64,000 nucleotides of DNA from Mesorhizobium sp. (GTDB lineage Bacteria > Pseudomonadota > Alphaproteobacteria > Rhizobiales > Rhizobiaceae): NCBI RefSeq assembly GCF_016793485.1, contig NZ_JAEULZ010000052.1:1-64000 (forward strand). Direction: 5' to 3'. Position numbers and translations under genes: made by a program. Shown one piece after another: positions 1-64,000 of this stretch. Numbering within the stretch: the stretch's first letter is position 1; each line of letters opens with the position of its first letter. The notes beneath the pieces were generated by a model. The model was given only the letters and a program-made list of their open reading frames with translations. It did not search any database and had not been told where the DNA came from.

Positions 1-139
1 CGCGCGCCTCGTCGACCACATACTGGATCACCGGACGGTCGACGACCGTCAGCATCTCCTTCGGGATCGCCTTCGTCGCAGGCAGAAACCGCGTCCCCAA
101 TCCTGCTACAGGAAATACCGCCTTGCGGACTTTTTTCAT
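1..139 (-). CDS. galU: UTP--glucose-1-phosphate uridylyltransferase, N-terminal part
   Basis: Only the first 46 codons are in the window; the rest lies beyond base 1. The enzyme makes UDP-glucose from UTP and glucose-1-phosphate in the cytoplasm, the precursor for EPS and for the neighbouring UDP-glucose dehydrogenase. The N-terminus carries the nucleotidyltransferase signature [17 protein letters not shown] with the G-x-G-T-R loop and the conserved PKE. In Sinorhizobium the equivalent EPS gene is called exoN. The ATG at 137-139 is preceded by a spacer holding a candidate operator box at 193-203. It is on the same strand as ugd and exoP, downstream of them. Confidence 0.93.
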
Positions 140-192
140 TGAGGCTCAACCCTGCTTTTCGAGTATCGCCCACCAGCCCTTCGAAGGCTATG

Positions 193-203
193 CTGCGATG
201 CAA
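193..203 (+). promoter_or_regulatory. EPS-locus box A (CTGCGATGCAA)
   Basis: The sequence CTGCGATGCAA lies in the 104-base gap between the ugd stop and the galU start, 54 bases upstream of galU. It matches the BTGCRRTGCAV box found nine times in intergenic DNA of this locus. The regulator is unknown. Confidence 0.5.
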
Positions 204-243
204 AAACGGTCAAGGCGAACGCATTGCGCGATCGCGTAGTTCC

Positions 244-1599
244 TTACGACGCGCTGGCCTTCACGCCAAGCCGCACTGGGCTCAGATAGTCCTCGGTCGG
301 CCGGCCGACACCGACATAGCCGAACCCGTGTCCCTTGACCTCGTCCTTGCGGTAGATGTTGCGCAGGTCGACCAGCAAGGGCGTCTTCATCACCTGCTTG
401 AGGCGCTTGAAATCCATAGCGCGGAAGGCGTTCCATTCCGTCACGATCACCAGCGCGTCGGCGTCCTTCGCCGCATCGTAGGGATCGCTGGCGAAGGTGA
501 CGTTCTCCAGCATCGACTTTGCATGTTCCATGCCTTCGGGGTCGTAGGCGGAGATTTCAGCGCCGGCGTCCTGGAGCGCCTGGATAATCGTCAGTGACGG
601 CGATTCACGCATGTCGTCGGTGTTCGGCTTGAAGGTCAGGCCGAGGATCGCGATCTTCTTGTCATCGACATCGCCGCCGCAGGCCGAGACGACCTTGCGG
701 GCGATGGAGCGCTTGCGCGCCGTGTTGACGGCGACCGTCGTCTCGACGAGCCGCATCGGGCTGCCGAAATCCTGCGCGGTCTTGGCAAGCGCCACGGTGT
801 CCTTCGGAAAGCAGGAGCCACCATAACCCGGACCCGCATGCAGGAACTTCGAACCGATGCGATTGTCGAGCCCAATGCCCTGCGCGACCTGCTGCACGTT
901 GGCGCCGGTCTTCTCGCAGAGGTCAGCGATCTCGTTGATGAAGGTGATCTTCATCGCGAGGAAGGCGTTGCCCGCATATTTTATCAATTCGGCCGTGCGC
1001 CGGCCGGTAAAGAGCATCGGCGCCTGATTCAGATAGAGCGGACGGTAGACTTCGGTCATCACTGACTGCGCGCGATCGTCGGAGAGGCCGACAACGATGC
1101 GGTCGGGACGGCGGAAGTCGTCGATCGCCGCGCCCTCGCGCAGGAACTCGGGATTGGAAACGACGGCGACGTCCGCCGACGGGTTTGTCTTCCGGATGAT
1201 CTTCTCGATCTCGTCCCCTGTGCCGACCGGCACGGTCGACTTGGTGACGACGACGGTAAAATCGCGGATCAGCGGCGCGATCGTGCGCGCGGCCTCGTAG
1301 ACGTAGGAGAGGTCGGCATGACCGTCGCCGCGCCGCGCCGGCGTACCAACCGCGATGAAGATGACCTCCGCGCCCGCGACGCCTTTCTCCAGATCGGTCG
1401 TGAACGACAGGCGGCCCGCCTTGACGTTGGCGGCGACGAGAGCGTCGAGCCCCGGCTCGAAAATCGGGATGCGGCCGTTCCTCAACGCCTCAACCTTGCT
1501 TTCGTCCTTGTCGACGCAGACGATGTCATGGCCGAAATCGGCCAGGCACGCGCCCGAGACGAGGCCAACATAGCCGCTGCCTATCATCGTGATCCGCAT
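244..1599 (-). CDS. ugd: UDP-glucose 6-dehydrogenase
   Basis: 451 aa, the usual length for the family. It oxidises UDP-glucose to UDP-glucuronate with two NAD+, supplying a uronic acid for the polysaccharide. The N-terminal Rossmann fold starts with GSGYVGLVSG; the KSTVPVGT segment and the catalytic cysteine in GGSCFPKD (about residue 263) are present. The ATG at 1597-1599 follows a good ribosome site (AAAGGAAG); a TTG codon directly before it is also in frame. Rhizobial relatives are named rkpK or ugd. It lies between galU and the phosphatase gene, all on the minus strand. Confidence 0.95.
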   Translation of the reverse strand: MRITMIGSGYVGLVSGACLADFGHDIVCVDKDESKVEALRNGRIPIFEPGLDALVAANVKAGRLSFTTDLEKGVAGAEVIFIAVGTPARRGDGHADLSYVYEAARTIAPLIRDFTVVVTKSTVPVGTGDEIEKIIRKTNPSADVAVVSNPEFLREGAAIDDFRRPDRIVVGLSDDRAQSVMTEVYRPLYLNQAPMLFTGRRTAELIKYAGNAFLAMKITFINEIADLCEKTGANVQQVAQGIGLDNRIGSKFLHAGPGYGGSCFPKDTVALAKTAQDFGSPMRLVETTVAVNTARKRSIARKVVSACGGDVDDKKIAILGLTFKPNTDDMRESPSLTIIQALQDAGAEISAYDPEGMEHAKSMLENVTFASDPYDAAKDADALVIVTEWNAFRAMDFKRLKQVMKTPLLVDLRNIYRKDEVKGHGFGYVGVGRPTEDYLSPVRLGVKASAS

Positions 1600-1677
1600 C
1601 AAGACTTCCTTTCAACAGTCGGGGCGAAGCCAAAGCTTGGGCGTTCGCATCCCTTTTCTTGCCTAATCTATCTTGTT

Positions 1678-2511
1678 TTACGCCCGCGTTCCATCCGTCC
1701 GCCCTAGCAGCGCGGCACCCGAAGCGTCGATACGCAGGCAGGTCAGGCGATGGGTGGCGTAGGCGCCAGTATCGAGATTGATCCTGTTGTGCCGGAAGTC
1801 CGGCGTGTCAGTCGGGGTGTGACCGTGCACGACGATGGCGCCGAATGATCCGTGATGGTCGAGAAAAGGCTTTCTGATCCACATCAGGTCGTCCGCCACC
1901 TGTTGATCCAGCGGACGGTTTGGCACGACGCCGGCATGGGCGAAGAAATAGGGGCCGTATCTGAAACTCGGACGAAGCGACCGCAGGAACTGCACATCCT
2001 CGAGCGGGATTGCCCGCGACAGCGCCGCGCTGAGGACCGTCTCTCGGGCAGGGTTGACCCCGTAGGAAAGCGCGGTCGCCGCCCCGCCGAAGGCGAGCCA
2101 GTCGCGGTCGGGAATACGCCCGTCGAGAAAGTGGAGGAGCATCGCCTCGTGATTGCCCGCAAGCGGCATGATCCGGATTTGGGTAGCCCGCTTGCGTAAC
2201 AGCGCGATGACAGCCGCACTGTCAGGCCCGCGGTCGACATAGTCGCCGAGATAGACCTCCAGGCGCCGTTCGGCGGGTCGTGCGCTCCAATCCGCGTCGA
2301 TCCGGCCATGCACGTCGCGCAAAAGGTCGGCGCGGCCGTGGATGTCGCCGATCGCATAAATGACCGTGCGCGCGTCGATCGCCGGATAACGCGGACGGAG
2401 CGGGCGTTGCTGCGTCTTGTGCGCCGACAGCCCAAGCCAGTCGCTCAGCCTGCGGCGAAGCGTGGTCCAAGGCGCTTCAGCCCTGGGATACGTAAGAGCC
2501 GAACTTTTCAT
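1678..2511 (-). CDS. PPP-family serine/threonine-type metallophosphatase next to the EPS kinase
   Basis: 277 aa calcineurin-like phosphoesterase. All signature blocks of the PPP family are visible: GDIHG (residues 55-59), GDYVDRG (89-95), GNHE (119-122) and HGHTP near the C-terminus. The fold binds two metal ions and removes phosphate from proteins or small phosphoesters. The chosen ATG at 2511 lies inside the end of the exoP-like gene, giving a 35-base overlap and probable translational coupling. No Wzb-type low-molecular-weight tyrosine phosphatase is seen in this window, so this enzyme may be the kinase's partner; that is inference from position only. An alternative is a diadenosine tetraphosphatase-like activity. 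Confidence 0.82.
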   Translation of the reverse strand: MKSSALTYPRAEAPWTTLRRRLSDWLGLSAHKTQQRPLRPRYPAIDARTVIYAIGDIHGRADLLRDVHGRIDADWSARPAERRLEVYLGDYVDRGPDSAAVIALLRKRATQIRIMPLAGNHEAMLLHFLDGRIPDRDWLAFGGAATALSYGVNPARETVLSAALSRAIPLEDVQFLRSLRPSFRYGPYFFAHAGVVPNRPLDQQVADDLMWIRKPFLDHHGSFGAIVVHGHTPTDTPDFRHNRINLDTGAYATHRLTCLRIDASGAALLGRTDGTRA

Positions 2512-4792
2512 GATGGTAGTAGGAGCTGTTGCCGATGCTGGCGGTGTAGAGACGCAGCGTATTCTCGTCCGCCTTGTTGAGAACGCAACCAATGATCTTC
2601 TGGTTGACGTGCGGCGCGTTGTGCAGCGCGTCCGAAACGGTGGCGATGGAGGTCTCGCCCCATTCCACCACGAAGACGAAGCCGTCGACCGAGCCTGCAA
2701 CTGCCTTCGCATCGATGACTGGCGCCAGCGGCGGCAAGTCAACGATGACATAGTTGTAGGTCTGGCGCGCCGCGGTCAGGAGTTGCGCCATCTTGCCGGA
2801 GCCGATCAGGTCGGTCTTCTGCTCGGCCCCGTCCTTGCCGGCCGCCGGCAGGAATTTCAAACGCTTGGCCTCGTCCGAATAGATCAGGTCGTTGATCGGC
2901 ACGTTGTTGACGAGGAACTCGAACAGTCCTGCCTCCGCGTCCGGGGTTACCTCGCGCGTAAGCGTCGGGCTCCTGAGGTCGGCGTCGATCACCAGCACGG
3001 AGTTGCCTGACGACGCGATCAGTTGAGCGATGTTCATCGACACGGTGGACTTGCCCTCGCCGGGCATCGAAGACACAACGCCGATCACGCGCATGCCGCC
3101 GTCGCCGGGCGCGAAATCGAGGGCGAGCTTCACCGAACGCAGCGTTTCCGCGAAGCGCGACAGCGGCGCCTTGACGACATGCTGAAGAACGCCGAGATCG
3201 CGAGACAGCAGGCGCGTTGACGTTCCTTCCTTGCGTGCGGTGTGAAGTGCGCGGCGGGCCTGGCCGCGCCCGAGCTTGGGCAGGATGCCGAGGCACGGCA
3301 CGCCGAGCACCTGCTCGATCTGGCCGGGCGTGCGGAAGGTCCTGTCCGCCAGTTCGCGACCGAGCGCGAGAAGCAGGCCGAGCGCAAGGCCGGCCACTGT
3401 CGACAACGCGAGCGTGATGACGGTCTTGGGCGAGGATTTCTTCCGCGCCGGCGATGCCTCGGTCAGCACGCGCGCATCGGTGATCGGGAAGGACTGCTGC
3501 TGAAGGGCCGACTTGTAGCGATCGAGGAAGCTCTCGTAGAGATTCTGGTCGGCCTCGGCGTTGCGCTCCAGTTCCCGCAGGCGAACCCGCGCCTCGGCGA
3601 TGTCAGTCGAACGCGCGGTAAAGCCCTCCATCTGTTGAGCCAAGTCAGCTTCCTGCTTGATCGCCACTTCGAGGTCGCTCTTATAGACCTGCTCGATGCG
3701 GCCGAGTTCCCTGAGAATCAGGCCGTTGATGTCTTCCATCTGGCTGCGCGCGCGTTTGGCGGCGTCGTGTTCCGCGCCATAGCGGCGCGCGATGTCGGCC
3801 TCCTGCTGGGCGATGCGCGAATATTGCGCGCGCAACTGGCTGATGACGGGGCTGGAGAGCGAATCGACCACCGAGGCGTCCGGATTGCCCGATGCGATCA
3901 TCTGGGCGATCTGGTCGTAGCGGGCACGACGCGTCGCCGTCTCCTTCTGCGCCTCGACCAACCGCGTCGAAAGCTCGGTCAACTGGGTATCGGACAGCAA
4001 CTGACCGCCGCTGTTGGTGTCGATGATGCCGTTCTGTCGTTTGTACTGCTGGACAAGCTGGTCGGAGGCCACGGCCTTTTCGCGCAGTTCCGACAAGCGT
4101 CCCTCCAGCCAGGTCGAGGCGCGGCGCACGGACTCGTAGCGGGCGTCCAGCTTTTCCTCCAGAAATGCGCTGGCCACCGCGTTGGCGACGGCTGCGGCGC
4201 GATCCGCGTTCTCGGACGTATAGCTGATGCCGATGACGAAGGTGTCGTCGACGCGATCGACGCGCAACCGCTTGCTGAACTCCTCGACGACGAAGCGCGG
4301 AACGCCTTCTTCCTGAATCACCGCCGGCGGCGGGCCAAGCCGTATCATGGAGCGGATGACGCCCATGCCCCGCGTGATGAGTTGGACGATCAGGTTGGGC
4401 GGTCGCCTGAACTCCTCGGCGTCGGCGATATCAAGCTGATTGATGACCGAGAGGGCGATCTTTTCGGAGCGAATGATCTGAAGCTGGCTGTTGACATCCA
4501 CATCGCTGAGGCTTGCCGGCATACCTGATGAACTCTGATCGTTTGCGCCGGCAAGTTGGGCGTTTTCGATGTCGAGATAGACAAGCGCCGTCGAGTCGAA
4601 CATCGGCTTGGTGGTGACGATGTAGAGCAGCCCGACCACGATCATCGCAGCCACGGCGGCGCCGATCAGCAAGGCGCGGCGGCGCAGAATCGCAAGCAGA
4701 TTGGCTATGCTGAGAAGACCGGCCTCTGCCTCGACCGGAGACGACGGCGGTGGCGTGTCCGCCGGCCAATTCTTCTGAAGCTGCACGAGCAT
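2477..4792 (-). CDS. exoP: Wzc/ExoP-type polysaccharide co-polymerase and tyrosine autokinase
   Basis: 771 aa inner-membrane protein controlling EPS polymerisation and chain length. The N-terminal Wzz domain is bounded by hydrophobic segments near residues 40-62 and 457-477, with a long coiled-coil periplasmic part rich in Gln, Glu and Arg between them. The cytoplasmic BY-kinase domain has Walker A PGEGKST near 575, Walker A' VLVIDADLRSPT near 600 and Walker B VIVDLPPL near 682. The last 25 residues hold several tyrosines (YTA, SYYHH, GSY), the usual autophosphorylation cluster. AGGA precedes the ATG. It is followed by an overlapping phosphatase gene and preceded by a spacer with box B. Confidence 0.94.
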   Translation of the reverse strand: MLVQLQKNWPADTPPPSSPVEAEAGLLSIANLLAILRRRALLIGAAVAAMIVVGLLYIVTTKPMFDSTALVYLDIENAQLAGANDQSSSGMPASLSDVDVNSQLQIIRSEKIALSVINQLDIADAEEFRRPPNLIVQLITRGMGVIRSMIRLGPPPAVIQEEGVPRFVVEEFSKRLRVDRVDDTFVIGISYTSENADRAAAVANAVASAFLEEKLDARYESVRRASTWLEGRLSELREKAVASDQLVQQYKRQNGIIDTNSGGQLLSDTQLTELSTRLVEAQKETATRRARYDQIAQMIASGNPDASVVDSLSSPVISQLRAQYSRIAQQEADIARRYGAEHDAAKRARSQMEDINGLILRELGRIEQVYKSDLEVAIKQEADLAQQMEGFTARSTDIAEARVRLRELERNAEADQNLYESFLDRYKSALQQQSFPITDARVLTEASPARKKSSPKTVITLALSTVAGLALGLLLALGRELADRTFRTPGQIEQVLGVPCLGILPKLGRGQARRALHTARKEGTSTRLLSRDLGVLQHVVKAPLSRFAETLRSVKLALDFAPGDGGMRVIGVVSSMPGEGKSTVSMNIAQLIASSGNSVLVIDADLRSPTLTREVTPDAEAGLFEFLVNNVPINDLIYSDEAKRLKFLPAAGKDGAEQKTDLIGSGKMAQLLTAARQTYNYVIVDLPPLAPVIDAKAVAGSVDGFVFVVEWGETSIATVSDALHNAPHVNQKIIGCVLNKADENTLRLYTASIGNSSYYHHEKFGSYVSQG

Positions 4793-4954
4793 CGGGCCGC
4801 GTTCCTGATATTGCGCCGCAGCATAAACTTTCGAATCAGCGACCCCTAAAGCTTTTCCCGACGCCGACCACCGGCATCAAGTCACTGTATTTAAAAGTTT
4901 ATCCTAAACGACCTTTCTGTCCCGTGCCCTTGAACTCACGTTAGCAGAGTTTTG

Positions 4955-4965
4955 CTGCGGTGCAA
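4955..4965 (+). promoter_or_regulatory. EPS-locus box B (CTGCGGTGCAA)
   Basis: CTGCGGTGCAA lies in the 180-base spacer between a glycosyltransferase stop (4973) and the exoP-like start (4792), 162 bases upstream of that start. It matches the BTGCRRTGCAV family of boxes. Confidence 0.5.
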
Positions 4966-4972
4966 GAGAACT

Positions 4973-6115
4973 TCATTGCTGTCCGCTTGCTCGCGCACTC
5001 GGCGTCGGTGTCCACGTCTGAAAACGGTCTCCACGCACGGAGCGCCAAACGCCCCAGGACGTGCCTGCGAAGGATAGCAGCATGGCCAGCGTTTTCTGCG
5101 CCGGCCCGAAGCCGAGGGCCAGCAAAATCGCGAAGGCGGCAAGCAGCAAGGCCACGCCGAGAAGCACCGTTCCCGCGGGGAACACCGTCACCAGCGCAAG
5201 GAGCAGGAAAACTCCAGCGAGCAGCAGATTGTAGCCGATCAGCCATTTGAGCAGGCGGTGCGAGACGTAGCAGTAGGCCAGCGCGGGCTTGCGCCAGATA
5301 CGCGGCCAGATCAGCCGATGGACGTTGAAAGCCTGGCAGGCGATGCGAATCTTGCGGCGGAACTCGTCATAGGTGCTGGTGGCCGATTTCTCGAAGGCAA
5401 GAGCCTTCGGCGCGCGCACGACGCGCATCCCGTCGGCAACGATCATCATGGACACGTAGAAATCGTCGATGATGTCGTCGGGCACGACATGATGGGCCGA
5501 GCGCCTGATCGCAAAAAGCGACCCGTCGGCGCCGACCACGCTGTAGGCGTCGCTCTCAAGCTGCTTGATCGCCTCCTCGACGCGCCAGTAGAGCGAGCCG
5601 GAACTGGCCATCGCGCTTTCGTCCGGGTTCGAATAGACGAGGTGGCCACAGACGCAACCCACTTCCGGGTCGCCGAACCACGGAGCGATTTCGACCAGCG
5701 CGTTTCGCTCGAGTTCGACATTGGCATCTGTGAAGACGACGATGTCTGCCGAGCAGCGCTCCACCAATACGTTCATGCCGTGCGACTTGCCCCGCCTTAT
5801 GTCGGCGGCCACGACGTTGATGCGATCGCGGAAAGGCGCCAGTTTCTCGAGCGTCCTGTCGCCTGCGCCGTCGACGTAGATGAAGAGCTCGCACTGCGGC
5901 ACCGTTGCGGCAACCGCGATCATGTTCCTGGCCTTGTCGGCGATCGTGCGCTCCTCGTTGTAGGCACAGACGCATATCGCGAATGTCGGAACGGGTGACG
6001 CCACCGCAGGCGCACGTTTGCGGCGAAAGGGCATCAGCGACAGCGGATAGGTCACGAAAGGATGGATGCTGAGCAGCAGGAAGAGAGCAAACAGGGAAAT
6101 GCAAACCCAGAACAT
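4973..6115 (-). CDS. family 2 glycosyltransferase (membrane-bound, EPS assembly)
   Basis: 380 aa. An N-terminal membrane anchor (residues 1-25) is followed by a GT-A domain with VCAYNEE, the metal-binding TDAN motif, a conserved GADGSLFAIRR segment and an acidic DDFYVS base motif. Three C-terminal hydrophobic segments follow. It would add one sugar from a nucleotide donor to the undecaprenyl-linked repeat unit on the cytoplasmic face. It is a clear paralogue of the protein at 23039-24178: the two share the ESD..S/G.V.GADGSLFAIRR block, the FRRK(I/V)RIAC block and the RGERFQTWT-type C-terminus. ATG at 6115; an in-frame GTG lies one codon upstream. Confidence 0.88.
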   Translation of the reverse strand: MFWVCISLFALFLLLSIHPFVTYPLSLMPFRRKRAPAVASPVPTFAICVCAYNEERTIADKARNMIAVAATVPQCELFIYVDGAGDRTLEKLAPFRDRINVVAADIRRGKSHGMNVLVERCSADIVVFTDANVELERNALVEIAPWFGDPEVGCVCGHLVYSNPDESAMASSGSLYWRVEEAIKQLESDAYSVVGADGSLFAIRRSAHHVVPDDIIDDFYVSMMIVADGMRVVRAPKALAFEKSATSTYDEFRRKIRIACQAFNVHRLIWPRIWRKPALAYCYVSHRLLKWLIGYNLLLAGVFLLLALVTVFPAGTVLLGVALLLAAFAILLALGFGPAQKTLAMLLSFAGTSWGVWRSVRGDRFQTWTPTPSARASGQQ

Positions 6116-6118
6116 CAC

Positions 6119-6703
6119 GGCGCGGGCACCCTCACAACAGCTACCCTGCCCGTCCTGTCCGCCAATTGCGGACCCCTGCCCCCACGCAGGTCAAGCGCAA
6201 CGCCACGGACCGGGGACCGGCCCTTCCACAGGATCTGGCTGCATCGACACGACACGTCACACTCCGCTTCAAAGCGCCGTGCCAGCCCCCGTGCAACACA
6301 TGCCCAACCCATGCAGGCGGAATTCCGCTTGCCCCTAAAGGGCAGACAAACCGATGGCTTGTCAACGTGGTCTGTCGAAAGCGACGCAGCCAGGAAGATC
6401 GCGAACTGTTCCAATGCGCGTGTCAGGCTATTCAACAGAACGCCGTGCTGCATTGAAAAATCAGGCGGAATCAAAATCCCGCTTGTGGCCGGCTAAAGAT
6501 GTTCGGCGTACTGTCTACCGCGACAATTTGATCCTATCGCCAAAAAACCTTATTCCGGTCATTTCACAAACGCATTTCGTTCGCTATTCTTTCTTGCGCT
6601 GGATTTTGCACTTTGGGACGGGGTGGACCGCTGCGTGGATATTTTCCACGCTAACCGTCAACCGGAATGGCTGTTTTTGCCGTTCAGGCCAAAGAGCGAG
6701 CAG
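6119..6703. other. 585-base divergent intergenic region, promoter-bearing
   Basis: No credible gene. It separates the minus-strand glycosyltransferase from the plus-strand GH16/RTX gene, so it should hold both promoters. The left part is GC-rich; bases 6500-6620 are richer in A and T. TTGATC (6528) and TATTCC (6551) are 17 bases apart and could be a weak sigma-70 promoter towards exsH. Two degenerate forms of the EPS-locus box lie at 6448-6458 and 6606-6616, each with one or two core mismatches, so they are not counted as real sites. Confidence 0.4.
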
Positions 6704-9379
6704 ATGGCGACTGACGAAAGACCAGCTTCCTCCGTTAATTCCACGACGCTTACGTCCTCTGCCACGACCGCGAGCATGGCCTTGCCGGTATCCGGTGCGC
6801 CGACGAACTGGGCCTGGACGGAAGATGTCGATAGCACCCTTTATGGCACCGGTGAAAACGACCAGCTCGCAGGTGGCGCCGAGAACATCACGCTGGTCGG
6901 CGGACGAGGCGACGACACCTACGTCGTCTGGGACCACACGAATATCGTCGTCGAGGAACCGGGCGGCGGCATCGACACGATCTCGACATACGGCATCCAC
7001 GGCTATTCGCTGACGACATCGCCCAATGTCGAGAACCTGACCTTGGTCGGTGGTTTCGCGTCTTCCGGACGCGGCAACGATCTCGCCAACATCATCACCG
7101 GCAACAACCAGAACAATTTTCTCGACGGCGGCGCGGGCGACGACGTGCTGATTGGCGGCGGCGGGCGCGACACCTTCGTCATCCGCCGTGACCAAAGCTC
7201 CGACACCATCATGGACTTCCAGACCGGAGCGCGCGGCGACACGGTCGCGCTCGCCGGCTTCGACTTCGCGAGCTTTGCCGATGTCAGGGCGGGCCTCAGC
7301 CAGAAGGGATCCGATGCCGTGCTCGCGCTCGGCGGCGGCGCGACGCTCACCTTTGGCAACACGCGCGTGGCCGACATCGTTGCGGACAACATCTCCCTCG
7401 GCGTGAACAAGCAGGGCATGGTCCAGACCTTCCGCGACGATTTCGACAGCCTGGACCGCTTCTCCGACGGAGAAGGCACCTGGCGCACGCGTTTCGAATG
7501 GTGGGGTGACGGGGCGTTCACGCTTGCCGAGAATGGCGAACAGCAGATCTACGTCGATGTCGACTTTCGCGGTTTGACCGATGTCGAGCAGGCAGAGCCG
7601 CTCGGCTACAATCCCTTCTCGATCGTGGACGGGCAACTGGTCATCACCGCCAAGCCGATCGATGAGGCCAGCGGCGCGACGAAAGACTTCGACTTCACGT
7701 CCGGCATGATCTCGTCGCAGTCGTCCTTCTGGCAGACCTACGGCTATTTCGAGATGACCGCCGAACTGCCGGAGGGCGCCGGCGCTTGGCCTGCTTTCTG
7801 GATGCTGCCGGTCGACAACAGCTGGCCGCCCGAGATCGACATCCTCGAAGCCTTCGGAGACCAGCCCAACCAGGTGCATTCCGCCGTAATTGCCTCAACC
7901 GGCATGAGCGAAGCGTGGACGCAGGTCGATACGTCCGGCGGTCCACACAGTTACGGCGTGCTGTGGACGCCTTACGAGATTACCTTCTTCGTCGATGGCG
8001 TGCAGGTCATGTCGACCCCGACGACGAGCGAGCTTCACGACCCGATGTACCTGCTGGCCAACCTGGCGATCGGCGGGCCATGGGCCGGCAATGCCGATCC
8101 GTCGCTTATCGCACAGCTCAAGATCGACGAGATTGTCGCCTACCAGCTGCCGGAATACACGCTGGAGAACTTCTCGCTGCGCACCAGCGCGACCAATACG
8201 CGCTATATCGAAGGCAGCAATGGCGACGAAACGCTACGCGGCACCGACGGCAATGATTTCCTCAACGGCCGCCTCGGCGTCGACACGCTGATCGGCGGGT
8301 TGGGCGACGACACCTACAACGTCAACCACCGCGACACGACAGTGGTCGAGGAGTTCAACGGCGGCATCGACACGATCCGCGCCTCCGTCAGCTATACCCT
8401 CCCCGATCATGTCGAGAACCTGCATCTTGTCGGCAACAACAGCGCCAACAGCGCGACCGGCAATGCACTACCCAACATCATCCTCGGCAATGGCGGCGCG
8501 AACGTCATCACAGGTGGCGGCGGAAACGACATCCTGACGGGCGGCGCGGGCGCGGATACCTTTGCGTTCAAACGCGGCGACGGCTCCGACATCCTCACAG
8601 ACTTCGAGAACGGCATCGACACCGTCAGGCTCGACGACCACGGCTTCTCTACATTCGATGACGTGCGGGCCGCAATGACGCAGGTTGGCGACGATACCTA
8701 TCTCGCGCTGACCAGCTTCGACACGCTCGTGTTCCGCGATACGCTCGTTTCGGATTTCTCCGCCAAGGACTTCGCCTTGCCGCGTATTCCGCCGGAAAGC
8801 CAGGCCTGGATCCGCGCCAACATCGGCACGGAAGGCGCCGACGCCATGCAGGGCAGCGCCTCTAACGAACGCTTCGAAGGCAAGGGCAACGCCGACGTCT
8901 ATTCAGGCGGCATGGGTGACGACACCTACCTGATCGACAATGACGAGCAGCAGGTGATCGAGCGGGCTCGCGAAGGCATAGACACGGTCGAATCGTACAT
9001 TTCCTACACGCTTCCGAATCATGTCGAGAACCTGGAGCTGCTGACCCCAGGCACGACCGGCACCGGCAATGATCTCGCCAACCGGATCATCGGCTCGTCC
9101 GGCGACGACGTGCTGAACGGCAAGGGCGGCAACGACTACCTGTTCGGTGGGGCCGGCGAGGACATCTTCATCTTCGAGCGCGGCAACGGGACCGACACCG
9201 TCGCCGACTTCACCGCGAACGACCGCGAGCGCGACAGCCTGCGTTTCGTCGGCTACGGCGACGACGCATACCTCACCAACGTCGGAGACGTCTGGACGAT
9301 CAACTATGCCGGAGGACAGGACGTCTTCAATCTTTCGGGGGTCACTTCGCTCTCGCAGGCGGACTACGAATTCGTCTGA
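6704..9379 (+). CDS. exsH: secreted GH16 beta-glucanase flanked by RTX calcium-binding repeats (ExsH-like)
   Basis: 891 aa with no Sec signal, as expected for a type I secretion substrate. An RTX-type block comes first (about residues 45-165, GGxGDD-type nonapeptides). A GH16 glucanase domain follows (about 238-482) with active site PEIDILEAFG, catalytic glutamates E377 and E382. Two more RTX modules follow (about 500-630 and 710-830). Each RTX module repeats GDDTY, a VENL-containing linker, then GGxGxD turns. The C-terminus ends in a short hydrophobic tail (ADYEFV), typical of T1SS targeting. In Sinorhizobium, ExsH is an RTX glycanase exported by PrsDE that trims succinoglycan; ExsH there is much shorter. 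PrsDE-like genes lie at 25955-29007. Start ATG chosen after GAGCGAG. Confidence 0.88.
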   Translation: MATDERPASSVNSTTLTSSATTASMALPVSGAPTNWAWTEDVDSTLYGTGENDQLAGGAENITLVGGRGDDTYVVWDHTNIVVEEPGGGIDTISTYGIHGYSLTTSPNVENLTLVGGFASSGRGNDLANIITGNNQNNFLDGGAGDDVLIGGGGRDTFVIRRDQSSDTIMDFQTGARGDTVALAGFDFASFADVRAGLSQKGSDAVLALGGGATLTFGNTRVADIVADNISLGVNKQGMVQTFRDDFDSLDRFSDGEGTWRTRFEWWGDGAFTLAENGEQQIYVDVDFRGLTDVEQAEPLGYNPFSIVDGQLVITAKPIDEASGATKDFDFTSGMISSQSSFWQTYGYFEMTAELPEGAGAWPAFWMLPVDNSWPPEIDILEAFGDQPNQVHSAVIASTGMSEAWTQVDTSGGPHSYGVLWTPYEITFFVDGVQVMSTPTTSELHDPMYLLANLAIGGPWAGNADPSLIAQLKIDEIVAYQLPEYTLENFSLRTSATNTRYIEGSNGDETLRGTDGNDFLNGRLGVDTLIGGLGDDTYNVNHRDTTVVEEFNGGIDTIRASVSYTLPDHVENLHLVGNNSANSATGNALPNIILGNGGANVITGGGGNDILTGGAGADTFAFKRGDGSDILTDFENGIDTVRLDDHGFSTFDDVRAAMTQVGDDTYLALTSFDTLVFRDTLVSDFSAKDFALPRIPPESQAWIRANIGTEGADAMQGSASNERFEGKGNADVYSGGMGDDTYLIDNDEQQVIERAREGIDTVESYISYTLPNHVENLELLTPGTTGTGNDLANRIIGSSGDDVLNGKGGNDYLFGGAGEDIFIFERGNGTDTVADFTANDRERDSLRFVGYGDDAYLTNVGDVWTINYAGGQDVFNLSGVTSLSQADYEFV

Positions 9380-9515
9380 ACCACATCGAGACAAATTACA
9401 TTTGATCAATTTGCATGAAGCGTGTGGTTGCATCAAAAAGGTCAGGTCGACTGACATGTCGAGCGATGCATTCCAGACCCGCTTTTCGACGCAAAGCCGT
9501 AGGGAAAAGATTTAG

Positions 9516-9526
9516 TTGCGGTGCAA
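9516..9526 (+). promoter_or_regulatory. EPS-locus box C (TTGCGGTGCAA)
   Basis: TTGCGGTGCAA, upstream of the putative exoY promoter at 9593 and 307 bases before the exoY start. Full match to the BTGCRRTGCAV box. Confidence 0.5.
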
Positions 9527-9592
9527 TATTCCACCTTCTTCGTATAACCGACGTATAATTTTTTATAATCTATACCGTTACGACAGTGATTT

Positions 9593-9620
9593 TTGACGTT
9601 AATCGTGAAATACATATAAA
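9593..9620 (+). promoter_or_regulatory. putative sigma-70 promoter of exoY
   Basis: TTGACG at 9593-9598 and TATAAA at 9615-9620 with a 16-base spacer. Transcription would start near 9627, leaving a long leader of about 200 bases before the exoY ATG and placing box D (9634) just after the start site, a position suited to repression. Confidence 0.4.
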
Positions 9621-9633
9621 TACATCGCGATTT

Positions 9634-9644
9634 TTGCATCGCAA
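9634..9644 (-). promoter_or_regulatory. EPS-locus box D (TTGCGATGCAA on the minus strand)
   Basis: Plus strand reads TTGCATCGCAA. Second full copy in the exoY leader, about 14 bases downstream of the putative -10 element. Confidence 0.5.
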
Positions 9645-9832
9645 CATAACAGTCTAGATTTTTGTATATTCAATTCATCTTTCAAGGTGTTGGCCAACGT
9701 TACGGAATTGTGTCAAACAAAAACAGGTAAAAATACCCTCTTGATCCGATTTGGGATCGATGGTTTAAATTTAGTGTTCGCGGATGGGGCTTCTGGGATT
9801 CGCGGACAGCATAGCGTTATTGGAGACGTTGG

Positions 9833-10525
9833 ATGCTAAATGCCGGAAGCCCTTTGGAGAACGCTGCCAGTTCGGCAGCGGATATTGTTAGCGTCGGGTC
9901 TGCGAAATACGCGCCTGGCGGCATCCTCAAAAGAGCCGTTGACATTGCCCTCGCGACCATCGGGATTGCGATCCTGTGGCCGTTGATGCTTATGGTCGCA
10001 CTGGCGATCCGCTACACCGATCCCGGCCCAGCGATTTTCGGCCATGAGCGCATCGGTCTAAATGGCCGGCGCTTCAAATGCCTCAAGTTCCGCTCCATGA
10101 TCATCAATTCCGAGGTGGCGTTGCGCGAGCTTCTGGAACGCGACCAGGCGGCGGCGGCCGAGTGGGCGGCCTCGCAGAAGCTGAAGAACGATCCGCGCAT
10201 CACCAGGCTCGGCCGCATCCTGCGCGAAACCAGCCTCGACGAACTGCCGCAGCTCTGGAATGTGCTGAGGGGCGACATGAGCATCGTCGGCCCGCGACCG
10301 ATCGTTTCCGCCGAGGTCCGGCGCTACGGCAACCACTTCACGGACTATACGGCAACGAAGCCCGGCATCACCGGCCTATGGCAGGTTACCGGACGCAGCG
10401 ACTGCACCTATGAGGAACGCGTCTCGCTCGATGTCGACTATGTGCAGAACTGGTCGATCCTGCGCGATTTCTGGATCATCGCCAGAACCGTGATCGTCGT
10501 GTTTGGCCGCAAGGGAAGTTATTGA
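9833..10525 (+). CDS. exoY: undecaprenyl-phosphate sugar phosphotransferase (ExoY-like, initiates EPS repeat unit)
   Basis: 230 aa, close to the length of Sinorhizobium ExoY. It transfers a sugar-1-phosphate (galactose-1-P in succinoglycan) to undecaprenyl phosphate, the first step of repeat-unit assembly. One N-terminal hydrophobic hairpin (about 33-60) is followed by the bacterial sugar transferase core: KFRSM, the RxxxLDELPQLWNVLRGDMS block, VGPRP, and the KPGITGLWQVTGR segment near the C-terminus. GGAG lies 8 bases before the ATG. It is separated from exsH by an AT-rich regulatory leader and faces a small membrane protein gene convergently. Confidence 0.94.
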   Translation: MLNAGSPLENAASSAADIVSVGSAKYAPGGILKRAVDIALATIGIAILWPLMLMVALAIRYTDPGPAIFGHERIGLNGRRFKCLKFRSMIINSEVALRELLERDQAAAAEWAASQKLKNDPRITRLGRILRETSLDELPQLWNVLRGDMSIVGPRPIVSAEVRRYGNHFTDYTATKPGITGLWQVTGRSDCTYEERVSLDVDYVQNWSILRDFWIIARTVIVVFGRKGSY

Positions 10526-10549
10526 CCGACGCCTGAAGGGTTGGCCGGT

Positions 10550-10870
10550 TCAGCGCTCCTTGCCGAGACGGGATTTCCCCTGAAGCGGGATGTCCTGTGT
10601 TGCAGGCTTGGACGCTTCCGCCTTGCCGGCAGCCGGCTTTTCGGCAGCCAGCTTTCCGGCGACGAGCATGGTCAGGAAATACACGCCTTCGATCACCAGC
10701 AAAGGCACGAGGATGGCCGCAACGATGGACATGACGCCATTTGCGCTGACGGCGAAAGCGCCGACGACGGCGGGGATCATGGCAATGATGCCGACGGCGG
10801 CCGCCGACAAGCGGATGAGCCCACAGCCAACGCCGATGGCGATATACAGCAAGACAAGTATGCCGGTCAT
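10550..10870 (-). CDS. small inner-membrane protein convergent with exoY
   Basis: 106 aa. The first 70 residues are almost wholly hydrophobic and form two or three membrane segments (about 3-20, 25-45, 46-70). The rest is a polar Ala/Lys/Glu tail. AAGGGG lies 5 bases before the ATG at 10868-10870; longer in-frame starts have no comparable site. In Sinorhizobium a small membrane protein, ExoX, lies beside exoY and lowers EPS synthesis. This gene has the same size class and place but no sequence motif that proves the match, so its function is open. Confidence 0.6.
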   Translation of the reverse strand: MTGILVLLYIAIGVGCGLIRLSAAAVGIIAMIPAVVGAFAVSANGVMSIVAAILVPLLVIEGVYFLTMLVAGKLAAEKPAAGKAEASKPATQDIPLQGKSRLGKER

Positions 10871-11066
10871 CGGTGCCCCTTCCGTTGATCCGAGCGTTAC
10901 TGGGCAGCGATTAATTTTCGCTGAGAAAAGGCCAGATAAGGCCAATCATTGTTCCACTTGGTAGCAGGCGGAGCGGAAAAAGCCAACAAGTTCGTCGAAC
11001 TCCCACAACCTGAGGCTGAACCGGCTCGTCACGGAATATCCGGACGAACGCAAAGGAAACAAGGCA

Positions 11067-11993
11067 ATGCAGATAACGTCGTCACCGGAAGAAGGTTCTG
11101 GCGCACCGTTGTTTTCCATCGTGATGGTAACATTTGCGCGAGATCACCTCGTTCCCGAGACGATCGCGCAGGCGGCCAAGGTGGCCGCCGATCGCCTGCA
11201 CGACGTCGAATTCGTGCTGGTGGACAACAATTCCGACGAGACCGACCGCTCTGCCTTCCTCGCGCCCTTCAAGCGCTGGCGATATGTGAAGCTCGGCTTC
11301 AACAAGGGAGTTTCGGCGCGCAACGACGGTGCGAACGCCGCGCTCGGGACCCACATGATTTTCGTCGACGACGACGCGTTCCTCAACCCGATGGGCGTGC
11401 TCGATCGCTACGAGGCGGCGTTCGCGGCGAACCCCAATTGCGCCATCGTCACGGCCCGCCACATCGACCACGCGACCGGCGACACGCCCCGCGCCTCCTT
11501 CCCGCATACAGACAAGTCATTGCCCAAGGACCGTCCGTTCAAGACGTTCCGGTTTCAGGGCAACGGCTTCGCGCTCCGCCGCTCCGCCTTCGCGAAGATC
11601 GGGCCAATGTCGGAGGACTTCTTCTACGGGCTGGAGGAGATCGACTACGCCTACCGCGTCGTCGATGCCGGCTACGAGATCTACTACGAGCCCGGCTGCT
11701 GGGTCGTCGAATACAACGATCCTGGCGGCCGCAAGCCGAAGAAGGAGGTCGAGGAAATGCGGCTGACCAACAAGCTCATCATCTCGTTCAAATACCTGCC
11801 GGCGGTCTACCTGCCGCTCAACTTCTTGCTGTTCTCAGCTTATGTCTTCTATCTCAACCGAGGTCGCATCAACGTCTTCCGGTCGTTCGGCAACTTCCTG
11901 AAATGGGCGCGCAAGCACCCGGAAGGGCGACGGCCGCTCGGCCAGCCGGCACTCGCCTATATCGAAAGCTGCGGCGGCGCGGTCTGGAAATGA
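11067..11993 (+). CDS. family 2 glycosyltransferase
   Basis: 308 aa. The GT-A fold starts with FSIVMVTFARD, continues with LVDNNSDE, GFNKGVSARNDG and the metal-binding VDDDAF motif, and has the acidic GLEEIDYAYR block typical of rhamnosyl- and related GT2 enzymes. A short hydrophobic stretch near residues 243-265 may anchor it to the membrane. It overlaps the next gene by 4 bases (ATGA), so the two are translated together. Donor and acceptor sugars cannot be read from sequence. Confidence 0.88.
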   Translation: MQITSSPEEGSGAPLFSIVMVTFARDHLVPETIAQAAKVAADRLHDVEFVLVDNNSDETDRSAFLAPFKRWRYVKLGFNKGVSARNDGANAALGTHMIFVDDDAFLNPMGVLDRYEAAFAANPNCAIVTARHIDHATGDTPRASFPHTDKSLPKDRPFKTFRFQGNGFALRRSAFAKIGPMSEDFFYGLEEIDYAYRVVDAGYEIYYEPGCWVVEYNDPGGRKPKKEVEEMRLTNKLIISFKYLPAVYLPLNFLLFSAYVFYLNRGRINVFRSFGNFLKWARKHPEGRRPLGQPALAYIESCGGAVWK

Positions 11994-12940
11994 GCGTGCG
12001 AGCGGCCAGGTTCCTCGCAAGCCTTGCTCTGTTGTCGGGCGTTACTCCGCTCGCCGCCAGCGCCACCGAGCTCGGGGCCTATCGCGGGCCGGGCTGCGAC
12101 GGGCGCAAGGCGATGCGGGTCTTCGAGGATTTCGTCGGCCGCAAGGTCGAGCGCACAGTGGATGCGCTCAACCAGGAGAGCTGGGCCGAGATGAAGTCGA
12201 GCATTCCCTGGATCACCAAGTGCTGGCGCGGCTCCGATATCAAGCTGACGCTGTCGGTTCCGATGCTGCCCAAGGACCGCGACGGTACGCTCGCCGAAGG
12301 GGCCGCCGGCGCCTATGACACGATCTTCATCATGACGGCGCGCGCGCTCATCCAGAACGGTCAACCCGACGCGATCATCCGCATAGGCTGGGAGTTCAAC
12401 GGCGACTGGATGCCGTGGCGGGCGATGGACGATCCTGAAAGCTACAAGGCCTATTTCCGCCGCATCGTCGGCATCATGCGCGATGCGCCGGGTCAGAAAT
12501 TCCGCTTCGAGTGGTCCCCTAATCATGGCCGCAAGGCGATGGACCCGACCGACGCCTACCCCGGCGACGATGTCGTCGACATCATCGGCCAGGATGTCTA
12601 CGCCGAGACGTGGGGGATCGAAGGCATGAGCCCACAAGAGCGCTTCCAATATTATCTCGACCAGCCCTTTGGACTGAAATGGCACCGCGACTTCGCGCAA
12701 GCGCGTGGCAAGGACATTTCCTACCCCGAATGGGGCGTGGGCACGCGGCCCGACGGCAAGGGTGTCGGCGACGATCCCGTCTTCATCGAGGGCATGGCCG
12801 ACTGGTTCGACGAAGTGAAGCCGTTGTACCAGAGCTACTGGGACGTGCACGCGTGGGACTACAACGCCCAAATGTCCGACCGCCAATTTCCGCGCGCGTC
12901 GGAAGTGTTCAGGCAGCGCTTTGGCGTGGGAACCGACTGA
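11990..12940 (+). CDS. secreted GH26-like beta-glycanase
   Basis: 316 aa with a Sec signal peptide (SVRAARFLASLALLSG, cleavage near ATA). The mature part resembles GH26/clan GH-A (beta/alpha)8 hydrolases: GWEFNGDWMPW supplies a likely acid/base glutamate (E135) and SYPEWGVG a likely nucleophile (E247). Such enzymes cut beta-mannans or other beta-linked chains; inside EPS loci they often trim the polymer in the periplasm or outside the cell. The ATG overlaps the stop of the glycosyltransferase before it. It ends 3 bases before the convergent heparinase-like gene. Confidence 0.75.
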   Translation: MSVRAARFLASLALLSGVTPLAASATELGAYRGPGCDGRKAMRVFEDFVGRKVERTVDALNQESWAEMKSSIPWITKCWRGSDIKLTLSVPMLPKDRDGTLAEGAAGAYDTIFIMTARALIQNGQPDAIIRIGWEFNGDWMPWRAMDDPESYKAYFRRIVGIMRDAPGQKFRFEWSPNHGRKAMDPTDAYPGDDVVDIIGQDVYAETWGIEGMSPQERFQYYLDQPFGLKWHRDFAQARGKDISYPEWGVGTRPDGKGVGDDPVFIEGMADWFDEVKPLYQSYWDVHAWDYNAQMSDRQFPRASEVFRQRFGVGTD

Positions 12941-12943
12941 AGT

Positions 12944-14638
12944 CTAGAGCGGTCGGAAAGTCGAAACCGCTCTTGCAGCCTCAGGGCGCAGCAGGATCTC
13001 GTGCGCTTCCTCCAGCACGTCGTAGTAGCGCGACCATTTCGCCTTGCCGATTTCCACACGCGCACCTTCGATGCCGAGCCTGACGCCAATGCCGTCGCGG
13101 CGGAACGTCAGCGTTTTTCCGCGACGTTCGATCTGCCATTCGGCCGGCACCAGAAATCGCGTCTGTGCCTGTCCTTCGCCAGTCCATTCGTCGGCGATCT
13201 CCATCCGGCCGTCGGGCAACAGACGAACCGTCCGTGACAACTCGTGGCGATCGAAGGCCAACCTGCCGGTTGTCGCCTGCACGCCGCCCGCTTCTCCCGC
13301 CGCAACAATCTCCGCCGCCGAGCGCTTGCCGACCTTGAAGGAACCGAGGAAGGTCACAGGCCGAGGGCCGACGAAGCAGGGACCGTTGTGCGCCGTCCAT
13401 GCGCGCAAATCGTCCCGAATCGAGCCGGCCGAATAGCTGAAGGTTCCGGGATCGACGAGCAGCCGATGCGGACCGAAGGAAGCCTCGACCGAGAGGAAGT
13501 CGGGATGCCCGTGGCCGGGATTCTCGTCCGGTCCGATCGCGCCAGCATCGAACACCGCAGCCCAATTTTTATCAGCGAGACGCACATAACCTGCGTGGGG
13601 CATCACCGTGAAGCCGAGCCTTGTGCTGCCCACTATGTCCGAGCCTGCCGGGGCCTCGCCCAGCCAGCCGTCGTTGAACAATACCGGCTGGTCGTCGCCC
13701 AGCGTCAGCGCTGCAAGCGCCCGTTCGGCTGCCGCCAGCCTGCCGTCTATCGCTTCGCGCTGACTGGCATCCCACACCGGCAGAGCCGCGAAAATGCGCA
13801 AGCTTTGCACCGTCAGCCCCTGATACATGGCCGACCGCTCCTTCTGCACGCCGTCATCGCCGATCGAATGCAGCACAACCGCATTGTGCTGGGCTCTCAG
13901 CGCCGCCGCGATGCGCGACGGAAACGTCTTGCGCGCGAGCCCGAAGAGACCGAGCGCCGCGAGGTTGCGCTCCAGATGGTTGAAGCCCAGTTCGGTTTCC
14001 AGATTGCCGAGCACGAAGGCCGCGTTCAGCCGTGCGAAGCTGCGCAATCGTCTCGCGGCGCGCGTCGCGTCCAGTTCGGGCGGCATCAGGAGTGCGGCGG
14101 CTGTCAGAGCCAGAACACGGCGCGAGGCGATGTAGGGATGCCAGAGTTCGGAAAAGTCCTGCCCTTGCGCGAAGTCGGCGCTCGACAGGAAATCCGGCAC
14201 GAGCCGGTCGACCATGGCGAGCGTCCGCCTTGGATCGCAAAGCATCGCGGCCGCCACGAAGCCGAACTGCGCGAGATTGGCGCGCCTGATCTGCCGGTCG
14301 CCCTCGTCGCCCTCGAAACGCCAATCGATTGGACCGTCGCCGAAATCGAACTGTGCGTTCAGGATGTCGAAGCGTCCCTCGAAGCAGCCGGGAATCGTGG
14401 TCTTGTATTCGGCGAGGTAGAAACCGGCCACCATCCGCGCGAGATCGACCGCTGCCGCGTTCCGCTTGAAGGCCGGGAAGCGGTAGGCGAGGCAGGCGAG
14501 GTCGGCGCGATACGCGGCGGCACGCCTGGGCACCAGCTTGTTACGCAGGCGGCGGCGCAGATGCCCCATCAGCGCGTTCGGCGACATGTTGGATGCCGCC
14601 TGCGTGGCGGCGATCAGGTCAGATATGCGATTGATCAT
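12944..14638 (-). CDS. heparinase II/III-family polysaccharide lyase-like protein
   Basis: 564 aa. The N-terminal half is an alpha-helical toroid-type region; the C-terminal half carries the heparinase II/III beta-sheet domain with the hallmark NPGHGHPD and LLVDPGTFSYS segments (about residues 375-405), where the His residues help beta-elimination. Known members cleave uronic-acid-containing chains, which fits a locus that makes UDP-glucuronate. No N-terminal signal peptide is visible, so where it acts is unclear; cytoplasmic or membrane-associated editing of the polymer is possible. Its start overlaps the end of the flippase gene by 20 bases. Confidence 0.82.
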   Translation of the reverse strand: MINRISDLIAATQAASNMSPNALMGHLRRRLRNKLVPRRAAAYRADLACLAYRFPAFKRNAAAVDLARMVAGFYLAEYKTTIPGCFEGRFDILNAQFDFGDGPIDWRFEGDEGDRQIRRANLAQFGFVAAAMLCDPRRTLAMVDRLVPDFLSSADFAQGQDFSELWHPYIASRRVLALTAAALLMPPELDATRAARRLRSFARLNAAFVLGNLETELGFNHLERNLAALGLFGLARKTFPSRIAAALRAQHNAVVLHSIGDDGVQKERSAMYQGLTVQSLRIFAALPVWDASQREAIDGRLAAAERALAALTLGDDQPVLFNDGWLGEAPAGSDIVGSTRLGFTVMPHAGYVRLADKNWAAVFDAGAIGPDENPGHGHPDFLSVEASFGPHRLLVDPGTFSYSAGSIRDDLRAWTAHNGPCFVGPRPVTFLGSFKVGKRSAAEIVAAGEAGGVQATTGRLAFDRHELSRTVRLLPDGRMEIADEWTGEGQAQTRFLVPAEWQIERRGKTLTFRRDGIGVRLGIEGARVEIGKAKWSRYYDVLEEAHEILLRPEAARAVSTFRPL

Positions 14639-15929
14639 CTGGCGGCTGTGCAGTTGTCCCTTGCCGCCCCGCCGCGCCTTTCCTGTGCATCACGACTGCA
14701 ATCGTCCAGAAGATGATCGCCGCCAGCGTCGTCGACAGCAGCGCCGCGCCCACCGCGCCGTCTATCCCGTCGCTGCGAATCAGCATGATGCCAATGCTGA
14801 TGCGCAACGCCGTGCTGACGATGTGGACGATGGTGGACAGCGACACCCTGTCGGACGCAATGAAGAGCTCGGCGCCGATATCAGCGATCGAGCGCAACAG
14901 CGGCAGCGCTCCCATGAGTGGAAGGATGCGTCCGAGTTCGGCGTATTCCTCGCCGAACAGGCGCACCAGCATCGGCGAGATGACTGCGATCGCGCCCCAG
15001 GCGAAGATGCCGTAGGCGACCGATATCGGCAGAATGCGCAACATGAACCGGTATGTCGCGCTGTGGCCCTTGGCGCCCTCGCGCATCATGCGCGCCTGAA
15101 GCGAGATGCGCAGCGCACGCGGCGGGTTGAACGCACCGTCCATCAGCCGCGATGCCAGCGAATAGACGCCGACCGCCGCGGGCGTCGCGAAGTAGGAGAG
15201 GATCATCTTGTCGGCCTCGACCTGCAGCGAGGCGTTGACCCACAGGAGCGCGAAGCTGACGCCCTCGCCCAGTTTCATGCCGGAGAAACCGAACTTGGGG
15301 CGAGCCGCATTGACCACCGTGTAGAGGATGCAGGCGACCATGGCGACGAAGGTCGAGACCAGATAGGCGGTCGCGAAAGTGCCGAGCGCATCGTCCGGCG
15401 ACATGAGCAGAACGATTGCCGCCGAAGCCAGCCGCGCCAGCGGCACGAACATGCCGACCAGCGCCGCCTTGAGCTGCTGGGAAAAGGCGATAAATACCTT
15501 CTGGCAGGCTGAGGCGATGCGGTTGAACAACACCTCCGAGACGACGATCGCGACCGGCAGCCAGAGCGGGATGTCGAAACGCTGCAGCCAGACGGCGAGC
15601 AGCACCGCGCAGATCGCGACCGGCACGGCGGTGATCAGGATCATCGTCAGCGCCATGCCGAAGAGGCTGTTTGCCGCCTCCTGCGTTCGGGCGATCGCCT
15701 TGAAGGCGACGCCGTCACCGCCGATCCCGACGACGCAGCCTGCGACCGTCGCCACCGCGACGCACAGCATCAACTGGCCGAACTGTTCCGCGCCGAGTCC
15801 ACGCGCCGCGGCGATCACATAGAGAAGCTGCAACAGCGTCGGCCCGCCGAGGCCGAACATGGCCCAGGCCGTATCCGTTACGGTCCGCCGCGAGACGCGG
15901 CTGCCCGGCGCGGCGCTCACATCGGCCAT
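14619..15929 (-). CDS. Wzx-like polysaccharide flippase (first of two)
   Basis: 436 aa with about 12 hydrophobic segments, the MOP/oligosaccharide flippase pattern (for example TAWAMFGLGGPTLLQLLYVIAAARGLG at the N-terminus). It would move the lipid-linked repeat unit across the inner membrane. The ATG at 15927-15929 has GGGAAG about 8 bases upstream; a longer in-frame start would overlap the epimerase gene. It sits third in a four-gene minus-strand unit: Gfo/Idh dehydrogenase, epimerase, flippase, heparinase-like protein. A second flippase is at 21678-22982. Confidence 0.85.
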   Translation of the reverse strand: MADVSAAPGSRVSRRTVTDTAWAMFGLGGPTLLQLLYVIAAARGLGAEQFGQLMLCVAVATVAGCVVGIGGDGVAFKAIARTQEAANSLFGMALTMILITAVPVAICAVLLAVWLQRFDIPLWLPVAIVVSEVLFNRIASACQKVFIAFSQQLKAALVGMFVPLARLASAAIVLLMSPDDALGTFATAYLVSTFVAMVACILYTVVNAARPKFGFSGMKLGEGVSFALLWVNASLQVEADKMILSYFATPAAVGVYSLASRLMDGAFNPPRALRISLQARMMREGAKGHSATYRFMLRILPISVAYGIFAWGAIAVISPMLVRLFGEEYAELGRILPLMGALPLLRSIADIGAELFIASDRVSLSTIVHIVSTALRISIGIMLIRSDGIDGAVGAALLSTTLAAIIFWTIAVVMHRKGAAGRQGTTAQPPDDQSHI

Positions 15930-15942
15930 CGCAGGCTTCCCG

Positions 15943-17001
15943 TCACGCGGCGAGCCCGGAACTGCGGGCCCAGTCAACCGTCATCGCGATGCCGTCATCG
16001 ACGCTTGTCTTCGGTACGAAGCCGGCGGCAGCCGCCTTCTCCATCGAATAGGTGACGTCCATGGAGAAGCGCTGCATGTCGTCATCGCTCGGCTTCAGCC
16101 GCAAATCCTCCTCGGTCTTCTTCATCAGGCTCTTCAGTTGCGGGCTGCGGTTGGCGGCAGACAGCAGGAGGTCGCGATGGTTGGCGAGCATGTACTTGCC
16201 GAACATGCGCACCGGCCGGCGCATCATCACCTTGACGCCGAGATTGCGGTCGGGCGCCTTGAGCGGCGGGTGGCCAAGCGCCAGGTTGAACCGTTCGAGA
16301 TAGGAGTTCCATGTCGGCACTTCCGGGCCGTTTGCGTTGAAGACCGCGTATGGGCCGACGTCATGGTCGATCAGGAACTGCACGAAGCGCACGATGTCGC
16401 CGACATAGACGAGGTTGCACTTGCCCTCGCCCCGATCGCCAAGCGCGCTCCATTTTCCCGACGCAAAGCGCGTCAGGTATGGTGTCGTCCAGAGATCACT
16501 GAATGGCCCGTAGACCAGTGTCGGGCGAATCACCGAAATCGCCAGCCTGTCGTCGGCATATTGTTCGCAGATAGCCTCGGCGTCGCGCTTACCCTGACCA
16601 TATTCGGTGATGGGAGCGACCGGCGGCGTATCCTCGCGCACGATGCCCGTCGCCTCGCCGTAGACGGCCACCGAGCTGGTAAAGATCAGCTTCTGCACAC
16701 CGGCGGCCTTGATCCGCTCGATCAGCATGCGCGTTCCGCCGGTGGTTACCGAATTGTCGTTGCCCTTGCCGCGCGCGCAATGGACGACGATGTCGACGCC
16801 TTTCAGCGCCGCGTCGAGCGAGGTCTCGCTCATGATGTCGCACTGGACGATCTCAACGGGAAAGCGGGCGATGCGCGCAGCACTCGCCCAGCGGCTGATG
16901 CCGGCTTTCACATGTCCGTATTTCGCCAGATGCAGCGCCTCGGCGATCCAGCCGCCGATGAAGCCGCCGGAACCCGTAACCAGAATCACCGGTTTTTTCA
17001 T
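15943..17001 (-). CDS. NAD-dependent nucleotide-sugar epimerase/dehydratase
   Basis: 352 aa extended SDR. It starts with MKKPVILVTGSGGFIGG (Rossmann GxxGxxG). The catalytic region has FTSSVAVYGE followed by YGQGK (YxxxK). It probably converts a nucleotide sugar or a lipid-linked sugar used in the EPS. The ATG at 16999-17001 overlaps the TGA of the Gfo/Idh gene by 4 bases. The C-terminal 80 residues do not match a recognised substrate-specific pattern, so the exact reaction is unknown. Confidence 0.85.
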   Translation of the reverse strand: MKKPVILVTGSGGFIGGWIAEALHLAKYGHVKAGISRWASAARIARFPVEIVQCDIMSETSLDAALKGVDIVVHCARGKGNDNSVTTGGTRMLIERIKAAGVQKLIFTSSVAVYGEATGIVREDTPPVAPITEYGQGKRDAEAICEQYADDRLAISVIRPTLVYGPFSDLWTTPYLTRFASGKWSALGDRGEGKCNLVYVGDIVRFVQFLIDHDVGPYAVFNANGPEVPTWNSYLERFNLALGHPPLKAPDRNLGVKVMMRRPVRMFGKYMLANHRDLLLSAANRSPQLKSLMKKTEEDLRLKPSDDDMQRFSMDVTYSMEKAAAAGFVPKTSVDDGIAMTVDWARSSGLAA

Positions 17002-18014
17002 GCAACCCATTCCTGATAGCAATCGGGGAGGTAGTCCGTCGCGGTCTCGTAGATCTCGTCGATGACGGCGAGCGGCGGCACCACGCTTTTCGCCTCGATC
17101 AGCAGGGGCGTGGAGCCGCCCGAAACCACTTCGAGGAAATTCGTCACCATGCGCCGCGCAATGTCGGCGCGGTCCGGGTTGCCCGGCGCGGAAACGGTCT
17201 TCTTCGACCCGTTCGGTGCAACGATTTCCAGCCGCGTGAACTCATTGGTCACACCGCGTATCGTCGCCTCCGTTCCCTCGACAACGAACTGGTTCGACAG
17301 CTTGGCGAGGAAGCTGATCTGCACCTCGATCCTGGTGTCCGGCGTCTCCAGCTCCGTGCTGACGAAGGCTTCCGGCCCACCGTAACCGTCCATGACGGCG
17401 GACTTCACTTTCGGCTGTTCGTCTAGCCACCAGCAGATGATGTCGAAGATGTGCACGCCGATGTCGAGGAGTGCGCCGCGCGGGCGTCCGTCCGGCCATG
17501 GGCGACGGAAATTGAAGCCGGACTGGGTCGGCCAGTCGAACTTGTGGCCTTCCGCCCAGACGATGCGCTTGACGTGGCCGAGCCGGCCCGAGGCGATGAA
17601 GTCGCGCACGAAGGCATAGGACGGCGTCAGCCTGCGGAAATGGTTGGCGGTGAGTATCGACCGACCCTCGGCTGCGGCGATCATGGCGCGCGCATCCTCC
17701 GCCGTTTCGGCAAAAGGCTTTTCGACAAGCACGCTGATGTCGCGCTCGATCAACGCCACCGTCGTCCCACGATGCAGGTGGCTCGGCGTCGCGTTCACCG
17801 CGACGCGAATCGAGGGCGGCAGATCTTCGATGCGACCGAGGACCTGGTCCTTGCGGAAGCCGAATTTCTGCGCCGCCGCCACGCCGCGTTCTATGGCTGG
17901 TTCGACGATCCAGGTGTTTGCGGAAAGATGCGGGTCGGAGGCGAGGACGGGGAAGTAGTAGTAGTCCGCTATCGCGCCGCTGCCGACGATTGCGAGGGGC
18001 ATTGCCACTGGCAT
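16998..18014 (-). CDS. Gfo/Idh/MocA-family oxidoreductase (sugar modification)
   Basis: 338 aa from the ATG at 18014. The N-terminal NAD(P)-binding fold (LAIVGSGAIADYY) is followed by the family's EKPF motif (VLVEKPFAET) and a GxxxDIGVH block with the catalytic His region. It likely oxidises or reduces a nucleotide sugar for the polysaccharide, perhaps together with the epimerase it overlaps. Longer in-frame starts (to 18107) would cover box E, so the shorter start is preferred. It heads a minus-strand operon and is divergent from the polymerase gene. Confidence 0.82.
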   Translation of the reverse strand: MPVAMPLAIVGSGAIADYYYFPVLASDPHLSANTWIVEPAIERGVAAAQKFGFRKDQVLGRIEDLPPSIRVAVNATPSHLHRGTTVALIERDISVLVEKPFAETAEDARAMIAAAEGRSILTANHFRRLTPSYAFVRDFIASGRLGHVKRIVWAEGHKFDWPTQSGFNFRRPWPDGRPRGALLDIGVHIFDIICWWLDEQPKVKSAVMDGYGGPEAFVSTELETPDTRIEVQISFLAKLSNQFVVEGTEATIRGVTNEFTRLEIVAPNGSKKTVSAPGNPDRADIARRMVTNFLEVVSGGSTPLLIEAKSVVPPLAVIDEIYETATDYLPDCYQEWVA

Positions 18015-18096
18015 GGCCTGGGAGATCCTTTCAACGACAGTACTCCCAAGCCCGAGGTCGAGACTACGAAACCGGCGCGCCGCCGTAAAGGATTTT

Positions 18097-18107
18097 GTGC
18101 GGTGCAC
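18097..18107 (+). promoter_or_regulatory. EPS-locus box E (GTGCGGTGCAC)
   Basis: GTGCGGTGCAC, 83 bases upstream of the Gfo/Idh start in the divergent region shared with the polymerase gene. The 14-base core TTGTGCGGTGCACA is repeated exactly, in inverse orientation, at box G upstream of the export lipoprotein. Confidence 0.5.
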
Positions 18108-18161
18108 ACAGGCTGATTTTCTGGCGTGGCAATATCTTCCCCATGGTCATCGCCCGTGATG

Positions 18162-18172
18162 GTGCATTGCAC
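18162..18172. promoter_or_regulatory. EPS-locus box F (GTGCATTGCAC)
   Basis: GTGCATTGCAC, centred in the divergent region and symmetric apart from its middle base. A degenerate third copy (GTGCATTGCGG) lies at 18278-18288, 10 bases before the polymerase start. Confidence 0.45.
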
Positions 18173-18297
18173 CAAATCGCTGGGCGTGGCATAGATCGGA
18201 CGGGTGGCTCGGGGCGCGCGCGTTAACGTAACAGCGGAGCCGAAAGCGGTTTGTACCCCACCCGACACAGCCACGTTGTGCATTGCGGGCGCGCTCG

Positions 18298-19659
18298 ATG
18301 AGCGACGCGACTCAATCCGGATTCAACGACAGACGGCCAGCCGCGCTGCCCGCGGCGGCGCGCGCCGTGCCGGGCGCAATCGATCCGGCGGTCACCCGCC
18401 GTATCGCCAATGTGCTCTGTGTGCATCTCGTGCTGGTCGTGCTGACGCAGAAGCTTGCCTTGCCGATCAGCGGCGATATCCAGATCGCCTTCGCCATGCT
18501 GCTGCAATATGGCGTCTTCGGCATCTTCCTGCTGATGGGGGTGCTGCGCGTCCATCTCATCCGCTCGCTGATGCTGCTCGCCTTCGTCAGCTTCGCGATG
18601 ATCGTGCATGCGGTCTACAACGCGGATGTCGGTTACTCTCCAGGTTCGCTTTTTCTGCTGACGCTGATCCTGGCCATGTACGCCTTCGTCGTGCCGATGG
18701 ACGAGGAAAACTACAATCGAATTCTGAAGACCTTCCAGACCATCGCGGTCGTGGCCTCGGTGCTCGTCTTCGTCAACTGGGGACAGCAGGTTGCCGGGCT
18801 CGGCATGATCAATCTGGAGGACTACATCCCCGACAAGTTCCAGTACATCAACTACGTGTACATGAACAAACTGCGCTGGGACCTCCCCTGGTACAAGCCT
18901 AACGCCATTGTCTTCCTCGAGGTTTCGCACCTGTCGCAATTCATCGGCATGGCGCTGGTGATCGAATTGGCGCGCTTCCGCCGGCTGAAACACGCAGCCC
19001 TCTATGCCGTCGCGCTGCTCAGTTCCTTCGGCGGCACCGGCACGCTGCTCGTCCTCGCCTCCGCGCCCATCCTGATGCTGATGCTGCCGCGCAAATACAT
19101 CGTGGCAGTCGTGCTGGCCGCGCCGCTGCTACTGGTCGGTGCGGCGCAGATCGGCGTGCTCGACAATTTCACCAAGCGCGCGACTGAGTTCACCACCGAG
19201 AAGAGCAGCGGCTACAACCGGTTCGTGCTGCCTGCCGAAACCTCGGCGATGGCGCTTGAGCGCGACGGGATGGGCGGGCTTCTGGGCAGCGGCGCGGGCA
19301 GCATTCCGGCCGGCGACCCGACAAAGGGTGGCGTCAACGGCTTCGCCTGGAGCCCCTACGCCAAGGTCATCTACGAATACGGCCTGATCGGGTTCCTGAT
19401 GTGGCTGCCGCTGACGGTCTACGCCATCTTCAATCGCGGCATTCCCTTCATCATAGGCTGGATCGTCTTCCTGCAGTACAACTTCCTCAACGGCGCGCTC
19501 AATGTGCCGCTGCACACGGTCTATTGCTATGTGCTGGCTGCGGGCTACGTCATGATGCCAGTGGCGAAGTCGCCGCCGGCAAGCGCGGCCGTCAGCCCTG
19601 TTTCGGCATCGCCAGCGCGCCGATCGCATTCTCCTTCACGATCGGGAAGTAGGCCCTGA
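18298..19659 (+). CDS. Wzy/ExoQ-like EPS polymerase (O-antigen ligase family membrane protein)
   Basis: 453 aa with about ten to eleven hydrophobic segments from residue 40 on and a large periplasmic loop in the second half (about 260-360), the layout of Wzy and WaaL proteins. It would join repeat units in the periplasm under control of the ExoP-type co-polymerase. The last 40 residues are a Ser/Pro/Arg-rich tail without family character. That tail is encoded on the strand opposite the end of the acyltransferase gene (68-base convergent overlap). Start at ATG 18298; no strong ribosome site is visible. Confidence 0.83.
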   Translation: MSDATQSGFNDRRPAALPAAARAVPGAIDPAVTRRIANVLCVHLVLVVLTQKLALPISGDIQIAFAMLLQYGVFGIFLLMGVLRVHLIRSLMLLAFVSFAMIVHAVYNADVGYSPGSLFLLTLILAMYAFVVPMDEENYNRILKTFQTIAVVASVLVFVNWGQQVAGLGMINLEDYIPDKFQYINYVYMNKLRWDLPWYKPNAIVFLEVSHLSQFIGMALVIELARFRRLKHAALYAVALLSSFGGTGTLLVLASAPILMLMLPRKYIVAVVLAAPLLLVGAAQIGVLDNFTKRATEFTTEKSSGYNRFVLPAETSAMALERDGMGGLLGSGAGSIPAGDPTKGGVNGFAWSPYAKVIYEYGLIGFLMWLPLTVYAIFNRGIPFIIGWIVFLQYNFLNGALNVPLHTVYCYVLAAGYVMMPVAKSPPASAAVSPVSASPARRSHSPSRSGSRP

Positions 19660-21475
19660 CCGCATCGGTCGCGCCGGTCGTGGAGAAGTGGCCGTAGTCG
19701 ATGTAGCGGAAGATGCCGTCCGTCTTGAAGGCGCAGACCTTGTCCTGGCAGAGGAACGACATCGGATCGATGAAGGTCGCGTCGGCGCCGACATATTGCT
19801 TCAGCTCGCTGTTGACGGCGGGATCTATGTTGGTCAGCCAGGCCGCATTATTTGCGCTGCCGCTGCGATAGTCGAGCAGGTCGATGTTTGCGCCGAATTC
19901 GGCCGACTGCCCGATGATGTAGGTGCGCACGCCCATCTCGTTCAGCGCCTCGATCGTCGAGCGTATCCCGTCCAGCCCGCGCGATTTCAGCGATTGCCAG
20001 CGCGAACTGAGCACCACCGCCTTGATGTCGTATTCCTTGATCAGTTTCAAGGCGTTCTGGTTGAACTCCTGGCAGTTTGGCCGCGCATAGGAATAGTAGC
20101 TGAGCATCGGCGGGCAGCCAGCGGCGGTGTAGTTTATGACGTTGAACGGGATTCCCGATGCATTGCGCGCAATGCCTGGGACATAGTGCGCGGCAAAGGA
20201 ATCGCCCCACAGAAGCGCATTTTCCGGCTGGCCGTTGGTAATGAAGCAGTCCTTGCCGCCCCAGTCTTGCCAGCCCTGGTCGCCTTCGATGAAGCACTTG
20301 CGCTCCTTCCATTCCTCGCGACCGGCAACCTTCGGTTCCTCGAAGCCGGGGTAGCGGAAGGCCGCCCCCCCTGACATCACGCCGGCGACGCCGACAGCGG
20401 ACACCAGCAGCATCGCCGCCGCCGCCATGGCGAACAGCCGCTTGCGCGGGAAGGGATTGCCCTTCACTCGGAACGGCTGCTCGATGAAGCGCCAGGAGAA
20501 CCAGGCCAGCGCAAAGCTCGCGACAACGATGATCGCCGACTCCAGCAGGGTCGGTTCGCGCAACGTGATGTAGCGGAAGAACACGGCGATCGGCCAATGC
20601 GCAAGGTAGAGCGAGTACGACAGCAAGCCGGTCCAGACCATCGGCCGCCACGACAGGCCACGCGCGACAAGCGTCGAGTGGGCCGTGCCGGACCAGATGA
20701 CCATCGCGGAGCCGAGCACGGGCGGCAGTGCGCTGACGCCCGGGAACGGCGTCTCTTCGGTATAGGTGAAGACGGCATAGAGGATGAGCGCCAGACCAAT
20801 CAAGCCCACCACTTCCGCGATGCCCTTGCGTGCAGGCGCGGGCGGCGGTGCGAGCACCAGCAGCGCGCCAAGCAGAAGCTCCCAGGCGCGCGTCGGCAGC
20901 ATGAAGAAGTTCGCCGTCGGCGCGGTCGTGGTCGCATAGATGCTGAGCGCGAAGGACAGCACGACAACCGGCATGAAGACGAGCAGCCAGCGCGCCTTGA
21001 GGAAGCGGTACGCGATGTACATCGCGATCGGCATGAAGATGTAATATTGCTCCTCGACCGCCAGCGACCAGGTATGCAGCAGCGGGCGAAGCTGCGCGCT
21101 CGGGTCGAAGTAGCCGGAGAACCTCCAGAAATAGATGTTCGAGCCGAACAGCGCCGTCGCCAGAGCGCTCTTCGAATAGTCGTCAAAGTTCGGCGGCAGC
21201 AGGATGAACCATGCTGCGACCGTCGTCAGCGCAATCATGAAGAACAGCGCCGGGAAGATGCGCCGGACGCGCCGTTCGTAGAAATCGATGATCGAGAAGC
21301 GACCTTCCTGCAGGTCGGACAGCAGCCTGAGCGTAATCACGTAGCCGGAGATGACGAAGAAGACATCGACGCCGACGAAGCCGCCGCCAAAACCGGCCAC
21401 GCCGGCATGGAACAGCACGACTGGCAGCACGGCGACGGCGCGAAGTCCGTCAACATCGGGGCGATATTTCACCAT
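19592..21475 (-). CDS. acyltransferase 3 with C-terminal SGNH domain (OafA-like EPS O-acyltransferase)
   Basis: 627 aa. The N-terminal membrane domain (about residues 1-370, ten or more segments) has the acyltransferase-3 signature: DGLRAVAVLPVVLFHAG with the key Arg and His, then the FFVISGYVI and FYxRRxRRIFPA blocks. The C-terminal periplasmic domain has SGNH blocks: GDSFAAHY (nucleophile Ser) and DYGHFSTTGA (catalytic Asp/His). It would O-acetylate or otherwise acylate the polymer. ATG at 21475 starts MVKYRPDVDG, the usual N-terminus. It follows the second flippase on the minus strand after a 202-base gap. Confidence 0.9.
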   Translation of the reverse strand: MVKYRPDVDGLRAVAVLPVVLFHAGVAGFGGGFVGVDVFFVISGYVITLRLLSDLQEGRFSIIDFYERRVRRIFPALFFMIALTTVAAWFILLPPNFDDYSKSALATALFGSNIYFWRFSGYFDPSAQLRPLLHTWSLAVEEQYYIFMPIAMYIAYRFLKARWLLVFMPVVVLSFALSIYATTTAPTANFFMLPTRAWELLLGALLVLAPPPAPARKGIAEVVGLIGLALILYAVFTYTEETPFPGVSALPPVLGSAMVIWSGTAHSTLVARGLSWRPMVWTGLLSYSLYLAHWPIAVFFRYITLREPTLLESAIIVVASFALAWFSWRFIEQPFRVKGNPFPRKRLFAMAAAAMLLVSAVGVAGVMSGGAAFRYPGFEEPKVAGREEWKERKCFIEGDQGWQDWGGKDCFITNGQPENALLWGDSFAAHYVPGIARNASGIPFNVINYTAAGCPPMLSYYSYARPNCQEFNQNALKLIKEYDIKAVVLSSRWQSLKSRGLDGIRSTIEALNEMGVRTYIIGQSAEFGANIDLLDYRSGSANNAAWLTNIDPAVNSELKQYVGADATFIDPMSFLCQDKVCAFKTDGIFRYIDYGHFSTTGATDAVRAYFPIVKENAIGALAMPKQG

Positions 21476-21677
21476 GGCTTTACCAGCATCCCTGAATTCT
21501 CTTCCGACAGGCGAAAACGGCGCGCGACTGTCCACGCGGGAATCGGTTTTCGCGACGTCGCGGCCAAAACCCCAGCCGGCCGGACGTTCTTTTCCGACCG
21601 CAAATGCCCAACTCCGGGCTCAGCTTGCAAGCGCAACGTCAACCTGTGGTAAACATCGCTGGTAAACTTCACGTCAT

Positions 21678-22982
21678 TTACCTTTTCTCCGACCGGACCA
21701 GATCCCATGGCTCTATTCTCGCGGAAAACACGATCGAGATGGCCGAAACCGCTCCGAAAAATGCGGCGTATATCCACAGTAGCGCCCCCGGCTCCGCCCC
21801 TTGGAGCACGACAAACAGGGCGAAGGCCGCCGCCCCAGCGAAGGCGAAGCGCGCGACGCGGCCGATAAGGGCGGCGGCGTTCAGATAGGACAGGAACAAC
21901 GTCGCGGGCTGATAGAAGCCGCTGATCAGCACGATCAGCGAGGCGACGGGAATGGCAGCGGCAGGCACCACGTTGTTGTGACCCAGCAGCAGCTCGAAGA
22001 TCGCTTCGCCGAAGAACAGGACGGCAAGCGCCGGCACCGCGCTCGCGGCGGCGCAGAGCCCTGTCACCAGTCTCAACCCGCGTCGCGCATTGTCCATTTC
22101 ACCGCCCAGCATCTGGCGGCTGATGCGCGGCAGGAAAATCTCGGCCAGCGTGCGCGTGCCGGCCATCGCCAGCCGGCAGACCTTCATCACGCTGTCGAAC
22201 ATAACCAGCGCCGGTCCGACGCCGAACAGAGCTGTGACGACCGCGTAGGGCGAGTTCAGCACCAGAAGCTCGGAGAGCGCGAAGACCAGCGACGACCAGA
22301 AGCGCTTCAGGTGGGCCAGGACGCCGATGCGCGTCGCCGGCCGCGTCACCAGCGGCCAGATCTCCGACTGCCTGAGGAGCCTCAGCAACACCGCCATGAA
22401 GACGAGCACGACGACCGTCGTCGCCACGCCGAACAACAGGAAGCTGCCCGTCGCCCAAAACAGGCCGAGTGCGGCCAGGAAGAGCAGGCGGCGGATGATC
22501 GAGACGAAGGCGAATTGCCGGCCGAGATCGGCGGACCAGACGGTCGACTGCAGGTCGAACGACCAATAGGCGGTAAACAGGCAACCGAAGAGATAGAGCG
22601 CATTGCCAAGATAGCGCTCTGGATCGTCGATCCCGAAGAGAGCGGGAATCAGGAAGGACAGGATAACGAGCAGGGCTGCCTGCGCGCCTAGGAAGCCGAA
22701 TATCTCGCCGCCGGCCTTGCCGCCGACGCCAAGCGCACCCGGCCTGAGCGCCATGTAGTTGGCACGGCCGATCGCCTGGTCGATGGGCTGGACGTAGAAG
22801 GAGACGGCCGTCAGAAACACGACTTCCGCATAGCGCTGCTGGTCGAGGCCACGCGCCAGCACGAGAAGCTGCACCAGCGTGTAGCCGAGGTTTAGCGCGG
22901 TGTGCACGATGTGCAGCGCGCCGAAGCCGGTCGCCAACCTGACGACCCGCCTTGTCCTGCCGTGCAGCACCGCATCGCTCAT
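21678..22982 (-). CDS. Wzx-like polysaccharide/lipopolysaccharide flippase (second of two)
   Basis: 434 aa, about 12 hydrophobic segments across the whole length, with charged short loops (for example FLPRISRQMLGG) as in MOP-family flippases. It is not a close copy of the flippase at 14619-15929. It belongs to the minus-strand run wza-like, glycosyltransferase, flippase, acyltransferase. Two flippases in one locus may mean two lipid-linked substrates or a divided role; sequence alone does not decide. Confidence 0.8.
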   Translation of the reverse strand: MSDAVLHGRTRRVVRLATGFGALHIVHTALNLGYTLVQLLVLARGLDQQRYAEVVFLTAVSFYVQPIDQAIGRANYMALRPGALGVGGKAGGEIFGFLGAQAALLVILSFLIPALFGIDDPERYLGNALYLFGCLFTAYWSFDLQSTVWSADLGRQFAFVSIIRRLLFLAALGLFWATGSFLLFGVATTVVVLVFMAVLLRLLRQSEIWPLVTRPATRIGVLAHLKRFWSSLVFALSELLVLNSPYAVVTALFGVGPALVMFDSVMKVCRLAMAGTRTLAEIFLPRISRQMLGGEMDNARRGLRLVTGLCAAASAVPALAVLFFGEAIFELLLGHNNVVPAAAIPVASLIVLISGFYQPATLFLSYLNAAALIGRVARFAFAGAAAFALFVVLQGAEPGALLWIYAAFFGAVSAISIVFSARIEPWDLVRSEKR

Positions 22983-23038
22983 ACGGACATCATCGCGAAA
23001 GGCATCGCGTCCTTCTCACAGCCTCGCCTCCCGCAGTT

Positions 23039-24178
23039 TCACTTGCGCGTCGATGATGCGATGGTCCACGTCTGGAAGCGCTCCCCCCGGAGCGACTTGT
23101 AGACGCCGATGGCAGTCGCCCACATCGCGACCATGATCTCCCAGATGCTGGTCACGACCGGCAGGTCGAAGCGATCGGCTGCATAGGCGGCTGCGCCGAG
23201 CGCCAGGACGTAGGCCGCGAAAGGCAACGCCCCGAAGGCAAGCAGCACGATCCCGGCGGACGCCGCCGCGCCGACAGCCAGGAAATAACCCGCCAGCCAA
23301 CGCAGATATTTGTGCGACAGATATTTGTAGACCGACAGAGCGTCGAGCTTGACGATCCTCGGCCAAAGCAGCCGGTGGCAGTTGAAGGCCCGGCAGGCGA
23401 TGCGCACCTTGCGGCGGAACTCGTCCTTGCGCACGGTGGCCGCCCGTTCGTAGGCGAGGAAATCTGCACCCCGCACCAGCCGGTAGCCGGAGCAGAGGAT
23501 CGACATCGACGTAAAGAAGTCGTCGATGATGTCGGCCGGCGTCGGGCGGTGCAGCGCGCGCCGGATCGCGAACAGCGAACCGTCGGCGCCCATGACCGAA
23601 CCGGTGTCGCTCTCAAGCTGCTTCACCCACTCCTCATGCTTCCAGTAGAGCGCGCCGACCTTGGCCGTCTGGCTTTCTTCCGCGTTCTCGTAGAGCAGGT
23701 GGCCAGTCACGCAGCCGACCTGCGGGTCGCGGAAATAGCGCGGCAGGTTGTTGACCGCGATCGGGTCGATCATGACGTTTGCGTCGGTGTAGATGACGAT
23801 CTCTGCATCGGTCATCGACAGCAGCCGGTTCATGCCGGCGCTCTTGCCGCTGCGACCTTCGGCGAGCGACAGCATGAACTCGCCCTCGACGGATTTCAGC
23901 ACCTCGTTGGTGCCGTCCGAAGATGCGTCGCTATGGATGAGAAGCTGACAGTCGCCGAGCGCGTCGCGTATGGCGCGCATGTTGGCGATCTTCTGCTCGA
24001 TCACCTGGCGCTCGTTGTAGACGCAGCACACCACGGCAAACTTGGAGGGCATCGGCAGCGTTGCGTTGAGCGGCTTTGGCCTGACCGCCCGCATCACCAT
24101 CAAAGACAGCGGATAGGTGACGTAGGGATGCAGAACGAGAAGCACGCAGATGGCGAGGATCGCGATCAGGATCGTCAT
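23039..24178 (-). CDS. family 2 glycosyltransferase, paralogue of the one at 4973-6115
   Basis: 379 aa with the same architecture as its paralogue: N-terminal anchor (LLVLHPYVTYPLSLMVM), VCCVYNERQ start of the GT-A fold, YTDANV metal site, GADGSLFAIRR and DDFFTSMS acceptor region, three C-terminal membrane segments and a RGERFQTWT end. It probably adds a different sugar of the same repeat unit, or the corresponding sugar of a second polymer. It lies between the Wza-like and flippase genes on the minus strand. Confidence 0.88.
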   Translation of the reverse strand: MTILIAILAICVLLVLHPYVTYPLSLMVMRAVRPKPLNATLPMPSKFAVVCCVYNERQVIEQKIANMRAIRDALGDCQLLIHSDASSDGTNEVLKSVEGEFMLSLAEGRSGKSAGMNRLLSMTDAEIVIYTDANVMIDPIAVNNLPRYFRDPQVGCVTGHLLYENAEESQTAKVGALYWKHEEWVKQLESDTGSVMGADGSLFAIRRALHRPTPADIIDDFFTSMSILCSGYRLVRGADFLAYERAATVRKDEFRRKVRIACRAFNCHRLLWPRIVKLDALSVYKYLSHKYLRWLAGYFLAVGAAASAGIVLLAFGALPFAAYVLALGAAAYAADRFDLPVVTSIWEIMVAMWATAIGVYKSLRGERFQTWTIASSTRK

Positions 24179-24289
24179 GGCCGGTTTTCCTTCGTCGCCT
24201 GCGCGCGCCGGGCTCCATTGCCGGAAGTCAGAGCATTCATTCGCTTGCCTTGCCTCTCTTTCTAGCTCCCTGCCCTCTCCCGATCTCCG

Positions 24290-24335
24290 AGCATGATCTT
24301 TCCGAAAACCGGTTTTTACTTTTCGTGATCATGCT
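24290..24335. repeat. 46-base palindromic intergenic repeat next to the wza-like stop codon
   Basis: Perfect 9-base arms AGCATGATC / GATCATGCT enclose a core with inverted CCGAAAACCGGTTTT-type sequence. It starts immediately after the stop codon of the Wza-like gene. This agrees with a palindromic element I remember as scattered between genes in Rhizobiales genomes (RIME-like). Here it could end or stabilise the wza transcript while the operon continues. Confidence 0.7.
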
Positions 24336-25487
24336 TCAATCGACCACATTGCGGCCTGCGGAGACCGCAACGGTCGTCGCCCCGACGACTTCGATGAACT
24401 TCAGATATTTCACAATGGCGGCGTTGCCGATGTAGAGCACGTCCTTGTTCCGCACCGGGAAGGACGAGGCCAGGAAGAAGCCGCCTGGATCGCGAAGGTT
24501 GAACTGGTAAATGACCGGAATCTCGTCGCCCTCGAACTTTTCGACCGGCACGCCGAGCTTGCGCGCGGTCTTGCGGTCCTCAATGCGATAGACCAGCACC
24601 GCGCCTGGATTGGCGCGGTTGTCTTGCATTCCACCCGCCTTGCCGAGCGCGTCGGCCAGATTGATCGTCTCGTCGGCGAAGTCGTAGCGGCCGTTCTCGT
24701 TCGAGGCGCCGAATGCCGTGAAGGAATGCGCCTCGCGATAGACATAGATCGTGTCGCCGGGCAGCACATGGATGTTGTTCGACGGCTCGCGCACCAGCCG
24801 CTGAAAGTAGACAGTGGCCTTCTTTTTGCCGCGCTGCAGCGTGACGTAGGTCTCGTAGCCCGGCTGTTTCGGACCGCCGGCCCGCGCGATGACGTCGAGG
24901 ATGCGCTCGCCGCTGGAGTTGAGCTGGAATTTTGCTGGCGAATTGACGTCACCCAGAACGCTCACTTCAGACGAGGTCTGGCTCTTCACGGCGACGACCG
25001 CCTGCGGTTCGATGGCGCGGCTGGCCAGTCGCTGCTCGATCACCCGCTGCACGGCTGCAGGCTCCTGTCCGGCGGCGCGGACCGACCCTGCATAGGGAAC
25101 GGAAATGTTGCCCGCACTGTCCACCTTCTGGTCTGGCAGGTTGACGAAATTACCGGCGCTGTTGGTTGATTCGAGAGGGATGAAAAGCCCGCCGGGGCTG
25201 GCCTCGAAGATGGTCACGCCGACGACATCGCCCACACCGATCCGGATGCTGGACGCGCCGGGCCCGCGAAACCCGCCAAGGCCCGCCTCCGGCTGGGACT
25301 TCTCCACCACGCTGATGATTTCGGGCGTGACGTTGACCACCGCATGAGGCGTGCCCGCAGGGGGATTCACCGCCGCATAGCTGCTCGCGGTGACGTCAGG
25401 CCCGCCCGAGGGAAGAGCGGTGCAGCCGGAAATGATGAAAACGCAAAGGGTCAGGATGGATACGGGGGTCCAAGTCAACTGATACAA
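24336..25487 (-). CDS. Wza/ExoF-like polysaccharide export outer-membrane lipoprotein
   Basis: 383 aa. A lipoprotein signal ends in the lipobox ISGC (Cys at about 22). The mature part carries the Poly_export domain (RIGVGDVVGVTIFEA to the AGNISVPYAGSVRAAG segment) and two SLBB-type repeats (SSEVSVLGDVNSPAKFQL; later NLRDPGGFFLAS with the KDVLYIGN end). It forms the outer-membrane channel for EPS, working with the ExoP-type protein. The start appears to be TTG at 25487, with AGAGAGG 5 bases upstream; the nearby ATG is out of frame, so translation may start weakly. Box G lies 49 bases upstream. Confidence 0.88.
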   Translation of the reverse strand: MYQLTWTPVSILTLCVFIISGCTALPSGGPDVTASSYAAVNPPAGTPHAVVNVTPEIISVVEKSQPEAGLGGFRGPGASSIRIGVGDVVGVTIFEASPGGLFIPLESTNSAGNFVNLPDQKVDSAGNISVPYAGSVRAAGQEPAAVQRVIEQRLASRAIEPQAVVAVKSQTSSEVSVLGDVNSPAKFQLNSSGERILDVIARAGGPKQPGYETYVTLQRGKKKATVYFQRLVREPSNNIHVLPGDTIYVYREAHSFTAFGASNENGRYDFADETINLADALGKAGGMQDNRANPGAVLVYRIEDRKTARKLGVPVEKFEGDEIPVIYQFNLRDPGGFFLASSFPVRNKDVLYIGNAAIVKYLKFIEVVGATTVAVSAGRNVVD

Positions 25488-25535
25488 ACATGCCTCTCTT
25501 CAGCCCCCGCTGAAGCTCACTACGAAGACTACTAT

Positions 25536-25546
25536 GTGCACCGCAC
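25536..25546 (-). promoter_or_regulatory. EPS-locus box G (GTGCGGTGCAC on the minus strand)
   Basis: Plus strand reads GTGCACCGCAC, 49 bases upstream of the wza-like start. Identical to box E over 14 bases on the opposite strand. Confidence 0.5.
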
Positions 25547-25860
25547 AATCGCAGAGTCCAGAGTCTCTTTCTGGCTATCCGCGCCTATCGATTCGAAAGT
25601 CTGTGTTGCGGATCGATCACACAGAAATGCCGACCCTACAACAAGCTTCCGAACACGGCAGTCTCCAAGATTACCAGCCTAAACCAGTAGTCTTGGACCG
25701 CAAATCAAAAACGTCATCGATTAATAATATATTTTTACGCACTCATTTTTATGGGCTTGCCATCGCTTTTTCCAAACGGCTTCCGGCTTCTGGCAACCAT
25801 GAGTTGAGGTACGAGACAGCTCTTTACGAATAGACTTCATTCTGTAACTGTTTATTTTAG

Positions 25861-25871
25861 TTGCACTGCAG
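25861..25871 (-). promoter_or_regulatory. EPS-locus box H (CTGCAGTGCAA on the minus strand)
   Basis: Plus strand reads TTGCACTGCAG, 84 bases upstream of the prsD start. Confidence 0.45.
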
Positions 25872-25954
25872 CATCATGCGGAGCCGCGATGTGCGGCTGG
25901 CGATGGGTGTTGCGCCTTTCTCGACGACCTTGCTGGGGGCGGACGAGGATTTTT

Positions 25955-27694
25955 ATGAAGGCTGGCGCACGGCTTTCCTTTCCATCCGGACGACTGGAAT
26001 CGCAGCCTCGGGACCGGGCCGGCAATGCCGTCGTGGCACTTCGTCGCGGTTTCGTCGGCCTCATCGGCCTGTCCGCTGTCTTCAACCTGTTTATGCTGAC
26101 CGGCTCCCTCTTCATGCTGCAGGTTTATGACAGGGTGCTGACAAGCCGAAGCGTGCCGACGCTGGTGGCGCTTTTCCTGCTTGTCACCGGCATTTACGTT
26201 GCGCTTGCTGCGCTCGATACGGTCAGGCTGCGGCTGTCGACCCGAATCGCCGACTGGTTCGGCGAGGAAATCGGCTCCGCGGTCGCGGGTCTTGCCCTGG
26301 CGTGGCCGGTGTTCGGAGGTGAACGAACGGCCAGTCCGATACAGGATTTCGATCGCCTGCGCGGCTTCATCGGCTCGCCAGCCGCCATCGCTCTAAGCGA
26401 CCTGCCGTGGTTGCCGATTTACCTCGCCGTCGCCTTCATGTTTCATCCGCAGCTTGGCGCCCTGGCGCTTGCCGGCGTGCTTATCCTGTTCGGGCTAGCC
26501 GTGATCGGCGACCAGCTGGCGCAAACGCCCGTGAGCGCCGCCAACAACGCCGCTGCACGGCGCTCCAGATTGCTCGCCGTTGGCGAGCATACGGCAGAGA
26601 CAATCGCTGGCCTCGGCATGCGCGATGCCTGGCTGCGACGATACGAGCAGGCCGACGAGGCGTTGCGCGCGGCCGGGCGCGAAGCCTCCGACCGCATGGC
26701 CGTCTTCGTCGGCGCATCGCGCGGCATCAGGCTCCTCCTCCAATCCGCATCGCTCGCCCTCGGGGCATGGCTTGCACTGCAAAACGAGATCACGCCCGGC
26801 ATGATCATCGCGGTGTCCATCATTACGGCGCGCGCGCTCGCTCCGGTCGAACAGGCGATCGGCCACTGGCGCGCTTTCGTCTCGGCGCGCCAGAGCTGGG
26901 CGAGGCTTCGTGGCCAGATCGGCTCTGCGGAAAAAACGGACGAGCAGCGAACGCGCCTGCCGCGGCCGAAATCGTCCCTCGAAGTCGCGGACCTGTCTGT
27001 CGCCACGCCCGGGACGGACGGGCTTCTGCTGAAGGGCGTCAACTTCGCGCTGGACGCAGGCGGCAGTCTCGGGGTGATCGGTCCAAGTGGCGCGGGCAAA
27101 TCGACGCTGGCGCGCGCTTTGGCCGGCGTGCTTGCCCCTGCCGGCGGCAGCATCCGGCTCGACGGCGCGGAACTCTCGCACTGGCGGCCCGATCAGTTCG
27201 CACGTTATGTGGGCTATCTGCCGCAGGACGTGCATCTGTTCGACGGCACGGTGGCGGAGAACATCGCGCGGCTCGCAACCAATCCCGATCCGGGTGCGAT
27301 CATCGCGGCTGCGGGCAAGGCAAACGCGCACGACCTGATCGCCAGGCTACCCGATGGCTACGACACCCGGCTGGGCCAAGGCGGCGTGATGCTTTCGGCC
27401 GGGCAGAGGCAGCGAATCGGACTGGCGCGGGCGCTGTTCGGCTCGCCGTTCCTTATCGTGCTCGACGAGCCAACCGCTGCGCTCGACGCCGAAGGGGACG
27501 AAGCCCTGCGCAAGGCGGTCGAGGACGCGCGCGCCGCACGTTCGATCGTCATCGTCGTCGCGCACAGGCCCAGCGCGATCGCCGGCTGTGAGTGCCTGCT
27601 GGTGCTCTCCGAGGGAAGGCAGGCCGCTTTCGGCACCCGCAGCGAGATCCTGCGCGAAAGCGGCAGAGTCGCGCCAAGGGCGGCGGCATCGTGA
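25955..27694 (+). CDS. prsD: type I secretion ABC transporter (PrsD-like permease/ATPase)
   Basis: 579 aa. Six membrane segments in the N-terminal half (about 20-320) are followed by an ABC ATPase domain: Walker A GPSGAGKST, signature LSAGQRQR and Walker B LIVLDEPT. There is no C39 peptidase domain, which fits the RTX-toxin/PrsD/AprD class. It powers export of RTX proteins straight to the medium; the likely substrate is the GH16/RTX protein at 6704-9379. The ATG at 25955 has GAGG 6 bases upstream; longer in-frame starts have no good site. It overlaps the next gene by 4 bases (GTGA). Confidence 0.93.
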   Translation: MKAGARLSFPSGRLESQPRDRAGNAVVALRRGFVGLIGLSAVFNLFMLTGSLFMLQVYDRVLTSRSVPTLVALFLLVTGIYVALAALDTVRLRLSTRIADWFGEEIGSAVAGLALAWPVFGGERTASPIQDFDRLRGFIGSPAAIALSDLPWLPIYLAVAFMFHPQLGALALAGVLILFGLAVIGDQLAQTPVSAANNAAARRSRLLAVGEHTAETIAGLGMRDAWLRRYEQADEALRAAGREASDRMAVFVGASRGIRLLLQSASLALGAWLALQNEITPGMIIAVSIITARALAPVEQAIGHWRAFVSARQSWARLRGQIGSAEKTDEQRTRLPRPKSSLEVADLSVATPGTDGLLLKGVNFALDAGGSLGVIGPSGAGKSTLARALAGVLAPAGGSIRLDGAELSHWRPDQFARYVGYLPQDVHLFDGTVAENIARLATNPDPGAIIAAAGKANAHDLIARLPDGYDTRLGQGGVMLSAGQRQRIGLARALFGSPFLIVLDEPTAALDAEGDEALRKAVEDARAARSIVIVVAHRPSAIAGCECLLVLSEGRQAAFGTRSEILRESGRVAPRAAAS

Positions 27695-29007
27695 CGACGC
27701 AGCACGGCATGGCTCCCAGCCGACGCTCGGTGACGCTGGAACTTATCCTCGGCGCGCTGATCTGCGGCGTTCTGCTTGGAGGCGTCGGGGGCTGGGCAGC
27801 GACCACCAATCTCGACGGCGCGATCGTTGCGCGTGGCCAGCTCGCCGTCAGCGGCAACGTCAAGCAGGTGCAGCATCGCGATGGCGGCATCGTCGAACGC
27901 ATCCTCGTGCGCGACGGGATGCGGGTCGAGGCCGGCGACGAGATGCTGCGCCTCGACGACACGGCGCTGCGCGGCAACTACGCCATCGTGGAAGCCCAAC
28001 TCGTCGATCTCGTCGCAAAACGACGGCGCCTTCAGGCCGAGCAACTCGGCGTAACGGACATGGCGGATACCACCCCGTTTACGGCGCTTGACGGGCTCGA
28101 CAGCGAGCTGTCGCGCGCGCTAGCGGCCGAAACCGCCTTGTTCCAGGCGCGCCGCACCGCGATCGCCGGGCAGAAGGCCGGCATCGCCGAGCAGATCAAC
28201 CAGCTCAAGGCAGGCGTTGGCGGGCTGGATGCGCGGCTAGGCGCGACGCGCGAGCAAGTGCGGCTGATCGGTCTGGAAGTGAAAAGCACGCAGTCGCTGA
28301 TGGACCAGGGCCTTACCACGCAACGGCAACTGCTGACCCTGCAGCGCGCGCAGGCAGAGCTCAACGGCACCATCGGGCAGATCGAGACCGAGATCGCGCA
28401 ATCCAACATCGCCATCAGCCGCAGCGGGCTGGAAATCTCGCAGATCGACCTCGTACAGCGCGAACAGGCCGAACGCGACCTCCGCGAGGTCGATTCGCGC
28501 ATCGCCGAACTCATGGAGCGCCGTATCGCCGCGCGCGACCAGCTCGACCGGCTTGTGGTGCGCGCGCCGCAGACCGGTCTCGTCAGTCAGCTCGCCGTGC
28601 ATACGATCGGCGGCGTCATTGCGCCGGGCGCGACCGTCGCATTGATCGTGCCCGATGGCGACCAGCTCGTCGTCGAGGCCCGCGTGCGCCCGACCGACAT
28701 CGACATGGCTTCCGTCGGGCAGAGTGCGGAGATCAGGCTTCAGACCGTCGACGCGCGCCTGCTACCGCCTTTCGACGGCAAGGTCACATCGCTCTCTGCC
28801 GATGTGATCGTCCAGCCGCAAACGCGGGACGCCTATTATCTCGCACGCATCACGATCGCCGACGAGGACCGGTTGCGCAGGGAACGCGCCCTGGTCCCGG
28901 GCATGCCGGTCGAGGTGTTCCTCGCCACCACGGCAAGGCGGACCGCCTTGCAATATTTGCTTGGCCCGCTGATGGAGCCGCTGTCCCACGCCATGCGCGA
29001 AGGCTGA
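27691..29007 (+). CDS. prsE: type I secretion membrane fusion protein (PrsE/HlyD family)
   Basis: 438 aa from a GTG at 27691 that overlaps the prsD stop, with AAGGG upstream. One membrane anchor near residues 13-37, a lipoyl half (GNVKQVQHRDGGIVERILV), a long coiled coil (about 100-300), the second lipoyl half (VVRAPQTGLVSQLAVHTIGG) and a beta-barrel with the family's PGMPVEVF segment near the end. It links the inner-membrane ABC transporter to an outer-membrane TolC-type channel. No tolC-like gene is in the window, so that part must come from elsewhere. Confidence 0.93.
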   Translation: MTTQHGMAPSRRSVTLELILGALICGVLLGGVGGWAATTNLDGAIVARGQLAVSGNVKQVQHRDGGIVERILVRDGMRVEAGDEMLRLDDTALRGNYAIVEAQLVDLVAKRRRLQAEQLGVTDMADTTPFTALDGLDSELSRALAAETALFQARRTAIAGQKAGIAEQINQLKAGVGGLDARLGATREQVRLIGLEVKSTQSLMDQGLTTQRQLLTLQRAQAELNGTIGQIETEIAQSNIAISRSGLEISQIDLVQREQAERDLREVDSRIAELMERRIAARDQLDRLVVRAPQTGLVSQLAVHTIGGVIAPGATVALIVPDGDQLVVEARVRPTDIDMASVGQSAEIRLQTVDARLLPPFDGKVTSLSADVIVQPQTRDAYYLARITIADEDRLRRERALVPGMPVEVFLATTARRTALQYLLGPLMEPLSHAMREG

Positions 29008-29098
29008 GGCTGTGTCACACGACCTCATCGCGCAGAGCGGCGGGGAATGCCATAAGGTCGCTTGCGGCCGGAGCGATTCCGGCAAAACCGGGTCGATC

Positions 29099-30070
29099 AT
29101 GGCTGCACGCTCGCGCATCGTCACAGCATTGCTCTGGATGCTGACGCTCATGCTGGCGGTGCTCGTGGCCGGCACGCTGATGGCCAGCCGGTCCTGGCCT
29201 GGCGACATGGTCACCTTCTTCCAGCCGCAACTCGCACTTGGCGCTCTTCTCATCCTCGGCCTCGCGATTCTGCTGCGCTGCTGGCTGCCGTCGCTGGTGC
29301 TGGCGCTTTTGTTCGCGGTTGCCGCCTACCCCCTTTTCATCACGGACGCGCCGCTCGCTGCATCGGCGGCGACCTCGAACCTGCGCATCGTCTCGGCGAA
29401 TGTCCTGTTCGACAATCCGCAGCCGGAACGCTTCGCCGATGTCGTCGTCGCGCTATCGCCCGATATCATCGTCACGCAGGAGGCCCGCTACGATTGGCCG
29501 GAGGTGCTGCGCGCGCTGCCCGGCTATCCGTATCTCGTCGGCCCGCAGCTCTATCGCTGGAACAGCAATCTGGTGGTGAGCCGCTACCCGATGCGCGCGC
29601 GCATGGTGCCCGACATGCCACCCTCCGGCCTCGCGCTCGGCGGCGGGCTTGCGATGCGAGTCGAGGTCGACGTGCCCGGTCGCGACCGGCCGCTCGTCAT
29701 CTACGCGGCGCACGCACCGACGCCGCGCACGCTGGCCGGCTGGGAGGCGCGCAACCTCTATCTCGACACGCTGGCCGAACGCATCGCCGCGGAGCCGGAA
29801 GGCACGCAGGTCATCCTCGCGGCCGACTGGAACACGCCCGTCTGGTCGCCGGCCTATCCGCGCACGCTGTTTCTGTCGGGGCTTGAGGCGACCGAGCGCT
29901 CAGCGTGGCCAGCCGCCACACGTCTGTTTGCCACAATCTTCGGCATCAACATCGGCACGCCGATTGATAATATCGCGGTGTCGCGAGGCATTGGCGTGAA
30001 GGACCATTTTCTCGGCCCGAACTACGGGTCGGACCACCTGCCGGTCGTCGCCGATCTTGAGCTGCCCTGA
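29099..30070 (+). CDS. membrane-anchored endonuclease/exonuclease/phosphatase family protein
   Basis: 323 aa. Three hydrophobic segments (about 7-95) precede an EEP domain: LRIVSANVLFDN, IIVTQEARYDW with the metal-binding Glu, AAHAPTP, ILAADWNTP and a C-terminal GSDHLPVVADLEL with the catalytic Asp-His pair. Members act as nucleases, sphingomyelinases or phosphatases; substrate unknown here. It follows prsE by under 100 bases. An in-frame GTG at 29012 with AAGG upstream is an alternative start and would tie it more tightly to prsE. Confidence 0.82.
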   Translation: MAARSRIVTALLWMLTLMLAVLVAGTLMASRSWPGDMVTFFQPQLALGALLILGLAILLRCWLPSLVLALLFAVAAYPLFITDAPLAASAATSNLRIVSANVLFDNPQPERFADVVVALSPDIIVTQEARYDWPEVLRALPGYPYLVGPQLYRWNSNLVVSRYPMRARMVPDMPPSGLALGGGLAMRVEVDVPGRDRPLVIYAAHAPTPRTLAGWEARNLYLDTLAERIAAEPEGTQVILAADWNTPVWSPAYPRTLFLSGLEATERSAWPAATRLFATIFGINIGTPIDNIAVSRGIGVKDHFLGPNYGSDHLPVVADLELP

Positions 30071-30083
30071 CCTTTGTTCTTGG

Positions 30084-30935
30084 TCAGGCCGCAACCGCCG
30101 GCCTGGCTGCCAGCGCCGCGACCGCATCCTCCAGATGGCGCACGCTCGACGTGCCCAGCACCACCGATGTCACGCAGGCGCGATCCGCGGCCTGTCGCAG
30201 CGCCCTTGCAGGGGGTACGCCCGGCTGGAGGCGCATGACCTCTCGCGCCAGCACGCCGATCCGACGCTTGCCAATCGTTTCCGACAAACCTGATTCCATC
30301 GCCGCGTCGATGACATCGAGCGGCAGTTCGAGAAGCTCGGCGCCGGGAATGGCGAGCGCCGCCTCAAGTGCCGGCACGTCGTCGCATGAGATGCCGAAAT
30401 GACGAACTTTCCCAGCTTTCTTCAGCGCCGCCAGCGCCTCCCCGACCTCGGGGCGAATCGCCGATGCGGGAGGACTGTGCAGCAAAAGCGCATCCAGATG
30501 ATCGAAGCCGAGCCGGCGCAGACTGGCCTCTGCCGCCTGCGTGATATGAGCCGGCGAAAAGTCGGTCCCGAGATTGCCGTCACGCTGGCCGACGACAGCG
30601 CCCTTCGCCGCTTTCGCCTTGGCCAGCAGCGGCTTCAGGATCGGCTTCAACGGCCGCATGAGCTGCATCTTACGGGAAAATTTTTTGCCGGCTTTCGTGA
30701 CCACGAATGCGCTGGCGCGCCGGCCTTTCAGCAGTCGGCCGATCTCACGTTCGCTGTCGCCCTGTCCATAGATGTCGGCCGTGTCGAAAAGGTTGACGCC
30801 CAAGTCCAGCGACCGCTCCAGAAGCGCCCTTATTTCGCGCATCGGCACCTTATTGCCCAGCGAGCCGATCTTGCTGCAGCCCAGCCCCAGAACAGGCAAG
30901 CCCTTGTTATCGTTTCCGAATTCGCGTCGCATCAT
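30084..30935 (-). CDS. aldo/keto reductase
   Basis: 283 aa, typical of short bacterial AKRs. The catalytic tetrad is visible: Asp and Tyr in NLFDTADIYG, Lys in VVTKAGKK and His in LLLHSP. An NADP-binding end follows (VVLGTSSVRHLED). It reduces an aldehyde or keto sugar; the substrate is unknown. GGAGA precedes the first of two adjacent ATG codons. It is divergent from the GMC oxidoreductase, with box I between them, which suggests it belongs to the EPS set. Confidence 0.88.
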   Translation of the reverse strand: MMRREFGNDNKGLPVLGLGCSKIGSLGNKVPMREIRALLERSLDLGVNLFDTADIYGQGDSEREIGRLLKGRRASAFVVTKAGKKFSRKMQLMRPLKPILKPLLAKAKAAKGAVVGQRDGNLGTDFSPAHITQAAEASLRRLGFDHLDALLLHSPPASAIRPEVGEALAALKKAGKVRHFGISCDDVPALEAALAIPGAELLELPLDVIDAAMESGLSETIGKRRIGVLAREVMRLQPGVPPARALRQAADRACVTSVVLGTSSVRHLEDAVAALAARPAVAA

Positions 30936-30977
30936 GGGCAGTCTCCTTGCTCAACACGGCGCTCTTCCATCACCATG

Positions 30978-30988
30978 CTGCATCGCAA
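30978..30988 (-). promoter_or_regulatory. EPS-locus box I (TTGCGATGCAG on the minus strand)
   Basis: Plus strand reads CTGCATCGCAA, 43 bases upstream of the aldo/keto reductase start and 109 bases before the GMC oxidoreductase start, in their divergent spacer. Confidence 0.48.
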
Positions 30989-31096
30989 CCAAAACCGCCC
31001 AGCTCATGTTGCAATTGCTCACAGTAGATGGAATAAATGTTGTCGGCAACGGGGCACAAATCCACAGCGGCGCAAGCTGCGAAGGAGACGGTGTTC

Positions 31097-32770
31097 GTGC
31101 TCGGTAGCCTTTCCGACCTCAAATCCTCCAGTCAGGTAAGCGATGTCATCATTGTTGGCGGCGGCGCGGCCGGGCTGACGCTTGCGCATGCGGTGGCCTC
31201 GTCGGGCAAGTCGGTGTTGCTGCTTGAGGCCGGCGGCGACAAGCGCACGAAGACCTCGCAGGACTTCTATCGCGGCGAACTCGCCGACAAGGTCGTGCAT
31301 CCGCCAACCGACAACTACCGGGTGCGCGCCATCGGCGGCACCAGCCGTATCTGGGGCGGCCGCGCCATTCCCTTCGATCCGATAGACTTCGAAAAGCGCG
31401 ACTGGGTTTCCGGCTCAGGTTGGCCGTTCGGCCACAAGGAGCTCGCAGACTATTATCACAAAGGCATGGAGGCCTCGGAGGCGGGGCGCTCCGCCTTCCT
31501 GCCCGGTCAGGCCCTGCCCGGCGCGCAGGGCGAACTTGCGCCCGGCCTAGACGGCGAATTCGTGCGCACCACCATCGAGCGGTTCAGCAAGCCGACCAAT
31601 TTCTGGCGGCGCTACGGCGGCGACCTGACCCGCATGACCAATGTCCGCATCGTCAAGGATGCGCCGGTCGTCCACATCCAGCTCGCGTCCGACGGAAAGT
31701 CCGTCGACTGGGTCGAGGTTGCCGAACCCGGCGGCGGAAGGCTGAAGGTGCACGGCCGCTCTTTCGTGCTGGCGCTGGGCGGGCTGGAGACCACACGCCT
31801 GCTGCTCGCCTCCAACGACGTGCGGCCCGCCGGCATCGGCAACGACAGCGACCTGCTCGGTCGCAACTACATGAGCCATCTGTGCGCCACGGTCGGCACG
31901 GTTTCGTTCGCAGGTTCGCCCGAGCGAATTGCCTACGACTACGCGCAGGATGCCGACGGCATCTATGTCCGCCGCCGTCTCTGGTTGACAGAGAAGGCGC
32001 AGCGCGAATTTTCGCTGCTCAACACGACCTTCCGCACCCATCTGCCGGAGCCAGCCGACCCGGCGCATGGCGACGCCATCCTGTCGGCCATGTTTCTGGT
32101 CAAGGACATAGTTCTCTATGAATACAGCCGCAAATTCGTGGAAAACCCTGTCGGCTGGGGCGGGCGGCTTCGGCATGTCGGCAACGTCGCGCGCCAGCCC
32201 TTCCGTCTCGCGAGCTTCGGCACCAACTGGTTGCGGAAACGCACCTTCGCCGACCGCAAGCTGCCCTCCGTAGTCCTCGGCTCGCGCCAGAACCGCTACG
32301 AGCTGGAATTCCATGCCGAGCAAGCGCCCAACCCCGATAGCCGGCTAACGCTTTCCGCGGAGCGGGACGCCTTTGGCATGCCGCGCCTCAAGATAGACTG
32401 GCGCATCACAGATCTCGATCTCGCCAGCCTGGAGACCAGCTATGCGCTGCTGTCGCGCGAACTGGCGGCCACCGGCGCGGGCCGGCTCGACTACGACCGC
32501 GCAAAACTTACCTACAAGGCGCAGCGTCATGGCATCGTCGGCGGCCACCATATCGGCACGACGCGGATGTCGGACGATCCGCGCCAGGGCGTGGTCGATG
32601 CCGACTGCCGCGTTCACGGCGTCGGCAATCTCTATGTCGCCAGTGCCTCTGTCTTCCCGACATCTGGACAGGCCAACCCGACGCTTACCCTGCTGGCGCT
32701 GACTTTCCGGCTGGCGGAGCAGCTTGGCAGGGTACAGCAGGCTCAAGCGGTGGAAGCGCAGGCCGCCTGA
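31097..32770 (+). CDS. FAD-dependent GMC-family oxidoreductase
   Basis: 557 aa from a GTG at 31097, chosen because AAGGAG lies 9 bases upstream. The N-terminus has the FAD-binding DVIIVGGGAAGLTLAHAV motif and LLLEAGG; the C-terminal GMC domain has GGHHIGTTRM with the active-site His and the YVASASVFPTSGQANPTLT signature. It oxidises an alcohol group, often of a sugar or polyol. Other EPS and sugar loci carry such enzymes for sugar modification; here the role is inferred only from position. It points away from the aldo/keto reductase gene. Confidence 0.88.
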   Translation: MLGSLSDLKSSSQVSDVIIVGGGAAGLTLAHAVASSGKSVLLLEAGGDKRTKTSQDFYRGELADKVVHPPTDNYRVRAIGGTSRIWGGRAIPFDPIDFEKRDWVSGSGWPFGHKELADYYHKGMEASEAGRSAFLPGQALPGAQGELAPGLDGEFVRTTIERFSKPTNFWRRYGGDLTRMTNVRIVKDAPVVHIQLASDGKSVDWVEVAEPGGGRLKVHGRSFVLALGGLETTRLLLASNDVRPAGIGNDSDLLGRNYMSHLCATVGTVSFAGSPERIAYDYAQDADGIYVRRRLWLTEKAQREFSLLNTTFRTHLPEPADPAHGDAILSAMFLVKDIVLYEYSRKFVENPVGWGGRLRHVGNVARQPFRLASFGTNWLRKRTFADRKLPSVVLGSRQNRYELEFHAEQAPNPDSRLTLSAERDAFGMPRLKIDWRITDLDLASLETSYALLSRELAATGAGRLDYDRAKLTYKAQRHGIVGGHHIGTTRMSDDPRQGVVDADCRVHGVGNLYVASASVFPTSGQANPTLTLLALTFRLAEQLGRVQQAQAVEAQAA

Positions 32771-32906
32771 TCAATCGATCATGCTGATGTGTCAGCAGTG
32801 ATCCATTGATGGCGGATTGAAGGTTCCAAACCGCCGGCCGAACCTATATATGCGACCGCTTGCCGCAGCCTGCGGGCCGCATCTGCAAAATCTCCGGGTC
32901 GACCCA

Positions 32907-33911
32907 ATGAACGATCTCTCGATGACGGGACAGCTTTCCACGCATGCAGCCGATGCGGCCATCGATGCGCGTGGCATGGTCAAGCGGTTCGGCGACCTGA
33001 AGGCGGTTGACGGCATCGACCTCGTCGTGCCGCGCGGCATGATCTTCGCCATCCTCGGCCCCAACGGCGCCGGCAAGACGACGCTGATGCGCATGCTGGC
33101 GACACTGGCACGCCCAGACGCGGGGACAGCTACAGTCATGGGCCACGACCTGCTTTCGGCCCCGCATGCGGTGCGCGCCTCCATCGCCATGACCGGACAA
33201 TTCGCTTCGCTGGACGAGGACCTGACGGGCCGCGAGAACCTGATCATGCTGGCGCGCCTGTGGGGCTTCCGTGGCCGCGCGGCAAAAGCCCGCGCCGACG
33301 ACCTGCTCGCCGCCTTCGATCTCTCGGACGCATCGGCCAAGCAGGTGAAGGCCTATTCTGGCGGCATGCGGCGTCGCCTCGACATCGCCGCATCGCTGAT
33401 CGTCACGCCCGGCGTGCTTTTCCTCGACGAGCCGACCACCGGCCTCGACCCGAAGGCGCGGAAGGATGTCTGGCGCATGATCCGTGGGCTGGCCGATTCC
33501 GGCGTCACCATCCTGCTCACCACGCAGTATCTTGAAGAAGCCGACCAGCTTGCGGCGCGAATCGCCGTCATCGACCACGGCAAGAAAATCGCCGAAGGCA
33601 CCAGCCGCGAATTGAAGGCCGCGACCGGCTCCGGCTTCCTGCATGTCTCGCTGGCCGACGCCGCGAAACTCGACGATGCGGCGGCTATCCTCGAACGCAA
33701 GCTCGGCCAGACCGCCCAGCGCAGCACCGAGGGCGCGGAGCTTTCCGTACTCGGCGGCACCGCCCAAACCGCAAACGAGGCGCTCGCAGAACTGATCGCG
33801 GCCGGCATAGAGCTTTCCGACTTCTCGATGGGCCAGCCGAGCCTCGACGAGGTCTTCTTCGCGCTTACCGGCCAGCCGGCTTCCGACGGCAACAAGGAGG
33901 TTGCGGCATGA
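32907..33911 (+). CDS. ABC exporter ATPase (DrrA/ABC-2 type)
   Basis: 334 aa. Walker A GPNGAGKTT, Q-loop MTGQFASLDEDLTG, signature YSGGMRRR and Walker B LFLDEPTTGLD, then the DrrA-type C-terminal extension of about 90 residues. The ATG at 32907 starts MNDLSMTG; a longer in-frame start at 32817 has no good ribosome site. It overlaps the permease gene by 4 bases. Substrate unknown; homologues pump antibiotics, lipids or polysaccharides. No EPS-locus box was seen in the spacer before it. Confidence 0.9.
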   Translation: MNDLSMTGQLSTHAADAAIDARGMVKRFGDLKAVDGIDLVVPRGMIFAILGPNGAGKTTLMRMLATLARPDAGTATVMGHDLLSAPHAVRASIAMTGQFASLDEDLTGRENLIMLARLWGFRGRAAKARADDLLAAFDLSDASAKQVKAYSGGMRRRLDIAASLIVTPGVLFLDEPTTGLDPKARKDVWRMIRGLADSGVTILLTTQYLEEADQLAARIAVIDHGKKIAEGTSRELKAATGSGFLHVSLADAAKLDDAAAILERKLGQTAQRSTEGAELSVLGGTAQTANEALAELIAAGIELSDFSMGQPSLDEVFFALTGQPASDGNKEVAA

Positions 33912-34720
33912 ACCAGACTTCTTCCGCGCAACTCCTGCAGCGGGTCGAGCGCCCGCCAGCGCCTTCCGCCTTGTCCAACGCGCTCGTCTTCGGCTGGCGC
34001 GCCGTGTTGAAGTTCAAGCACGTGCCCGAACAGCTTTTCGATCTGGTCATGACGCCGATCATGTTCACGCTGCTGTTCACCTTCGTGTTCGGCGGCGCGC
34101 TTGCCGGTTCGCCCAGCGAATATCTGCAGTTCTTCCTGCCTGGCATCCTCGTGCAGACGGTCGTCTTCAATTCGGTCTATTCGGGCATGGGCCTCTCGAC
34201 CGACCTCGACAAGGGCCTGTTCGACCGCTTCCGTTCGCTGCCGATCTGGTCGCTGGCGCCGTTCGCGGGACTGATGGTCGGCGACATGCTGCGCCACCTC
34301 ATTGCCGGCGGCATCATCCTCACCATCGGCCTGATCCTCGGCTACCGGCCCGAGGCTGGCGTGTTCGGAGTTGTCGCGGCCTTTGTCCTTCTGCTCGCCA
34401 TCGGCTTCGGCGTCGGCTGGATCTTCATGGTGCTTGGCCTCCTCATCCGCACGCCGATGACGGTGATGACGATCGGCTTCACGGCGATCTTCCCGCTGGT
34501 CTTCGCCTCCAACATCATGGTTGATCCAGCCACGATGCCGGGCTGGTTGCGCGCGTTTGTCGACGTCAACCCGGTGTCGCTGATGACGACCGCGCTGCGC
34601 GGCCTGATGAGCGGATCGGCGACGGCGACCGAAATCGGGCTTGCGTTGATCGCTCCCATCGCGCTGACGCTCATCCTCGCGCCAGTGACGCTCTGGCTCT
34701 ATGTCCGGAGCGAGCGCTAA
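33908..34720 (+). CDS. ABC-2 type transport permease (DrrB-like)
   Basis: 270 aa with six membrane segments from about residue 45 and the ABC-2 family RFRSLPIWSLAPFAG loop between segments 2 and 3. It pairs with the ATPase at 32907-33911 (ATGA overlap) to form one exporter. Its stop codon overlaps, by 4 bases, the stop of the convergent aldose-epimerase-like gene. Confidence 0.9.
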   Translation: MNQTSSAQLLQRVERPPAPSALSNALVFGWRAVLKFKHVPEQLFDLVMTPIMFTLLFTFVFGGALAGSPSEYLQFFLPGILVQTVVFNSVYSGMGLSTDLDKGLFDRFRSLPIWSLAPFAGLMVGDMLRHLIAGGIILTIGLILGYRPEAGVFGVVAAFVLLLAIGFGVGWIFMVLGLLIRTPMTVMTIGFTAIFPLVFASNIMVDPATMPGWLRAFVDVNPVSLMTTALRGLMSGSATATEIGLALIAPIALTLILAPVTLWLYVRSER

Positions 34721-35730
34721 GCGGTTACGGCGCGCCCGTCCGCCTCGACGCCGGTGACGGCGCCCTTCGGCTCGAAGACATGCAGCCTGAGTTCAGTTGA
34801 AAGCTCAGCGCCGGGTTCCAGCGTCAGCAGCCCGGTGTCACGCGCCTTGGCGTCGGCGAGGCCGGAGCCTGAACGCGTGGTGTTCGGCTCGATGCCGATC
34901 ATCCTGCCACGGCCGTGCCAAGGCGGTTCAGGCGTGCCCTCCAACTCGTACCAGAGCCATGCACAGGGATAGGTCGCCGCATCCCAGGACAGCGCCGCCG
35001 CGATGCGATTGTCCAGCCGGCGGATTGCAGCCCATGCAGGACCCGCAAAATCGTGCAGGTAGCCTGACGCGGCGACGGGCGCGGCCGGCTTCGACAGATC
35101 GACCAGCCCCTGCTTTCCGGGCACCATCGGCCAGTCGCCCTGCCCGCCCGGCGCAAGCGGGTTGGCCGGCGGGTCGTACATGCTGTCCACCGACGCGCGG
35201 GCAGCGTTGGTCGTGATCTCCACGGAACCGTCCACCAGGTCGGACCCGAAGGTCGTGTGCTGGCCCCACATCACCTCGACCGGCCGCGCGCCATCCATGC
35301 GCAGCCGCTCGCGGATCACCAGCATGTCGCCGGACACCTTCAGTTCGCGCTGCATCTCCACCGGCACCGAGAAGAAGCGCCGCGACATGCGGATCGTCTT
35401 GGACGTCGCCGTGAATTCCCAAGGCGAAATCGACCCCTCGCCATGGAAGCCGTGGAAGATCCCTCCAAACTGGCAGGCGTCGCCGCCATTGGGGAAAAGC
35501 AGCGGCCAGCCGCCGGTGAAGCGGGTCAGCCATTCCGGCTCGTCGCGCGCCGCAAAGCTGGCGATCGGCGCATTGACCGCATCCCACGGAGCCTCGCCCA
35601 GCACGGAAAGGTTGGACGGCAGATGCCTGATCTCGGTAATCGTGCCGCCGACGCGCGGATTGACCGTGACCCGCAATTCGCGGCTTTCGATGGCTATGCC
35701 CGGCGGCTCGCGCGTCATCTGCCTGCGCAC
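34717..35730 (-). CDS. aldose 1-epimerase-like (galactose mutarotase superfamily) protein
   Basis: 337 aa beta-sandwich protein. Conserved features include TVNPRVGGTITEIRH, WPLLFPNGGDACQFGG, FHGFHGEG, GQHTTFG and the C-terminal GIEPNTT segment, with His in the HG block and Glu in GIEPN as likely catalytic residues. It would interconvert sugar anomers or bind a hexose. It is the last gene of a minus-strand sugar-uptake operon, one base after the permease stop. Confidence 0.78.
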   Translation of the reverse strand: MRRQMTREPPGIAIESRELRVTVNPRVGGTITEIRHLPSNLSVLGEAPWDAVNAPIASFAARDEPEWLTRFTGGWPLLFPNGGDACQFGGIFHGFHGEGSISPWEFTATSKTIRMSRRFFSVPVEMQRELKVSGDMLVIRERLRMDGARPVEVMWGQHTTFGSDLVDGSVEITTNAARASVDSMYDPPANPLAPGGQGDWPMVPGKQGLVDLSKPAAPVAASGYLHDFAGPAWAAIRRLDNRIAAALSWDAATYPCAWLWYELEGTPEPPWHGRGRMIGIEPNTTRSGSGLADAKARDTGLLTLEPGAELSTELRLHVFEPKGAVTGVEADGRAVTA

Positions 35731-35731
35731 C

Positions 35732-36553
35732 TCACTTGACGGCGCCCGCCATCAGCCCGCGGATGAAGTACTTCTGGAACGAGATGTAGAGAATGAGCAT
35801 CGGGGCGGAGGCGATCACCATGCCGGCCATGGTCAGCGGCACCTGATTGTTGTAGCGCCCCTGGAACACGCTGATGCCGGCCATCAACGTGCGTTTGGCG
35901 TCATCCTGCAGGAAGATGATCGCGATGAGAAGGTCGTTCCACACATAGAGTGAATTGACCACCAACAGGGTTACCAAAGCCGGCGCTGACAGCGGCAGCA
36001 CGATCTTGACCAGGATGATGAAATCATTGGCCCCGTCCATGCGCGCGCTCTCGAACAGTTCGTTCGGCACTGTGCGGAAGAAGGTCGTCAGCAGGTAGAC
36101 CGAGAACGGCGTGATGAGGCCCGCATAGATCAGGATCGCACCCTGATAAGTGCTGATCAAGCCGATGCGCGAATAGAGCACGAAGAGCGGCACGATCATC
36201 ACGATCGGCGGCACCGCCATCAGCGAGGTCGAGATCGCCAGCAGCATGTTGCGCCCCTTGAACTCCATGCGGGCGATGGCGTAGGCGGCAAGGCACGAAA
36301 CGATAGTGCTGATCACTACCGCGCCAGCGACCAGGATCAGGCTGTTCAGCATCCACCACAGAAACGGGCTGTCGAGCAGCACGGCACGGAAGTTTTCCAG
36401 CACCGGCATCGACGGGAAGCCGAGCTTGTCGATCGCGTATTCCTGCTCCGTCTTCAGCGCGGTCGAGATCATGAAGATCGTCGGTACTAGTGCCAGGAAG
36501 GACGCGAACAGCAGGACGGCGTGCTTGGGGAGAGCGGCGAGCAGCTTGTTCAT
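35732..36553 (-). CDS. sugar ABC transporter permease (MalG/UgpE-like)
   Basis: 273 aa, six membrane segments. The EAA loop ESARMDGANDFIILVKIVLPLS lies near residues 165-185 and marks it as a CUT1-type permease. Its ATG overlaps the stop of the MalF-like gene by 4 bases. Together with that permease and the binding protein at 37682 it forms a sugar importer; no ATPase (MsmX/UgpC type) is in this operon, so one encoded elsewhere would have to serve it. Confidence 0.92.
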   Translation of the reverse strand: MNKLLAALPKHAVLLFASFLALVPTIFMISTALKTEQEYAIDKLGFPSMPVLENFRAVLLDSPFLWWMLNSLILVAGAVVISTIVSCLAAYAIARMEFKGRNMLLAISTSLMAVPPIVMIVPLFVLYSRIGLISTYQGAILIYAGLITPFSVYLLTTFFRTVPNELFESARMDGANDFIILVKIVLPLSAPALVTLLVVNSLYVWNDLLIAIIFLQDDAKRTLMAGISVFQGRYNNQVPLTMAGMVIASAPMLILYISFQKYFIRGLMAGAVK

Positions 36554-37434
36554 CGTGTCGCCTCGTCCTGTGCGGCGCGACGACGCGCCCTGAACAACGG
36601 GAAGATCAGCGCCACCGACACGAGGAAGAGCATGACCGACGCCGCCGAGGCGATGCCGGGCAGGCTGGTGCGGATCAGCGCATTGAAGATGTAGAACTCG
36701 ACGACCACGGTGGCCGTACCCGGCCCGCCGCGCCCGCCGCCGATGACGTAGACATAGGCGAAGACGGCCGACAGCATGGTGATCGTGCTGACCACGACGA
36801 AGAATTCGATGACGCCGCGCATCTGCGGCAGGATGATGTAGCGCGCGCGCTGCCACCAGTTGGCGCCTTCCAGCTTCGCCGCCTCGATGACGGACTCGTC
36901 CAGGCTCATCATGCGCGCGAGGAAGAGGATGATGCCAAGCGCGCTCTCGCGCCAGATGATCAGGATCATCACGGTCCAAAGCGCCACATCCGACGAACCG
37001 ATCCAGTCGAGCGCCATGAAGTCGAGGCTCAGCCAGCGCAGAACCTCGTTCACCGGGCCGCTGAACTGGAACATGCGCTTCATGACCACGGCGATGATCG
37101 GGATCGCCAGCACGAAGGGCACGAAGACGATGATCCGGTAGAGCTTCCAGCCGGCAACCCGCTCGTAGAGCAGGATCGCCACCAGAAGCGAGACGATCAC
37201 CATCACCGGGATGGCGAGCAGCAGCTGCACATTGTGCAGCACGGATTCCCAGAACAGATCCTGGCCCAGCACGAGCTGGTAGTTGCGAAAGCCGATCCAC
37301 GGCCCGTCGATGCCGCGCACCATCTTGAAGCTGAACTCGAAGATGCGCACCAGCGGGTAGCCGAACACGAAGGCGATCAGCAGCACCAGCGGCGCGACAT
37401 AGAGATAGGGCGTGAGCCGTGACGTTCTGGTCAT
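36550..37434 (-). CDS. sugar ABC transporter permease (MalF/UgpA-like)
   Basis: 294 aa, six membrane segments beginning at LYVAPLVLLIAFVFGYP. The EAA loop ESVIEAAKLEGANWWQ lies near residues 180-195. The gene follows the binding-protein gene, separated from it by a 247-base spacer that is filled by an inverted-repeat element (37478-37635). Confidence 0.92.
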   Translation of the reverse strand: MTRTSRLTPYLYVAPLVLLIAFVFGYPLVRIFEFSFKMVRGIDGPWIGFRNYQLVLGQDLFWESVLHNVQLLLAIPVMVIVSLLVAILLYERVAGWKLYRIIVFVPFVLAIPIIAVVMKRMFQFSGPVNEVLRWLSLDFMALDWIGSSDVALWTVMILIIWRESALGIILFLARMMSLDESVIEAAKLEGANWWQRARYIILPQMRGVIEFFVVVSTITMLSAVFAYVYVIGGGRGGPGTATVVVEFYIFNALIRTSLPGIASAASVMLFLVSVALIFPLFRARRRAAQDEATR

Positions 37435-37477
37435 GATTTGTTTGTTTGATTTGCGGGCGAGCTTGTCGCCCTACGTT

Positions 37478-37635
37478 GCCCCCCTCTGTCCTGCCGGACA
37501 TCTCCCCCACAGGTGGGGAGATTTGCCAGCGGCGAGTGCGGCACCCAAGTTGGAACGCCTGCGATTTGCACGAACGAAAATGACAGTCCAATCTCCCCCC
37601 TTGTGGGGGAGATGTCCGGCAGGACAGAGGGGGGC
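37478..37635. mobile_element. 158-base GC-rich inverted-repeat element (MITE-like)
   Basis: Two 46-base arms (37478-37523 and 37590-37635) are reverse complements with 2 mismatches, around a 66-base centre without coding sense. The arms contain CCTCTGTCCTGCCGGACAT and a G/C-run hairpin. No target-site duplication was proven. It sits inside a transport operon, between the binding-protein and permease genes, where a hairpin could lower permease expression or protect the binding-protein mRNA. Elements of this look recur in related genomes as I remember them. Confidence 0.75.
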
Positions 37636-37681
37636 GCGACGAAGCGCCCACCCTTGATCAGTCCAAACACCGGCTTCCCGA

Positions 37682-39025
37682 TCAGCTGGCCGAAAGGTCG
37701 ACGACCCACTTCTGGTAGTTCTCGACCAGATCGGGGTTGAACTCGCGCCACTCCTTGGCGGTGTTGGCCGCCAGTTCGCCGGCCTGCTCGCCGGTCATCG
37801 AGCCCTGCACGATCTGCTGGCCTGTCGGGATGGCGGCGCGCTCGTAGAACTGGCCGGGCATCACGTTGGTGACGTTGGAGATGTTCTTGCCCAGGCCCCA
37901 CGTCTCCCACATCGAACGCACCGTTGCGTCGGTAATGACGCTCGAGTCGAAGGTCGTGTTGGACGGGATCCAGCCGGTCGCGTCCCAGAACGCCTTCAGC
38001 TGCTCCGGCGAATTGAGGAACTCGAGGAAGGCGGCCGCTGCCTTCGGGTCCTCGGCGTTGGACGAGATGCCCAGGCCCTGTACGTCGAGCAGCGGCGTGC
38101 CGGCGAGCTTGCCCTTGCCGAACACCGGCATGACCATGACGCCGATCTCGCCGTTGGCGGTCTTGAGGTCGGCGGGCAGGCGCGTGCCGATCGACTGGCC
38201 CATTGCGAGCTTGCCTGCCGGGACGAGGTCGATGCCGGGATAGAGTTCCAGCGACGACATGTCGGCGTTCAGGTAGCCCTTGGTCTTCAGCTCTTCCAGC
38301 TTCGTCCAGTGCTCGTGATACTTCGGATCGCGGAAGTCCTTGTCGCCGATGAAGAGCTCGACGGCCTCGCCGACCGTGTCGAGGTTCTGCGGCAGCGCAT
38401 GGCTGATGTACCACTCCGACCAGTAGCCGTCCTGGATGCCGCCGCCGAGCGGTTCGATGCCGGCAGTCTTCAGCGCTTCGCAGGCCACCAGAAGTTCGTC
38501 CCAGGTCTTTGGCGGCGCGTTCGGATCGAGCTTGACCTGCTCGAACAGCTTCTTGTTGTAGATCCAGAGCATCGGCAGCGGATACCAGCCGACGCGATAG
38601 GTATCGCCGCCGAAATTAGACAACGCCGTTGGCGTCGAGGCGGTCAGGATTTCTGGCTTGATCAGTTCCTTGAGGCCCTTGAGATAGCCGAACCACACGC
38701 TTTCCATGTGGTAGATGCCGTTCCAGAGATACTGGATGTCAGGCGCGTTGCCTGCGGCGGCGGCGGTCTGGAACTGCGAAATGACAACGGCGGTGTCCTG
38801 CAGCATCGGCTTGATGGTCGCTTCCTTGTAGGCGGCCACCGCGCCGTCGACGACCTTCTGCAGGCCGGGCAGTTCCTGCTCGCCCCACCACCACCAGTCC
38901 ATGGTGAGCTGCTGGGCGCGCGCCGAGCCCGGCAGCATGCCTCCGAGCGCGGAGCCCGCGCCGAGCGCCAGTCCCATTTTCATCAATTCGCGGCGGGAAA
39001 GATCCCATGCCTTTTTTTCTGTCAT
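37682..39025 (-). CDS. sugar ABC transporter substrate-binding protein (family 1, Tat-exported)
   Basis: 447 aa. The N-terminus has a twin-arginine signal (SRRELMKMG, then a hydrophobic stretch ending GSARA), so it is probably exported folded by Tat. The mature part shows the binding-protein type 1 fold with WGEQELPGL, YNKKLFEQV and WDELLVACEALK segments. Ligand probably a mono- or oligosaccharide. It follows the SDR gene by 31 bases and heads the permease genes. Confidence 0.92.
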   Translation of the reverse strand: MTEKKAWDLSRRELMKMGLALGAGSALGGMLPGSARAQQLTMDWWWWGEQELPGLQKVVDGAVAAYKEATIKPMLQDTAVVISQFQTAAAAGNAPDIQYLWNGIYHMESVWFGYLKGLKELIKPEILTASTPTALSNFGGDTYRVGWYPLPMLWIYNKKLFEQVKLDPNAPPKTWDELLVACEALKTAGIEPLGGGIQDGYWSEWYISHALPQNLDTVGEAVELFIGDKDFRDPKYHEHWTKLEELKTKGYLNADMSSLELYPGIDLVPAGKLAMGQSIGTRLPADLKTANGEIGVMVMPVFGKGKLAGTPLLDVQGLGISSNAEDPKAAAAFLEFLNSPEQLKAFWDATGWIPSNTTFDSSVITDATVRSMWETWGLGKNISNVTNVMPGQFYERAAIPTGQQIVQGSMTGEQAGELAANTAKEWREFNPDLVENYQKWVVDLSAS

Positions 39026-39056
39026 TGTTCAGATCCCCTGTGGTTATGCGTTGTTG

Positions 39057-39851
39057 TCAGAATGTGCTCATCAGGCCGCCGTCGACCACAAGCAACTGGC
39101 CGGTCATGTAGCGGCAATAATCTGATGCGAGGAAAACCACCGAGCCCGAGACATCCTCGGGATAGCCGGTGCGTCCGAGCGGTATCTTGCGGCGGCGGAC
39201 ATACCATTCGTGGAAGTCCGGCGTGTCGGCTTCGTCTACGCCGTTCACGACCGACATCGGCGTCGCCATGAAGCCGGGCGCCACCGAATTGACCAGGATG
39301 TTGTAAGGCCCAAGCTCGACAGCCATCGACTTCGTATAGGTGATGATCGCACCCTTGGCCGCGTTGTAGGGGCCTGTCTCGCCGCTCGACGCGAAACCCT
39401 GGATCGAGGCGATGTGGATGATGCGGCCGCTCTGCTGCTTCACCATCTGCGGCGCGACCAGCTTGCTGCCCATGTAGACGGCCTCGAGATTGATGGCGAT
39501 GGTGCGCCGCCAGTTCTCCAGCGTGTCGTTCAGGATCGTGTGCGTCGGCGGGTTGATCGCAGCGTTGTTGACCAGCGCATCGATGCGGCCAAGCCTGTCT
39601 ATCACCTCGGAGACAACCGCGCCGTAGCGGTCGTAGTCGGTGACGTCGAGCGCATAGGGAAACGCCTTCCCTCCGGCAGCCTCGATCTCGCTAGCCACCG
39701 CCTCGGCATTCGCCGCATTGCGCTCCAGCAGCACGACACGAGCACCTTCGCGCGCCATCTCCAGCGAAACCGCCCGGCCCAGTCCCTGACCGGCGCCAGT
39801 GACGAGGCAGACCCTGTCGTCCAGCAAACCCAAAACGCCACCTCTTCGCAT
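39057..39851 (-). CDS. SDR-family sugar/alcohol dehydrogenase
   Basis: 264 aa classical SDR: TGAGQGLG cofactor loop, NNAAIN, catalytic Ser in IIHIASIQG and YNAAK (YxxxK), ending in a VDGG motif. It likely oxidises the sugar or sugar acid brought in by the transporter it is linked to. The start is uncertain: the ATG at 39851 lacks a clear ribosome site and a TTG a few codons later has AGAGG upstream. A palindrome (39891-39906) lies 40 bases upstream. Confidence 0.88.
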   Translation of the reverse strand: MRRGGVLGLLDDRVCLVTGAGQGLGRAVSLEMAREGARVVLLERNAANAEAVASEIEAAGGKAFPYALDVTDYDRYGAVVSEVIDRLGRIDALVNNAAINPPTHTILNDTLENWRRTIAINLEAVYMGSKLVAPQMVKQQSGRIIHIASIQGFASSGETGPYNAAKGAIITYTKSMAVELGPYNILVNSVAPGFMATPMSVVNGVDEADTPDFHEWYVRRRKIPLGRTGYPEDVSGSVVFLASDYCRYMTGQLLVVDGGLMSTF

Positions 39852-39890
39852 TCATCAGGACTGGCCGTCGCCTGCCCGCCATCAGCACTC

Positions 39891-39906
39891 GTCCAGAATG
39901 TTGGAC
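39891..39906. promoter_or_regulatory. palindrome GTCCAGAATGTTGGAC in the SDR/lactonase divergent region
   Basis: Arms GTCCA and TGGAC enclose 6 bases. The layout is TCCR-N6-YGGA, like the TCCG/CGGA palindromes at 48954, 51061 and 56596, though the arms differ by one base. Possible operator for the IclR protein or a relative. Confidence 0.4.
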
Positions 39907-40016
39907 CTTGCTCTGATATGCCGGAAGATACTAGACTTGCGCCGAAAGTTCCGTCAAGGGCGAAGCCCTTCACGAGACACGTGCTTCCCGCACGAAACCG
40001 CTCCAGAGGATAGCGC

Positions 40017-40871
40017 ATGCCCGACGAATCCCAAACGCTGCAGCTTGCCAACATCGGATACGCCTTCGACCATCCCGAGGCCGTCGCCTGGGGACCTGAC
40101 GGATATGCTTATGCCGGCGGCGAGGCAGGTCAGCTCTATCGCTACAAGCTGGATGGTTCGGGCATCGAGGAAGTCGCGCGCGTGGCCGGCGGTTTCCTGC
40201 TTGGGCTGGCGCATGATGCGGCCGGCAACACCTACGCCTGCGACGACCGCTCCGCCTGCGTGCATCGTATAACGCCGGGCGGCGCTGTCGGCACCTATGC
40301 CAATGGCAATGATACGCAGAAGATGCGCGTTCCGAACTATCCTGTGTTCGACGACCATGGCAATCTCTACGTATCCGACTCCGGCTCGTGGGGCGCGAAG
40401 GACGGTTTCGTCTGGAAGGTCGCGCCGGGTGGCAAGGCCGAAATCTGGGACCGGCAGGCGAACGGCTTTTCAAACGGCATGTGCCTGTCGCCTGACGGGA
40501 AATGGCTCTACGTGGTGGAGTCCTGCCCGCCGCTCATTTCTCGGGTGGAAATTCGCGGCGACGGCAGCGCCGGCCGCCGCGAGGTGGTTGTCGAACTGCC
40601 GCGCAATGTGCCGGATGGCGTCGCCTTCGACGCAGCCGGCGACCTCTACATCAGCCTCTACAATCCCAACATCATCTATCGCTTCACCACGAAGGGCGAA
40701 CTGGTCACGCTCTACGACGACTGGGAACAGCTCATGCTTGTCGCGCCGACCAACATAGCCTTCGGCGGACCGGACATGAAGACGCTGATCATCGCCTCGC
40801 TCTGCGGCTGGTCGGTGCACACCGCGCCGATGGCCGTTGCAGGCGTACCGGTGCGTTATCCGAAGATCTGA
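40017..40871 (+). CDS. SMP-30/gluconolactonase-family protein
   Basis: 284 aa six-bladed beta-propeller. It shows regular blade repeats (HPEAVAWGPDGYAYAGG, GLAHDAAGNTYACDD, NYPVFDDHGNLYVSDS, PDGVAFDAAGDLYIS) with Glu and Asn/Asp positions that bind the catalytic divalent metal in the family. It would hydrolyse an aldonolactone to the open acid, which the neighbouring dehydratase-like enzymes could then use. AGAGGA precedes the ATG. It is the only plus-strand gene among the surrounding minus-strand catabolic genes. Confidence 0.85.
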   Translation: MPDESQTLQLANIGYAFDHPEAVAWGPDGYAYAGGEAGQLYRYKLDGSGIEEVARVAGGFLLGLAHDAAGNTYACDDRSACVHRITPGGAVGTYANGNDTQKMRVPNYPVFDDHGNLYVSDSGSWGAKDGFVWKVAPGGKAEIWDRQANGFSNGMCLSPDGKWLYVVESCPPLISRVEIRGDGSAGRREVVVELPRNVPDGVAFDAAGDLYISLYNPNIIYRFTTKGELVTLYDDWEQLMLVAPTNIAFGGPDMKTLIIASLCGWSVHTAPMAVAGVPVRYPKI

Positions 40872-40883
40872 GGGCCAAAGCCA

Positions 40884-41038
40884 ACCTCCCCTTGAGGGGA
40901 GGTCGGTGAGCGAAGCTCGCCGGGTGGGGTGCCCGAAGACGACGCTCGGCGCTGCTGTCAAACTCGAGTTTCAGGCGAGGCTACCCCACCCGTCCAACCG
41001 CCTTGCGGCGGCTGTCCACCCTCCCCGCAAGGGGAGGG
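40884..41038. repeat. 155-base composite GC-rich inverted repeat
   Basis: Two short hairpins, CCTCCCC-TTGA-GGGGAGG at the left and CCTCCCC-GCAA-GGGGAGG at the right, flank inverted GGGTGGGGT / ACCCCACCC arms. It fills the gap between the convergent lactonase and dehydratase-like genes and could act as a two-way terminator. The element at 63623-63750 has the same plan. Confidence 0.7.
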
Positions 41039-41050
41039 GAAATTCCCGCG

Positions 41051-42226
41051 TTAAATCTTCGGCGTCCGGTACAACACCTTGCCCTTCACCAAAATCTCGG
41101 CGTCGACGAGATACTTCTTGATGCCTTCGGCACTCATGGTGATGCCGAGGCCTGGCGCGGCCGGAACGTTGACCTCGCCATTGGCGTCCGGCGTCAGGTG
41201 CGTCTCCGTCATGTCCCAGGCAACCGACTTCGGCGCGAAGGGATATTCGCAGATGACGTCCTGCTCCAATCCGGCAAAGGGCTGGATCGAGGCGGACAGC
41301 GCCATATGCGACGTGAAGGTGTGGTTGACATAGGTCACGCCACGCGCGCTCGCATAGTCCGCAACCTCCTTGGCCGGACCGATGCCGCCGATGCGGCCGC
41401 AGTCGATCTGGATGAAGGACACCTTGCCATAGTCGATGAGCTGGCGCGCCATGTGGACGTTGTGCGAGGCCTCGCCGCCCGCGAGCTTGATCTTGCCTGA
41501 GCGTCCAGCGAGCTTGCCATAGGCATCGTAGGCGCCGCCGTGGAATGGCTCTTCCAGCCAGATCGCCCCGACCTCCTCGAGTGCCGGGATGCGCGCCGCC
41601 GCCGCATCCACGTCCTCGCGGAAAATCTGACCGGCGTCGATCAGCAGCTTTCCTTCCGGGCCGATGCCCTCTCGCGCCGCCATGAGATGATCGCGATCGA
41701 CGGCGACGCTGCCGCGTCCGAATGGACCCCAGCCGCACTTCACGGCGCGGTAGCCCTTGTCGCGCGCCGACTTGCAGCCCGCCAGAGTCTCGGCCGGCGT
41801 GTCGCCGAAAAGTTGCGAGGCGTAGGGGAGCTTCGGATAGGCTCGTCTGTAGCCCAGCAGTTCGTAGACCGGCGCGTTGCGCTTCCTGCCGAGCACGTCC
41901 CACAGCGCCATCTCGATGCCGGACCACGTGTGCGCGGCCTGCAGGAGGTCCATGCACTCATATTCAATCGCAGCGGCAAGTGCGGCGATGTCGGCGGGCG
42001 AATCGACCTTCTTGCCGAGCACCACCACCTCCAGCGGCTTGCAGGCGCCGTGCGACATCGGAGCGACATAGGCCGCGATGGAGGTGAGCGGCGACGCCTC
42101 GCACTCACCCCAGCCGGTCACGCCGTCCGCGATGACCCGGACAAGGAGTGCGTCCTGGCTACCATCGCCGATATCCTCGACGACGGGCATGGACAGGTAG
42201 AAGAAATCAACGGCTTCGATAGGCAT
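41051..42226 (-). CDS. enolase-superfamily (mandelate racemase/muconate lactonising) enzyme 1
   Basis: 391 aa. The capping domain is followed by a barrel with likely metal ligands in LLIDAG (Asp), WLEEPF (Glu) and LAGGEA (Glu), and with Asp in IDCGRIGG and His in YVNHTF as the Asp-His dyad of the MR subgroup. The usual KxK position reads AVKCG, so only the first Lys is kept. Probably a sugar-acid dehydratase; substrate unknown. The ATG at 42226 is preferred over longer in-frame starts that run towards enzyme 2. Least similar of the four MR-like proteins here. Confidence 0.85.
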   Translation of the reverse strand: MPIEAVDFFYLSMPVVEDIGDGSQDALLVRVIADGVTGWGECEASPLTSIAAYVAPMSHGACKPLEVVVLGKKVDSPADIAALAAAIEYECMDLLQAAHTWSGIEMALWDVLGRKRNAPVYELLGYRRAYPKLPYASQLFGDTPAETLAGCKSARDKGYRAVKCGWGPFGRGSVAVDRDHLMAAREGIGPEGKLLIDAGQIFREDVDAAAARIPALEEVGAIWLEEPFHGGAYDAYGKLAGRSGKIKLAGGEASHNVHMARQLIDYGKVSFIQIDCGRIGGIGPAKEVADYASARGVTYVNHTFTSHMALSASIQPFAGLEQDVICEYPFAPKSVAWDMTETHLTPDANGEVNVPAAPGLGITMSAEGIKKYLVDAEILVKGKVLYRTPKI

Positions 42227-42254
42227 GCGATAGGTCCTTGAACAGTTCTTGAGG

Positions 42255-43423
42255 TCAGACGCGGAAAGTGTTGAGTGCGTTCTCGTCGATAGTGACGCCG
42301 AGGCCGGGCTTGGTCGGCAGCGGGATATATCCATCGACAATCGGGAGTTCTTCCGAGCAGAGGTCGCGGCGCAGGCGTGAGTCGGCCAGCTCGCGTGGAA
42401 GGCATTCTATATGGGTGCAGGTCGGCGACACCACGGAAAGATGCGCTGATGCCGCGATGCCGATCGCCGACTTCCAGCAATGCGGCACGACCAGCAAGCC
42501 ATGGTCGGCGGCATGCTGCGCGACTCGGCGCGCCTCGGTCAGTCCGCCGACGCGGCCGACATCAGGCTGCGCGACATCCAGCCCGCCGGCCCGGAACAGC
42601 TCAAGGAACTCGAAACGCGTGTTCAGCCATTCGCCGGCCGCCACGCGCATCGGCGAGGCATGAACCAGCTTGGCGTAGCCCTCGACATCGTCGGAGGGCA
42701 GCGGCGTCTCGATGAAGAAGATGTCCTGGTCGGCGAACATCTCGACGGCGCGCAGCGCCTCCTTCCAGTCGCGCCAGGCATAGGCGACATCGACCATCAC
42801 CGTGATCTCGGGTCCTATCGCCTCGCGACACGCCCGCACGATCCTCGCGATCTCTCGGTCGTCCTCGATCTGCAGCGAATTGTGCGAATAAGGCCCCTTG
42901 GTGCAGACCTCCAGCTTCACGGCGCGAAAACCGAGTTCCTTGGCCTTGACCGCGCGTTCGACGAGGATGCGCGTGTAGGTGTCGAGGTCGTCGCCTTCCG
43001 GCAGCAGCGAGGCGTAGGGCGTGATCTTGTTGGGATTGACCGCGCCGCCGAGCAATTGCCAGCAGGGTTTGCCCTCGATCTTGCCACGCAAATCCCAAAG
43101 CGCCATGTCGAGCGCGCCGATGGCGCAGATGCCGAGCCCGCGCCGACCGGTCATGGCGGAGCCCTTGTACATGCGGTCCCAGAGGCCCTCGACGTCTGTC
43201 GGATCGGCGCCGACAAGCATCTCGGTCAGGCCAAGGCCCATGATGTGCGTGCCGCGCGCCTCGATCATGGCGCGCGCCACCCATGGATTGGTGTCGGTCT
43301 CGCCGATGCCGACGTGTCCCTCGTCGGTGTGGATCTTCACGACCAGGTTATCCTGCGCGGACGAGTTTGCGTCCGCTCGGTAGTCCGGCACCAGCAGGAC
43401 AAAACATTCGATTTTGGTGATCT

Positions 43424-43427
<4 letters not shown>
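42255..43427 (-). CDS. enolase-superfamily (mandelate racemase/muconate lactonising) enzyme 2
   Basis: 390 aa. Landmark residues: AVKLEV (Lys of the KxK position, second Lys replaced by Glu), VMVDVAYAW, FFIETPLP and VAAGEW as metal ligands, QPDVGRVGG and VVPHCWKS as the Asp-His dyad. This points to an MR-type acid sugar dehydratase or cycloisomerase. The ATG overlaps the end of the double-ATPase gene by 4 bases, so the enzyme is made with the Dpp-type importer, whose cargo is probably its substrate. Confidence 0.9.
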
Positions 43428-45445
<2,018 letters not shown>

Positions 45446-46348
45446 CTACTGCACCCCGAGCTTGACGGTGCGGCCGAGGATGCGCGCCAGCCCCTCGGTG
45501 AAAAGGTTCAGCCCGACGACGAGCGACGCCAGCATCAGGCCCGGCCCGAGCACAGTTATCGGCGTGACCATGATGAGCGCGCGGTTCTCGCTGATCATCA
45601 AGCCCCATTCCGGCGTCGGCGGCCGAAGGCCGAAGCCGAGGAAGCCGAGCGAGCCGATCAGGACGGGCGCATATCCGGCACGCAACGCGAACTCGACCAG
45701 CAGCACGCTCGTCGCATTCGGCAGCAATTCGCGCCGCATCACCGACCACGCGCTTTCGCCACGCAGCCGCGCCACCGTCACATAGTCGCGCGTGGCGATA
45801 TCGACGGCGACCGAGCGAGCCATGCGCGCGATGCGCGGCGCATAGACCAGCGCCACCACGAGCACGATAAGGACGGGATTGCCTGACAGTTCCGGCCCGG
45901 CAGCGGCAATCGCGATCAGCGCCAGCACGAGGAAAGGAATGCTGATCAACGCCTCAAGGAAGCGCTGCAGGATTTCGTCGAACCAGCCGCCGACATAGCC
46001 CGACAACAGGCCCAGCACCGCGCCGACGACCAGTCCGAGCAAGGTGCCGGAAAGCGACAGCAGGATGACGATATGCGCGCCATAGACGACGCGGCTGAAG
46101 ATATCGCGGCCGAGTTGGTCGACGCCGAAGGGATGCGCCCAACTCATACCCGAAAGCGGCCTGCCGGTGCCCATCTGCGAGTAGCCGTAGGGCGCCCAGA
46201 ACGGTCCCGTCGCGGCCAGAACGAAATGGATAAGCAGGATGATGAGGCCTATGCGGAAGGAGAGCGGCGTCTGGCGCCACAGCACGAACAGCGACGACAG
46301 GCTGCGCGTCGATCGGGCGGGCGGTGCGGAGAGCGTTTCGATGCTCAT
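45446..46348 (-). CDS. ABC importer permease (DppC-like)
   Basis: 300 aa, N-terminal cytoplasmic tail then six membrane segments. It carries the DppC-family HPFGVDQLGRDIFSRVVYGA motif near residue 70 and the EAA-like RLRGESAWSVMRRELLPNA loop. Pairs with the DppB-like permease one base upstream and the fused ATPase immediately downstream. Confidence 0.93.
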   Translation of the reverse strand: MSIETLSAPPARSTRSLSSLFVLWRQTPLSFRIGLIILLIHFVLAATGPFWAPYGYSQMGTGRPLSGMSWAHPFGVDQLGRDIFSRVVYGAHIVILLSLSGTLLGLVVGAVLGLLSGYVGGWFDEILQRFLEALISIPFLVLALIAIAAAGPELSGNPVLIVLVVALVYAPRIARMARSVAVDIATRDYVTVARLRGESAWSVMRRELLPNATSVLLVEFALRAGYAPVLIGSLGFLGFGLRPPTPEWGLMISENRALIMVTPITVLGPGLMLASLVVGLNLFTEGLARILGRTVKLGVQ

Positions 46349-46349
46349 C

Positions 46350-47300
46350 TCAGCCCGTCCTCAGGCGCGGATTGAGCAGGATCGCCGCCACGTCGGCGAT
46401 CAGGTTCGCGGCAACGTAGACGAATGCGGCGATCATCACCGTCGCCTCCACCACGGGCAGGTCGCGAAGCTGCAGGGAATCCACCAGCAGACTGCCGAAG
46501 CCCGGATAGGAGAATACCTTCTCCACCACCACCACGCCGCCGACGAGATAGGCAAGGTTGAGCGCAGTGACGTTCAGCGTCGGAACCAACGCATTGGGCA
46601 GGGCATGGCGCAGCAGCACGCGCCGGCGCGACAGCCCCTTGAGTTCCGCCATACGGATGTAGTCGGAATCGAGCACTTCGATCAGATTGTCGCGCAGCAT
46701 GCGCACCGCGTAGACGGCCATGACAATCGCCAGCGTCAGCGCCGGCAAGGTCATCGCGCGGAAATATTCCCAGGCGCTGGATGTTTGATCGACGAGGGAG
46801 ATCGCCGGCAGCAGAGGCAACACGATGACGAAGGTCAAAAGCAGGATGGTCGCCAGAAGGAAATCCGGCACCGAGAGCAGCACCAGCGTCACCACCGAGA
46901 ATGCGTGGTCGGCGGCCCGGTCGCGATAGAGGGCCTGAAGGATCGCGGGGACCAGCGTCAGCGGCAGATAGATCAGGAATGCATAGGCCGACAGAAGCAC
47001 GGTATTAAAAATGCGCGGCGCTAAGATTTCGGAGACCGGCCTACTCGACGCCAGCGATTTGCCGAGATCGCCGGTAACCAGCCCGCCAAGCCAGTCCAGA
47101 TAGCGAACCGGCGCGGGCCGATCGAGGCCGAGTTCCGTTCGCAATTGCGCAAGGGTTTCAGGCGTCGCATCACGACCGAGGATACGGGAGGCGACATCGC
47201 CCGGCAGTATCTCGAGCATCGAAAAGATGATCAGCGATACCAGCAATAGCGTCACAACCGACATGAGCGACCGGCGGATCACCAGTTTGAAGATGGCCAC
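46350..47300 (-). CDS. ABC importer permease (DppB-like)
   Basis: 316 aa, six membrane segments. N-terminal IRRSLMSVVTLLLVSLIIFSM, the LGLDRPAPVRYLDWLGG loop typical of DppB, the EAA-type MAELKGLSRRRVLLRHALPNA loop, and a C-terminal family ending (VAAILLNPRLRTG). Second gene of the binding protein-B-C-DF operon. Confidence 0.93.
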   Translation of the reverse strand: MAIFKLVIRRSLMSVVTLLLVSLIIFSMLEILPGDVASRILGRDATPETLAQLRTELGLDRPAPVRYLDWLGGLVTGDLGKSLASSRPVSEILAPRIFNTVLLSAYAFLIYLPLTLVPAILQALYRDRAADHAFSVVTLVLLSVPDFLLATILLLTFVIVLPLLPAISLVDQTSSAWEYFRAMTLPALTLAIVMAVYAVRMLRDNLIEVLDSDYIRMAELKGLSRRRVLLRHALPNALVPTLNVTALNLAYLVGGVVVVEKVFSYPGFGSLLVDSLQLRDLPVVEATVMIAAFVYVAANLIADVAAILLNPRLRTG

Positions 47301-47373
47301 GCCGTTTCCCCGTCACAGATCGGCATCAGTGGAGATCCCGCGCTCCGGAATGACCGGAGCGCGGGTCAGTCTA

Positions 47374-48900
47374 TTACTTGCAGCTCAGATCTTCAAAGTT
47401 GAGGTTGAAGTTCTGGGCGCGAGGCGTGTAGCCGTCGCAGTTTGCACGGATCGCCAGCACCTGGTGCACGAACATCGGCAGCACCAGTCCGCCTTCCGTC
47501 GCCAGCAGCTTGCCCGTCTCCTGGAACAGCTTGAGACGCTCCGCAGGATCGACCGTCGTGTTGGCCTTCAGCAGCAGCGCGTCATAGTCGGGGCGTTCCC
47601 AGTGCGTCTCCTTCCACTTGGCATTCTGCGTGTAGGCAGTGGCGAGGCCTTCGCCCGGCGGACGCATCGACCAGGCCGAGGTCACTGCGGACTTCTTCAA
47701 CCACACATCGTCCCAGAAGCTTTCGGCCGGCGTCACGATAACATTGATGTCGAACCCGGCGGGCTTCGCCATTTCGGCATAGACCTGCGCCATCAGCACC
47801 ATTCCGGGCACGCCTTCGGCCGTATAGAGATCAAACTTCAGGCCGTCCGGATAACCGGCTTCGGCCAGCAGCGCCTTGGCCTTTTCGATGTCCTGCTTCG
47901 GCGCTTCCTTGGTGTAGGAGGCCGGATTTCCGATCGGAACCGGGTTGTCGGCGCCGGGTTCGCCGAAGCCGAGGAGCACGGTGTCGACCATGGCCTGCCG
48001 GTCAACAACCAGCTTCATGGCCTCACGTACCTTCGGGTTGTCGAAGGGCGGCGTATCGACCCAGGCCGAAACGGTCATCGAGTTCGACGCGCCCGTCGAC
48101 AGCAGCTTGATGGAGTCGTCTCCCTGCAGCGTCGAGATCACCGACGGATCGACGTTGAGCATTAGGTCAACCTGCCCGGCCTTGATCGCGGAAACGGCCG
48201 CCACCGCTTCCTGCGCCACGGTGATGCGCAGGCATTCGGCCTTCGGCTGACCGGGGTTCCAGTAGTTCGGGTTCTTGCGCAGGATGCGCACCGGAGCATT
48301 CGGCGTGAACTGCTCCTGCATGAACGGGCCGGTGCCGTCGGCCTTCAGCCTGAGCGTCTCGCCCGTCGCGCCATCAGGCACGATGTTGGTGAACTTGTTG
48401 GTAATCAGGACAGGCAGTTCGACCACCGGGTTCTTCGTCTTGAACACCACCGTCGTCGCATCAGGCGCGCTGATGCCTTCCGGATCGAGGAATTCCAGGA
48501 CTGCGCGTGCGCCGGACCCTGTCTTCTCGTCGAGCAGGCGCTTGAAGCTCCAGACGACGTCGGCCGACGAAAAGTCCTTGCCCGAATGGAACTTCACGCC
48601 TTCGCGCAGCTTGAACGTCCAGGTCAACCCGTCGTCGGAGACCGACCATTCGGTCGCCAGTTCCGGCAGGACGTTGAAATTGTCGTCGATATCGACCAGG
48701 CGGTTATACACCGCGAAGGTGTGGTAAGCATCGTCGCCGGACTCCATGTCGGCGGGATCCATCGACTGCTTTTCGCCGCTCCATTCGTAGCCCAGTATTT
48801 TCACACATTCGTCGCCGGCGGCCGCGAGGCCCGCGGACGTCGACCCCATCAGGCCGGCCACCGCGAGTACGGCGCCGGATAACCATGCTGTCTTTCTCAT
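47374..48900 (-). CDS. ABC importer substrate-binding protein (family 5, DppA-like)
   Basis: 508 aa with a Sec signal peptide (residues 1-27, ending SAGLAAA). The family 5 core shows SMDPADMESGDDAYHTFAVYNRLVDID, TWTFKLREGVKFHSGKDFSSADVVWSF and a lobe with REAMKLVVDR. AGGGAG precedes the ATG. Family 5 proteins bind peptides, opines or oligosaccharides; the linked dehydratase-like enzymes favour a sugar-type ligand. The TCCG/CGGA palindrome at 48954-48976 lies upstream. Confidence 0.92.
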   Translation of the reverse strand: MRKTAWLSGAVLAVAGLMGSTSAGLAAAGDECVKILGYEWSGEKQSMDPADMESGDDAYHTFAVYNRLVDIDDNFNVLPELATEWSVSDDGLTWTFKLREGVKFHSGKDFSSADVVWSFKRLLDEKTGSGARAVLEFLDPEGISAPDATTVVFKTKNPVVELPVLITNKFTNIVPDGATGETLRLKADGTGPFMQEQFTPNAPVRILRKNPNYWNPGQPKAECLRITVAQEAVAAVSAIKAGQVDLMLNVDPSVISTLQGDDSIKLLSTGASNSMTVSAWVDTPPFDNPKVREAMKLVVDRQAMVDTVLLGFGEPGADNPVPIGNPASYTKEAPKQDIEKAKALLAEAGYPDGLKFDLYTAEGVPGMVLMAQVYAEMAKPAGFDINVIVTPAESFWDDVWLKKSAVTSAWSMRPPGEGLATAYTQNAKWKETHWERPDYDALLLKANTTVDPAERLKLFQETGKLLATEGGLVLPMFVHQVLAIRANCDGYTPRAQNFNLNFEDLSCK

Positions 48901-48953
48901 TTGCTTGTTCTCCCTGGCAAACAAGTTCCCGTCATGCTCTTTACGGCTGCAAG

Positions 48954-48976
48954 CATTTTCCGAAATGTCGGATATG
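48954..48976. promoter_or_regulatory. candidate IclR operator upstream of the Dpp-type operon
   Basis: The core TCCGAAATGTCGGA (arms TCCG/CGGA, 6-base centre) within a wider CAT...ATG dyad. It lies in the 184-base divergent spacer between the DppA-like gene and the binding-protein-like gene at 49085. Confidence 0.45.
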
Positions 48977-49084
48977 CGTACGTTTATGTAGACTGGCACA
49001 ATATCCGTGTTAGCCTGCGAGTCAATAAACCGGTTGGTGTGCAGCGCATCAGAAATCGCGCTTCGAGGCAGGAGGATTCTCGCA

Positions 49085-50215
49085 ATGGCGTCCGTCAAGT
49101 TGCGGGGCATGACATGGGATCATCGCCGCGCCGTCGATCCGCTGACGCACGCAACGGCGCTTTTCCAGCAGCGCCACCCCGGCATCGACGTCGAGTGGTC
49201 CGCACGTCCCTTGAGCGGGTTCGAATTCACGCCGGTCGACAAGCTGGCGGAGGACTACGACCTGATCATCCTCGACCATCCCTTCATGGGAGCGGTCGCG
49301 GCTTCGGGGTCGCTCATGCCGATCGATGACATCGTCGGCCTGACCGACGACAAGTTTGTCGGCCCTTCCCTCAAAACCTACCGCATGGAAGGGCTCCTCT
49401 GGGCTTTGCCGGTCGACGCGGCAACGCAGGTCGCCGTTTCCCGTCCCGACCTGATGGACGCGCTGGACGTGTTGCCGCCAAAGGACTGGAACGAACTCGT
49501 CGCGCTCGGCGAAAAGGCGCGCGCGCGGTCGATGCATCTCGCAATCGGCTTGGCGGGCGTGCACAGCCTGATGACGTTCTTCACGCTGATGGCAAATCTC
49601 GGATCACCGTGCGGGACGGAGCAGGGCAAGCCCTTTGCCGATCGTTCGACGGCGCGGACGGCCTTGGACCTCATGCGCGGCCTGCTCGAATTCTGCCCGC
49701 CGCAGGCGCTCGACTGGAACAGTATCCGCCTGCATGACGAGATGGCCACCCGCGACGATCTCGTTTTCTGCCCTGCCGTCTACTGTTTCGCGACCTACGC
49801 GGAAGCCGATCGCCGCAAGCCGCTCCGCTTCCACGACCTTCCTGGTCCCACCGGCTCCTCCGGTTCAACGATCGGCGGCACCGGCCTTGCCGTTTCGGCG
49901 CGCTGCGCGAATGTCGAAGCGGCGCTGGCCTATGTCCGCTTCTGCGCCGAACTTTCCACGCAACGCACCTTCGCCGAACATCACGGCCAACCGGCCCTGC
50001 GCGATGCCTGGCTGGACGAGACCATCAATGCACGGTTTGGAGGCTGCTATCGGGATACGCTGAAAACCCTCGACGCGTGCTGGATCCGCCCGCGTTACAA
50101 CGGCTACCTCACCTTTCAGGAAAAAGCCGGCGACCTGATCGAGGCGCATCTGCGTGGTGACATCGGCGAAGGCAACCTGCTCGACACACTCGAGCGCCTG
50201 CACGGCGGCCGGTAG
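49085..50215 (+). CDS. solute-binding-protein-like protein without signal peptide
   Basis: 376 aa. The sequence follows the family 1 extracellular binding-protein pattern (TALFQQRHPGIDVEWSARPL, YDLIILDHPFMG, GLLWALPVDAATQV, DWNELVALGEKAR), but it begins MASVKLRGMTWDHRRAVDP with no hydrophobic export signal. AGGAGG lies 9 bases before the ATG; in-frame sequence upstream does not add a clear signal peptide either. It may act in the cytoplasm as a sugar sensor or chaperone, or use another export path. It is divergent from the DppA-like gene and ends 5 bases from the IclR gene. Confidence 0.75.
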   Translation: MASVKLRGMTWDHRRAVDPLTHATALFQQRHPGIDVEWSARPLSGFEFTPVDKLAEDYDLIILDHPFMGAVAASGSLMPIDDIVGLTDDKFVGPSLKTYRMEGLLWALPVDAATQVAVSRPDLMDALDVLPPKDWNELVALGEKARARSMHLAIGLAGVHSLMTFFTLMANLGSPCGTEQGKPFADRSTARTALDLMRGLLEFCPPQALDWNSIRLHDEMATRDDLVFCPAVYCFATYAEADRRKPLRFHDLPGPTGSSGSTIGGTGLAVSARCANVEAALAYVRFCAELSTQRTFAEHHGQPALRDAWLDETINARFGGCYRDTLKTLDACWIRPRYNGYLTFQEKAGDLIEAHLRGDIGEGNLLDTLERLHGGR

Positions 50216-50220
50216 CCGGA

Positions 50221-51042
50221 TCAGCCCAGCCGGCGCGACAGCTTTTCGGCGGCGTTCATGACGCGTTCGATCAGATAGTCCTTGTTCGGCTTCACCAGCC
50301 GCTGTTCCGGGGCCACCACCGAGATCGCGGCAATACAGCGACCGTTCGCATCGACGACCGGCGCCGCCACGCAGCCCGCGTGCTCATTGGTCTCGTTCAG
50401 CTCCGTTGCATAGCCCTGGCGGCGGAACTTGCGTATCTGCGTGATGAGTTTTTTCACGTCGGTCGCAGCGCGACCGGTCGGCGACGGACGAACGGTTTCC
50501 TCAAGCAGACCGGTGAGAGCCTTGTCGTCCAGGTCGGAGACGAGCAGCCGCCCCGCCGCCGCCCAGTTGACCGGAACCCGCGATCCGACCTGGCTGATGA
50601 TGCGGACCGGCCGCACGCCCTCTTCCTTCAGCAGCACCATCATCAGGTTGCCGTCGAGAACCGAAAGCTGGATCGTCTCGCCGGTTTCGTCGCGGAGTTG
50701 CTCGGCGATGCGCGCACCGTCCTTGAGGAGATCGACATGGCTGCGATAGGCCATGCCAAGCTCGAAAAGCTTGCGTCCGAGGAACAGCCCGCTGCCGCGC
50801 CCCGACGGCGCGAGATAGTCGCCCTCTGACAGGGTCCGCACCAGTTCATAGGCGGTGGACTTGGGGATCGAAAGCTCGGCGACGATCTGCGCGACGGTGA
50901 TCGGCTCGCCGCGCTGAAGCATCAGTTCCAGGATATCGAGCGCCCGGCGAACCGAACGCGAGCCCGTGCTCTCGTCGTCCTGTCCGGTTTCTGGGCCAGC
51001 TTCCGGCTTGAGCTTCGGATTCAACTTGACAGGGGGAGGCAT
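50221..51042 (-). CDS. IclR-family transcriptional regulator
   Basis: 273 aa. A winged helix-turn-helix lies near residues 28-90 (RSVRRALDILELML, ITVAQIVAELSIPKSTAYELVRTL), then the IclR effector-binding domain (RVPVNWAAAGRLLVSDL, GCVAAPVVDANGRCIAAISV). Members repress or activate sugar-acid and aromatic catabolism and respond to the substrate. It is divergent from dehydratase-like enzyme 3, with a palindrome between them (51061-51087), and is the only regulator in the catabolic region, so it likely controls the region. Confidence 0.9.
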   Translation of the reverse strand: MPPPVKLNPKLKPEAGPETGQDDESTGSRSVRRALDILELMLQRGEPITVAQIVAELSIPKSTAYELVRTLSEGDYLAPSGRGSGLFLGRKLFELGMAYRSHVDLLKDGARIAEQLRDETGETIQLSVLDGNLMMVLLKEEGVRPVRIISQVGSRVPVNWAAAGRLLVSDLDDKALTGLLEETVRPSPTGRAATDVKKLITQIRKFRRQGYATELNETNEHAGCVAAPVVDANGRCIAAISVVAPEQRLVKPNKDYLIERVMNAAEKLSRRLG

Positions 51043-51060
51043 GTTCGTTTTCCAGTATAT

Positions 51061-51087
51061 TGGACCATTGTCCGGAATTCGGAAATG
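51061..51087. promoter_or_regulatory. candidate IclR operator between iclR-type gene and enzyme 3
   Basis: Two overlapping dyads: GGACCATTGTCC and TCCGGAATTCGGA. The stretch ATTGTCCGGAATT is nearly the same as ATTGTCCGCATTT at 56601-56613. It fills most of the 74-base divergent spacer. Confidence 0.55.
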
Positions 51088-51116
51088 TTACGACCCGCTC
51101 GCACGGAGGGCAAGAC

Positions 51117-52247
51117 ATGAAGATCGTGGACATCGAAGTGATCGAGCTTCGCGTTCCGGGATGGACCGGCGAGACATTTGACGGGTCATACGACAATTGT
51201 CTTGTTCTCGTCCACACCGACGAGGGCCTTACCGGCATCGCCGAAGTGGACAGCGTGCCAGCCGTCATCCGCGCCATCGTCGATGGGCCGCGATCGCACA
51301 CGCATGCCATGGGCTTGAAGGAGATTCTGATCGGACTGGACCCGACCGACGTCGAGGGACTGTGGGACCGGATGTACGATCTCACCAGCTATTATGGCCG
51401 GCGCGGCGTCGTCATCCACGCCATCTCGGCCGTGGACATCGCGCTGTGGGACCTGCGCGGCAAGGTCGCGGGCAAGAGCGTCGGCGAACTGCTCGGCAAG
51501 CGCCAGCGCGACCGCGTGCTCGCCTACGGCACCGTCTATCCGCTCGGCGAGACGCCGGACGAAGTGCGCTGGAACATCGACCGAGGCTTGAAGCGCGGCC
51601 TGAAGGCAATCAAGATCGTCGCCGATCCCTTCTGGCGCGAAGACCTCGACAAGACGGCCGAACTCATCCGCACGGCCCGCGCCCATGTCGGCCCGGACAT
51701 TCGGCTCATGGTGGATGCCGCCACCGCTTGGTCGAAGGCCGAGGAAGGCCTGCCGCTCATGCCCATCTTCAAGGAATATGATTTCTTCTGGGTCGAAGCG
51801 CCGCTGCCGATCGACGACCTCGACGGGCACGCACGGTTCCAGGGTTTCGGTGTGCCGATCGGCGGCGGCGACCTCGGACTCACCACCCGCTACGAATACG
51901 AGATCGCCTTCGAGCGCGGCAGGATCGATATCGCCCAGCCCGACGTCACCATGGCCGGCGGCATCACCGAACTGATGCGCATTTCGGCTCTGGCGAAAAG
52001 CATGGGCAGGCGCGTCGTCACCCACGGCTACAAGTCGAACATCACGATCGCCGCAAACCTCGCCTTCCTGTCGCAGCACTGGGCCGACGAGCCGTGCGAA
52101 TACTCGACCAGCGAATCGCCACTGCGCTGGGAGCTGACGCAGGAAGGCTTCCCGATCGAGGCGGACGGGCGGATCACGGTGCCCGACCGGCCCGGCCTCG
52201 GGGTCAGCCTCAATGCAGATACCATCGCGAAGTATCGGATCGCGTGA
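51117..52247 (+). CDS. enolase-superfamily (mandelate racemase/muconate lactonising) enzyme 3
   Basis: 376 aa from the ATG at 51117, with GGAGGG upstream. Landmarks: AIKIVAD (first Lys kept), LMVDAATAW and FFWVEAPLP as metal ligands; the third ligand position reads GGGDLG, Asp where Glu is usual. QPDVTMAGG and VVTHGYKS give the Asp-His dyad. Probable sugar-acid dehydratase. It is divergent from the IclR gene and followed by a hairpin terminator (52248-52273). Confidence 0.88.
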   Translation: MKIVDIEVIELRVPGWTGETFDGSYDNCLVLVHTDEGLTGIAEVDSVPAVIRAIVDGPRSHTHAMGLKEILIGLDPTDVEGLWDRMYDLTSYYGRRGVVIHAISAVDIALWDLRGKVAGKSVGELLGKRQRDRVLAYGTVYPLGETPDEVRWNIDRGLKRGLKAIKIVADPFWREDLDKTAELIRTARAHVGPDIRLMVDAATAWSKAEEGLPLMPIFKEYDFFWVEAPLPIDDLDGHARFQGFGVPIGGGDLGLTTRYEYEIAFERGRIDIAQPDVTMAGGITELMRISALAKSMGRRVVTHGYKSNITIAANLAFLSQHWADEPCEYSTSESPLRWELTQEGFPIEADGRITVPDRPGLGVSLNADTIAKYRIA

Positions 52248-52273
52248 CCGGCGCTAACTCGTAGCGCCGGTTT
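52248..52273 (+). terminator. intrinsic terminator-like hairpin after enzyme 3
   Basis: Stem CCGGCGCTA / TAGCGCCGG (9 bp, perfect), 5-base loop, followed by TTT. It begins right after the stop codon of enzyme 3 and lies between that gene and the convergent min operon. Confidence 0.65.
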
Positions 52274-52283
52274 CGAAGTATCC

Positions 52284-52481
52284 TCAGGCCGCGTCGGCCG
52301 CAGGCTGAGCTGTCGGTTGCGCGAAGCGTGGCGTTGCGCCAGCGGCCTGCTCGCAGAGCTCGATGTGCCTGGCAAGCGCCTGGTTCGTCAGGGCTGCGCT
52401 GATGGTCATGATGTCGCGTCCCTGGTAGCGCGGCATCTGCTGGACTTCCTTCAGCCGCTCCAGAAGTGCAAGTCTGGTCAT
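52284..52481 (-). CDS. small protein of unknown function downstream of minE
   Basis: 65 aa starting MTRLALLERLKEVQQMPRYQGRDIM. AAAGGAG lies 7 bases before the ATG, a good site. The protein is mainly helical by composition, with a hydrophilic Ala/Pro/Gln-rich end, no Cys and no membrane segment. It follows minE by 29 bases on the same strand and may be co-transcribed with the min genes. Not recognised. Confidence 0.6.
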   Translation of the reverse strand: MTRLALLERLKEVQQMPRYQGRDIMTISAALTNQALARHIELCEQAAGATPRFAQPTAQPAADAA

Positions 52482-52510
52482 CACATCGCTCCTTTGCTGA
52501 TCGCCGGCCT

Positions 52511-52828
52511 TCAGGCCGCCTTCTTTCCGGTGCCCACCTTGGCCGCGCCCACCTTGGCCGCTTCGGCCCGCTTCTTAGCGGCATCGAAGGGTATCTCGAT
52601 GTCGACTTCGAGCGTCGAGACCTTCTCGCCGCGATCCATCTTCACGCTGACCTTGTCGTCGTCGATCTGCACATGCTTGGCGATGACGCGAAGGATTTCG
52701 TCGCGCAGCTTGGTCACCAGATCGGCATCGCCGGCCGAGGCGCGTTCATGGGCAAGCAGCACCTGCAAGCGGTCGCGGGCGGCCGGAGCCGACTGCGGCG
52801 GACGGGAAAAGAAACGGAGCAGGTTCAT
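52511..52828 (-). CDS. minE: cell division topological specificity factor MinE
   Basis: 105 aa. N-terminal membrane-targeting and anti-MinCD segment ([25 protein letters not shown]), then the dimerisation domain ([22 protein letters not shown]) and an Ala/Lys tail. It drives MinD off the membrane and sets the mid-cell division site. It overlaps minD by 4 bases. Confidence 0.96.
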
Positions 52829-53640
52829 GCCGCCTTCCTTCCGAATATCTTGCCGAAGAAGCCGCGCTTCTCGCCGGGGATGGTGACCGGGATCGGTTCG
52901 CCCTTGAGCCTGCGGGCCGCATCGAAATAGGCGCGGGCCGGCGCGCTGGCGTCGTCCGCCAGGGTGACCGGCGCGCCGACGTTGGAAGCCTTCAACACGT
53001 CCATGCTTTCCGGAATGATGCCGAGCAGCGGGATCGAGAGGATTTCGAGAACGTCGTCCACCTTCAGCATGTCGCCGCGCTCGGCGCGGGAGGGGTCGTA
53101 GCGGGTCAGCAGCAGGTGCTTTTCCATGCGCTCGCCATTCTCGGCCTTCATCGTCTTGGAATCGAGCAGGCCGATGATGCGATCCGAATCGCGGACCGAG
53201 GAAACCTCCGGATTGGTCACCACGATGGCGATGTCGGCATGCCGCATGGCCAGCGTCGCGCCGCGCTCGATACCGGCCGGGCTGTCGCAGATCACCCAGT
53301 CGAAAGCGCCAGCCAGAGCAGAAATCACCTTCTCGACGCCTTCCGGCGTGAGGTTGTCCTTGTCGCGGGTCTGCGAGGCGGCGAGCAGATAGAGCGTCTC
53401 CACCCTCTTGTCGCGTATCAGCGCCTGCGCAAGCTTGGCCTCGCCCTGGATAACGTTGACGAGATCGTAGACCACACGGCGCTCAGCACCCATCACGAGG
53501 TCGAGGTTGCGCAGGCCAACGTCGAAGTCCACGACGACGACCTTTTCGCCACCCTGCGCCAACGCTGCACCGAGTGCGGCGGAAGTCGTCGTCTTGCCGA
53601 CGCCTCCCTTGCCAGATGTGATCACGACTACCTTGCCCAT
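52825..53640 (-). CDS. minD: septum site-determining ATPase MinD
   Basis: 271 aa. Deviant Walker A KGGVGKTT near residue 11, [13 protein letters not shown] (Walker A'), Walker [13 protein letters not shown], and a C-terminal amphipathic membrane-binding helix ([12 protein letters not shown]). It recruits MinC to the membrane and oscillates with MinE. It lies 25 bases after minC and overlaps minE. Confidence 0.97.
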
Positions 53641-53665
53641 TGACCTCTCCTGTTCTGGACCCGGC

Positions 53666-54415
53666 TCAGCCGAGTGTTCCCGTTTTGACTGTCTCGCCCT
53701 CGAGCCAGATATGGACCGCCTGTCCGCGCAGGTCCGGCTCCATGTCCTCGGCCGTCTTGTAGAAACCGTCGATGGCGATCAGTTCCGCCTCCAGCTTGCG
53801 GCAGAAAATCCGCGCCGAGGCATTCCCCGTCGTGCCGGCCAGCGCCCGTCCCCTGAGCGTGCCGTAGATGTGGATGGATCCGCCCGCGACGACCTCCGCG
53901 CCGGACGCGACCGAACCGATGACGGTCACGTCCCCCTCGGGGAAGAAAAGCGACTGGCCGGAGCGCACGGGCTCGGTCACGATCATCGACGGGATCGCCC
54001 TTGCCTGCACAGTCTGAATAGCGGTCTCTTCGACTGCCTCTTCCTCTGCATGCTGCTCGACAGTCTGCTCCGTGCTGGCGGAGGGCGGCTCGAAATCCGA
54101 GGCTGGCCGGCCATCCGTCATGGCGGGCGGCAGGTCCGAGCCGAGCAGCGATGGGCGGGCTCCTTCGATGCCCATGATTCGCACGTTGCGCTGGCCCAGC
54201 TGGCTGAGCAGCTCGCGCAATTCGTTGCGATCTATGTCCAGGCCATCGATGTCGAGCACCACGGGCCGACGCAGGAAAAATCCGGCGGAACGGGCCGCAA
54301 GATCGTCGAGCCGCGCAAGCCAGTCCTCGAACGGCAGCTCGGGGCTCAGCGCCAGGGCAAGGAAGGACCGCCCCTTGAGGCGGATAGGCCGGGGTTGAGT
54401 TAACACGTTGGTCAC
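53666..54415 (-). CDS. minC: septum site-determining protein MinC
   Basis: 249 aa from a GTG at 54415, where the typical N-terminus begins (TNVLTQPRPIRLKGRSFLALAL); the in-frame sequence before it has no MinC character. The N-terminal domain inhibits FtsZ polymers. An acidic linker (about 120-150) leads to the C-terminal beta-helix with Gly-rich turns (GDVTVIGSVASGAEVVAGG) that binds MinD. First gene of minCDE. Confidence 0.93.
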   Translation of the reverse strand: MTNVLTQPRPIRLKGRSFLALALSPELPFEDWLARLDDLAARSAGFFLRRPVVLDIDGLDIDRNELRELLSQLGQRNVRIMGIEGARPSLLGSDLPPAMTDGRPASDFEPPSASTEQTVEQHAEEEAVEETAIQTVQARAIPSMIVTEPVRSGQSLFFPEGDVTVIGSVASGAEVVAGGSIHIYGTLRGRALAGTTGNASARIFCRKLEAELIAIDGFYKTAEDMEPDLRGQAVHIWLEGETVKTGTLG

Positions 54416-54565
54416 TTTGGTAAATTTTCCGTTGCTTCTGTGTACCGAAAAAATGGTTAACAAAAGGTAAACGACCGCCGCTTCCGCAACGGCATCGGAC
54501 ACGAAAACGTAAATCTTTTCAGTGTGTTAGATATAACTAAAATGAAATTGATACGTATCGCGTGG

Positions 54566-54585
54566 CGCAGGCGACGAAGCCTGCG
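54566..54585 (-). terminator. hairpin after enzyme 4, possible terminator
   Basis: Stem CGCAGGC / GCCTGCG with a 6-base loop, 3 bases after the enzyme 4 stop codon (54589). No clear T-run follows on the minus strand, so it may only mark the transcript end. The remaining 54416-54560 should hold the minC promoter. Confidence 0.35.
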
Positions 54586-54588
54586 GAT

Positions 54589-55752
54589 TCAGTCCACCCG
54601 CCAGCGTTCCACCAGCTCTTCGTTAAGCTCAATCCCCAGGCCAGGCCCGGTCGGCAACTCCATGAAGCCATCGACCACCGCCGGTTCCGGCGACACCAGC
54701 TCGCGGCGCAGCGGGCTGTCGAACACCTTGGGCGACACGTACTCGAAGACAGGCGCGGCCGGGCACGCAGCCTGGAAATGCCGGCCAACGGCCGACGTTA
54801 TGCCGGTCTTCCAGCCATGCGGCACCACTTCGGCGCCGGCGAGTTCGCACATGTCGGCGATTCGGCGAATCTCCGTCAGCCCGCCGCCCCGGCCGATGTT
54901 GGGCTGCACCACGCCGACCTTGCCGACGGTCAGCCATTCGCGCACCTCGAATCGCGTCGCCGCAGCTTCGGCGCCGCCGATTCGGATCGAGCTTTTCTCC
55001 GCCAGTCGCGCATGGCCCGAGAGGTCGTCATGCTGGAGGGTCGCCTCGGCAAAGAAAATATTGGCATCGCCGACACGCTCAAGGACGAAAAGCGCGTCGT
55101 GCCAGTTGTGCCATCGGTAGCCGAAGTCCACGGCCATGGTGATCTCCGGCCCGAGCATCCTGCGGCCCTCGTGGATCAGGCCCACAAGTTCGTTATCCGT
55201 GACGAGGTCGTAGAACAGCACCTCCATCTTCACGGCACGGAATCCGGCTTCCAGCGCCGCATCGAACTGGCGGCCGATCTCGCGCATCAACTCGGCTATG
55301 CTGCGGCCATGCGCAAGGCCCGGGAAGATCGTGCAGTATGGTCTAAGCCTTTCGCGCCGCGCGCCGCCCATCAGCTTATAGGCGGGGACGCCAAGCTGCT
55401 TGCCGGCGAGATCGTGTAGCGCGATGTCGATCGCCGAAAGCGCATGGATGCCAAGCCCCCGCCGGCCCGGCCAGAAAGTGCCGTCATAGAGCTTCTGCCA
55501 GATCGCGGCGATTTCCAGCGGGTCTTCGCCGACAAGGATCTCGGAGGCGTTGCGGCTCCACAGATGCGCCGTCGGCATCTCTATGAAGCTTTTGACCGCC
55601 GAGGGAGGCGCGTCCGCCTCGCCGAAGCCGTAGCGTCCGTCCTCGTCGAAAACCTTGACGATGATCGTGTCGGCAGTGCCGTCGAGATCGGTCGCGGAAC
55701 TCGCCGGCGAGACGACCGGAATGGCTTCGATGCGGTCGATCCTGCTGGTCAT
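54589..55752 (-). CDS. enolase-superfamily (mandelate racemase/muconate lactonising) enzyme 4
   Basis: 387 aa. AVKMEV (first Lys of KxK, then Glu), MAVDFGYRW and FFAEATLQ as metal ligands, IGGAEA as third ligand, VVPHGWKTG as the dyad His. The dyad Asp position reads QPNIGRGGG, an Asn, unlike the other three copies here. That could alter proton transfer and the reaction. GAGGGG precedes the ATG. It is 7 bases after the SDR gene, so the two work together, probably in oxidation and dehydration of a sugar acid. Confidence 0.88.
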   Translation of the reverse strand: MTSRIDRIEAIPVVSPASSATDLDGTADTIIVKVFDEDGRYGFGEADAPPSAVKSFIEMPTAHLWSRNASEILVGEDPLEIAAIWQKLYDGTFWPGRRGLGIHALSAIDIALHDLAGKQLGVPAYKLMGGARRERLRPYCTIFPGLAHGRSIAELMREIGRQFDAALEAGFRAVKMEVLFYDLVTDNELVGLIHEGRRMLGPEITMAVDFGYRWHNWHDALFVLERVGDANIFFAEATLQHDDLSGHARLAEKSSIRIGGAEAAATRFEVREWLTVGKVGVVQPNIGRGGGLTEIRRIADMCELAGAEVVPHGWKTGITSAVGRHFQAACPAAPVFEYVSPKVFDSPLRRELVSPEPAVVDGFMELPTGPGLGIELNEELVERWRVD

Positions 55753-55759
55753 CGTCCCC

Positions 55760-56515
55760 TCAATAGACGGCGCGGCCGCCGGTCAGGTCGAAGGTGAAGC
55801 CGGTGGTGAAGCTGCAGGCCGGCGAGACGATCCAGGAAATCATCTCCGCCGCTTCCTCCAACTCGCCGCAACGCTTCATCGGGATTTTGTCGGTCATGTA
55901 CTTCACCTGCGCGTCCGGCAGCGCCGCCACCATCGGTGTGCGGATCACCGCCGGCGCCAGCGCATTGATGGTGATCCCGGTCTCGGCGTAGTCCTTGCCC
56001 ATCGACTTGACGAGGCCGATCACGCCCGCCTTCGTCGCCGAATAGGCGGTCATTCCGGCATTGCCCTCCTTGCCGGCGATCGAGGCGATGTGGAGTATGC
56101 GGCCGTAGCCCTTGTCCAGCATATGCGGCAGCACGGCCTTCGACACGAGGAACGACCCCAGAAGATTGATGCGGTACACCAAGTCGAAATCGTCGGGATC
56201 GACCTCATGTGCCTTGAGGTTGGTTTTGCCGGTAGCGCCGGCGCAGTTGACGACCGCGTGGAGTTGGCCGGCGTCGCCGATCACCTTCGCCCATACGGCA
56301 TCCTGCGCGGCCCTGTCGGTGATCTCGATCGCGTGGCCAGTCGCCTTGCCGCCCGAGGCTGATATCTGCGCTGCCGCCTCCGCCGCTCCCTTGCCGTCCC
56401 GGTCGAGGCAGATCACGGTAGCACCGCGTGATGCCATGAGCCCCGCCGTGGTTTTTCCTATGCCGCTCGCCGCCCCCACGATTGCGATGGCGTAGGGATT
56501 GGGAAAGCTGGTCAT
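55760..56515 (-). CDS. SDR-family dehydrogenase
   Basis: 251 aa classical SDR: GAASGIGKTT cofactor loop, NCAGA, Ser in ILHIASIAG and YSATK (YxxxK), and a C-terminal FDLTGGRAVY end in place of the common VDGG. It shares an operon with enzyme 4 and a divergent operator region with the Gfo/Idh gene. Confidence 0.9.
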   Translation of the reverse strand: MTSFPNPYAIAIVGAASGIGKTTAGLMASRGATVICLDRDGKGAAEAAAQISASGGKATGHAIEITDRAAQDAVWAKVIGDAGQLHAVVNCAGATGKTNLKAHEVDPDDFDLVYRINLLGSFLVSKAVLPHMLDKGYGRILHIASIAGKEGNAGMTAYSATKAGVIGLVKSMGKDYAETGITINALAPAVIRTPMVAALPDAQVKYMTDKIPMKRCGELEEAAEMISWIVSPACSFTTGFTFDLTGGRAVY

Positions 56516-56595
56516 GCGGAACTCCTGCGCTGCTGGCCGGCGAAACCCTCCGTCGCCGGATATGTTGGGAAGACCATAGGGTATTCCGGCAATCT

Positions 56596-56621
56596 AGACA
56601 ATTGTCCGCATTTGCGGACAG
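56596..56621. promoter_or_regulatory. 18-base perfect palindrome TGTCCGCATTTGCGGACA, candidate IclR operator
   Basis: At 56603-56620, arms TGTCCGC / GCGGACA are perfect around ATTT. The wider region also contains GACAATTGTC. It lies in the 199-base divergent spacer between the SDR and Gfo/Idh genes and shares GAC.ATTGTCCG with the site at 51063-51074. Confidence 0.6.
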
Positions 56622-56714
56622 ACGTCAACCTATTGAGCCGGGCTCAACAACGCGAATGCGTTCTGCTATCACACCGTCCAGCGAGCCTGGGAACCGGGCC
56701 GTAAGGGAGGAAAG

Positions 56715-57755
56715 ATGAGCGGTAAGGTCATAAGGGTCGGCCTGGTCGGCTGCGGATTCTATGCACAGAACCATCTCAACGCGTGGCGAGACCTGAGGCC
56801 GGACGGGGCGCTCCTGTCGGCCGTCTGCGACGTGGATCCGGCCAAGGCGAAGGCGGCCGGCGAATCCTTCGGCGTGCCGTGGTTCACCGACGTTGCGGCG
56901 ATGCTCGACGCCGTGCCGCTGGATGCCGTCGACATCGTCACACGGCAGGATACGCATCGCGCGATTGCCGAGACCACCATCGCGCGCGGCATCGCCACCA
57001 TCGTGCAAAAACCGTTTGCGCCGACATGGGAGGACGCAACGGCCATCGTCGATGCGGCCAGGAAGGCCGGCGTCTGGCTCGCCGTGCACGAGAACTTCCG
57101 CTACCAGGCGCCGCTGCGCGCCGTGCGCGCGGTGATCGACAGTGGGGCTATCGGAGAGCCCAACTGGGCGCGCGTTGCCTTCCGGACTGGATACGACGTG
57201 TATGCCACCCAACCCTATTTCTACGATGAGACGCGTTTCGCCATCGCCGATGTCGGCGTTCATGTGCTCGACGTTTCCCGCTTCTTGCTCGGCGATGTCG
57301 AGCGCATCTCCTGCGAGACGCAGCAGCGCAATCCCAAGGTCAAGGGCGAGGACACTGCCACCATGCTGCTGAAGCATCGGAGCGGCGCGGTCAGCATCGT
57401 GGAATGCACCTATGAGGCGCGCCGCGCCGACGACCCGTTCCCCGAGACGATGATGGAGATCGAAGGCTCGCGTGGCTCGATCATCGTCACAGCGAAGACG
57501 CAGATGAAGGTAACCAGCGACGGGCAGGCGACGACAAGCGACATCGGCTCTCCATTGCTGTCGTGGACCTCGCACCCATGGCATGTCAGCCAGGAAGGCG
57601 CGATGGGGGCCTGTCGCCATTTCCTCGACTGCCTGCAGCGCGGCGTACCGGCCGAGACGAGCGGCGAGGACAACCTCAAGACCTATGCGCTTGTCGACGC
57701 GGCCTATATGGCGGCGGCGGAACACCGCGCCGTCGCACCCCTGCGCTGGAAATAG
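56715..57755 (+). CDS. Gfo/Idh/MocA-family dehydrogenase
   Basis: 346 aa. NAD(P)-binding start VGLVGCGFYAQNHL, IVQKPFAPT (EKP-type motif with Gln in place of Glu), and the DVGVHVLDV block with the catalytic His region. AAGGGAGGAAAG precedes the ATG. It probably oxidises a sugar or inositol compound of the same pathway. The next gene (inositol-monophosphatase-like) is convergent and begins 1 base after its stop. Confidence 0.88.
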   Translation: MSGKVIRVGLVGCGFYAQNHLNAWRDLRPDGALLSAVCDVDPAKAKAAGESFGVPWFTDVAAMLDAVPLDAVDIVTRQDTHRAIAETTIARGIATIVQKPFAPTWEDATAIVDAARKAGVWLAVHENFRYQAPLRAVRAVIDSGAIGEPNWARVAFRTGYDVYATQPYFYDETRFAIADVGVHVLDVSRFLLGDVERISCETQQRNPKVKGEDTATMLLKHRSGAVSIVECTYEARRADDPFPETMMEIEGSRGSIIVTAKTQMKVTSDGQATTSDIGSPLLSWTSHPWHVSQEGAMGACRHFLDCLQRGVPAETSGEDNLKTYALVDAAYMAAAEHRAVAPLRWK

Positions 57756-57756
57756 C

Positions 57757-58566
57757 TCAGGACGCCGGTTTTTCGGGCAGTCCGAACGTCTTTGCGCACA
57801 ACGCATAGATGTCGTCATAGACATCCGCGCCGCCGGCTACGATCACTGTGCCTTCTTTCAGCACCGTCTTCGGGTCTGGCGTGACGATGCGCCCGCCTGC
57901 TTCCTCGATCAGCAGCAGGCCGGCGATGCAGTCCCACGCGTTCATGTTGTTCTCGATGTAGCCGATCAGCCTGCCCGCCGCGACATACGCCAGGCAAAGC
58001 GCGCCTGACGCGTTGCGATAGAACACACCGCCCTTTTTCAGGAGGTCAGCGATCAGCAGTGGGACCGCACTCGTCTCGCGACGGCTGGAAAACCCTATGC
58101 CCAGCGACCCATCACCGAGGCTCTTCGATTTCGTCGTGCGGATCGGCTTGCCGTTCAGCCAGGCACCGCCGCCCTTTTCGCCATAGAAGGTCTCGCCGGT
58201 CGAGGGTTCGTGGATGGCGGCGGTGACCGTCACGCCCTCCTTGGCGCAGGCGATCGCCACGCACCATGCCGGAATCCCGCGCACGAAATTCGCGGTTCCG
58301 TCGATCGGGTCGATCACCCAGTCGTAACCGGTCGTGCCTGTCTTCGGCGCATGCTCTTCGCCGACGATGCCGTCATCGGGATAGGCCTTCGCGAGTTCGC
58401 GGCGCACGAAGAGCTCGACCTCGCGGTCGGCTTCCGACACGAGGTCCTGATGGCCCTTGGCCTCGATAGTGAGGGAATCAAGCCTACGGAAAAACTCCAT
58501 TCCGAGCTTGCCTGCCCGTTCGGAGAGATCGCGCGCGAAGATCAGGCGTTCGCTGTGGCTGTTCAT
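57757..58566 (-). CDS. inositol-monophosphatase-family phosphatase
   Basis: 269 aa. Metal sites of the family: VGEEH (Glu), DPIDGTANFVRG (Asp-x-x-Asp-Gly-Thr) and AWDCIAG. It removes phosphate from inositol, sugar or nucleotide phosphates. The start is uncertain: ATG at 58566 lacks a clear ribosome site, and an in-frame GTG at 58608 has GAAGG upstream and would add 14 residues. Role in the catabolic region is plausible but unproven. Confidence 0.88.
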   Translation of the reverse strand: MNSHSERLIFARDLSERAGKLGMEFFRRLDSLTIEAKGHQDLVSEADREVELFVRRELAKAYPDDGIVGEEHAPKTGTTGYDWVIDPIDGTANFVRGIPAWCVAIACAKEGVTVTAAIHEPSTGETFYGEKGGGAWLNGKPIRTTKSKSLGDGSLGIGFSSRRETSAVPLLIADLLKKGGVFYRNASGALCLAYVAAGRLIGYIENNMNAWDCIAGLLLIEEAGGRIVTPDPKTVLKEGTVIVAGGADVYDDIYALCAKTFGLPEKPAS

Positions 58567-58706
58567 GATGTCGGCCGCCGTGCTGGAGAGGTTCGCGCGA
58601 GCGGACACCCGCGCGTCGCCTTCATAGGCAATGGCCGCGATTTAGGAAAGGGCGCAAAGGACCGGCCGGATAGCCAGCCAATCCGACCCAACCTCGCAAT
58701 CCGGTT

Positions 58707-58916
58707 TCAGAACAGGCTGCTGTCGTGCGGGCCGGACTTCTTGGCCGCCAGGTACATCAGGCTGTAGCTTGCGACCTTGCGGTCCCAACCAGCCTTCACG
58801 GCCAGATCGACCATCGCGTCGAGATGGGGCTTCAGGGCCTCGCGGCACTCCACCTCGTATTTCGAATGTTTGAGAGCATTCTTGGGCTTGTCTACGACTG
58901 GTTCTTTGATGAGCAT
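58707..58916 (-). CDS. small protein of unknown function
   Basis: 69 aa from the ATG at 58916 (MLIKEPVVDKPKNALKHSKYEVECREALKP is its start, given in part), rich in Lys and helical in character, no signal or membrane segment, ends SGPHDSSLF. An in-frame start at 58979 would add 21 residues; neither has a strong ribosome site. Not recognised; codon use looks like its neighbours. Confidence 0.5.
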   Translation of the reverse strand: MLIKEPVVDKPKNALKHSKYEVECREALKPHLDAMVDLAVKAGWDRKVASYSLMYLAAKKSGPHDSSLF

Positions 58917-59050
58917 GGGATGCACTGCGACTGAGTGAACAATGCGCTTACCTAACGGCGGCAGCTTCGCGGCGGTCAAGCGCGGCGAGCCAACTTGCCC
59001 GAACTCTCCACATCAAAGTTTCGAGGAGGGTGATTTATCTGCAACGCCTC

Positions 59051-59782
59051 TCAACTGACCGAGAGTTCGACCAGGTCGGCGGCGAAGCGTGTTTCGGAAA
59101 ACTGGATCGGCCGCTCATCGGGATCGACATTGGTATAGACGGTGGCGATCACGATCGCGCCCGGTGAAAGGCGGAGATCGGCGAGGTCGGCGTCGCTTGC
59201 GTGACGCGCGGAGATCAGCGTCGAGCGGCGGAAATAATCCACGACATCGAACGATTTCAGCGCCGTGGTGACCGAACCGCTCTGAGCATAGAGCTTTTCG
59301 ATTCCCGGAAAGCGCTCGCCGGGAAAAAAGCTCGTCGCCCGCGAGATCGGCCTGCCGTCCGCCTCGGACAGGGTTTCCAGCCGCACGACCTTGTCACCCT
59401 CGGTCAGGCCGAGGGCGACTATGGTGCGCTGGTCCGCCGGTTCGATCGCATGGGCGAGCAGGATGCCGCGCCTGTCCTTGGCCTGGCCCTGCAGGCCTTC
59501 CGAAAACCGTGTGCGGGCGCCGATCGGATAGGCCAGCCTCTGCTTGCGCTCGATGAACGTGCCCCGGCCCTGCTCGGCACGCAGGACACCTTCCTGCACA
59601 AGCGCGGAGATCGCGCCGCGCACGGTGTGCCTGTTCACGCCGAATCGTTCCGCCAGCGTCATTTCCGGCGGCAGCTTCTCGTCGAATTCTCCCGATCCGA
59701 TCGCCTGCCTGATCTGGTCGGCGATCTGCCGCCACAGCGAAATCCCACTCCGCCTTTCGACCCTGCCGGCCACTCCCGCCAT
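59051..59782 (-). CDS. phnF: phosphonate-utilisation regulator PhnF (GntR/HutC family)
   Basis: 243 aa. GntR winged helix at residues 13-80 (SLWRQIADQIRQAIGSGEF, LPPEMTLAERFGVNRHTVRGAISALVQEGVL), then the UTRA effector domain of the HutC subfamily (about 95-235). It is divergent from phnG, with a perfect inverted repeat between them. In related systems PhnF represses phn genes until a ligand releases it. Confidence 0.92.
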   Translation of the reverse strand: MAGVAGRVERRSGISLWRQIADQIRQAIGSGEFDEKLPPEMTLAERFGVNRHTVRGAISALVQEGVLRAEQGRGTFIERKQRLAYPIGARTRFSEGLQGQAKDRRGILLAHAIEPADQRTIVALGLTEGDKVVRLETLSEADGRPISRATSFFPGERFPGIEKLYAQSGSVTTALKSFDVVDYFRRSTLISARHASDADLADLRLSPGAIVIATVYTNVDPDERPIQFSETRFAADLVELSVS

Positions 59783-59795
59783 CTTTTTCAGCTTC

Positions 59796-59813
59796 CTGTC
59801 ATGCGGCCGTCAT
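59796..59813 (+). promoter_or_regulatory. PHO box in the phnF-phnG spacer
   Basis: CTGTCAT-GCGG-CCGTCAT: two 7-base direct repeats with a 4-base spacer and one mismatch to the rhizobial PhoB consensus CTGTCAT-N4-CTGTCAT. It fits induction of phn genes under phosphate shortage. Confidence 0.65.
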
Positions 59814-59848
59814 CGACACGCGATAGCAATTGTGTATAATTTGTATGA

Positions 59849-59868
59849 TTGTCTATATCAATAGACAA
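59849..59868. promoter_or_regulatory. candidate PhnF operator, perfect inverted repeat
   Basis: TTGTCTATATCAATAGACAA: arms TTGTCTA / TAGACAA are perfect, 6-base centre. TAGAC-type half-sites are usual for HutC-family GntR regulators. It lies 22 bases before the phnG start, so binding would block transcription or its start. Confidence 0.7.
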
Positions 59869-59890
59869 ATATGAATCCGCGTGGTGAAAG

Positions 59891-60355
59891 ATGGAAAGAC
59901 GAAGGGAACGCGAGGAAAACCAGGCGCGCAAGGCGGCGATGGCAGCCTTTGCCGCTGCGTCGGGCGATGAACTGCGTAAGCTGGCCAAGGCCTCGGGACT
60001 GGCCTTGGACGCGACGCCACTACGCGGACCGGAGACCGGCCTCGTCACCGTGCGCGGCCGCATCGGCGGCGGTGGCGCCCCCTTCAACACCGGCGAGGCG
60101 ACCGTGACCCGCGCCACCGTCCAGCTCCCATCGGGCCAGGTCGGCCACGCCTATTCGCTCGGCCGCGATCGCGAGAAAGTTCGGCTCGCCGCAACCCTCG
60201 ACGCCGTCTGGTGCACGCCGGAAACGCGCGCCGCCGTCGAACAGAAGATCGTCGCGCCGCTGGTCAGGATGCAGGCGGAGCGCGATGCGAAGCGGCACGC
60301 TGAAACGGCCGCGACGAAAGTGGACTTCTTCACGATGGTGCGGGGCGAGGACTGA
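59891..60355 (+). CDS. phnG: C-P lyase core subunit PhnG
   Basis: 154 aa. PhnG pattern with LVTVRGRIGGGGAPFNTGEATVTRATVQL and a GHAYSLGRDREKVRLAATLDA block. PhnG, H, I and J form the core complex that moves phosphonates onto ribose and splits the C-P bond. First gene of the plus-strand phn unit, 2 bases before phnH. Confidence 0.95.
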   Translation: MERRREREENQARKAAMAAFAAASGDELRKLAKASGLALDATPLRGPETGLVTVRGRIGGGGAPFNTGEATVTRATVQLPSGQVGHAYSLGRDREKVRLAATLDAVWCTPETRAAVEQKIVAPLVRMQAERDAKRHAETAATKVDFFTMVRGED

Positions 60356-60357
60356 CC

Positions 60358-60963
60358 ATGCTTTCCGAACAGATCGTCGGCGGCTTCGCCAATCCGGTTT
60401 TCGACGCGCAGGCAACCTTTCGCGCCGTCATGGACGCCATGGCGCGGCCGGGCACGATCCAGCCCGCGAAGGCTGAAACCCATCCCCCCCAACCGCTGTC
60501 GCCAGTCGCGGCGGCAATCGCGCTGTCTCTCTGCGATCACGACACGCCGCTTTGGCTCGATCAAACGCTGCGGCAGGCGCCAGCGGTCGCGAAGTGGCTC
60601 GGCTTCCATTCAGGCGCGCCGCTGGTCGAGAACCCGACCGACGCGCATTTCGCCCTTGTCGCTGACCCCGCCAATCTCATCGCTTTGGAGAATTTCGCGC
60701 AGGGGACTCAGGAATACCCGGATCGCTCGACCACGCTGATCCTGCAGGTCGCGAGCCTGTCCACCGGCGACAATCTGCTTCTCCAGGGACCGGGCATAGA
60801 GCGGACGGGGCTGATCGCTCCCTCCCCGCTCCCCCGCCATTTCGTCGAGCAGTGGAAGCAGAACCGCGCCCGTTTCCCGCGCGGCGTCGACCTCATCCTC
60901 GCCGCGCCCGACGGCATCGCCTGCCTGCCGCGCACGACGCGCATCCGCGTGATGGAGGTCTGA
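60358..60963 (+). CDS. phnH: C-P lyase core subunit PhnH
   Basis: 201 aa. It starts with a PhnH-typical FANPVFDAQATFRAVMDAMARPG, followed by TTLILQVASL and a C-terminal PRGVDLILAAPDGIACLPRTTR. It forms the outer part of the PhnGHIJ core complex. 2 bases separate its stop from the phnI ATG. Confidence 0.95.
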   Translation: MLSEQIVGGFANPVFDAQATFRAVMDAMARPGTIQPAKAETHPPQPLSPVAAAIALSLCDHDTPLWLDQTLRQAPAVAKWLGFHSGAPLVENPTDAHFALVADPANLIALENFAQGTQEYPDRSTTLILQVASLSTGDNLLLQGPGIERTGLIAPSPLPRHFVEQWKQNRARFPRGVDLILAAPDGIACLPRTTRIRVMEV

Positions 60964-60965
60964 CA

Positions 60966-62069
60966 ATGTACGTTGCCGTAAAAGGCGGCGAGGCCGCCAT
61001 CCGAAACGCGCACAAGCTGCTCGCCGACCGCAGGCGCGGCGACCGCAGCGTGCCGGCTCTGAGGCTCGACCAGATCGTGGAACAGCTCGGTCTAGGCGTC
61101 GACCGCGTCATGAGCGAAGGCTCGCTCTACGACCGCGAGCTTGCCGCGCTTGCCATCGTGCAGGCGCGCGGCGACCTGATCGAGGCGATCTTCCTCGTGC
61201 GCGCCTATCGCACCACCCTGCCCCGCTTCGGCTACACGCGTCCCATGGATACGGCCACGATGCAGGCCGAGCGGCGCGTCTCCGCCACCTACAAGGACCT
61301 GCCGGGCGGCCAGATGCTGGGGCCGACCTTCGACTACACGCATCGCCTGCTCGATCCGGAACTGGCGTCGGGCGGGGACGTGGCCGAGCCCGAGCTGCGC
61401 CATGCCGAGCCGGAGGCGATGCCGCGCGTCTCCGACATTCTCGGCGGCGAAGGCCTGATCGAGGAGGACGGCCCGCTGCCTTCAGGCCACGTCACCGGCG
61501 ACATCACCCGCGAACCGATGGAGTTCCCGCTCGACCGCGACAGCCGCCTCCAGGCTCTTTCGCGCGGCGACGAGGGTTTTCTGCTGGCGCTCGCCTATTC
61601 GACACAGCGCGGCTATGCGCGCAGCCACCCGTTCGTCGGCGAAATACGCATCGGCGAGGTCGAGCTGGAACTCGACGTGCCGGAACTGGACTTTCCCGTC
61701 ACGCTCGGCCGCATCCGCGTCACCGAATGCCAGATGGTCAACCAGTTCCACGGCTCGGCGAAAATCCCGCCGCAGTTCACGCGCGGCTACGGCCTCGTCT
61801 TCGGCCAGAGCGAACGCAAGGCGATGGCCATGTCTCTCTGCGACCGTGCGCTGAGGGCACGTGAGCTTGGCGAGGACATCACCGCCGCCGCGCAGGACGA
61901 GGAATTCGTCATCTCGCATTCCGATAATGTCCAGGCGACCGGTTTCGTCGAGCATTTGAAGCTGCCGCACTATGTCGACTTCCAGGCCGAACTCGACCTC
62001 GTGCGCCGCATGCGCGCCGAGCACGACGCGTCTCGGGCAGCTGACGGTCACAAGGAGGCGGCGGAATGA
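60966..62069 (+). CDS. phnI: C-P lyase core subunit PhnI
   Basis: 367 aa. N-terminus MYVAVKGGEAAIRNAHKLL; conserved LPGGQMLGPTFDYTHRLLD and a C-terminal NVQATGFVEHLKLPHYVDFQAELDL block. PhnI displaces adenine from ATP with the phosphonate to give an alpha-D-ribose-1-phosphonate-5-triphosphate. Its stop is 8 bases before the convergent hicB stop, where phnJ would normally follow. Confidence 0.96.
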   Translation: MYVAVKGGEAAIRNAHKLLADRRRGDRSVPALRLDQIVEQLGLGVDRVMSEGSLYDRELAALAIVQARGDLIEAIFLVRAYRTTLPRFGYTRPMDTATMQAERRVSATYKDLPGGQMLGPTFDYTHRLLDPELASGGDVAEPELRHAEPEAMPRVSDILGGEGLIEEDGPLPSGHVTGDITREPMEFPLDRDSRLQALSRGDEGFLLALAYSTQRGYARSHPFVGEIRIGEVELELDVPELDFPVTLGRIRVTECQMVNQFHGSAKIPPQFTRGYGLVFGQSERKAMAMSLCDRALRARELGEDITAAAQDEEFVISHSDNVQATGFVEHLKLPHYVDFQAELDLVRRMRAEHDASRAADGHKEAAE

Positions 62070-62077
62070 ACTCTTCC

Positions 62078-62509
62078 CTAAGCCGCGTCGCGAACCGAGA
62101 CCACGATCTCCTTGCCCAGCGCGGCAAGCGCCGCCTGAAGCAGCGGCAGCTTGGTCGGATGGTCGGGATCGAGGATGCGCCGCGCCTCGCCTTCGGCCTT
62201 GCCGAGTTTGCGGGCGAGTTCGGACTTGGAGAGGCCGCTGGCGTTGAACGCTTCGACGACAGCAAGCTTCAGCGCGGTCGTGGTGTCGACAGGTATCGAA
62301 ACGAGACCCTTTCGTTTCGTCACCGCCTTCGGAAGAGGGAGATCCGAAGCCAGATAGCCACGCAATGCCAGGCCGAGCGCCTCCACGGCGTTAGCGCGCG
62401 ATTCCGCGATGCTTTCGCCACCTGTGATAGCGTCGGGAACATCCGGAAAGGTCACGAGAAAACCTCCGTCCGGGTCGGGCTCGATCTCGGCGGCAAAGAT
62501 GTAGTTCAT
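62078..62509 (-). CDS. hicB: HicB antitoxin
   Basis: 143 aa from the ATG at 62509. The N-terminal HicB domain has an RNase-H-like partial fold (IEPDPDGGFLVTFPDVPDAITGG and SRANAVEALGLAL); the C-terminal half has a DNA-binding helix-turn-helix (LSKSELARKLGKAEGEARRIL). It neutralises HicA and represses its own promoter. It lies on the strand opposite to phn, between phnI and phnJ, 21 bases after hicA. Confidence 0.88.
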   Translation of the reverse strand: MNYIFAAEIEPDPDGGFLVTFPDVPDAITGGESIAESRANAVEALGLALRGYLASDLPLPKAVTKRKGLVSIPVDTTTALKLAVVEAFNASGLSKSELARKLGKAEGEARRILDPDHPTKLPLLQAALAALGKEIVVSVRDAA

Positions 62510-62530
62510 TCCACTCTCCATCGCTGGCGC

Positions 62531-62725
62531 TCACTCGATGCCAAGCTGTTTCCTGATCGTCCGGACCATCAGCGGGGTCAACTCGCCGGACTGAATTGTT
62601 GTCCTGCGATCTCCAAGCCGCACACGAAAATGCGAACCCTTGCCCCGATCGGTGAAGACCTCGAATTGGAGCCCGCGCTCCCGCGCAAGCGCACGCAGCT
62701 CCCGTATCAGCGCCTCCCGCTTCAT
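62531..62725 (-). CDS. hicA: HicA toxin (mRNA interferase)
   Basis: 64 aa from the ATG at 62725, the usual HicA size. It has the dsRNA-binding-like fold with the catalytic His in DRGKGSHFRVRLG and the C-terminal LTPLMVRTIRKQLGI helix. Free HicA cleaves mRNA and stops translation. It precedes hicB on the minus strand and is antisense to the phn unit. An in-frame start at 62758 would cover the operator. Confidence 0.86.
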   Translation of the reverse strand: MKREALIRELRALARERGLQFEVFTDRGKGSHFRVRLGDRRTTIQSGELTPLMVRTIRKQLGIE

Positions 62726-62758
62726 TCCATACGCCCCCCAACGCTTAAAAAATCGCAC

Positions 62759-62774
62759 ATTTTTGTACGAAAAT
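62759..62774. promoter_or_regulatory. candidate HicB operator, near-perfect palindrome
   Basis: ATTTTTGTACGAAAAT: arms ATTTT / AAAAT around GTAC with one unpaired base each side. AT-rich compared with its surroundings, in the 67-base gap between the hicA and phnJ starts. Suits an autoregulatory site for hicAB that could also affect phnJ. Confidence 0.5.
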
Positions 62775-62792
62775 CAAGCAAGGGTCAGCAGC

Positions 62793-63761
62793 ATGACTGA
62801 GATCGCGACATACAACTTCGCCTACCTCGACGAGCAGACGAAGCGGATGATCCGGCGCGCGATCCTGAAGGGCATTGCGATTCCCGGCTATCAGGTGCCC
62901 TTCGCCAGCCGCGAGATGCCGATGCCCTATGGCTGGGGAACCGGCGGCGTGCAGGTGACCGCGGCCATCATCGGACCGGACGATGTGCTGAAGGTCATCG
63001 ACCAGGGCGCCGACGACACCACCAATGCCGTGTCGATCCGCAATTTCTTTCGCAAGGTGGCCGACGTCGAGACGACGACCGAGACCGCCAGCGCCACCAT
63101 CATCCAGACGCGCCACCGCATCCCGGAGCGGCCGCTGACGGAGGGCCAGACGCTGGTCTATCAGGTGCCGATCCCGGAACCGTTGCGTTTCCTCGAACCG
63201 CGCGAGACCGAGACCCGCAAGATGCATGCGCTGGAGGAATACGGCCTCATGCACGTCAAGCTCTACGAGGACATCGCCAGGCACGGCCACATCGCCACCA
63301 CCTACGCCTATCCGGTCAAGGTCGAGGGGCGCTACGTGATGGACCCCTCGCCGACACCGAAGTTCGACAATCCCAAGATGCACATGTCGCCCGCACTCCA
63401 GCTTTTCGGCGCCGGCCGCGAAAAGCGCATCTATGCGATCCCGCCCTTTACCGAGGTCGTCAGTCTCGATTTCGAGGATCACCCGTTCGAAGTGCAGAAG
63501 TTCGACAAGCCCTGCGCGCTGTGCGGCGCTGAACAGGTCTATCTCGACGAGGTGATCCTCGACGACCGCGGCGGCCGCATGTTCGTCTGCTCGGACACCG
63601 ATCACTGCGAAAGCAGGCGTCTCTCCTCCCCCCTTGCGGGGGAGGTGTCGCCGGAGGCGACGGAGGGGGGTGGCTCCGCTTCGCCGTCATTGCAAGCTTC
63701 GCGATCCCCACCCGGCCCTGCGGGCCACCCTGCCCCCAAGGGGGAGGGTAAGGGAGAATGA
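62793..63761 (+). CDS. phnJ: C-P lyase radical-SAM subunit PhnJ with a repeat-derived C-terminal tail
   Basis: 322 aa against about 281 in E. coli. The catalytic core is intact: Gly32 (glycyl radical site) in IAIPGYQVPF, and four cysteines at 241, 244, 266 and 272 (CALC ... CSDTDHC), the same positions as in E. coli PhnJ. It breaks the C-P bond of ribose-1-phosphonate 5-phosphate. After residue 276 the reading frame enters the GC-rich repeat at 63623-63750, giving a Ser/Pro/Gly-rich tail of about 46 residues without family character. AAGGG precedes the ATG; longer in-frame starts are not supported. Confidence 0.93.
   Translation: MTEIATYNFAYLDEQTKRMIRRAILKGIAIPGYQVPFASREMPMPYGWGTGGVQVTAAIIGPDDVLKVIDQGADDTTNAVSIRNFFRKVADVETTTETASATIIQTRHRIPERPLTEGQTLVYQVPIPEPLRFLEPRETETRKMHALEEYGLMHVKLYEDIARHGHIATTYAYPVKVEGRYVMDPSPTPKFDNPKMHMSPALQLFGAGREKRIYAIPPFTEVVSLDFEDHPFEVQKFDKPCALCGAEQVYLDEVILDDRGGRMFVCSDTDHCESRRLSSPLAGEVSPEATEGGGSASPSLQASRSPPGPAGHPAPKGEGKGE
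63623..63750. repeat. 128-base GC-rich inverted-repeat element overlapping the end of phnJ
   Basis: Left hairpin CCTCCCCC-type/GGGGGAGG, then GGGGTGGC...CCCCACCC inverted arms and a right hairpin of CCCCC/GGGGG runs. Same plan as the element at 40884-41038. It lies inside the phnJ frame, and its hairpins fall between phnJ and phnK, where they could reduce readthrough. Confidence 0.65.
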
Positions 63762-63763
63762 CC

Positions 63764-64000
63764 ATGACCGACGAACCTCTCCTCCGCGTCGCCTCGCTGT
63801 CGAAATTCTACGGCGCACGCGTCGGCTGCGAGGACATTTCCTTCGAGCTGTTCCCCGGCGAGGTGCTGGCGATCGTCGGCGAATCCGGCTCGGGCAAGAC
63901 GACGCTTCTGAACTGTATCTCGACCCGGCTGACGCCGACCTCGGGATGCGTGTCCTACCGCATGCGCGACGGCGCGTTCCGTGATCTCTACCGGATGAGC
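63764..64000 (+). CDS. phnK: phosphonate C-P lyase ABC-type ATPase PhnK, N-terminal part
   Basis: 79 codons to the window end. MTDEPLLRVASLSKFYGA, then ISFELFPGEVLAIVGESGSGKTTLLN with Walker A GESGSGKTT, followed by the PhnK-type LTPTSGCVSYRMRDG segment. It binds the PhnGHIJ core. An in-frame ATG at 63758 overlaps the phnJ stop; 63764 is preferred because AGGGAGA then sits at a better distance. The repeat in phnJ ends 13 bases before it. Confidence 0.9.
   Translation, partial: MTDEPLLRVASLSKFYGARVGCEDISFELFPGEVLAIVGESGSGKTTLLNCISTRLTPTSGCVSYRMRDGAFRDLYRMS

Follow-up and report, generated by a model that had tools for sequence, protein, structure and literature searches.

PhaR (AniA) is a transcriptional repressor that binds polyhydroxybutyrate (PHB). 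Its site in Bradyrhizobium, TGCRNYGCASMA, was derived from DNase I footprints and an alignment of bound promoters (PMC6201568), and the S. meliloti consensus has been published as WNWD2NYGCRNYGCRNH2WNW, with gel shifts reported for exoY, exoH, exoL, phaP1/2 and others (PMC12542648). Within the EPSI (exo) and EPSII (wga/wge) systems of S. meliloti, boxes are described at exoH, exoL, exoY, wgaA, wgeA, wgeH and exoF3 (PMC12542648), and PhaR control of the exo genes is already known. In Bradyrhizobium diazoefficiens USDA110, a phaR mutant is reported to produce about twice as much EPS, and PhaR binds the promoter of an operon containing exoZ (PMC6201568, PMC10888616). The extent to which the coupling of EPS to PHB is conserved was left open in the S. 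meliloti report (PMC12542648).

Here we describe an EPS locus in a 64-kb stretch of DNA from Mesorhizobium sp. (the window, analysed over its full length), in which a repeated box is not a new element but fits the PhaR/AniA operator.

Boxes in the EPS locus

The core TGCRRTGCA occurs in ten exact copies in the window, nine of which lie in spacers of the EPS locus, while the tenth is located within prsD (26773). An earlier reading of the sequence alone had proposed nine boxes, and all were recovered within one base of the positions given; its list lacked both the copy inside prsD and a further strong box at 4812, which fits the symmetrical palindrome TGC-RNY-GCA. TGCRRTGCA is a one-sided view of this palindrome. 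The same reading correctly noted that exact copies are absent from the window beyond 31 kb, and that the boxes at 18098 and 25537 share a 14-base core in opposite orientation (TTGTGCGGTGCACA). Its estimate of about two chance copies in 64 kb was too low, as 100 dinucleotide shuffles of the window gave a mean of 3.43 and a maximum of 9, compared to the 10 observed. The genome-wide density predicts 1.95 copies for the window (Poisson P 4e-5), and the intergenic share of nine out of ten compares with 9–11% of the window that is intergenic (binomial P ≤2e-8).

The first box (TGCGATGCA, 194–202, plus strand) lies 55 bp upstream of a minus-strand gene whose start at 139 was set from the reading frame and which we take to be galU. 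Two boxes on the plus strand, TGCGCCGCA at 4812–4820 and TGCGGTGCA at 4956–4964, are found 19 and 163 bp upstream of a gene for an ExoP-like chain-length or export protein (2477–4792, minus strand; Wzz, GNVR and AAA_31 domains, TIGR01005 above cutoff). A second pair, TGCGGTGCA at 9517–9525 (plus) and a box at 9635–9643 (minus), precedes the gene for an ExoY-like priming sugar transferase (9833–10525, plus strand; PF02397, 3.5e-66) by 307 and 189 bp. A third pair (18098–18106, plus; 18163–18171, minus) occupies the spacer between a Gfo/Idh/MocA oxidoreductase gene (16998–18014, minus strand; PF01408, start by the gene caller) and a polymerase-like ORF (18283–19659, plus strand). This ORF was skipped by the gene caller and returned no Pfam or NCBIfam matches; it is designated Wzy-like by position only, and its homologue in the related genome G003 is 89% identical.

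In the distal part of the locus, the box at 25537–25545 (minus) is situated 49 bp upstream of a gene for a Wza-like polysaccharide export protein (24336–25487, minus strand; PF02563, SLBB). The box at 25862–25870 (minus) precedes the gene for a PrsD-like type I secretion ATPase (25889–27694, plus strand; TIGR01842 above cutoff) by 18 bp if translation starts at 25889 and by 84 bp if it starts at 25955; the gene for the PrsE-like adaptor follows (27691–29007, plus strand; TIGR01843 above cutoff). The last box (30979–30987, minus) lies in the divergent spacer between an aldo/keto reductase gene (30084–30932, minus strand; PF00248) and a GMC oxidoreductase gene (31037–32770, plus strand; PF05199).

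Similarity to the PhaR operator

ChvI was the first regulator considered and looked up, and was dropped once the PhaR consensus was found to fit the boxes, including the AT-rich arms. A scoring matrix built from 25 published S. meliloti PhaR sites alone placed the nine boxes and the box at 4812 at ranks 1 to 10 in the window. In the order of their positions, the scores are 19.7, 19.1, 17.6, 16.2, 22.7, 18.2, 25.6, 15.8, 22.8 and 17.5, with the window's best at 18163 and the two weakest at 25537 and 9517, whereas the reversed window reached a top score of only 9.2. With a matrix that was built without any EPS site, the nine boxes still fell inside the top 12 of the window, and with 100 column-permuted matrices at most three of the top ten positions coincided with boxes. 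Across the 737 kb examined, 63 positions scored at least 12 and 56 of these are intergenic, compared to 1 of 7 in the reversed control. Agreement of the arms with the matrix is also closer for intergenic than for genic copies (P 1e-11).

The genome carries a single PhaR gene (PF07879, 5.5e-29; TIGR01848, 145.4 bits against a cutoff of 109.45); a comparison of its product with solved structures returned no matches at E 0.01. Boxes are present upstream of PHB genes, namely phaR/phbA (L182), a phasin gene with three boxes (L143), an esterase-type depolymerase gene (L209) and PhaZ (L175), and the same box precedes the central-carbon genes for pyruvate carboxylase, citrate synthase and sdhC. The genome-wide total for TGCRRTGCA is 159, with 89 copies inside genes and 70 in intergenic DNA, which makes up 16% of the DNA examined; 66 of these 70 lie upstream of a gene. 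The sequence-only reading had envisaged a regulon in which two redox enzymes and type I secretion are joined to synthesis and export. Motif and conservation support this well, but the box is not specific to EPS, as 61 of the 149 copies outside the window are likewise intergenic. These 61 copies and the 89 genic ones speak in part against that reading by its own standard, under which the box should be rarer before unrelated genes and within coding sequence, yet the copies in other spacers point to a wide regulon. For the regulator, which had been left open, PhaR/AniA, with the same published site (PMC6201568, PMC12542648), is a strong known candidate.

Conservation in related genomes

In relatives, the equivalent spacers retain most of the boxes as conserved islands, as the earlier reading would require, and where the boxes drift they stay within TGC-RNY-GCA. 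The exoP and exoY pairs have counterparts in all four relatives, and the wza, prsD and aldo/keto reductase–GMC boxes in both relatives whose stretch includes those genes. The galU-side box is retained in two of three; a box search of the stretch from G001 found none beside the UGD gene. The Gfo/Idh–polymerase pair recurs in one relative of four (G003) and is missing in G001, G041 and G136, with one weak site (11.3) in G041. The spacing of the exoP pair is 142–145 bp in five genomes, and that of the exoY pair 117–118 bp in four genomes; in one genome the latter is 107 bp, shorter by roughly one turn of the helix. Of the 31 exoY-like loci in the family, 26 carry a box in the 900 bp that precede them and five do not; the controls gave 1/31 downstream and 2/31 for reversed upstream sequence.

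Proposed regulation and alternatives

The boxes match the docking site of PhaR, and EPS output is therefore probably tied to stored carbon. Considering the computed operator match, the PhaR gene, the boxes at PHB genes and the conservation, we are confident that each box is a PhaR (AniA) operator, with repression of the EPS genes when PHB is scarce and release by PHB granules. For PhaR binding, for repression rather than activation, and for release by PHB, we infer from work on Bradyrhizobium and S. meliloti. At low PHB, unbound PhaR would occupy the ten boxes and repress galU, exoP, exoY, the Gfo/Idh and polymerase-like genes, the wza-like gene, prsDE and the aldo/keto reductase–GMC oxidoreductase pair. 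With a surplus of carbon, PHB granules would form and PhaR would move to their surface, so that the vacated boxes would allow EPS to be made alongside phasin and PHB depolymerase. A wider reading, in which PhaR is a family-wide master switch that couples every stage of EPS production (provision of UDP-glucose, export, and the secretion of an EPS-cutting enzyme included) to the PHB store, partly via near-fixed-distance operator pairs that oligomeric PhaR may loop, is offered tentatively and is rather doubtful.

It is unlikely that binding of PhaR to the boxes activates some EPS promoters or no more than fine-tunes them, with EPS and PHB competing for carbon. The boxes lie 19–307 bp upstream of the nearest start codons, and therefore not all of them can be simple promoter blocks. 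Some box-bearing genes of Bradyrhizobium are reported to drop in a phaR mutant (PMC6201568), and coregulation of EPS and PHB might not be strictly conserved, and EPS rises in an Azospirillum phbC mutant (PMC12542648). However, raised EPS is described for phaR mutants of Bradyrhizobium and, in one medium, of S. meliloti, and the S. meliloti motif is concentrated at repressed genes, with only seven activated genes carrying it (PMC12542648).

A different regulator with a TGC-N3-GCA palindrome, to which the likeness to PhaR sites would be merely incidental, is a very improbable reader of the EPS boxes. TGC-RNY-GCA palindromes do occur in PhaR-less genomes too, and in a hand-picked set of 8 PhaR-less and 24 other genomes (G003 being entered as PhaR-bearing without a phaR search) the two groups could not be told apart by how often TGCRNYGCASMA or the 21-base consensus occurs. 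A stricter symmetrical pattern gave a modest difference, with means of 3.0 and 7.2 per genome (one-sided P per Mb 0.005, to be discounted because this was the third pattern tried). The PhaR-less mean falls to 2.0 without G034, which has 10 sites; a genome of the same genus has PhaR, and an assembly gap may be present in G034. When the five genomes of the two EPS-locus genera were excluded, the mean of the other PhaR-bearing genomes was 5.6 (P 0.02). exoY-like genes were found in 0 of 17 PhaR-less and 55 of 134 PhaR-bearing genomes, a comparison confounded by genome reduction; restricting the PhaR-less genomes to those of at least 3 Mb gave 0 of 7 against all 134 (P 0.04). Against another regulator, the S. 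meliloti PhaR matrix is matched by the arms as well as by the core, the matrix free of EPS sites performs nearly as well, and the phasin, depolymerase and phaR spacers of this genome have the same site. A chance cluster or composition effect is hardly credible, since the 89 genic cores that would favour it are set against the shuffled, reversed, permuted and other-pattern controls and the conservation in relatives.

With PhaR as its likely regulator, a previously unnamed motif would link EPS output to the PHB store, and the 26 of 31 exoY-like loci with a box suggest that such coupling is common in the family. The motif would allow PHB-coupled EPS loci to be predicted from sequence, which is relevant to the use of such bacteria as producers of PHB or EPS.

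Comparison with known PhaR systems

The TGC-rich operators reported for PhaR of Paracoccus denitrificans and Rhodobacter sphaeroides resemble the Mesorhizobium boxes, and the P. denitrificans protein is described as binding the phaP and phaR promoters. We know of no EPS targets of PhaR in either species. The site of B. diazoefficiens USDA110 is also shared, but there one EPS operon is described as a demonstrated direct target (PMC6201568, PMC10888616). The closest likeness is to the S. meliloti regulon, with the same palindrome and arms, a box at exoY, one PhaR protein, a tandem arrangement of boxes at a phasin gene with a spacing of about 18 bp, and boxes at PHB depolymerase, gltA and sdhC (PMC12542648). 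PhaR binding was shown in that organism (PMC12542648), whereas the Mesorhizobium boxes are known from sequence. Compared to S. meliloti, Mesorhizobium has ten boxes within one EPS locus, in six spacers heading nine genes that include galU, the wza-like gene, prsD and the aldo/keto reductase–GMC pair. What would be new is this predicted reach, over UDP-glucose supply, priming, chain length, polymerase, export, type I secretion and redox enzymes, together with its apparent recurrence in the family.

Distribution of the box and similarity to the PhaR operator

All nine intergenic copies of TGCRRTGCA described in the sequence-only reading were recovered at their places in the window, and a tenth copy lies at 26773, within prsD. 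Shuffled versions of the window contain a mean of 3.43 copies and a maximum of 9, and 1.95 would be expected from the density in the genome (5,213,963 bases), which carries 159 copies versus 67 of the pattern read backwards. A script called genes in 736,689 bases, made up of the window and flanks of at most 2.5 kb to either side of each remaining copy. Of the 159 copies, 70 are intergenic (66 of them upstream of a gene) in DNA that is 16.4% intergenic, and the remaining 89 lie in genes. For comparison, twelve patterns that do not fit TGC-RNY-GCA were pooled and proved intergenic at 65 of 426 sites (15%), with single patterns ranging from 0 to 33%, the top value resting on 9 sites. The gene caller missed the reading frame at 1-139, which we take to be the tail of galU, and a polymerase-like ORF (18283-19659); a second count takes both as coding.

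The box is a palindrome, TGC-N3-GCA, and the published consensus sequences for the PHB-binding repressor PhaR are TGCRNYGCASMA in Bradyrhizobium (PMC6201568) and WNWD2NYGCRNYGCRNH2WNW in Sinorhizobium meliloti (PMC12542648). With a matrix derived from 25 S. meliloti sites in gel-shift-bound promoters (PMC12542648), the ten best positions in the window are the nine boxes and a site at 4812 (scores 15.8 to 25.6), and the reversed window reaches a maximum of 9.2. When the S. meliloti EPS sites were omitted from the matrix, all nine boxes stayed within the top 12, with a reversed maximum of 11.2. A score of at least 12 was obtained for 41 of the 159 exact cores of the genome, nine of them in the EPS locus of the window, and 56 of the 63 positions at this level in the examined DNA are intergenic (reversed control, 1 of 7).

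The next positions in rank are 24830-24838 (14.6), 49040-49048 (14.4) and 6449-6457 (12.4). The first lies within the wza-like gene, with a counterpart scoring 12.5 in wza of the relative G001 and none at 11 or above in G003, and may be a by-product of protein conservation. The second, the spacer site TGCAGCGCA, has good arms and is located 36 bp upstream of a gene (49085-50215) predicted to encode a solute-binding protein, which may be another PhaR target beyond the EPS locus. The third is a degenerate box, TGCATTGAA, about 320 bp upstream of the RTX-GH16 glycanase gene (start called at 6776), and has no counterpart scoring at least 11 in any of four relatives.

PhaR and box sites elsewhere in the genome

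The genome has one PhaR gene, and two boxes occupy the spacer between it and a divergent thiolase gene (phbA by position). Three boxes lie at C21:302017-302093, between a phasin gene and its divergent neighbour, whose match to the histidine kinase PdhS falls below the cutoff; two of these are spaced 19 bp, much as the tandem boxes of S. meliloti phaP1 are spaced 18 bp (PMC12542648). Among the genes identified beside part of the sites scoring at least 12, those preceded by a box further include an esterase-type PHB depolymerase, PhaZ, pyruvate carboxylase, citrate synthase, sdhC, a carboxyl transferase and a dihydroxy-acid/6-phosphogluconate dehydratase, as well as several transporters, RimP and others without an evident PHB link. 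The S. meliloti PhaR table likewise has phasin, depolymerase, gltA and sdhC (PMC12542648). The box is not confined to the EPS locus, and its intergenic copies suggest a wide regulon.

Gene content and conservation of the EPS locus

The locus encodes UDP-glucose dehydrogenase, an ExoP-like chain-length protein, GT2 glycosyltransferases, an ExoY-like priming transferase, an RTX-bearing GH16 glycanase, a heparinase-like protein, a Wzx-like flippase, a Gfo/Idh oxidoreductase, an acyltransferase-SGNH protein, an endonuclease/phosphatase-like protein, a Wza-like exporter, PrsD/PrsE-like type I secretion components, an aldo/keto reductase (AKR) and a GMC oxidoreductase. The RTX glycanase is a plausible candidate substrate of the type I system. 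A GH26 match falls in the frame 10949-12940, which the gene caller divides at 11990. Genes at 15943-17001 and 21678-22982 are kept in relatives (identities 67-90% and 76-79%, respectively); a Pfam scan of the latter gave no match. Ten proteins scanned from 34-64 kb include ABC transporter and solute-binding proteins and three that resemble mandelate racemase/enolase (genes at 41054, 51117 and 54592), which suggests that sugar-acid catabolism genes adjoin the locus.

Orthologous loci were compared in G001 and G003, of the same genus, and in G041 and G136, of a second genus (ExoY identity 75-83%). Absence of the boxes from related strains would have counted against the sequence-only reading; most boxes are kept in these syntenic loci, the galU-side box and the Gfo/Idh-polymerase pair only in some. 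The exoP and exoY pairs are present in all four relatives, with spacings of 142-145 bp and 107-118 bp, respectively. Boxes at wza, prsD and AKR/GMC occur in G001 and G003, whose stretches alone hold these genes. In aligned spacers the boxes form islands whose central bases vary within RNY. The galU-side box occurs in G041 and G136 and was searched for in G001 and not found; the G003 contig ends short of the site. The Gfo/Idh-polymerase pair occurs in G003 only; the other three have their wzy homologue on the opposite strand and a strong box (15.8-23.1) about 1.3 kb beyond it, which in G001 lies 75 bp upstream of a gene called unk2.

We examined 31 exoY-like loci, the 30 better-scoring of 76 matches (E 1e-45, 151 family genomes) together with that of G003. 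A box scoring at least 12 lies within 900 bp upstream in 26 of the 31, compared with 1 downstream and 2 in reversed upstream DNA; without the window and without G001, G003, G041 and G136 the count is 21 of 26. None was found at this threshold and distance at L240, L246, L253, L258 and L264. Upstream of L243, L254, L259 and L260 the boxes are tandem, 18-19 bp apart, akin to those of S. meliloti phaP1 (PMC12542648). PhaR (PF07879) was found in 134 of the 151 genomes, which range from 1.1 to 8.4 Mb; this profile of the family and the kinds of exo genes present would fit Rhizobiaceae in a broad sense. Counts of two loose box patterns did not tell PhaR-less genomes from others; a strict pattern, the third tried, separated them modestly.

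Comparison with known PhaR systems

In S. meliloti, exoY, exoL and exoH are under PhaR repression, which is strongest when PHB synthesis is impossible, and phaR inactivation brings back EPSI in a phbC strain (PMC12542648). By analogy, PhaR would repress the EPS locus of the window when PHB is scarce, and the formation of PHB granules would release it; we infer PhaR binding, the sign of regulation and release by PHB in this organism from that parallel. Among the open-access papers listed in our searches, none was seen to describe PhaR boxes throughout an EPS locus or family-wide, and two, PMC12542648 and PMC6201568, link PhaR directly to EPS promoters. The kind of system is already known, and the locus in the window would be a new, wider member of it.
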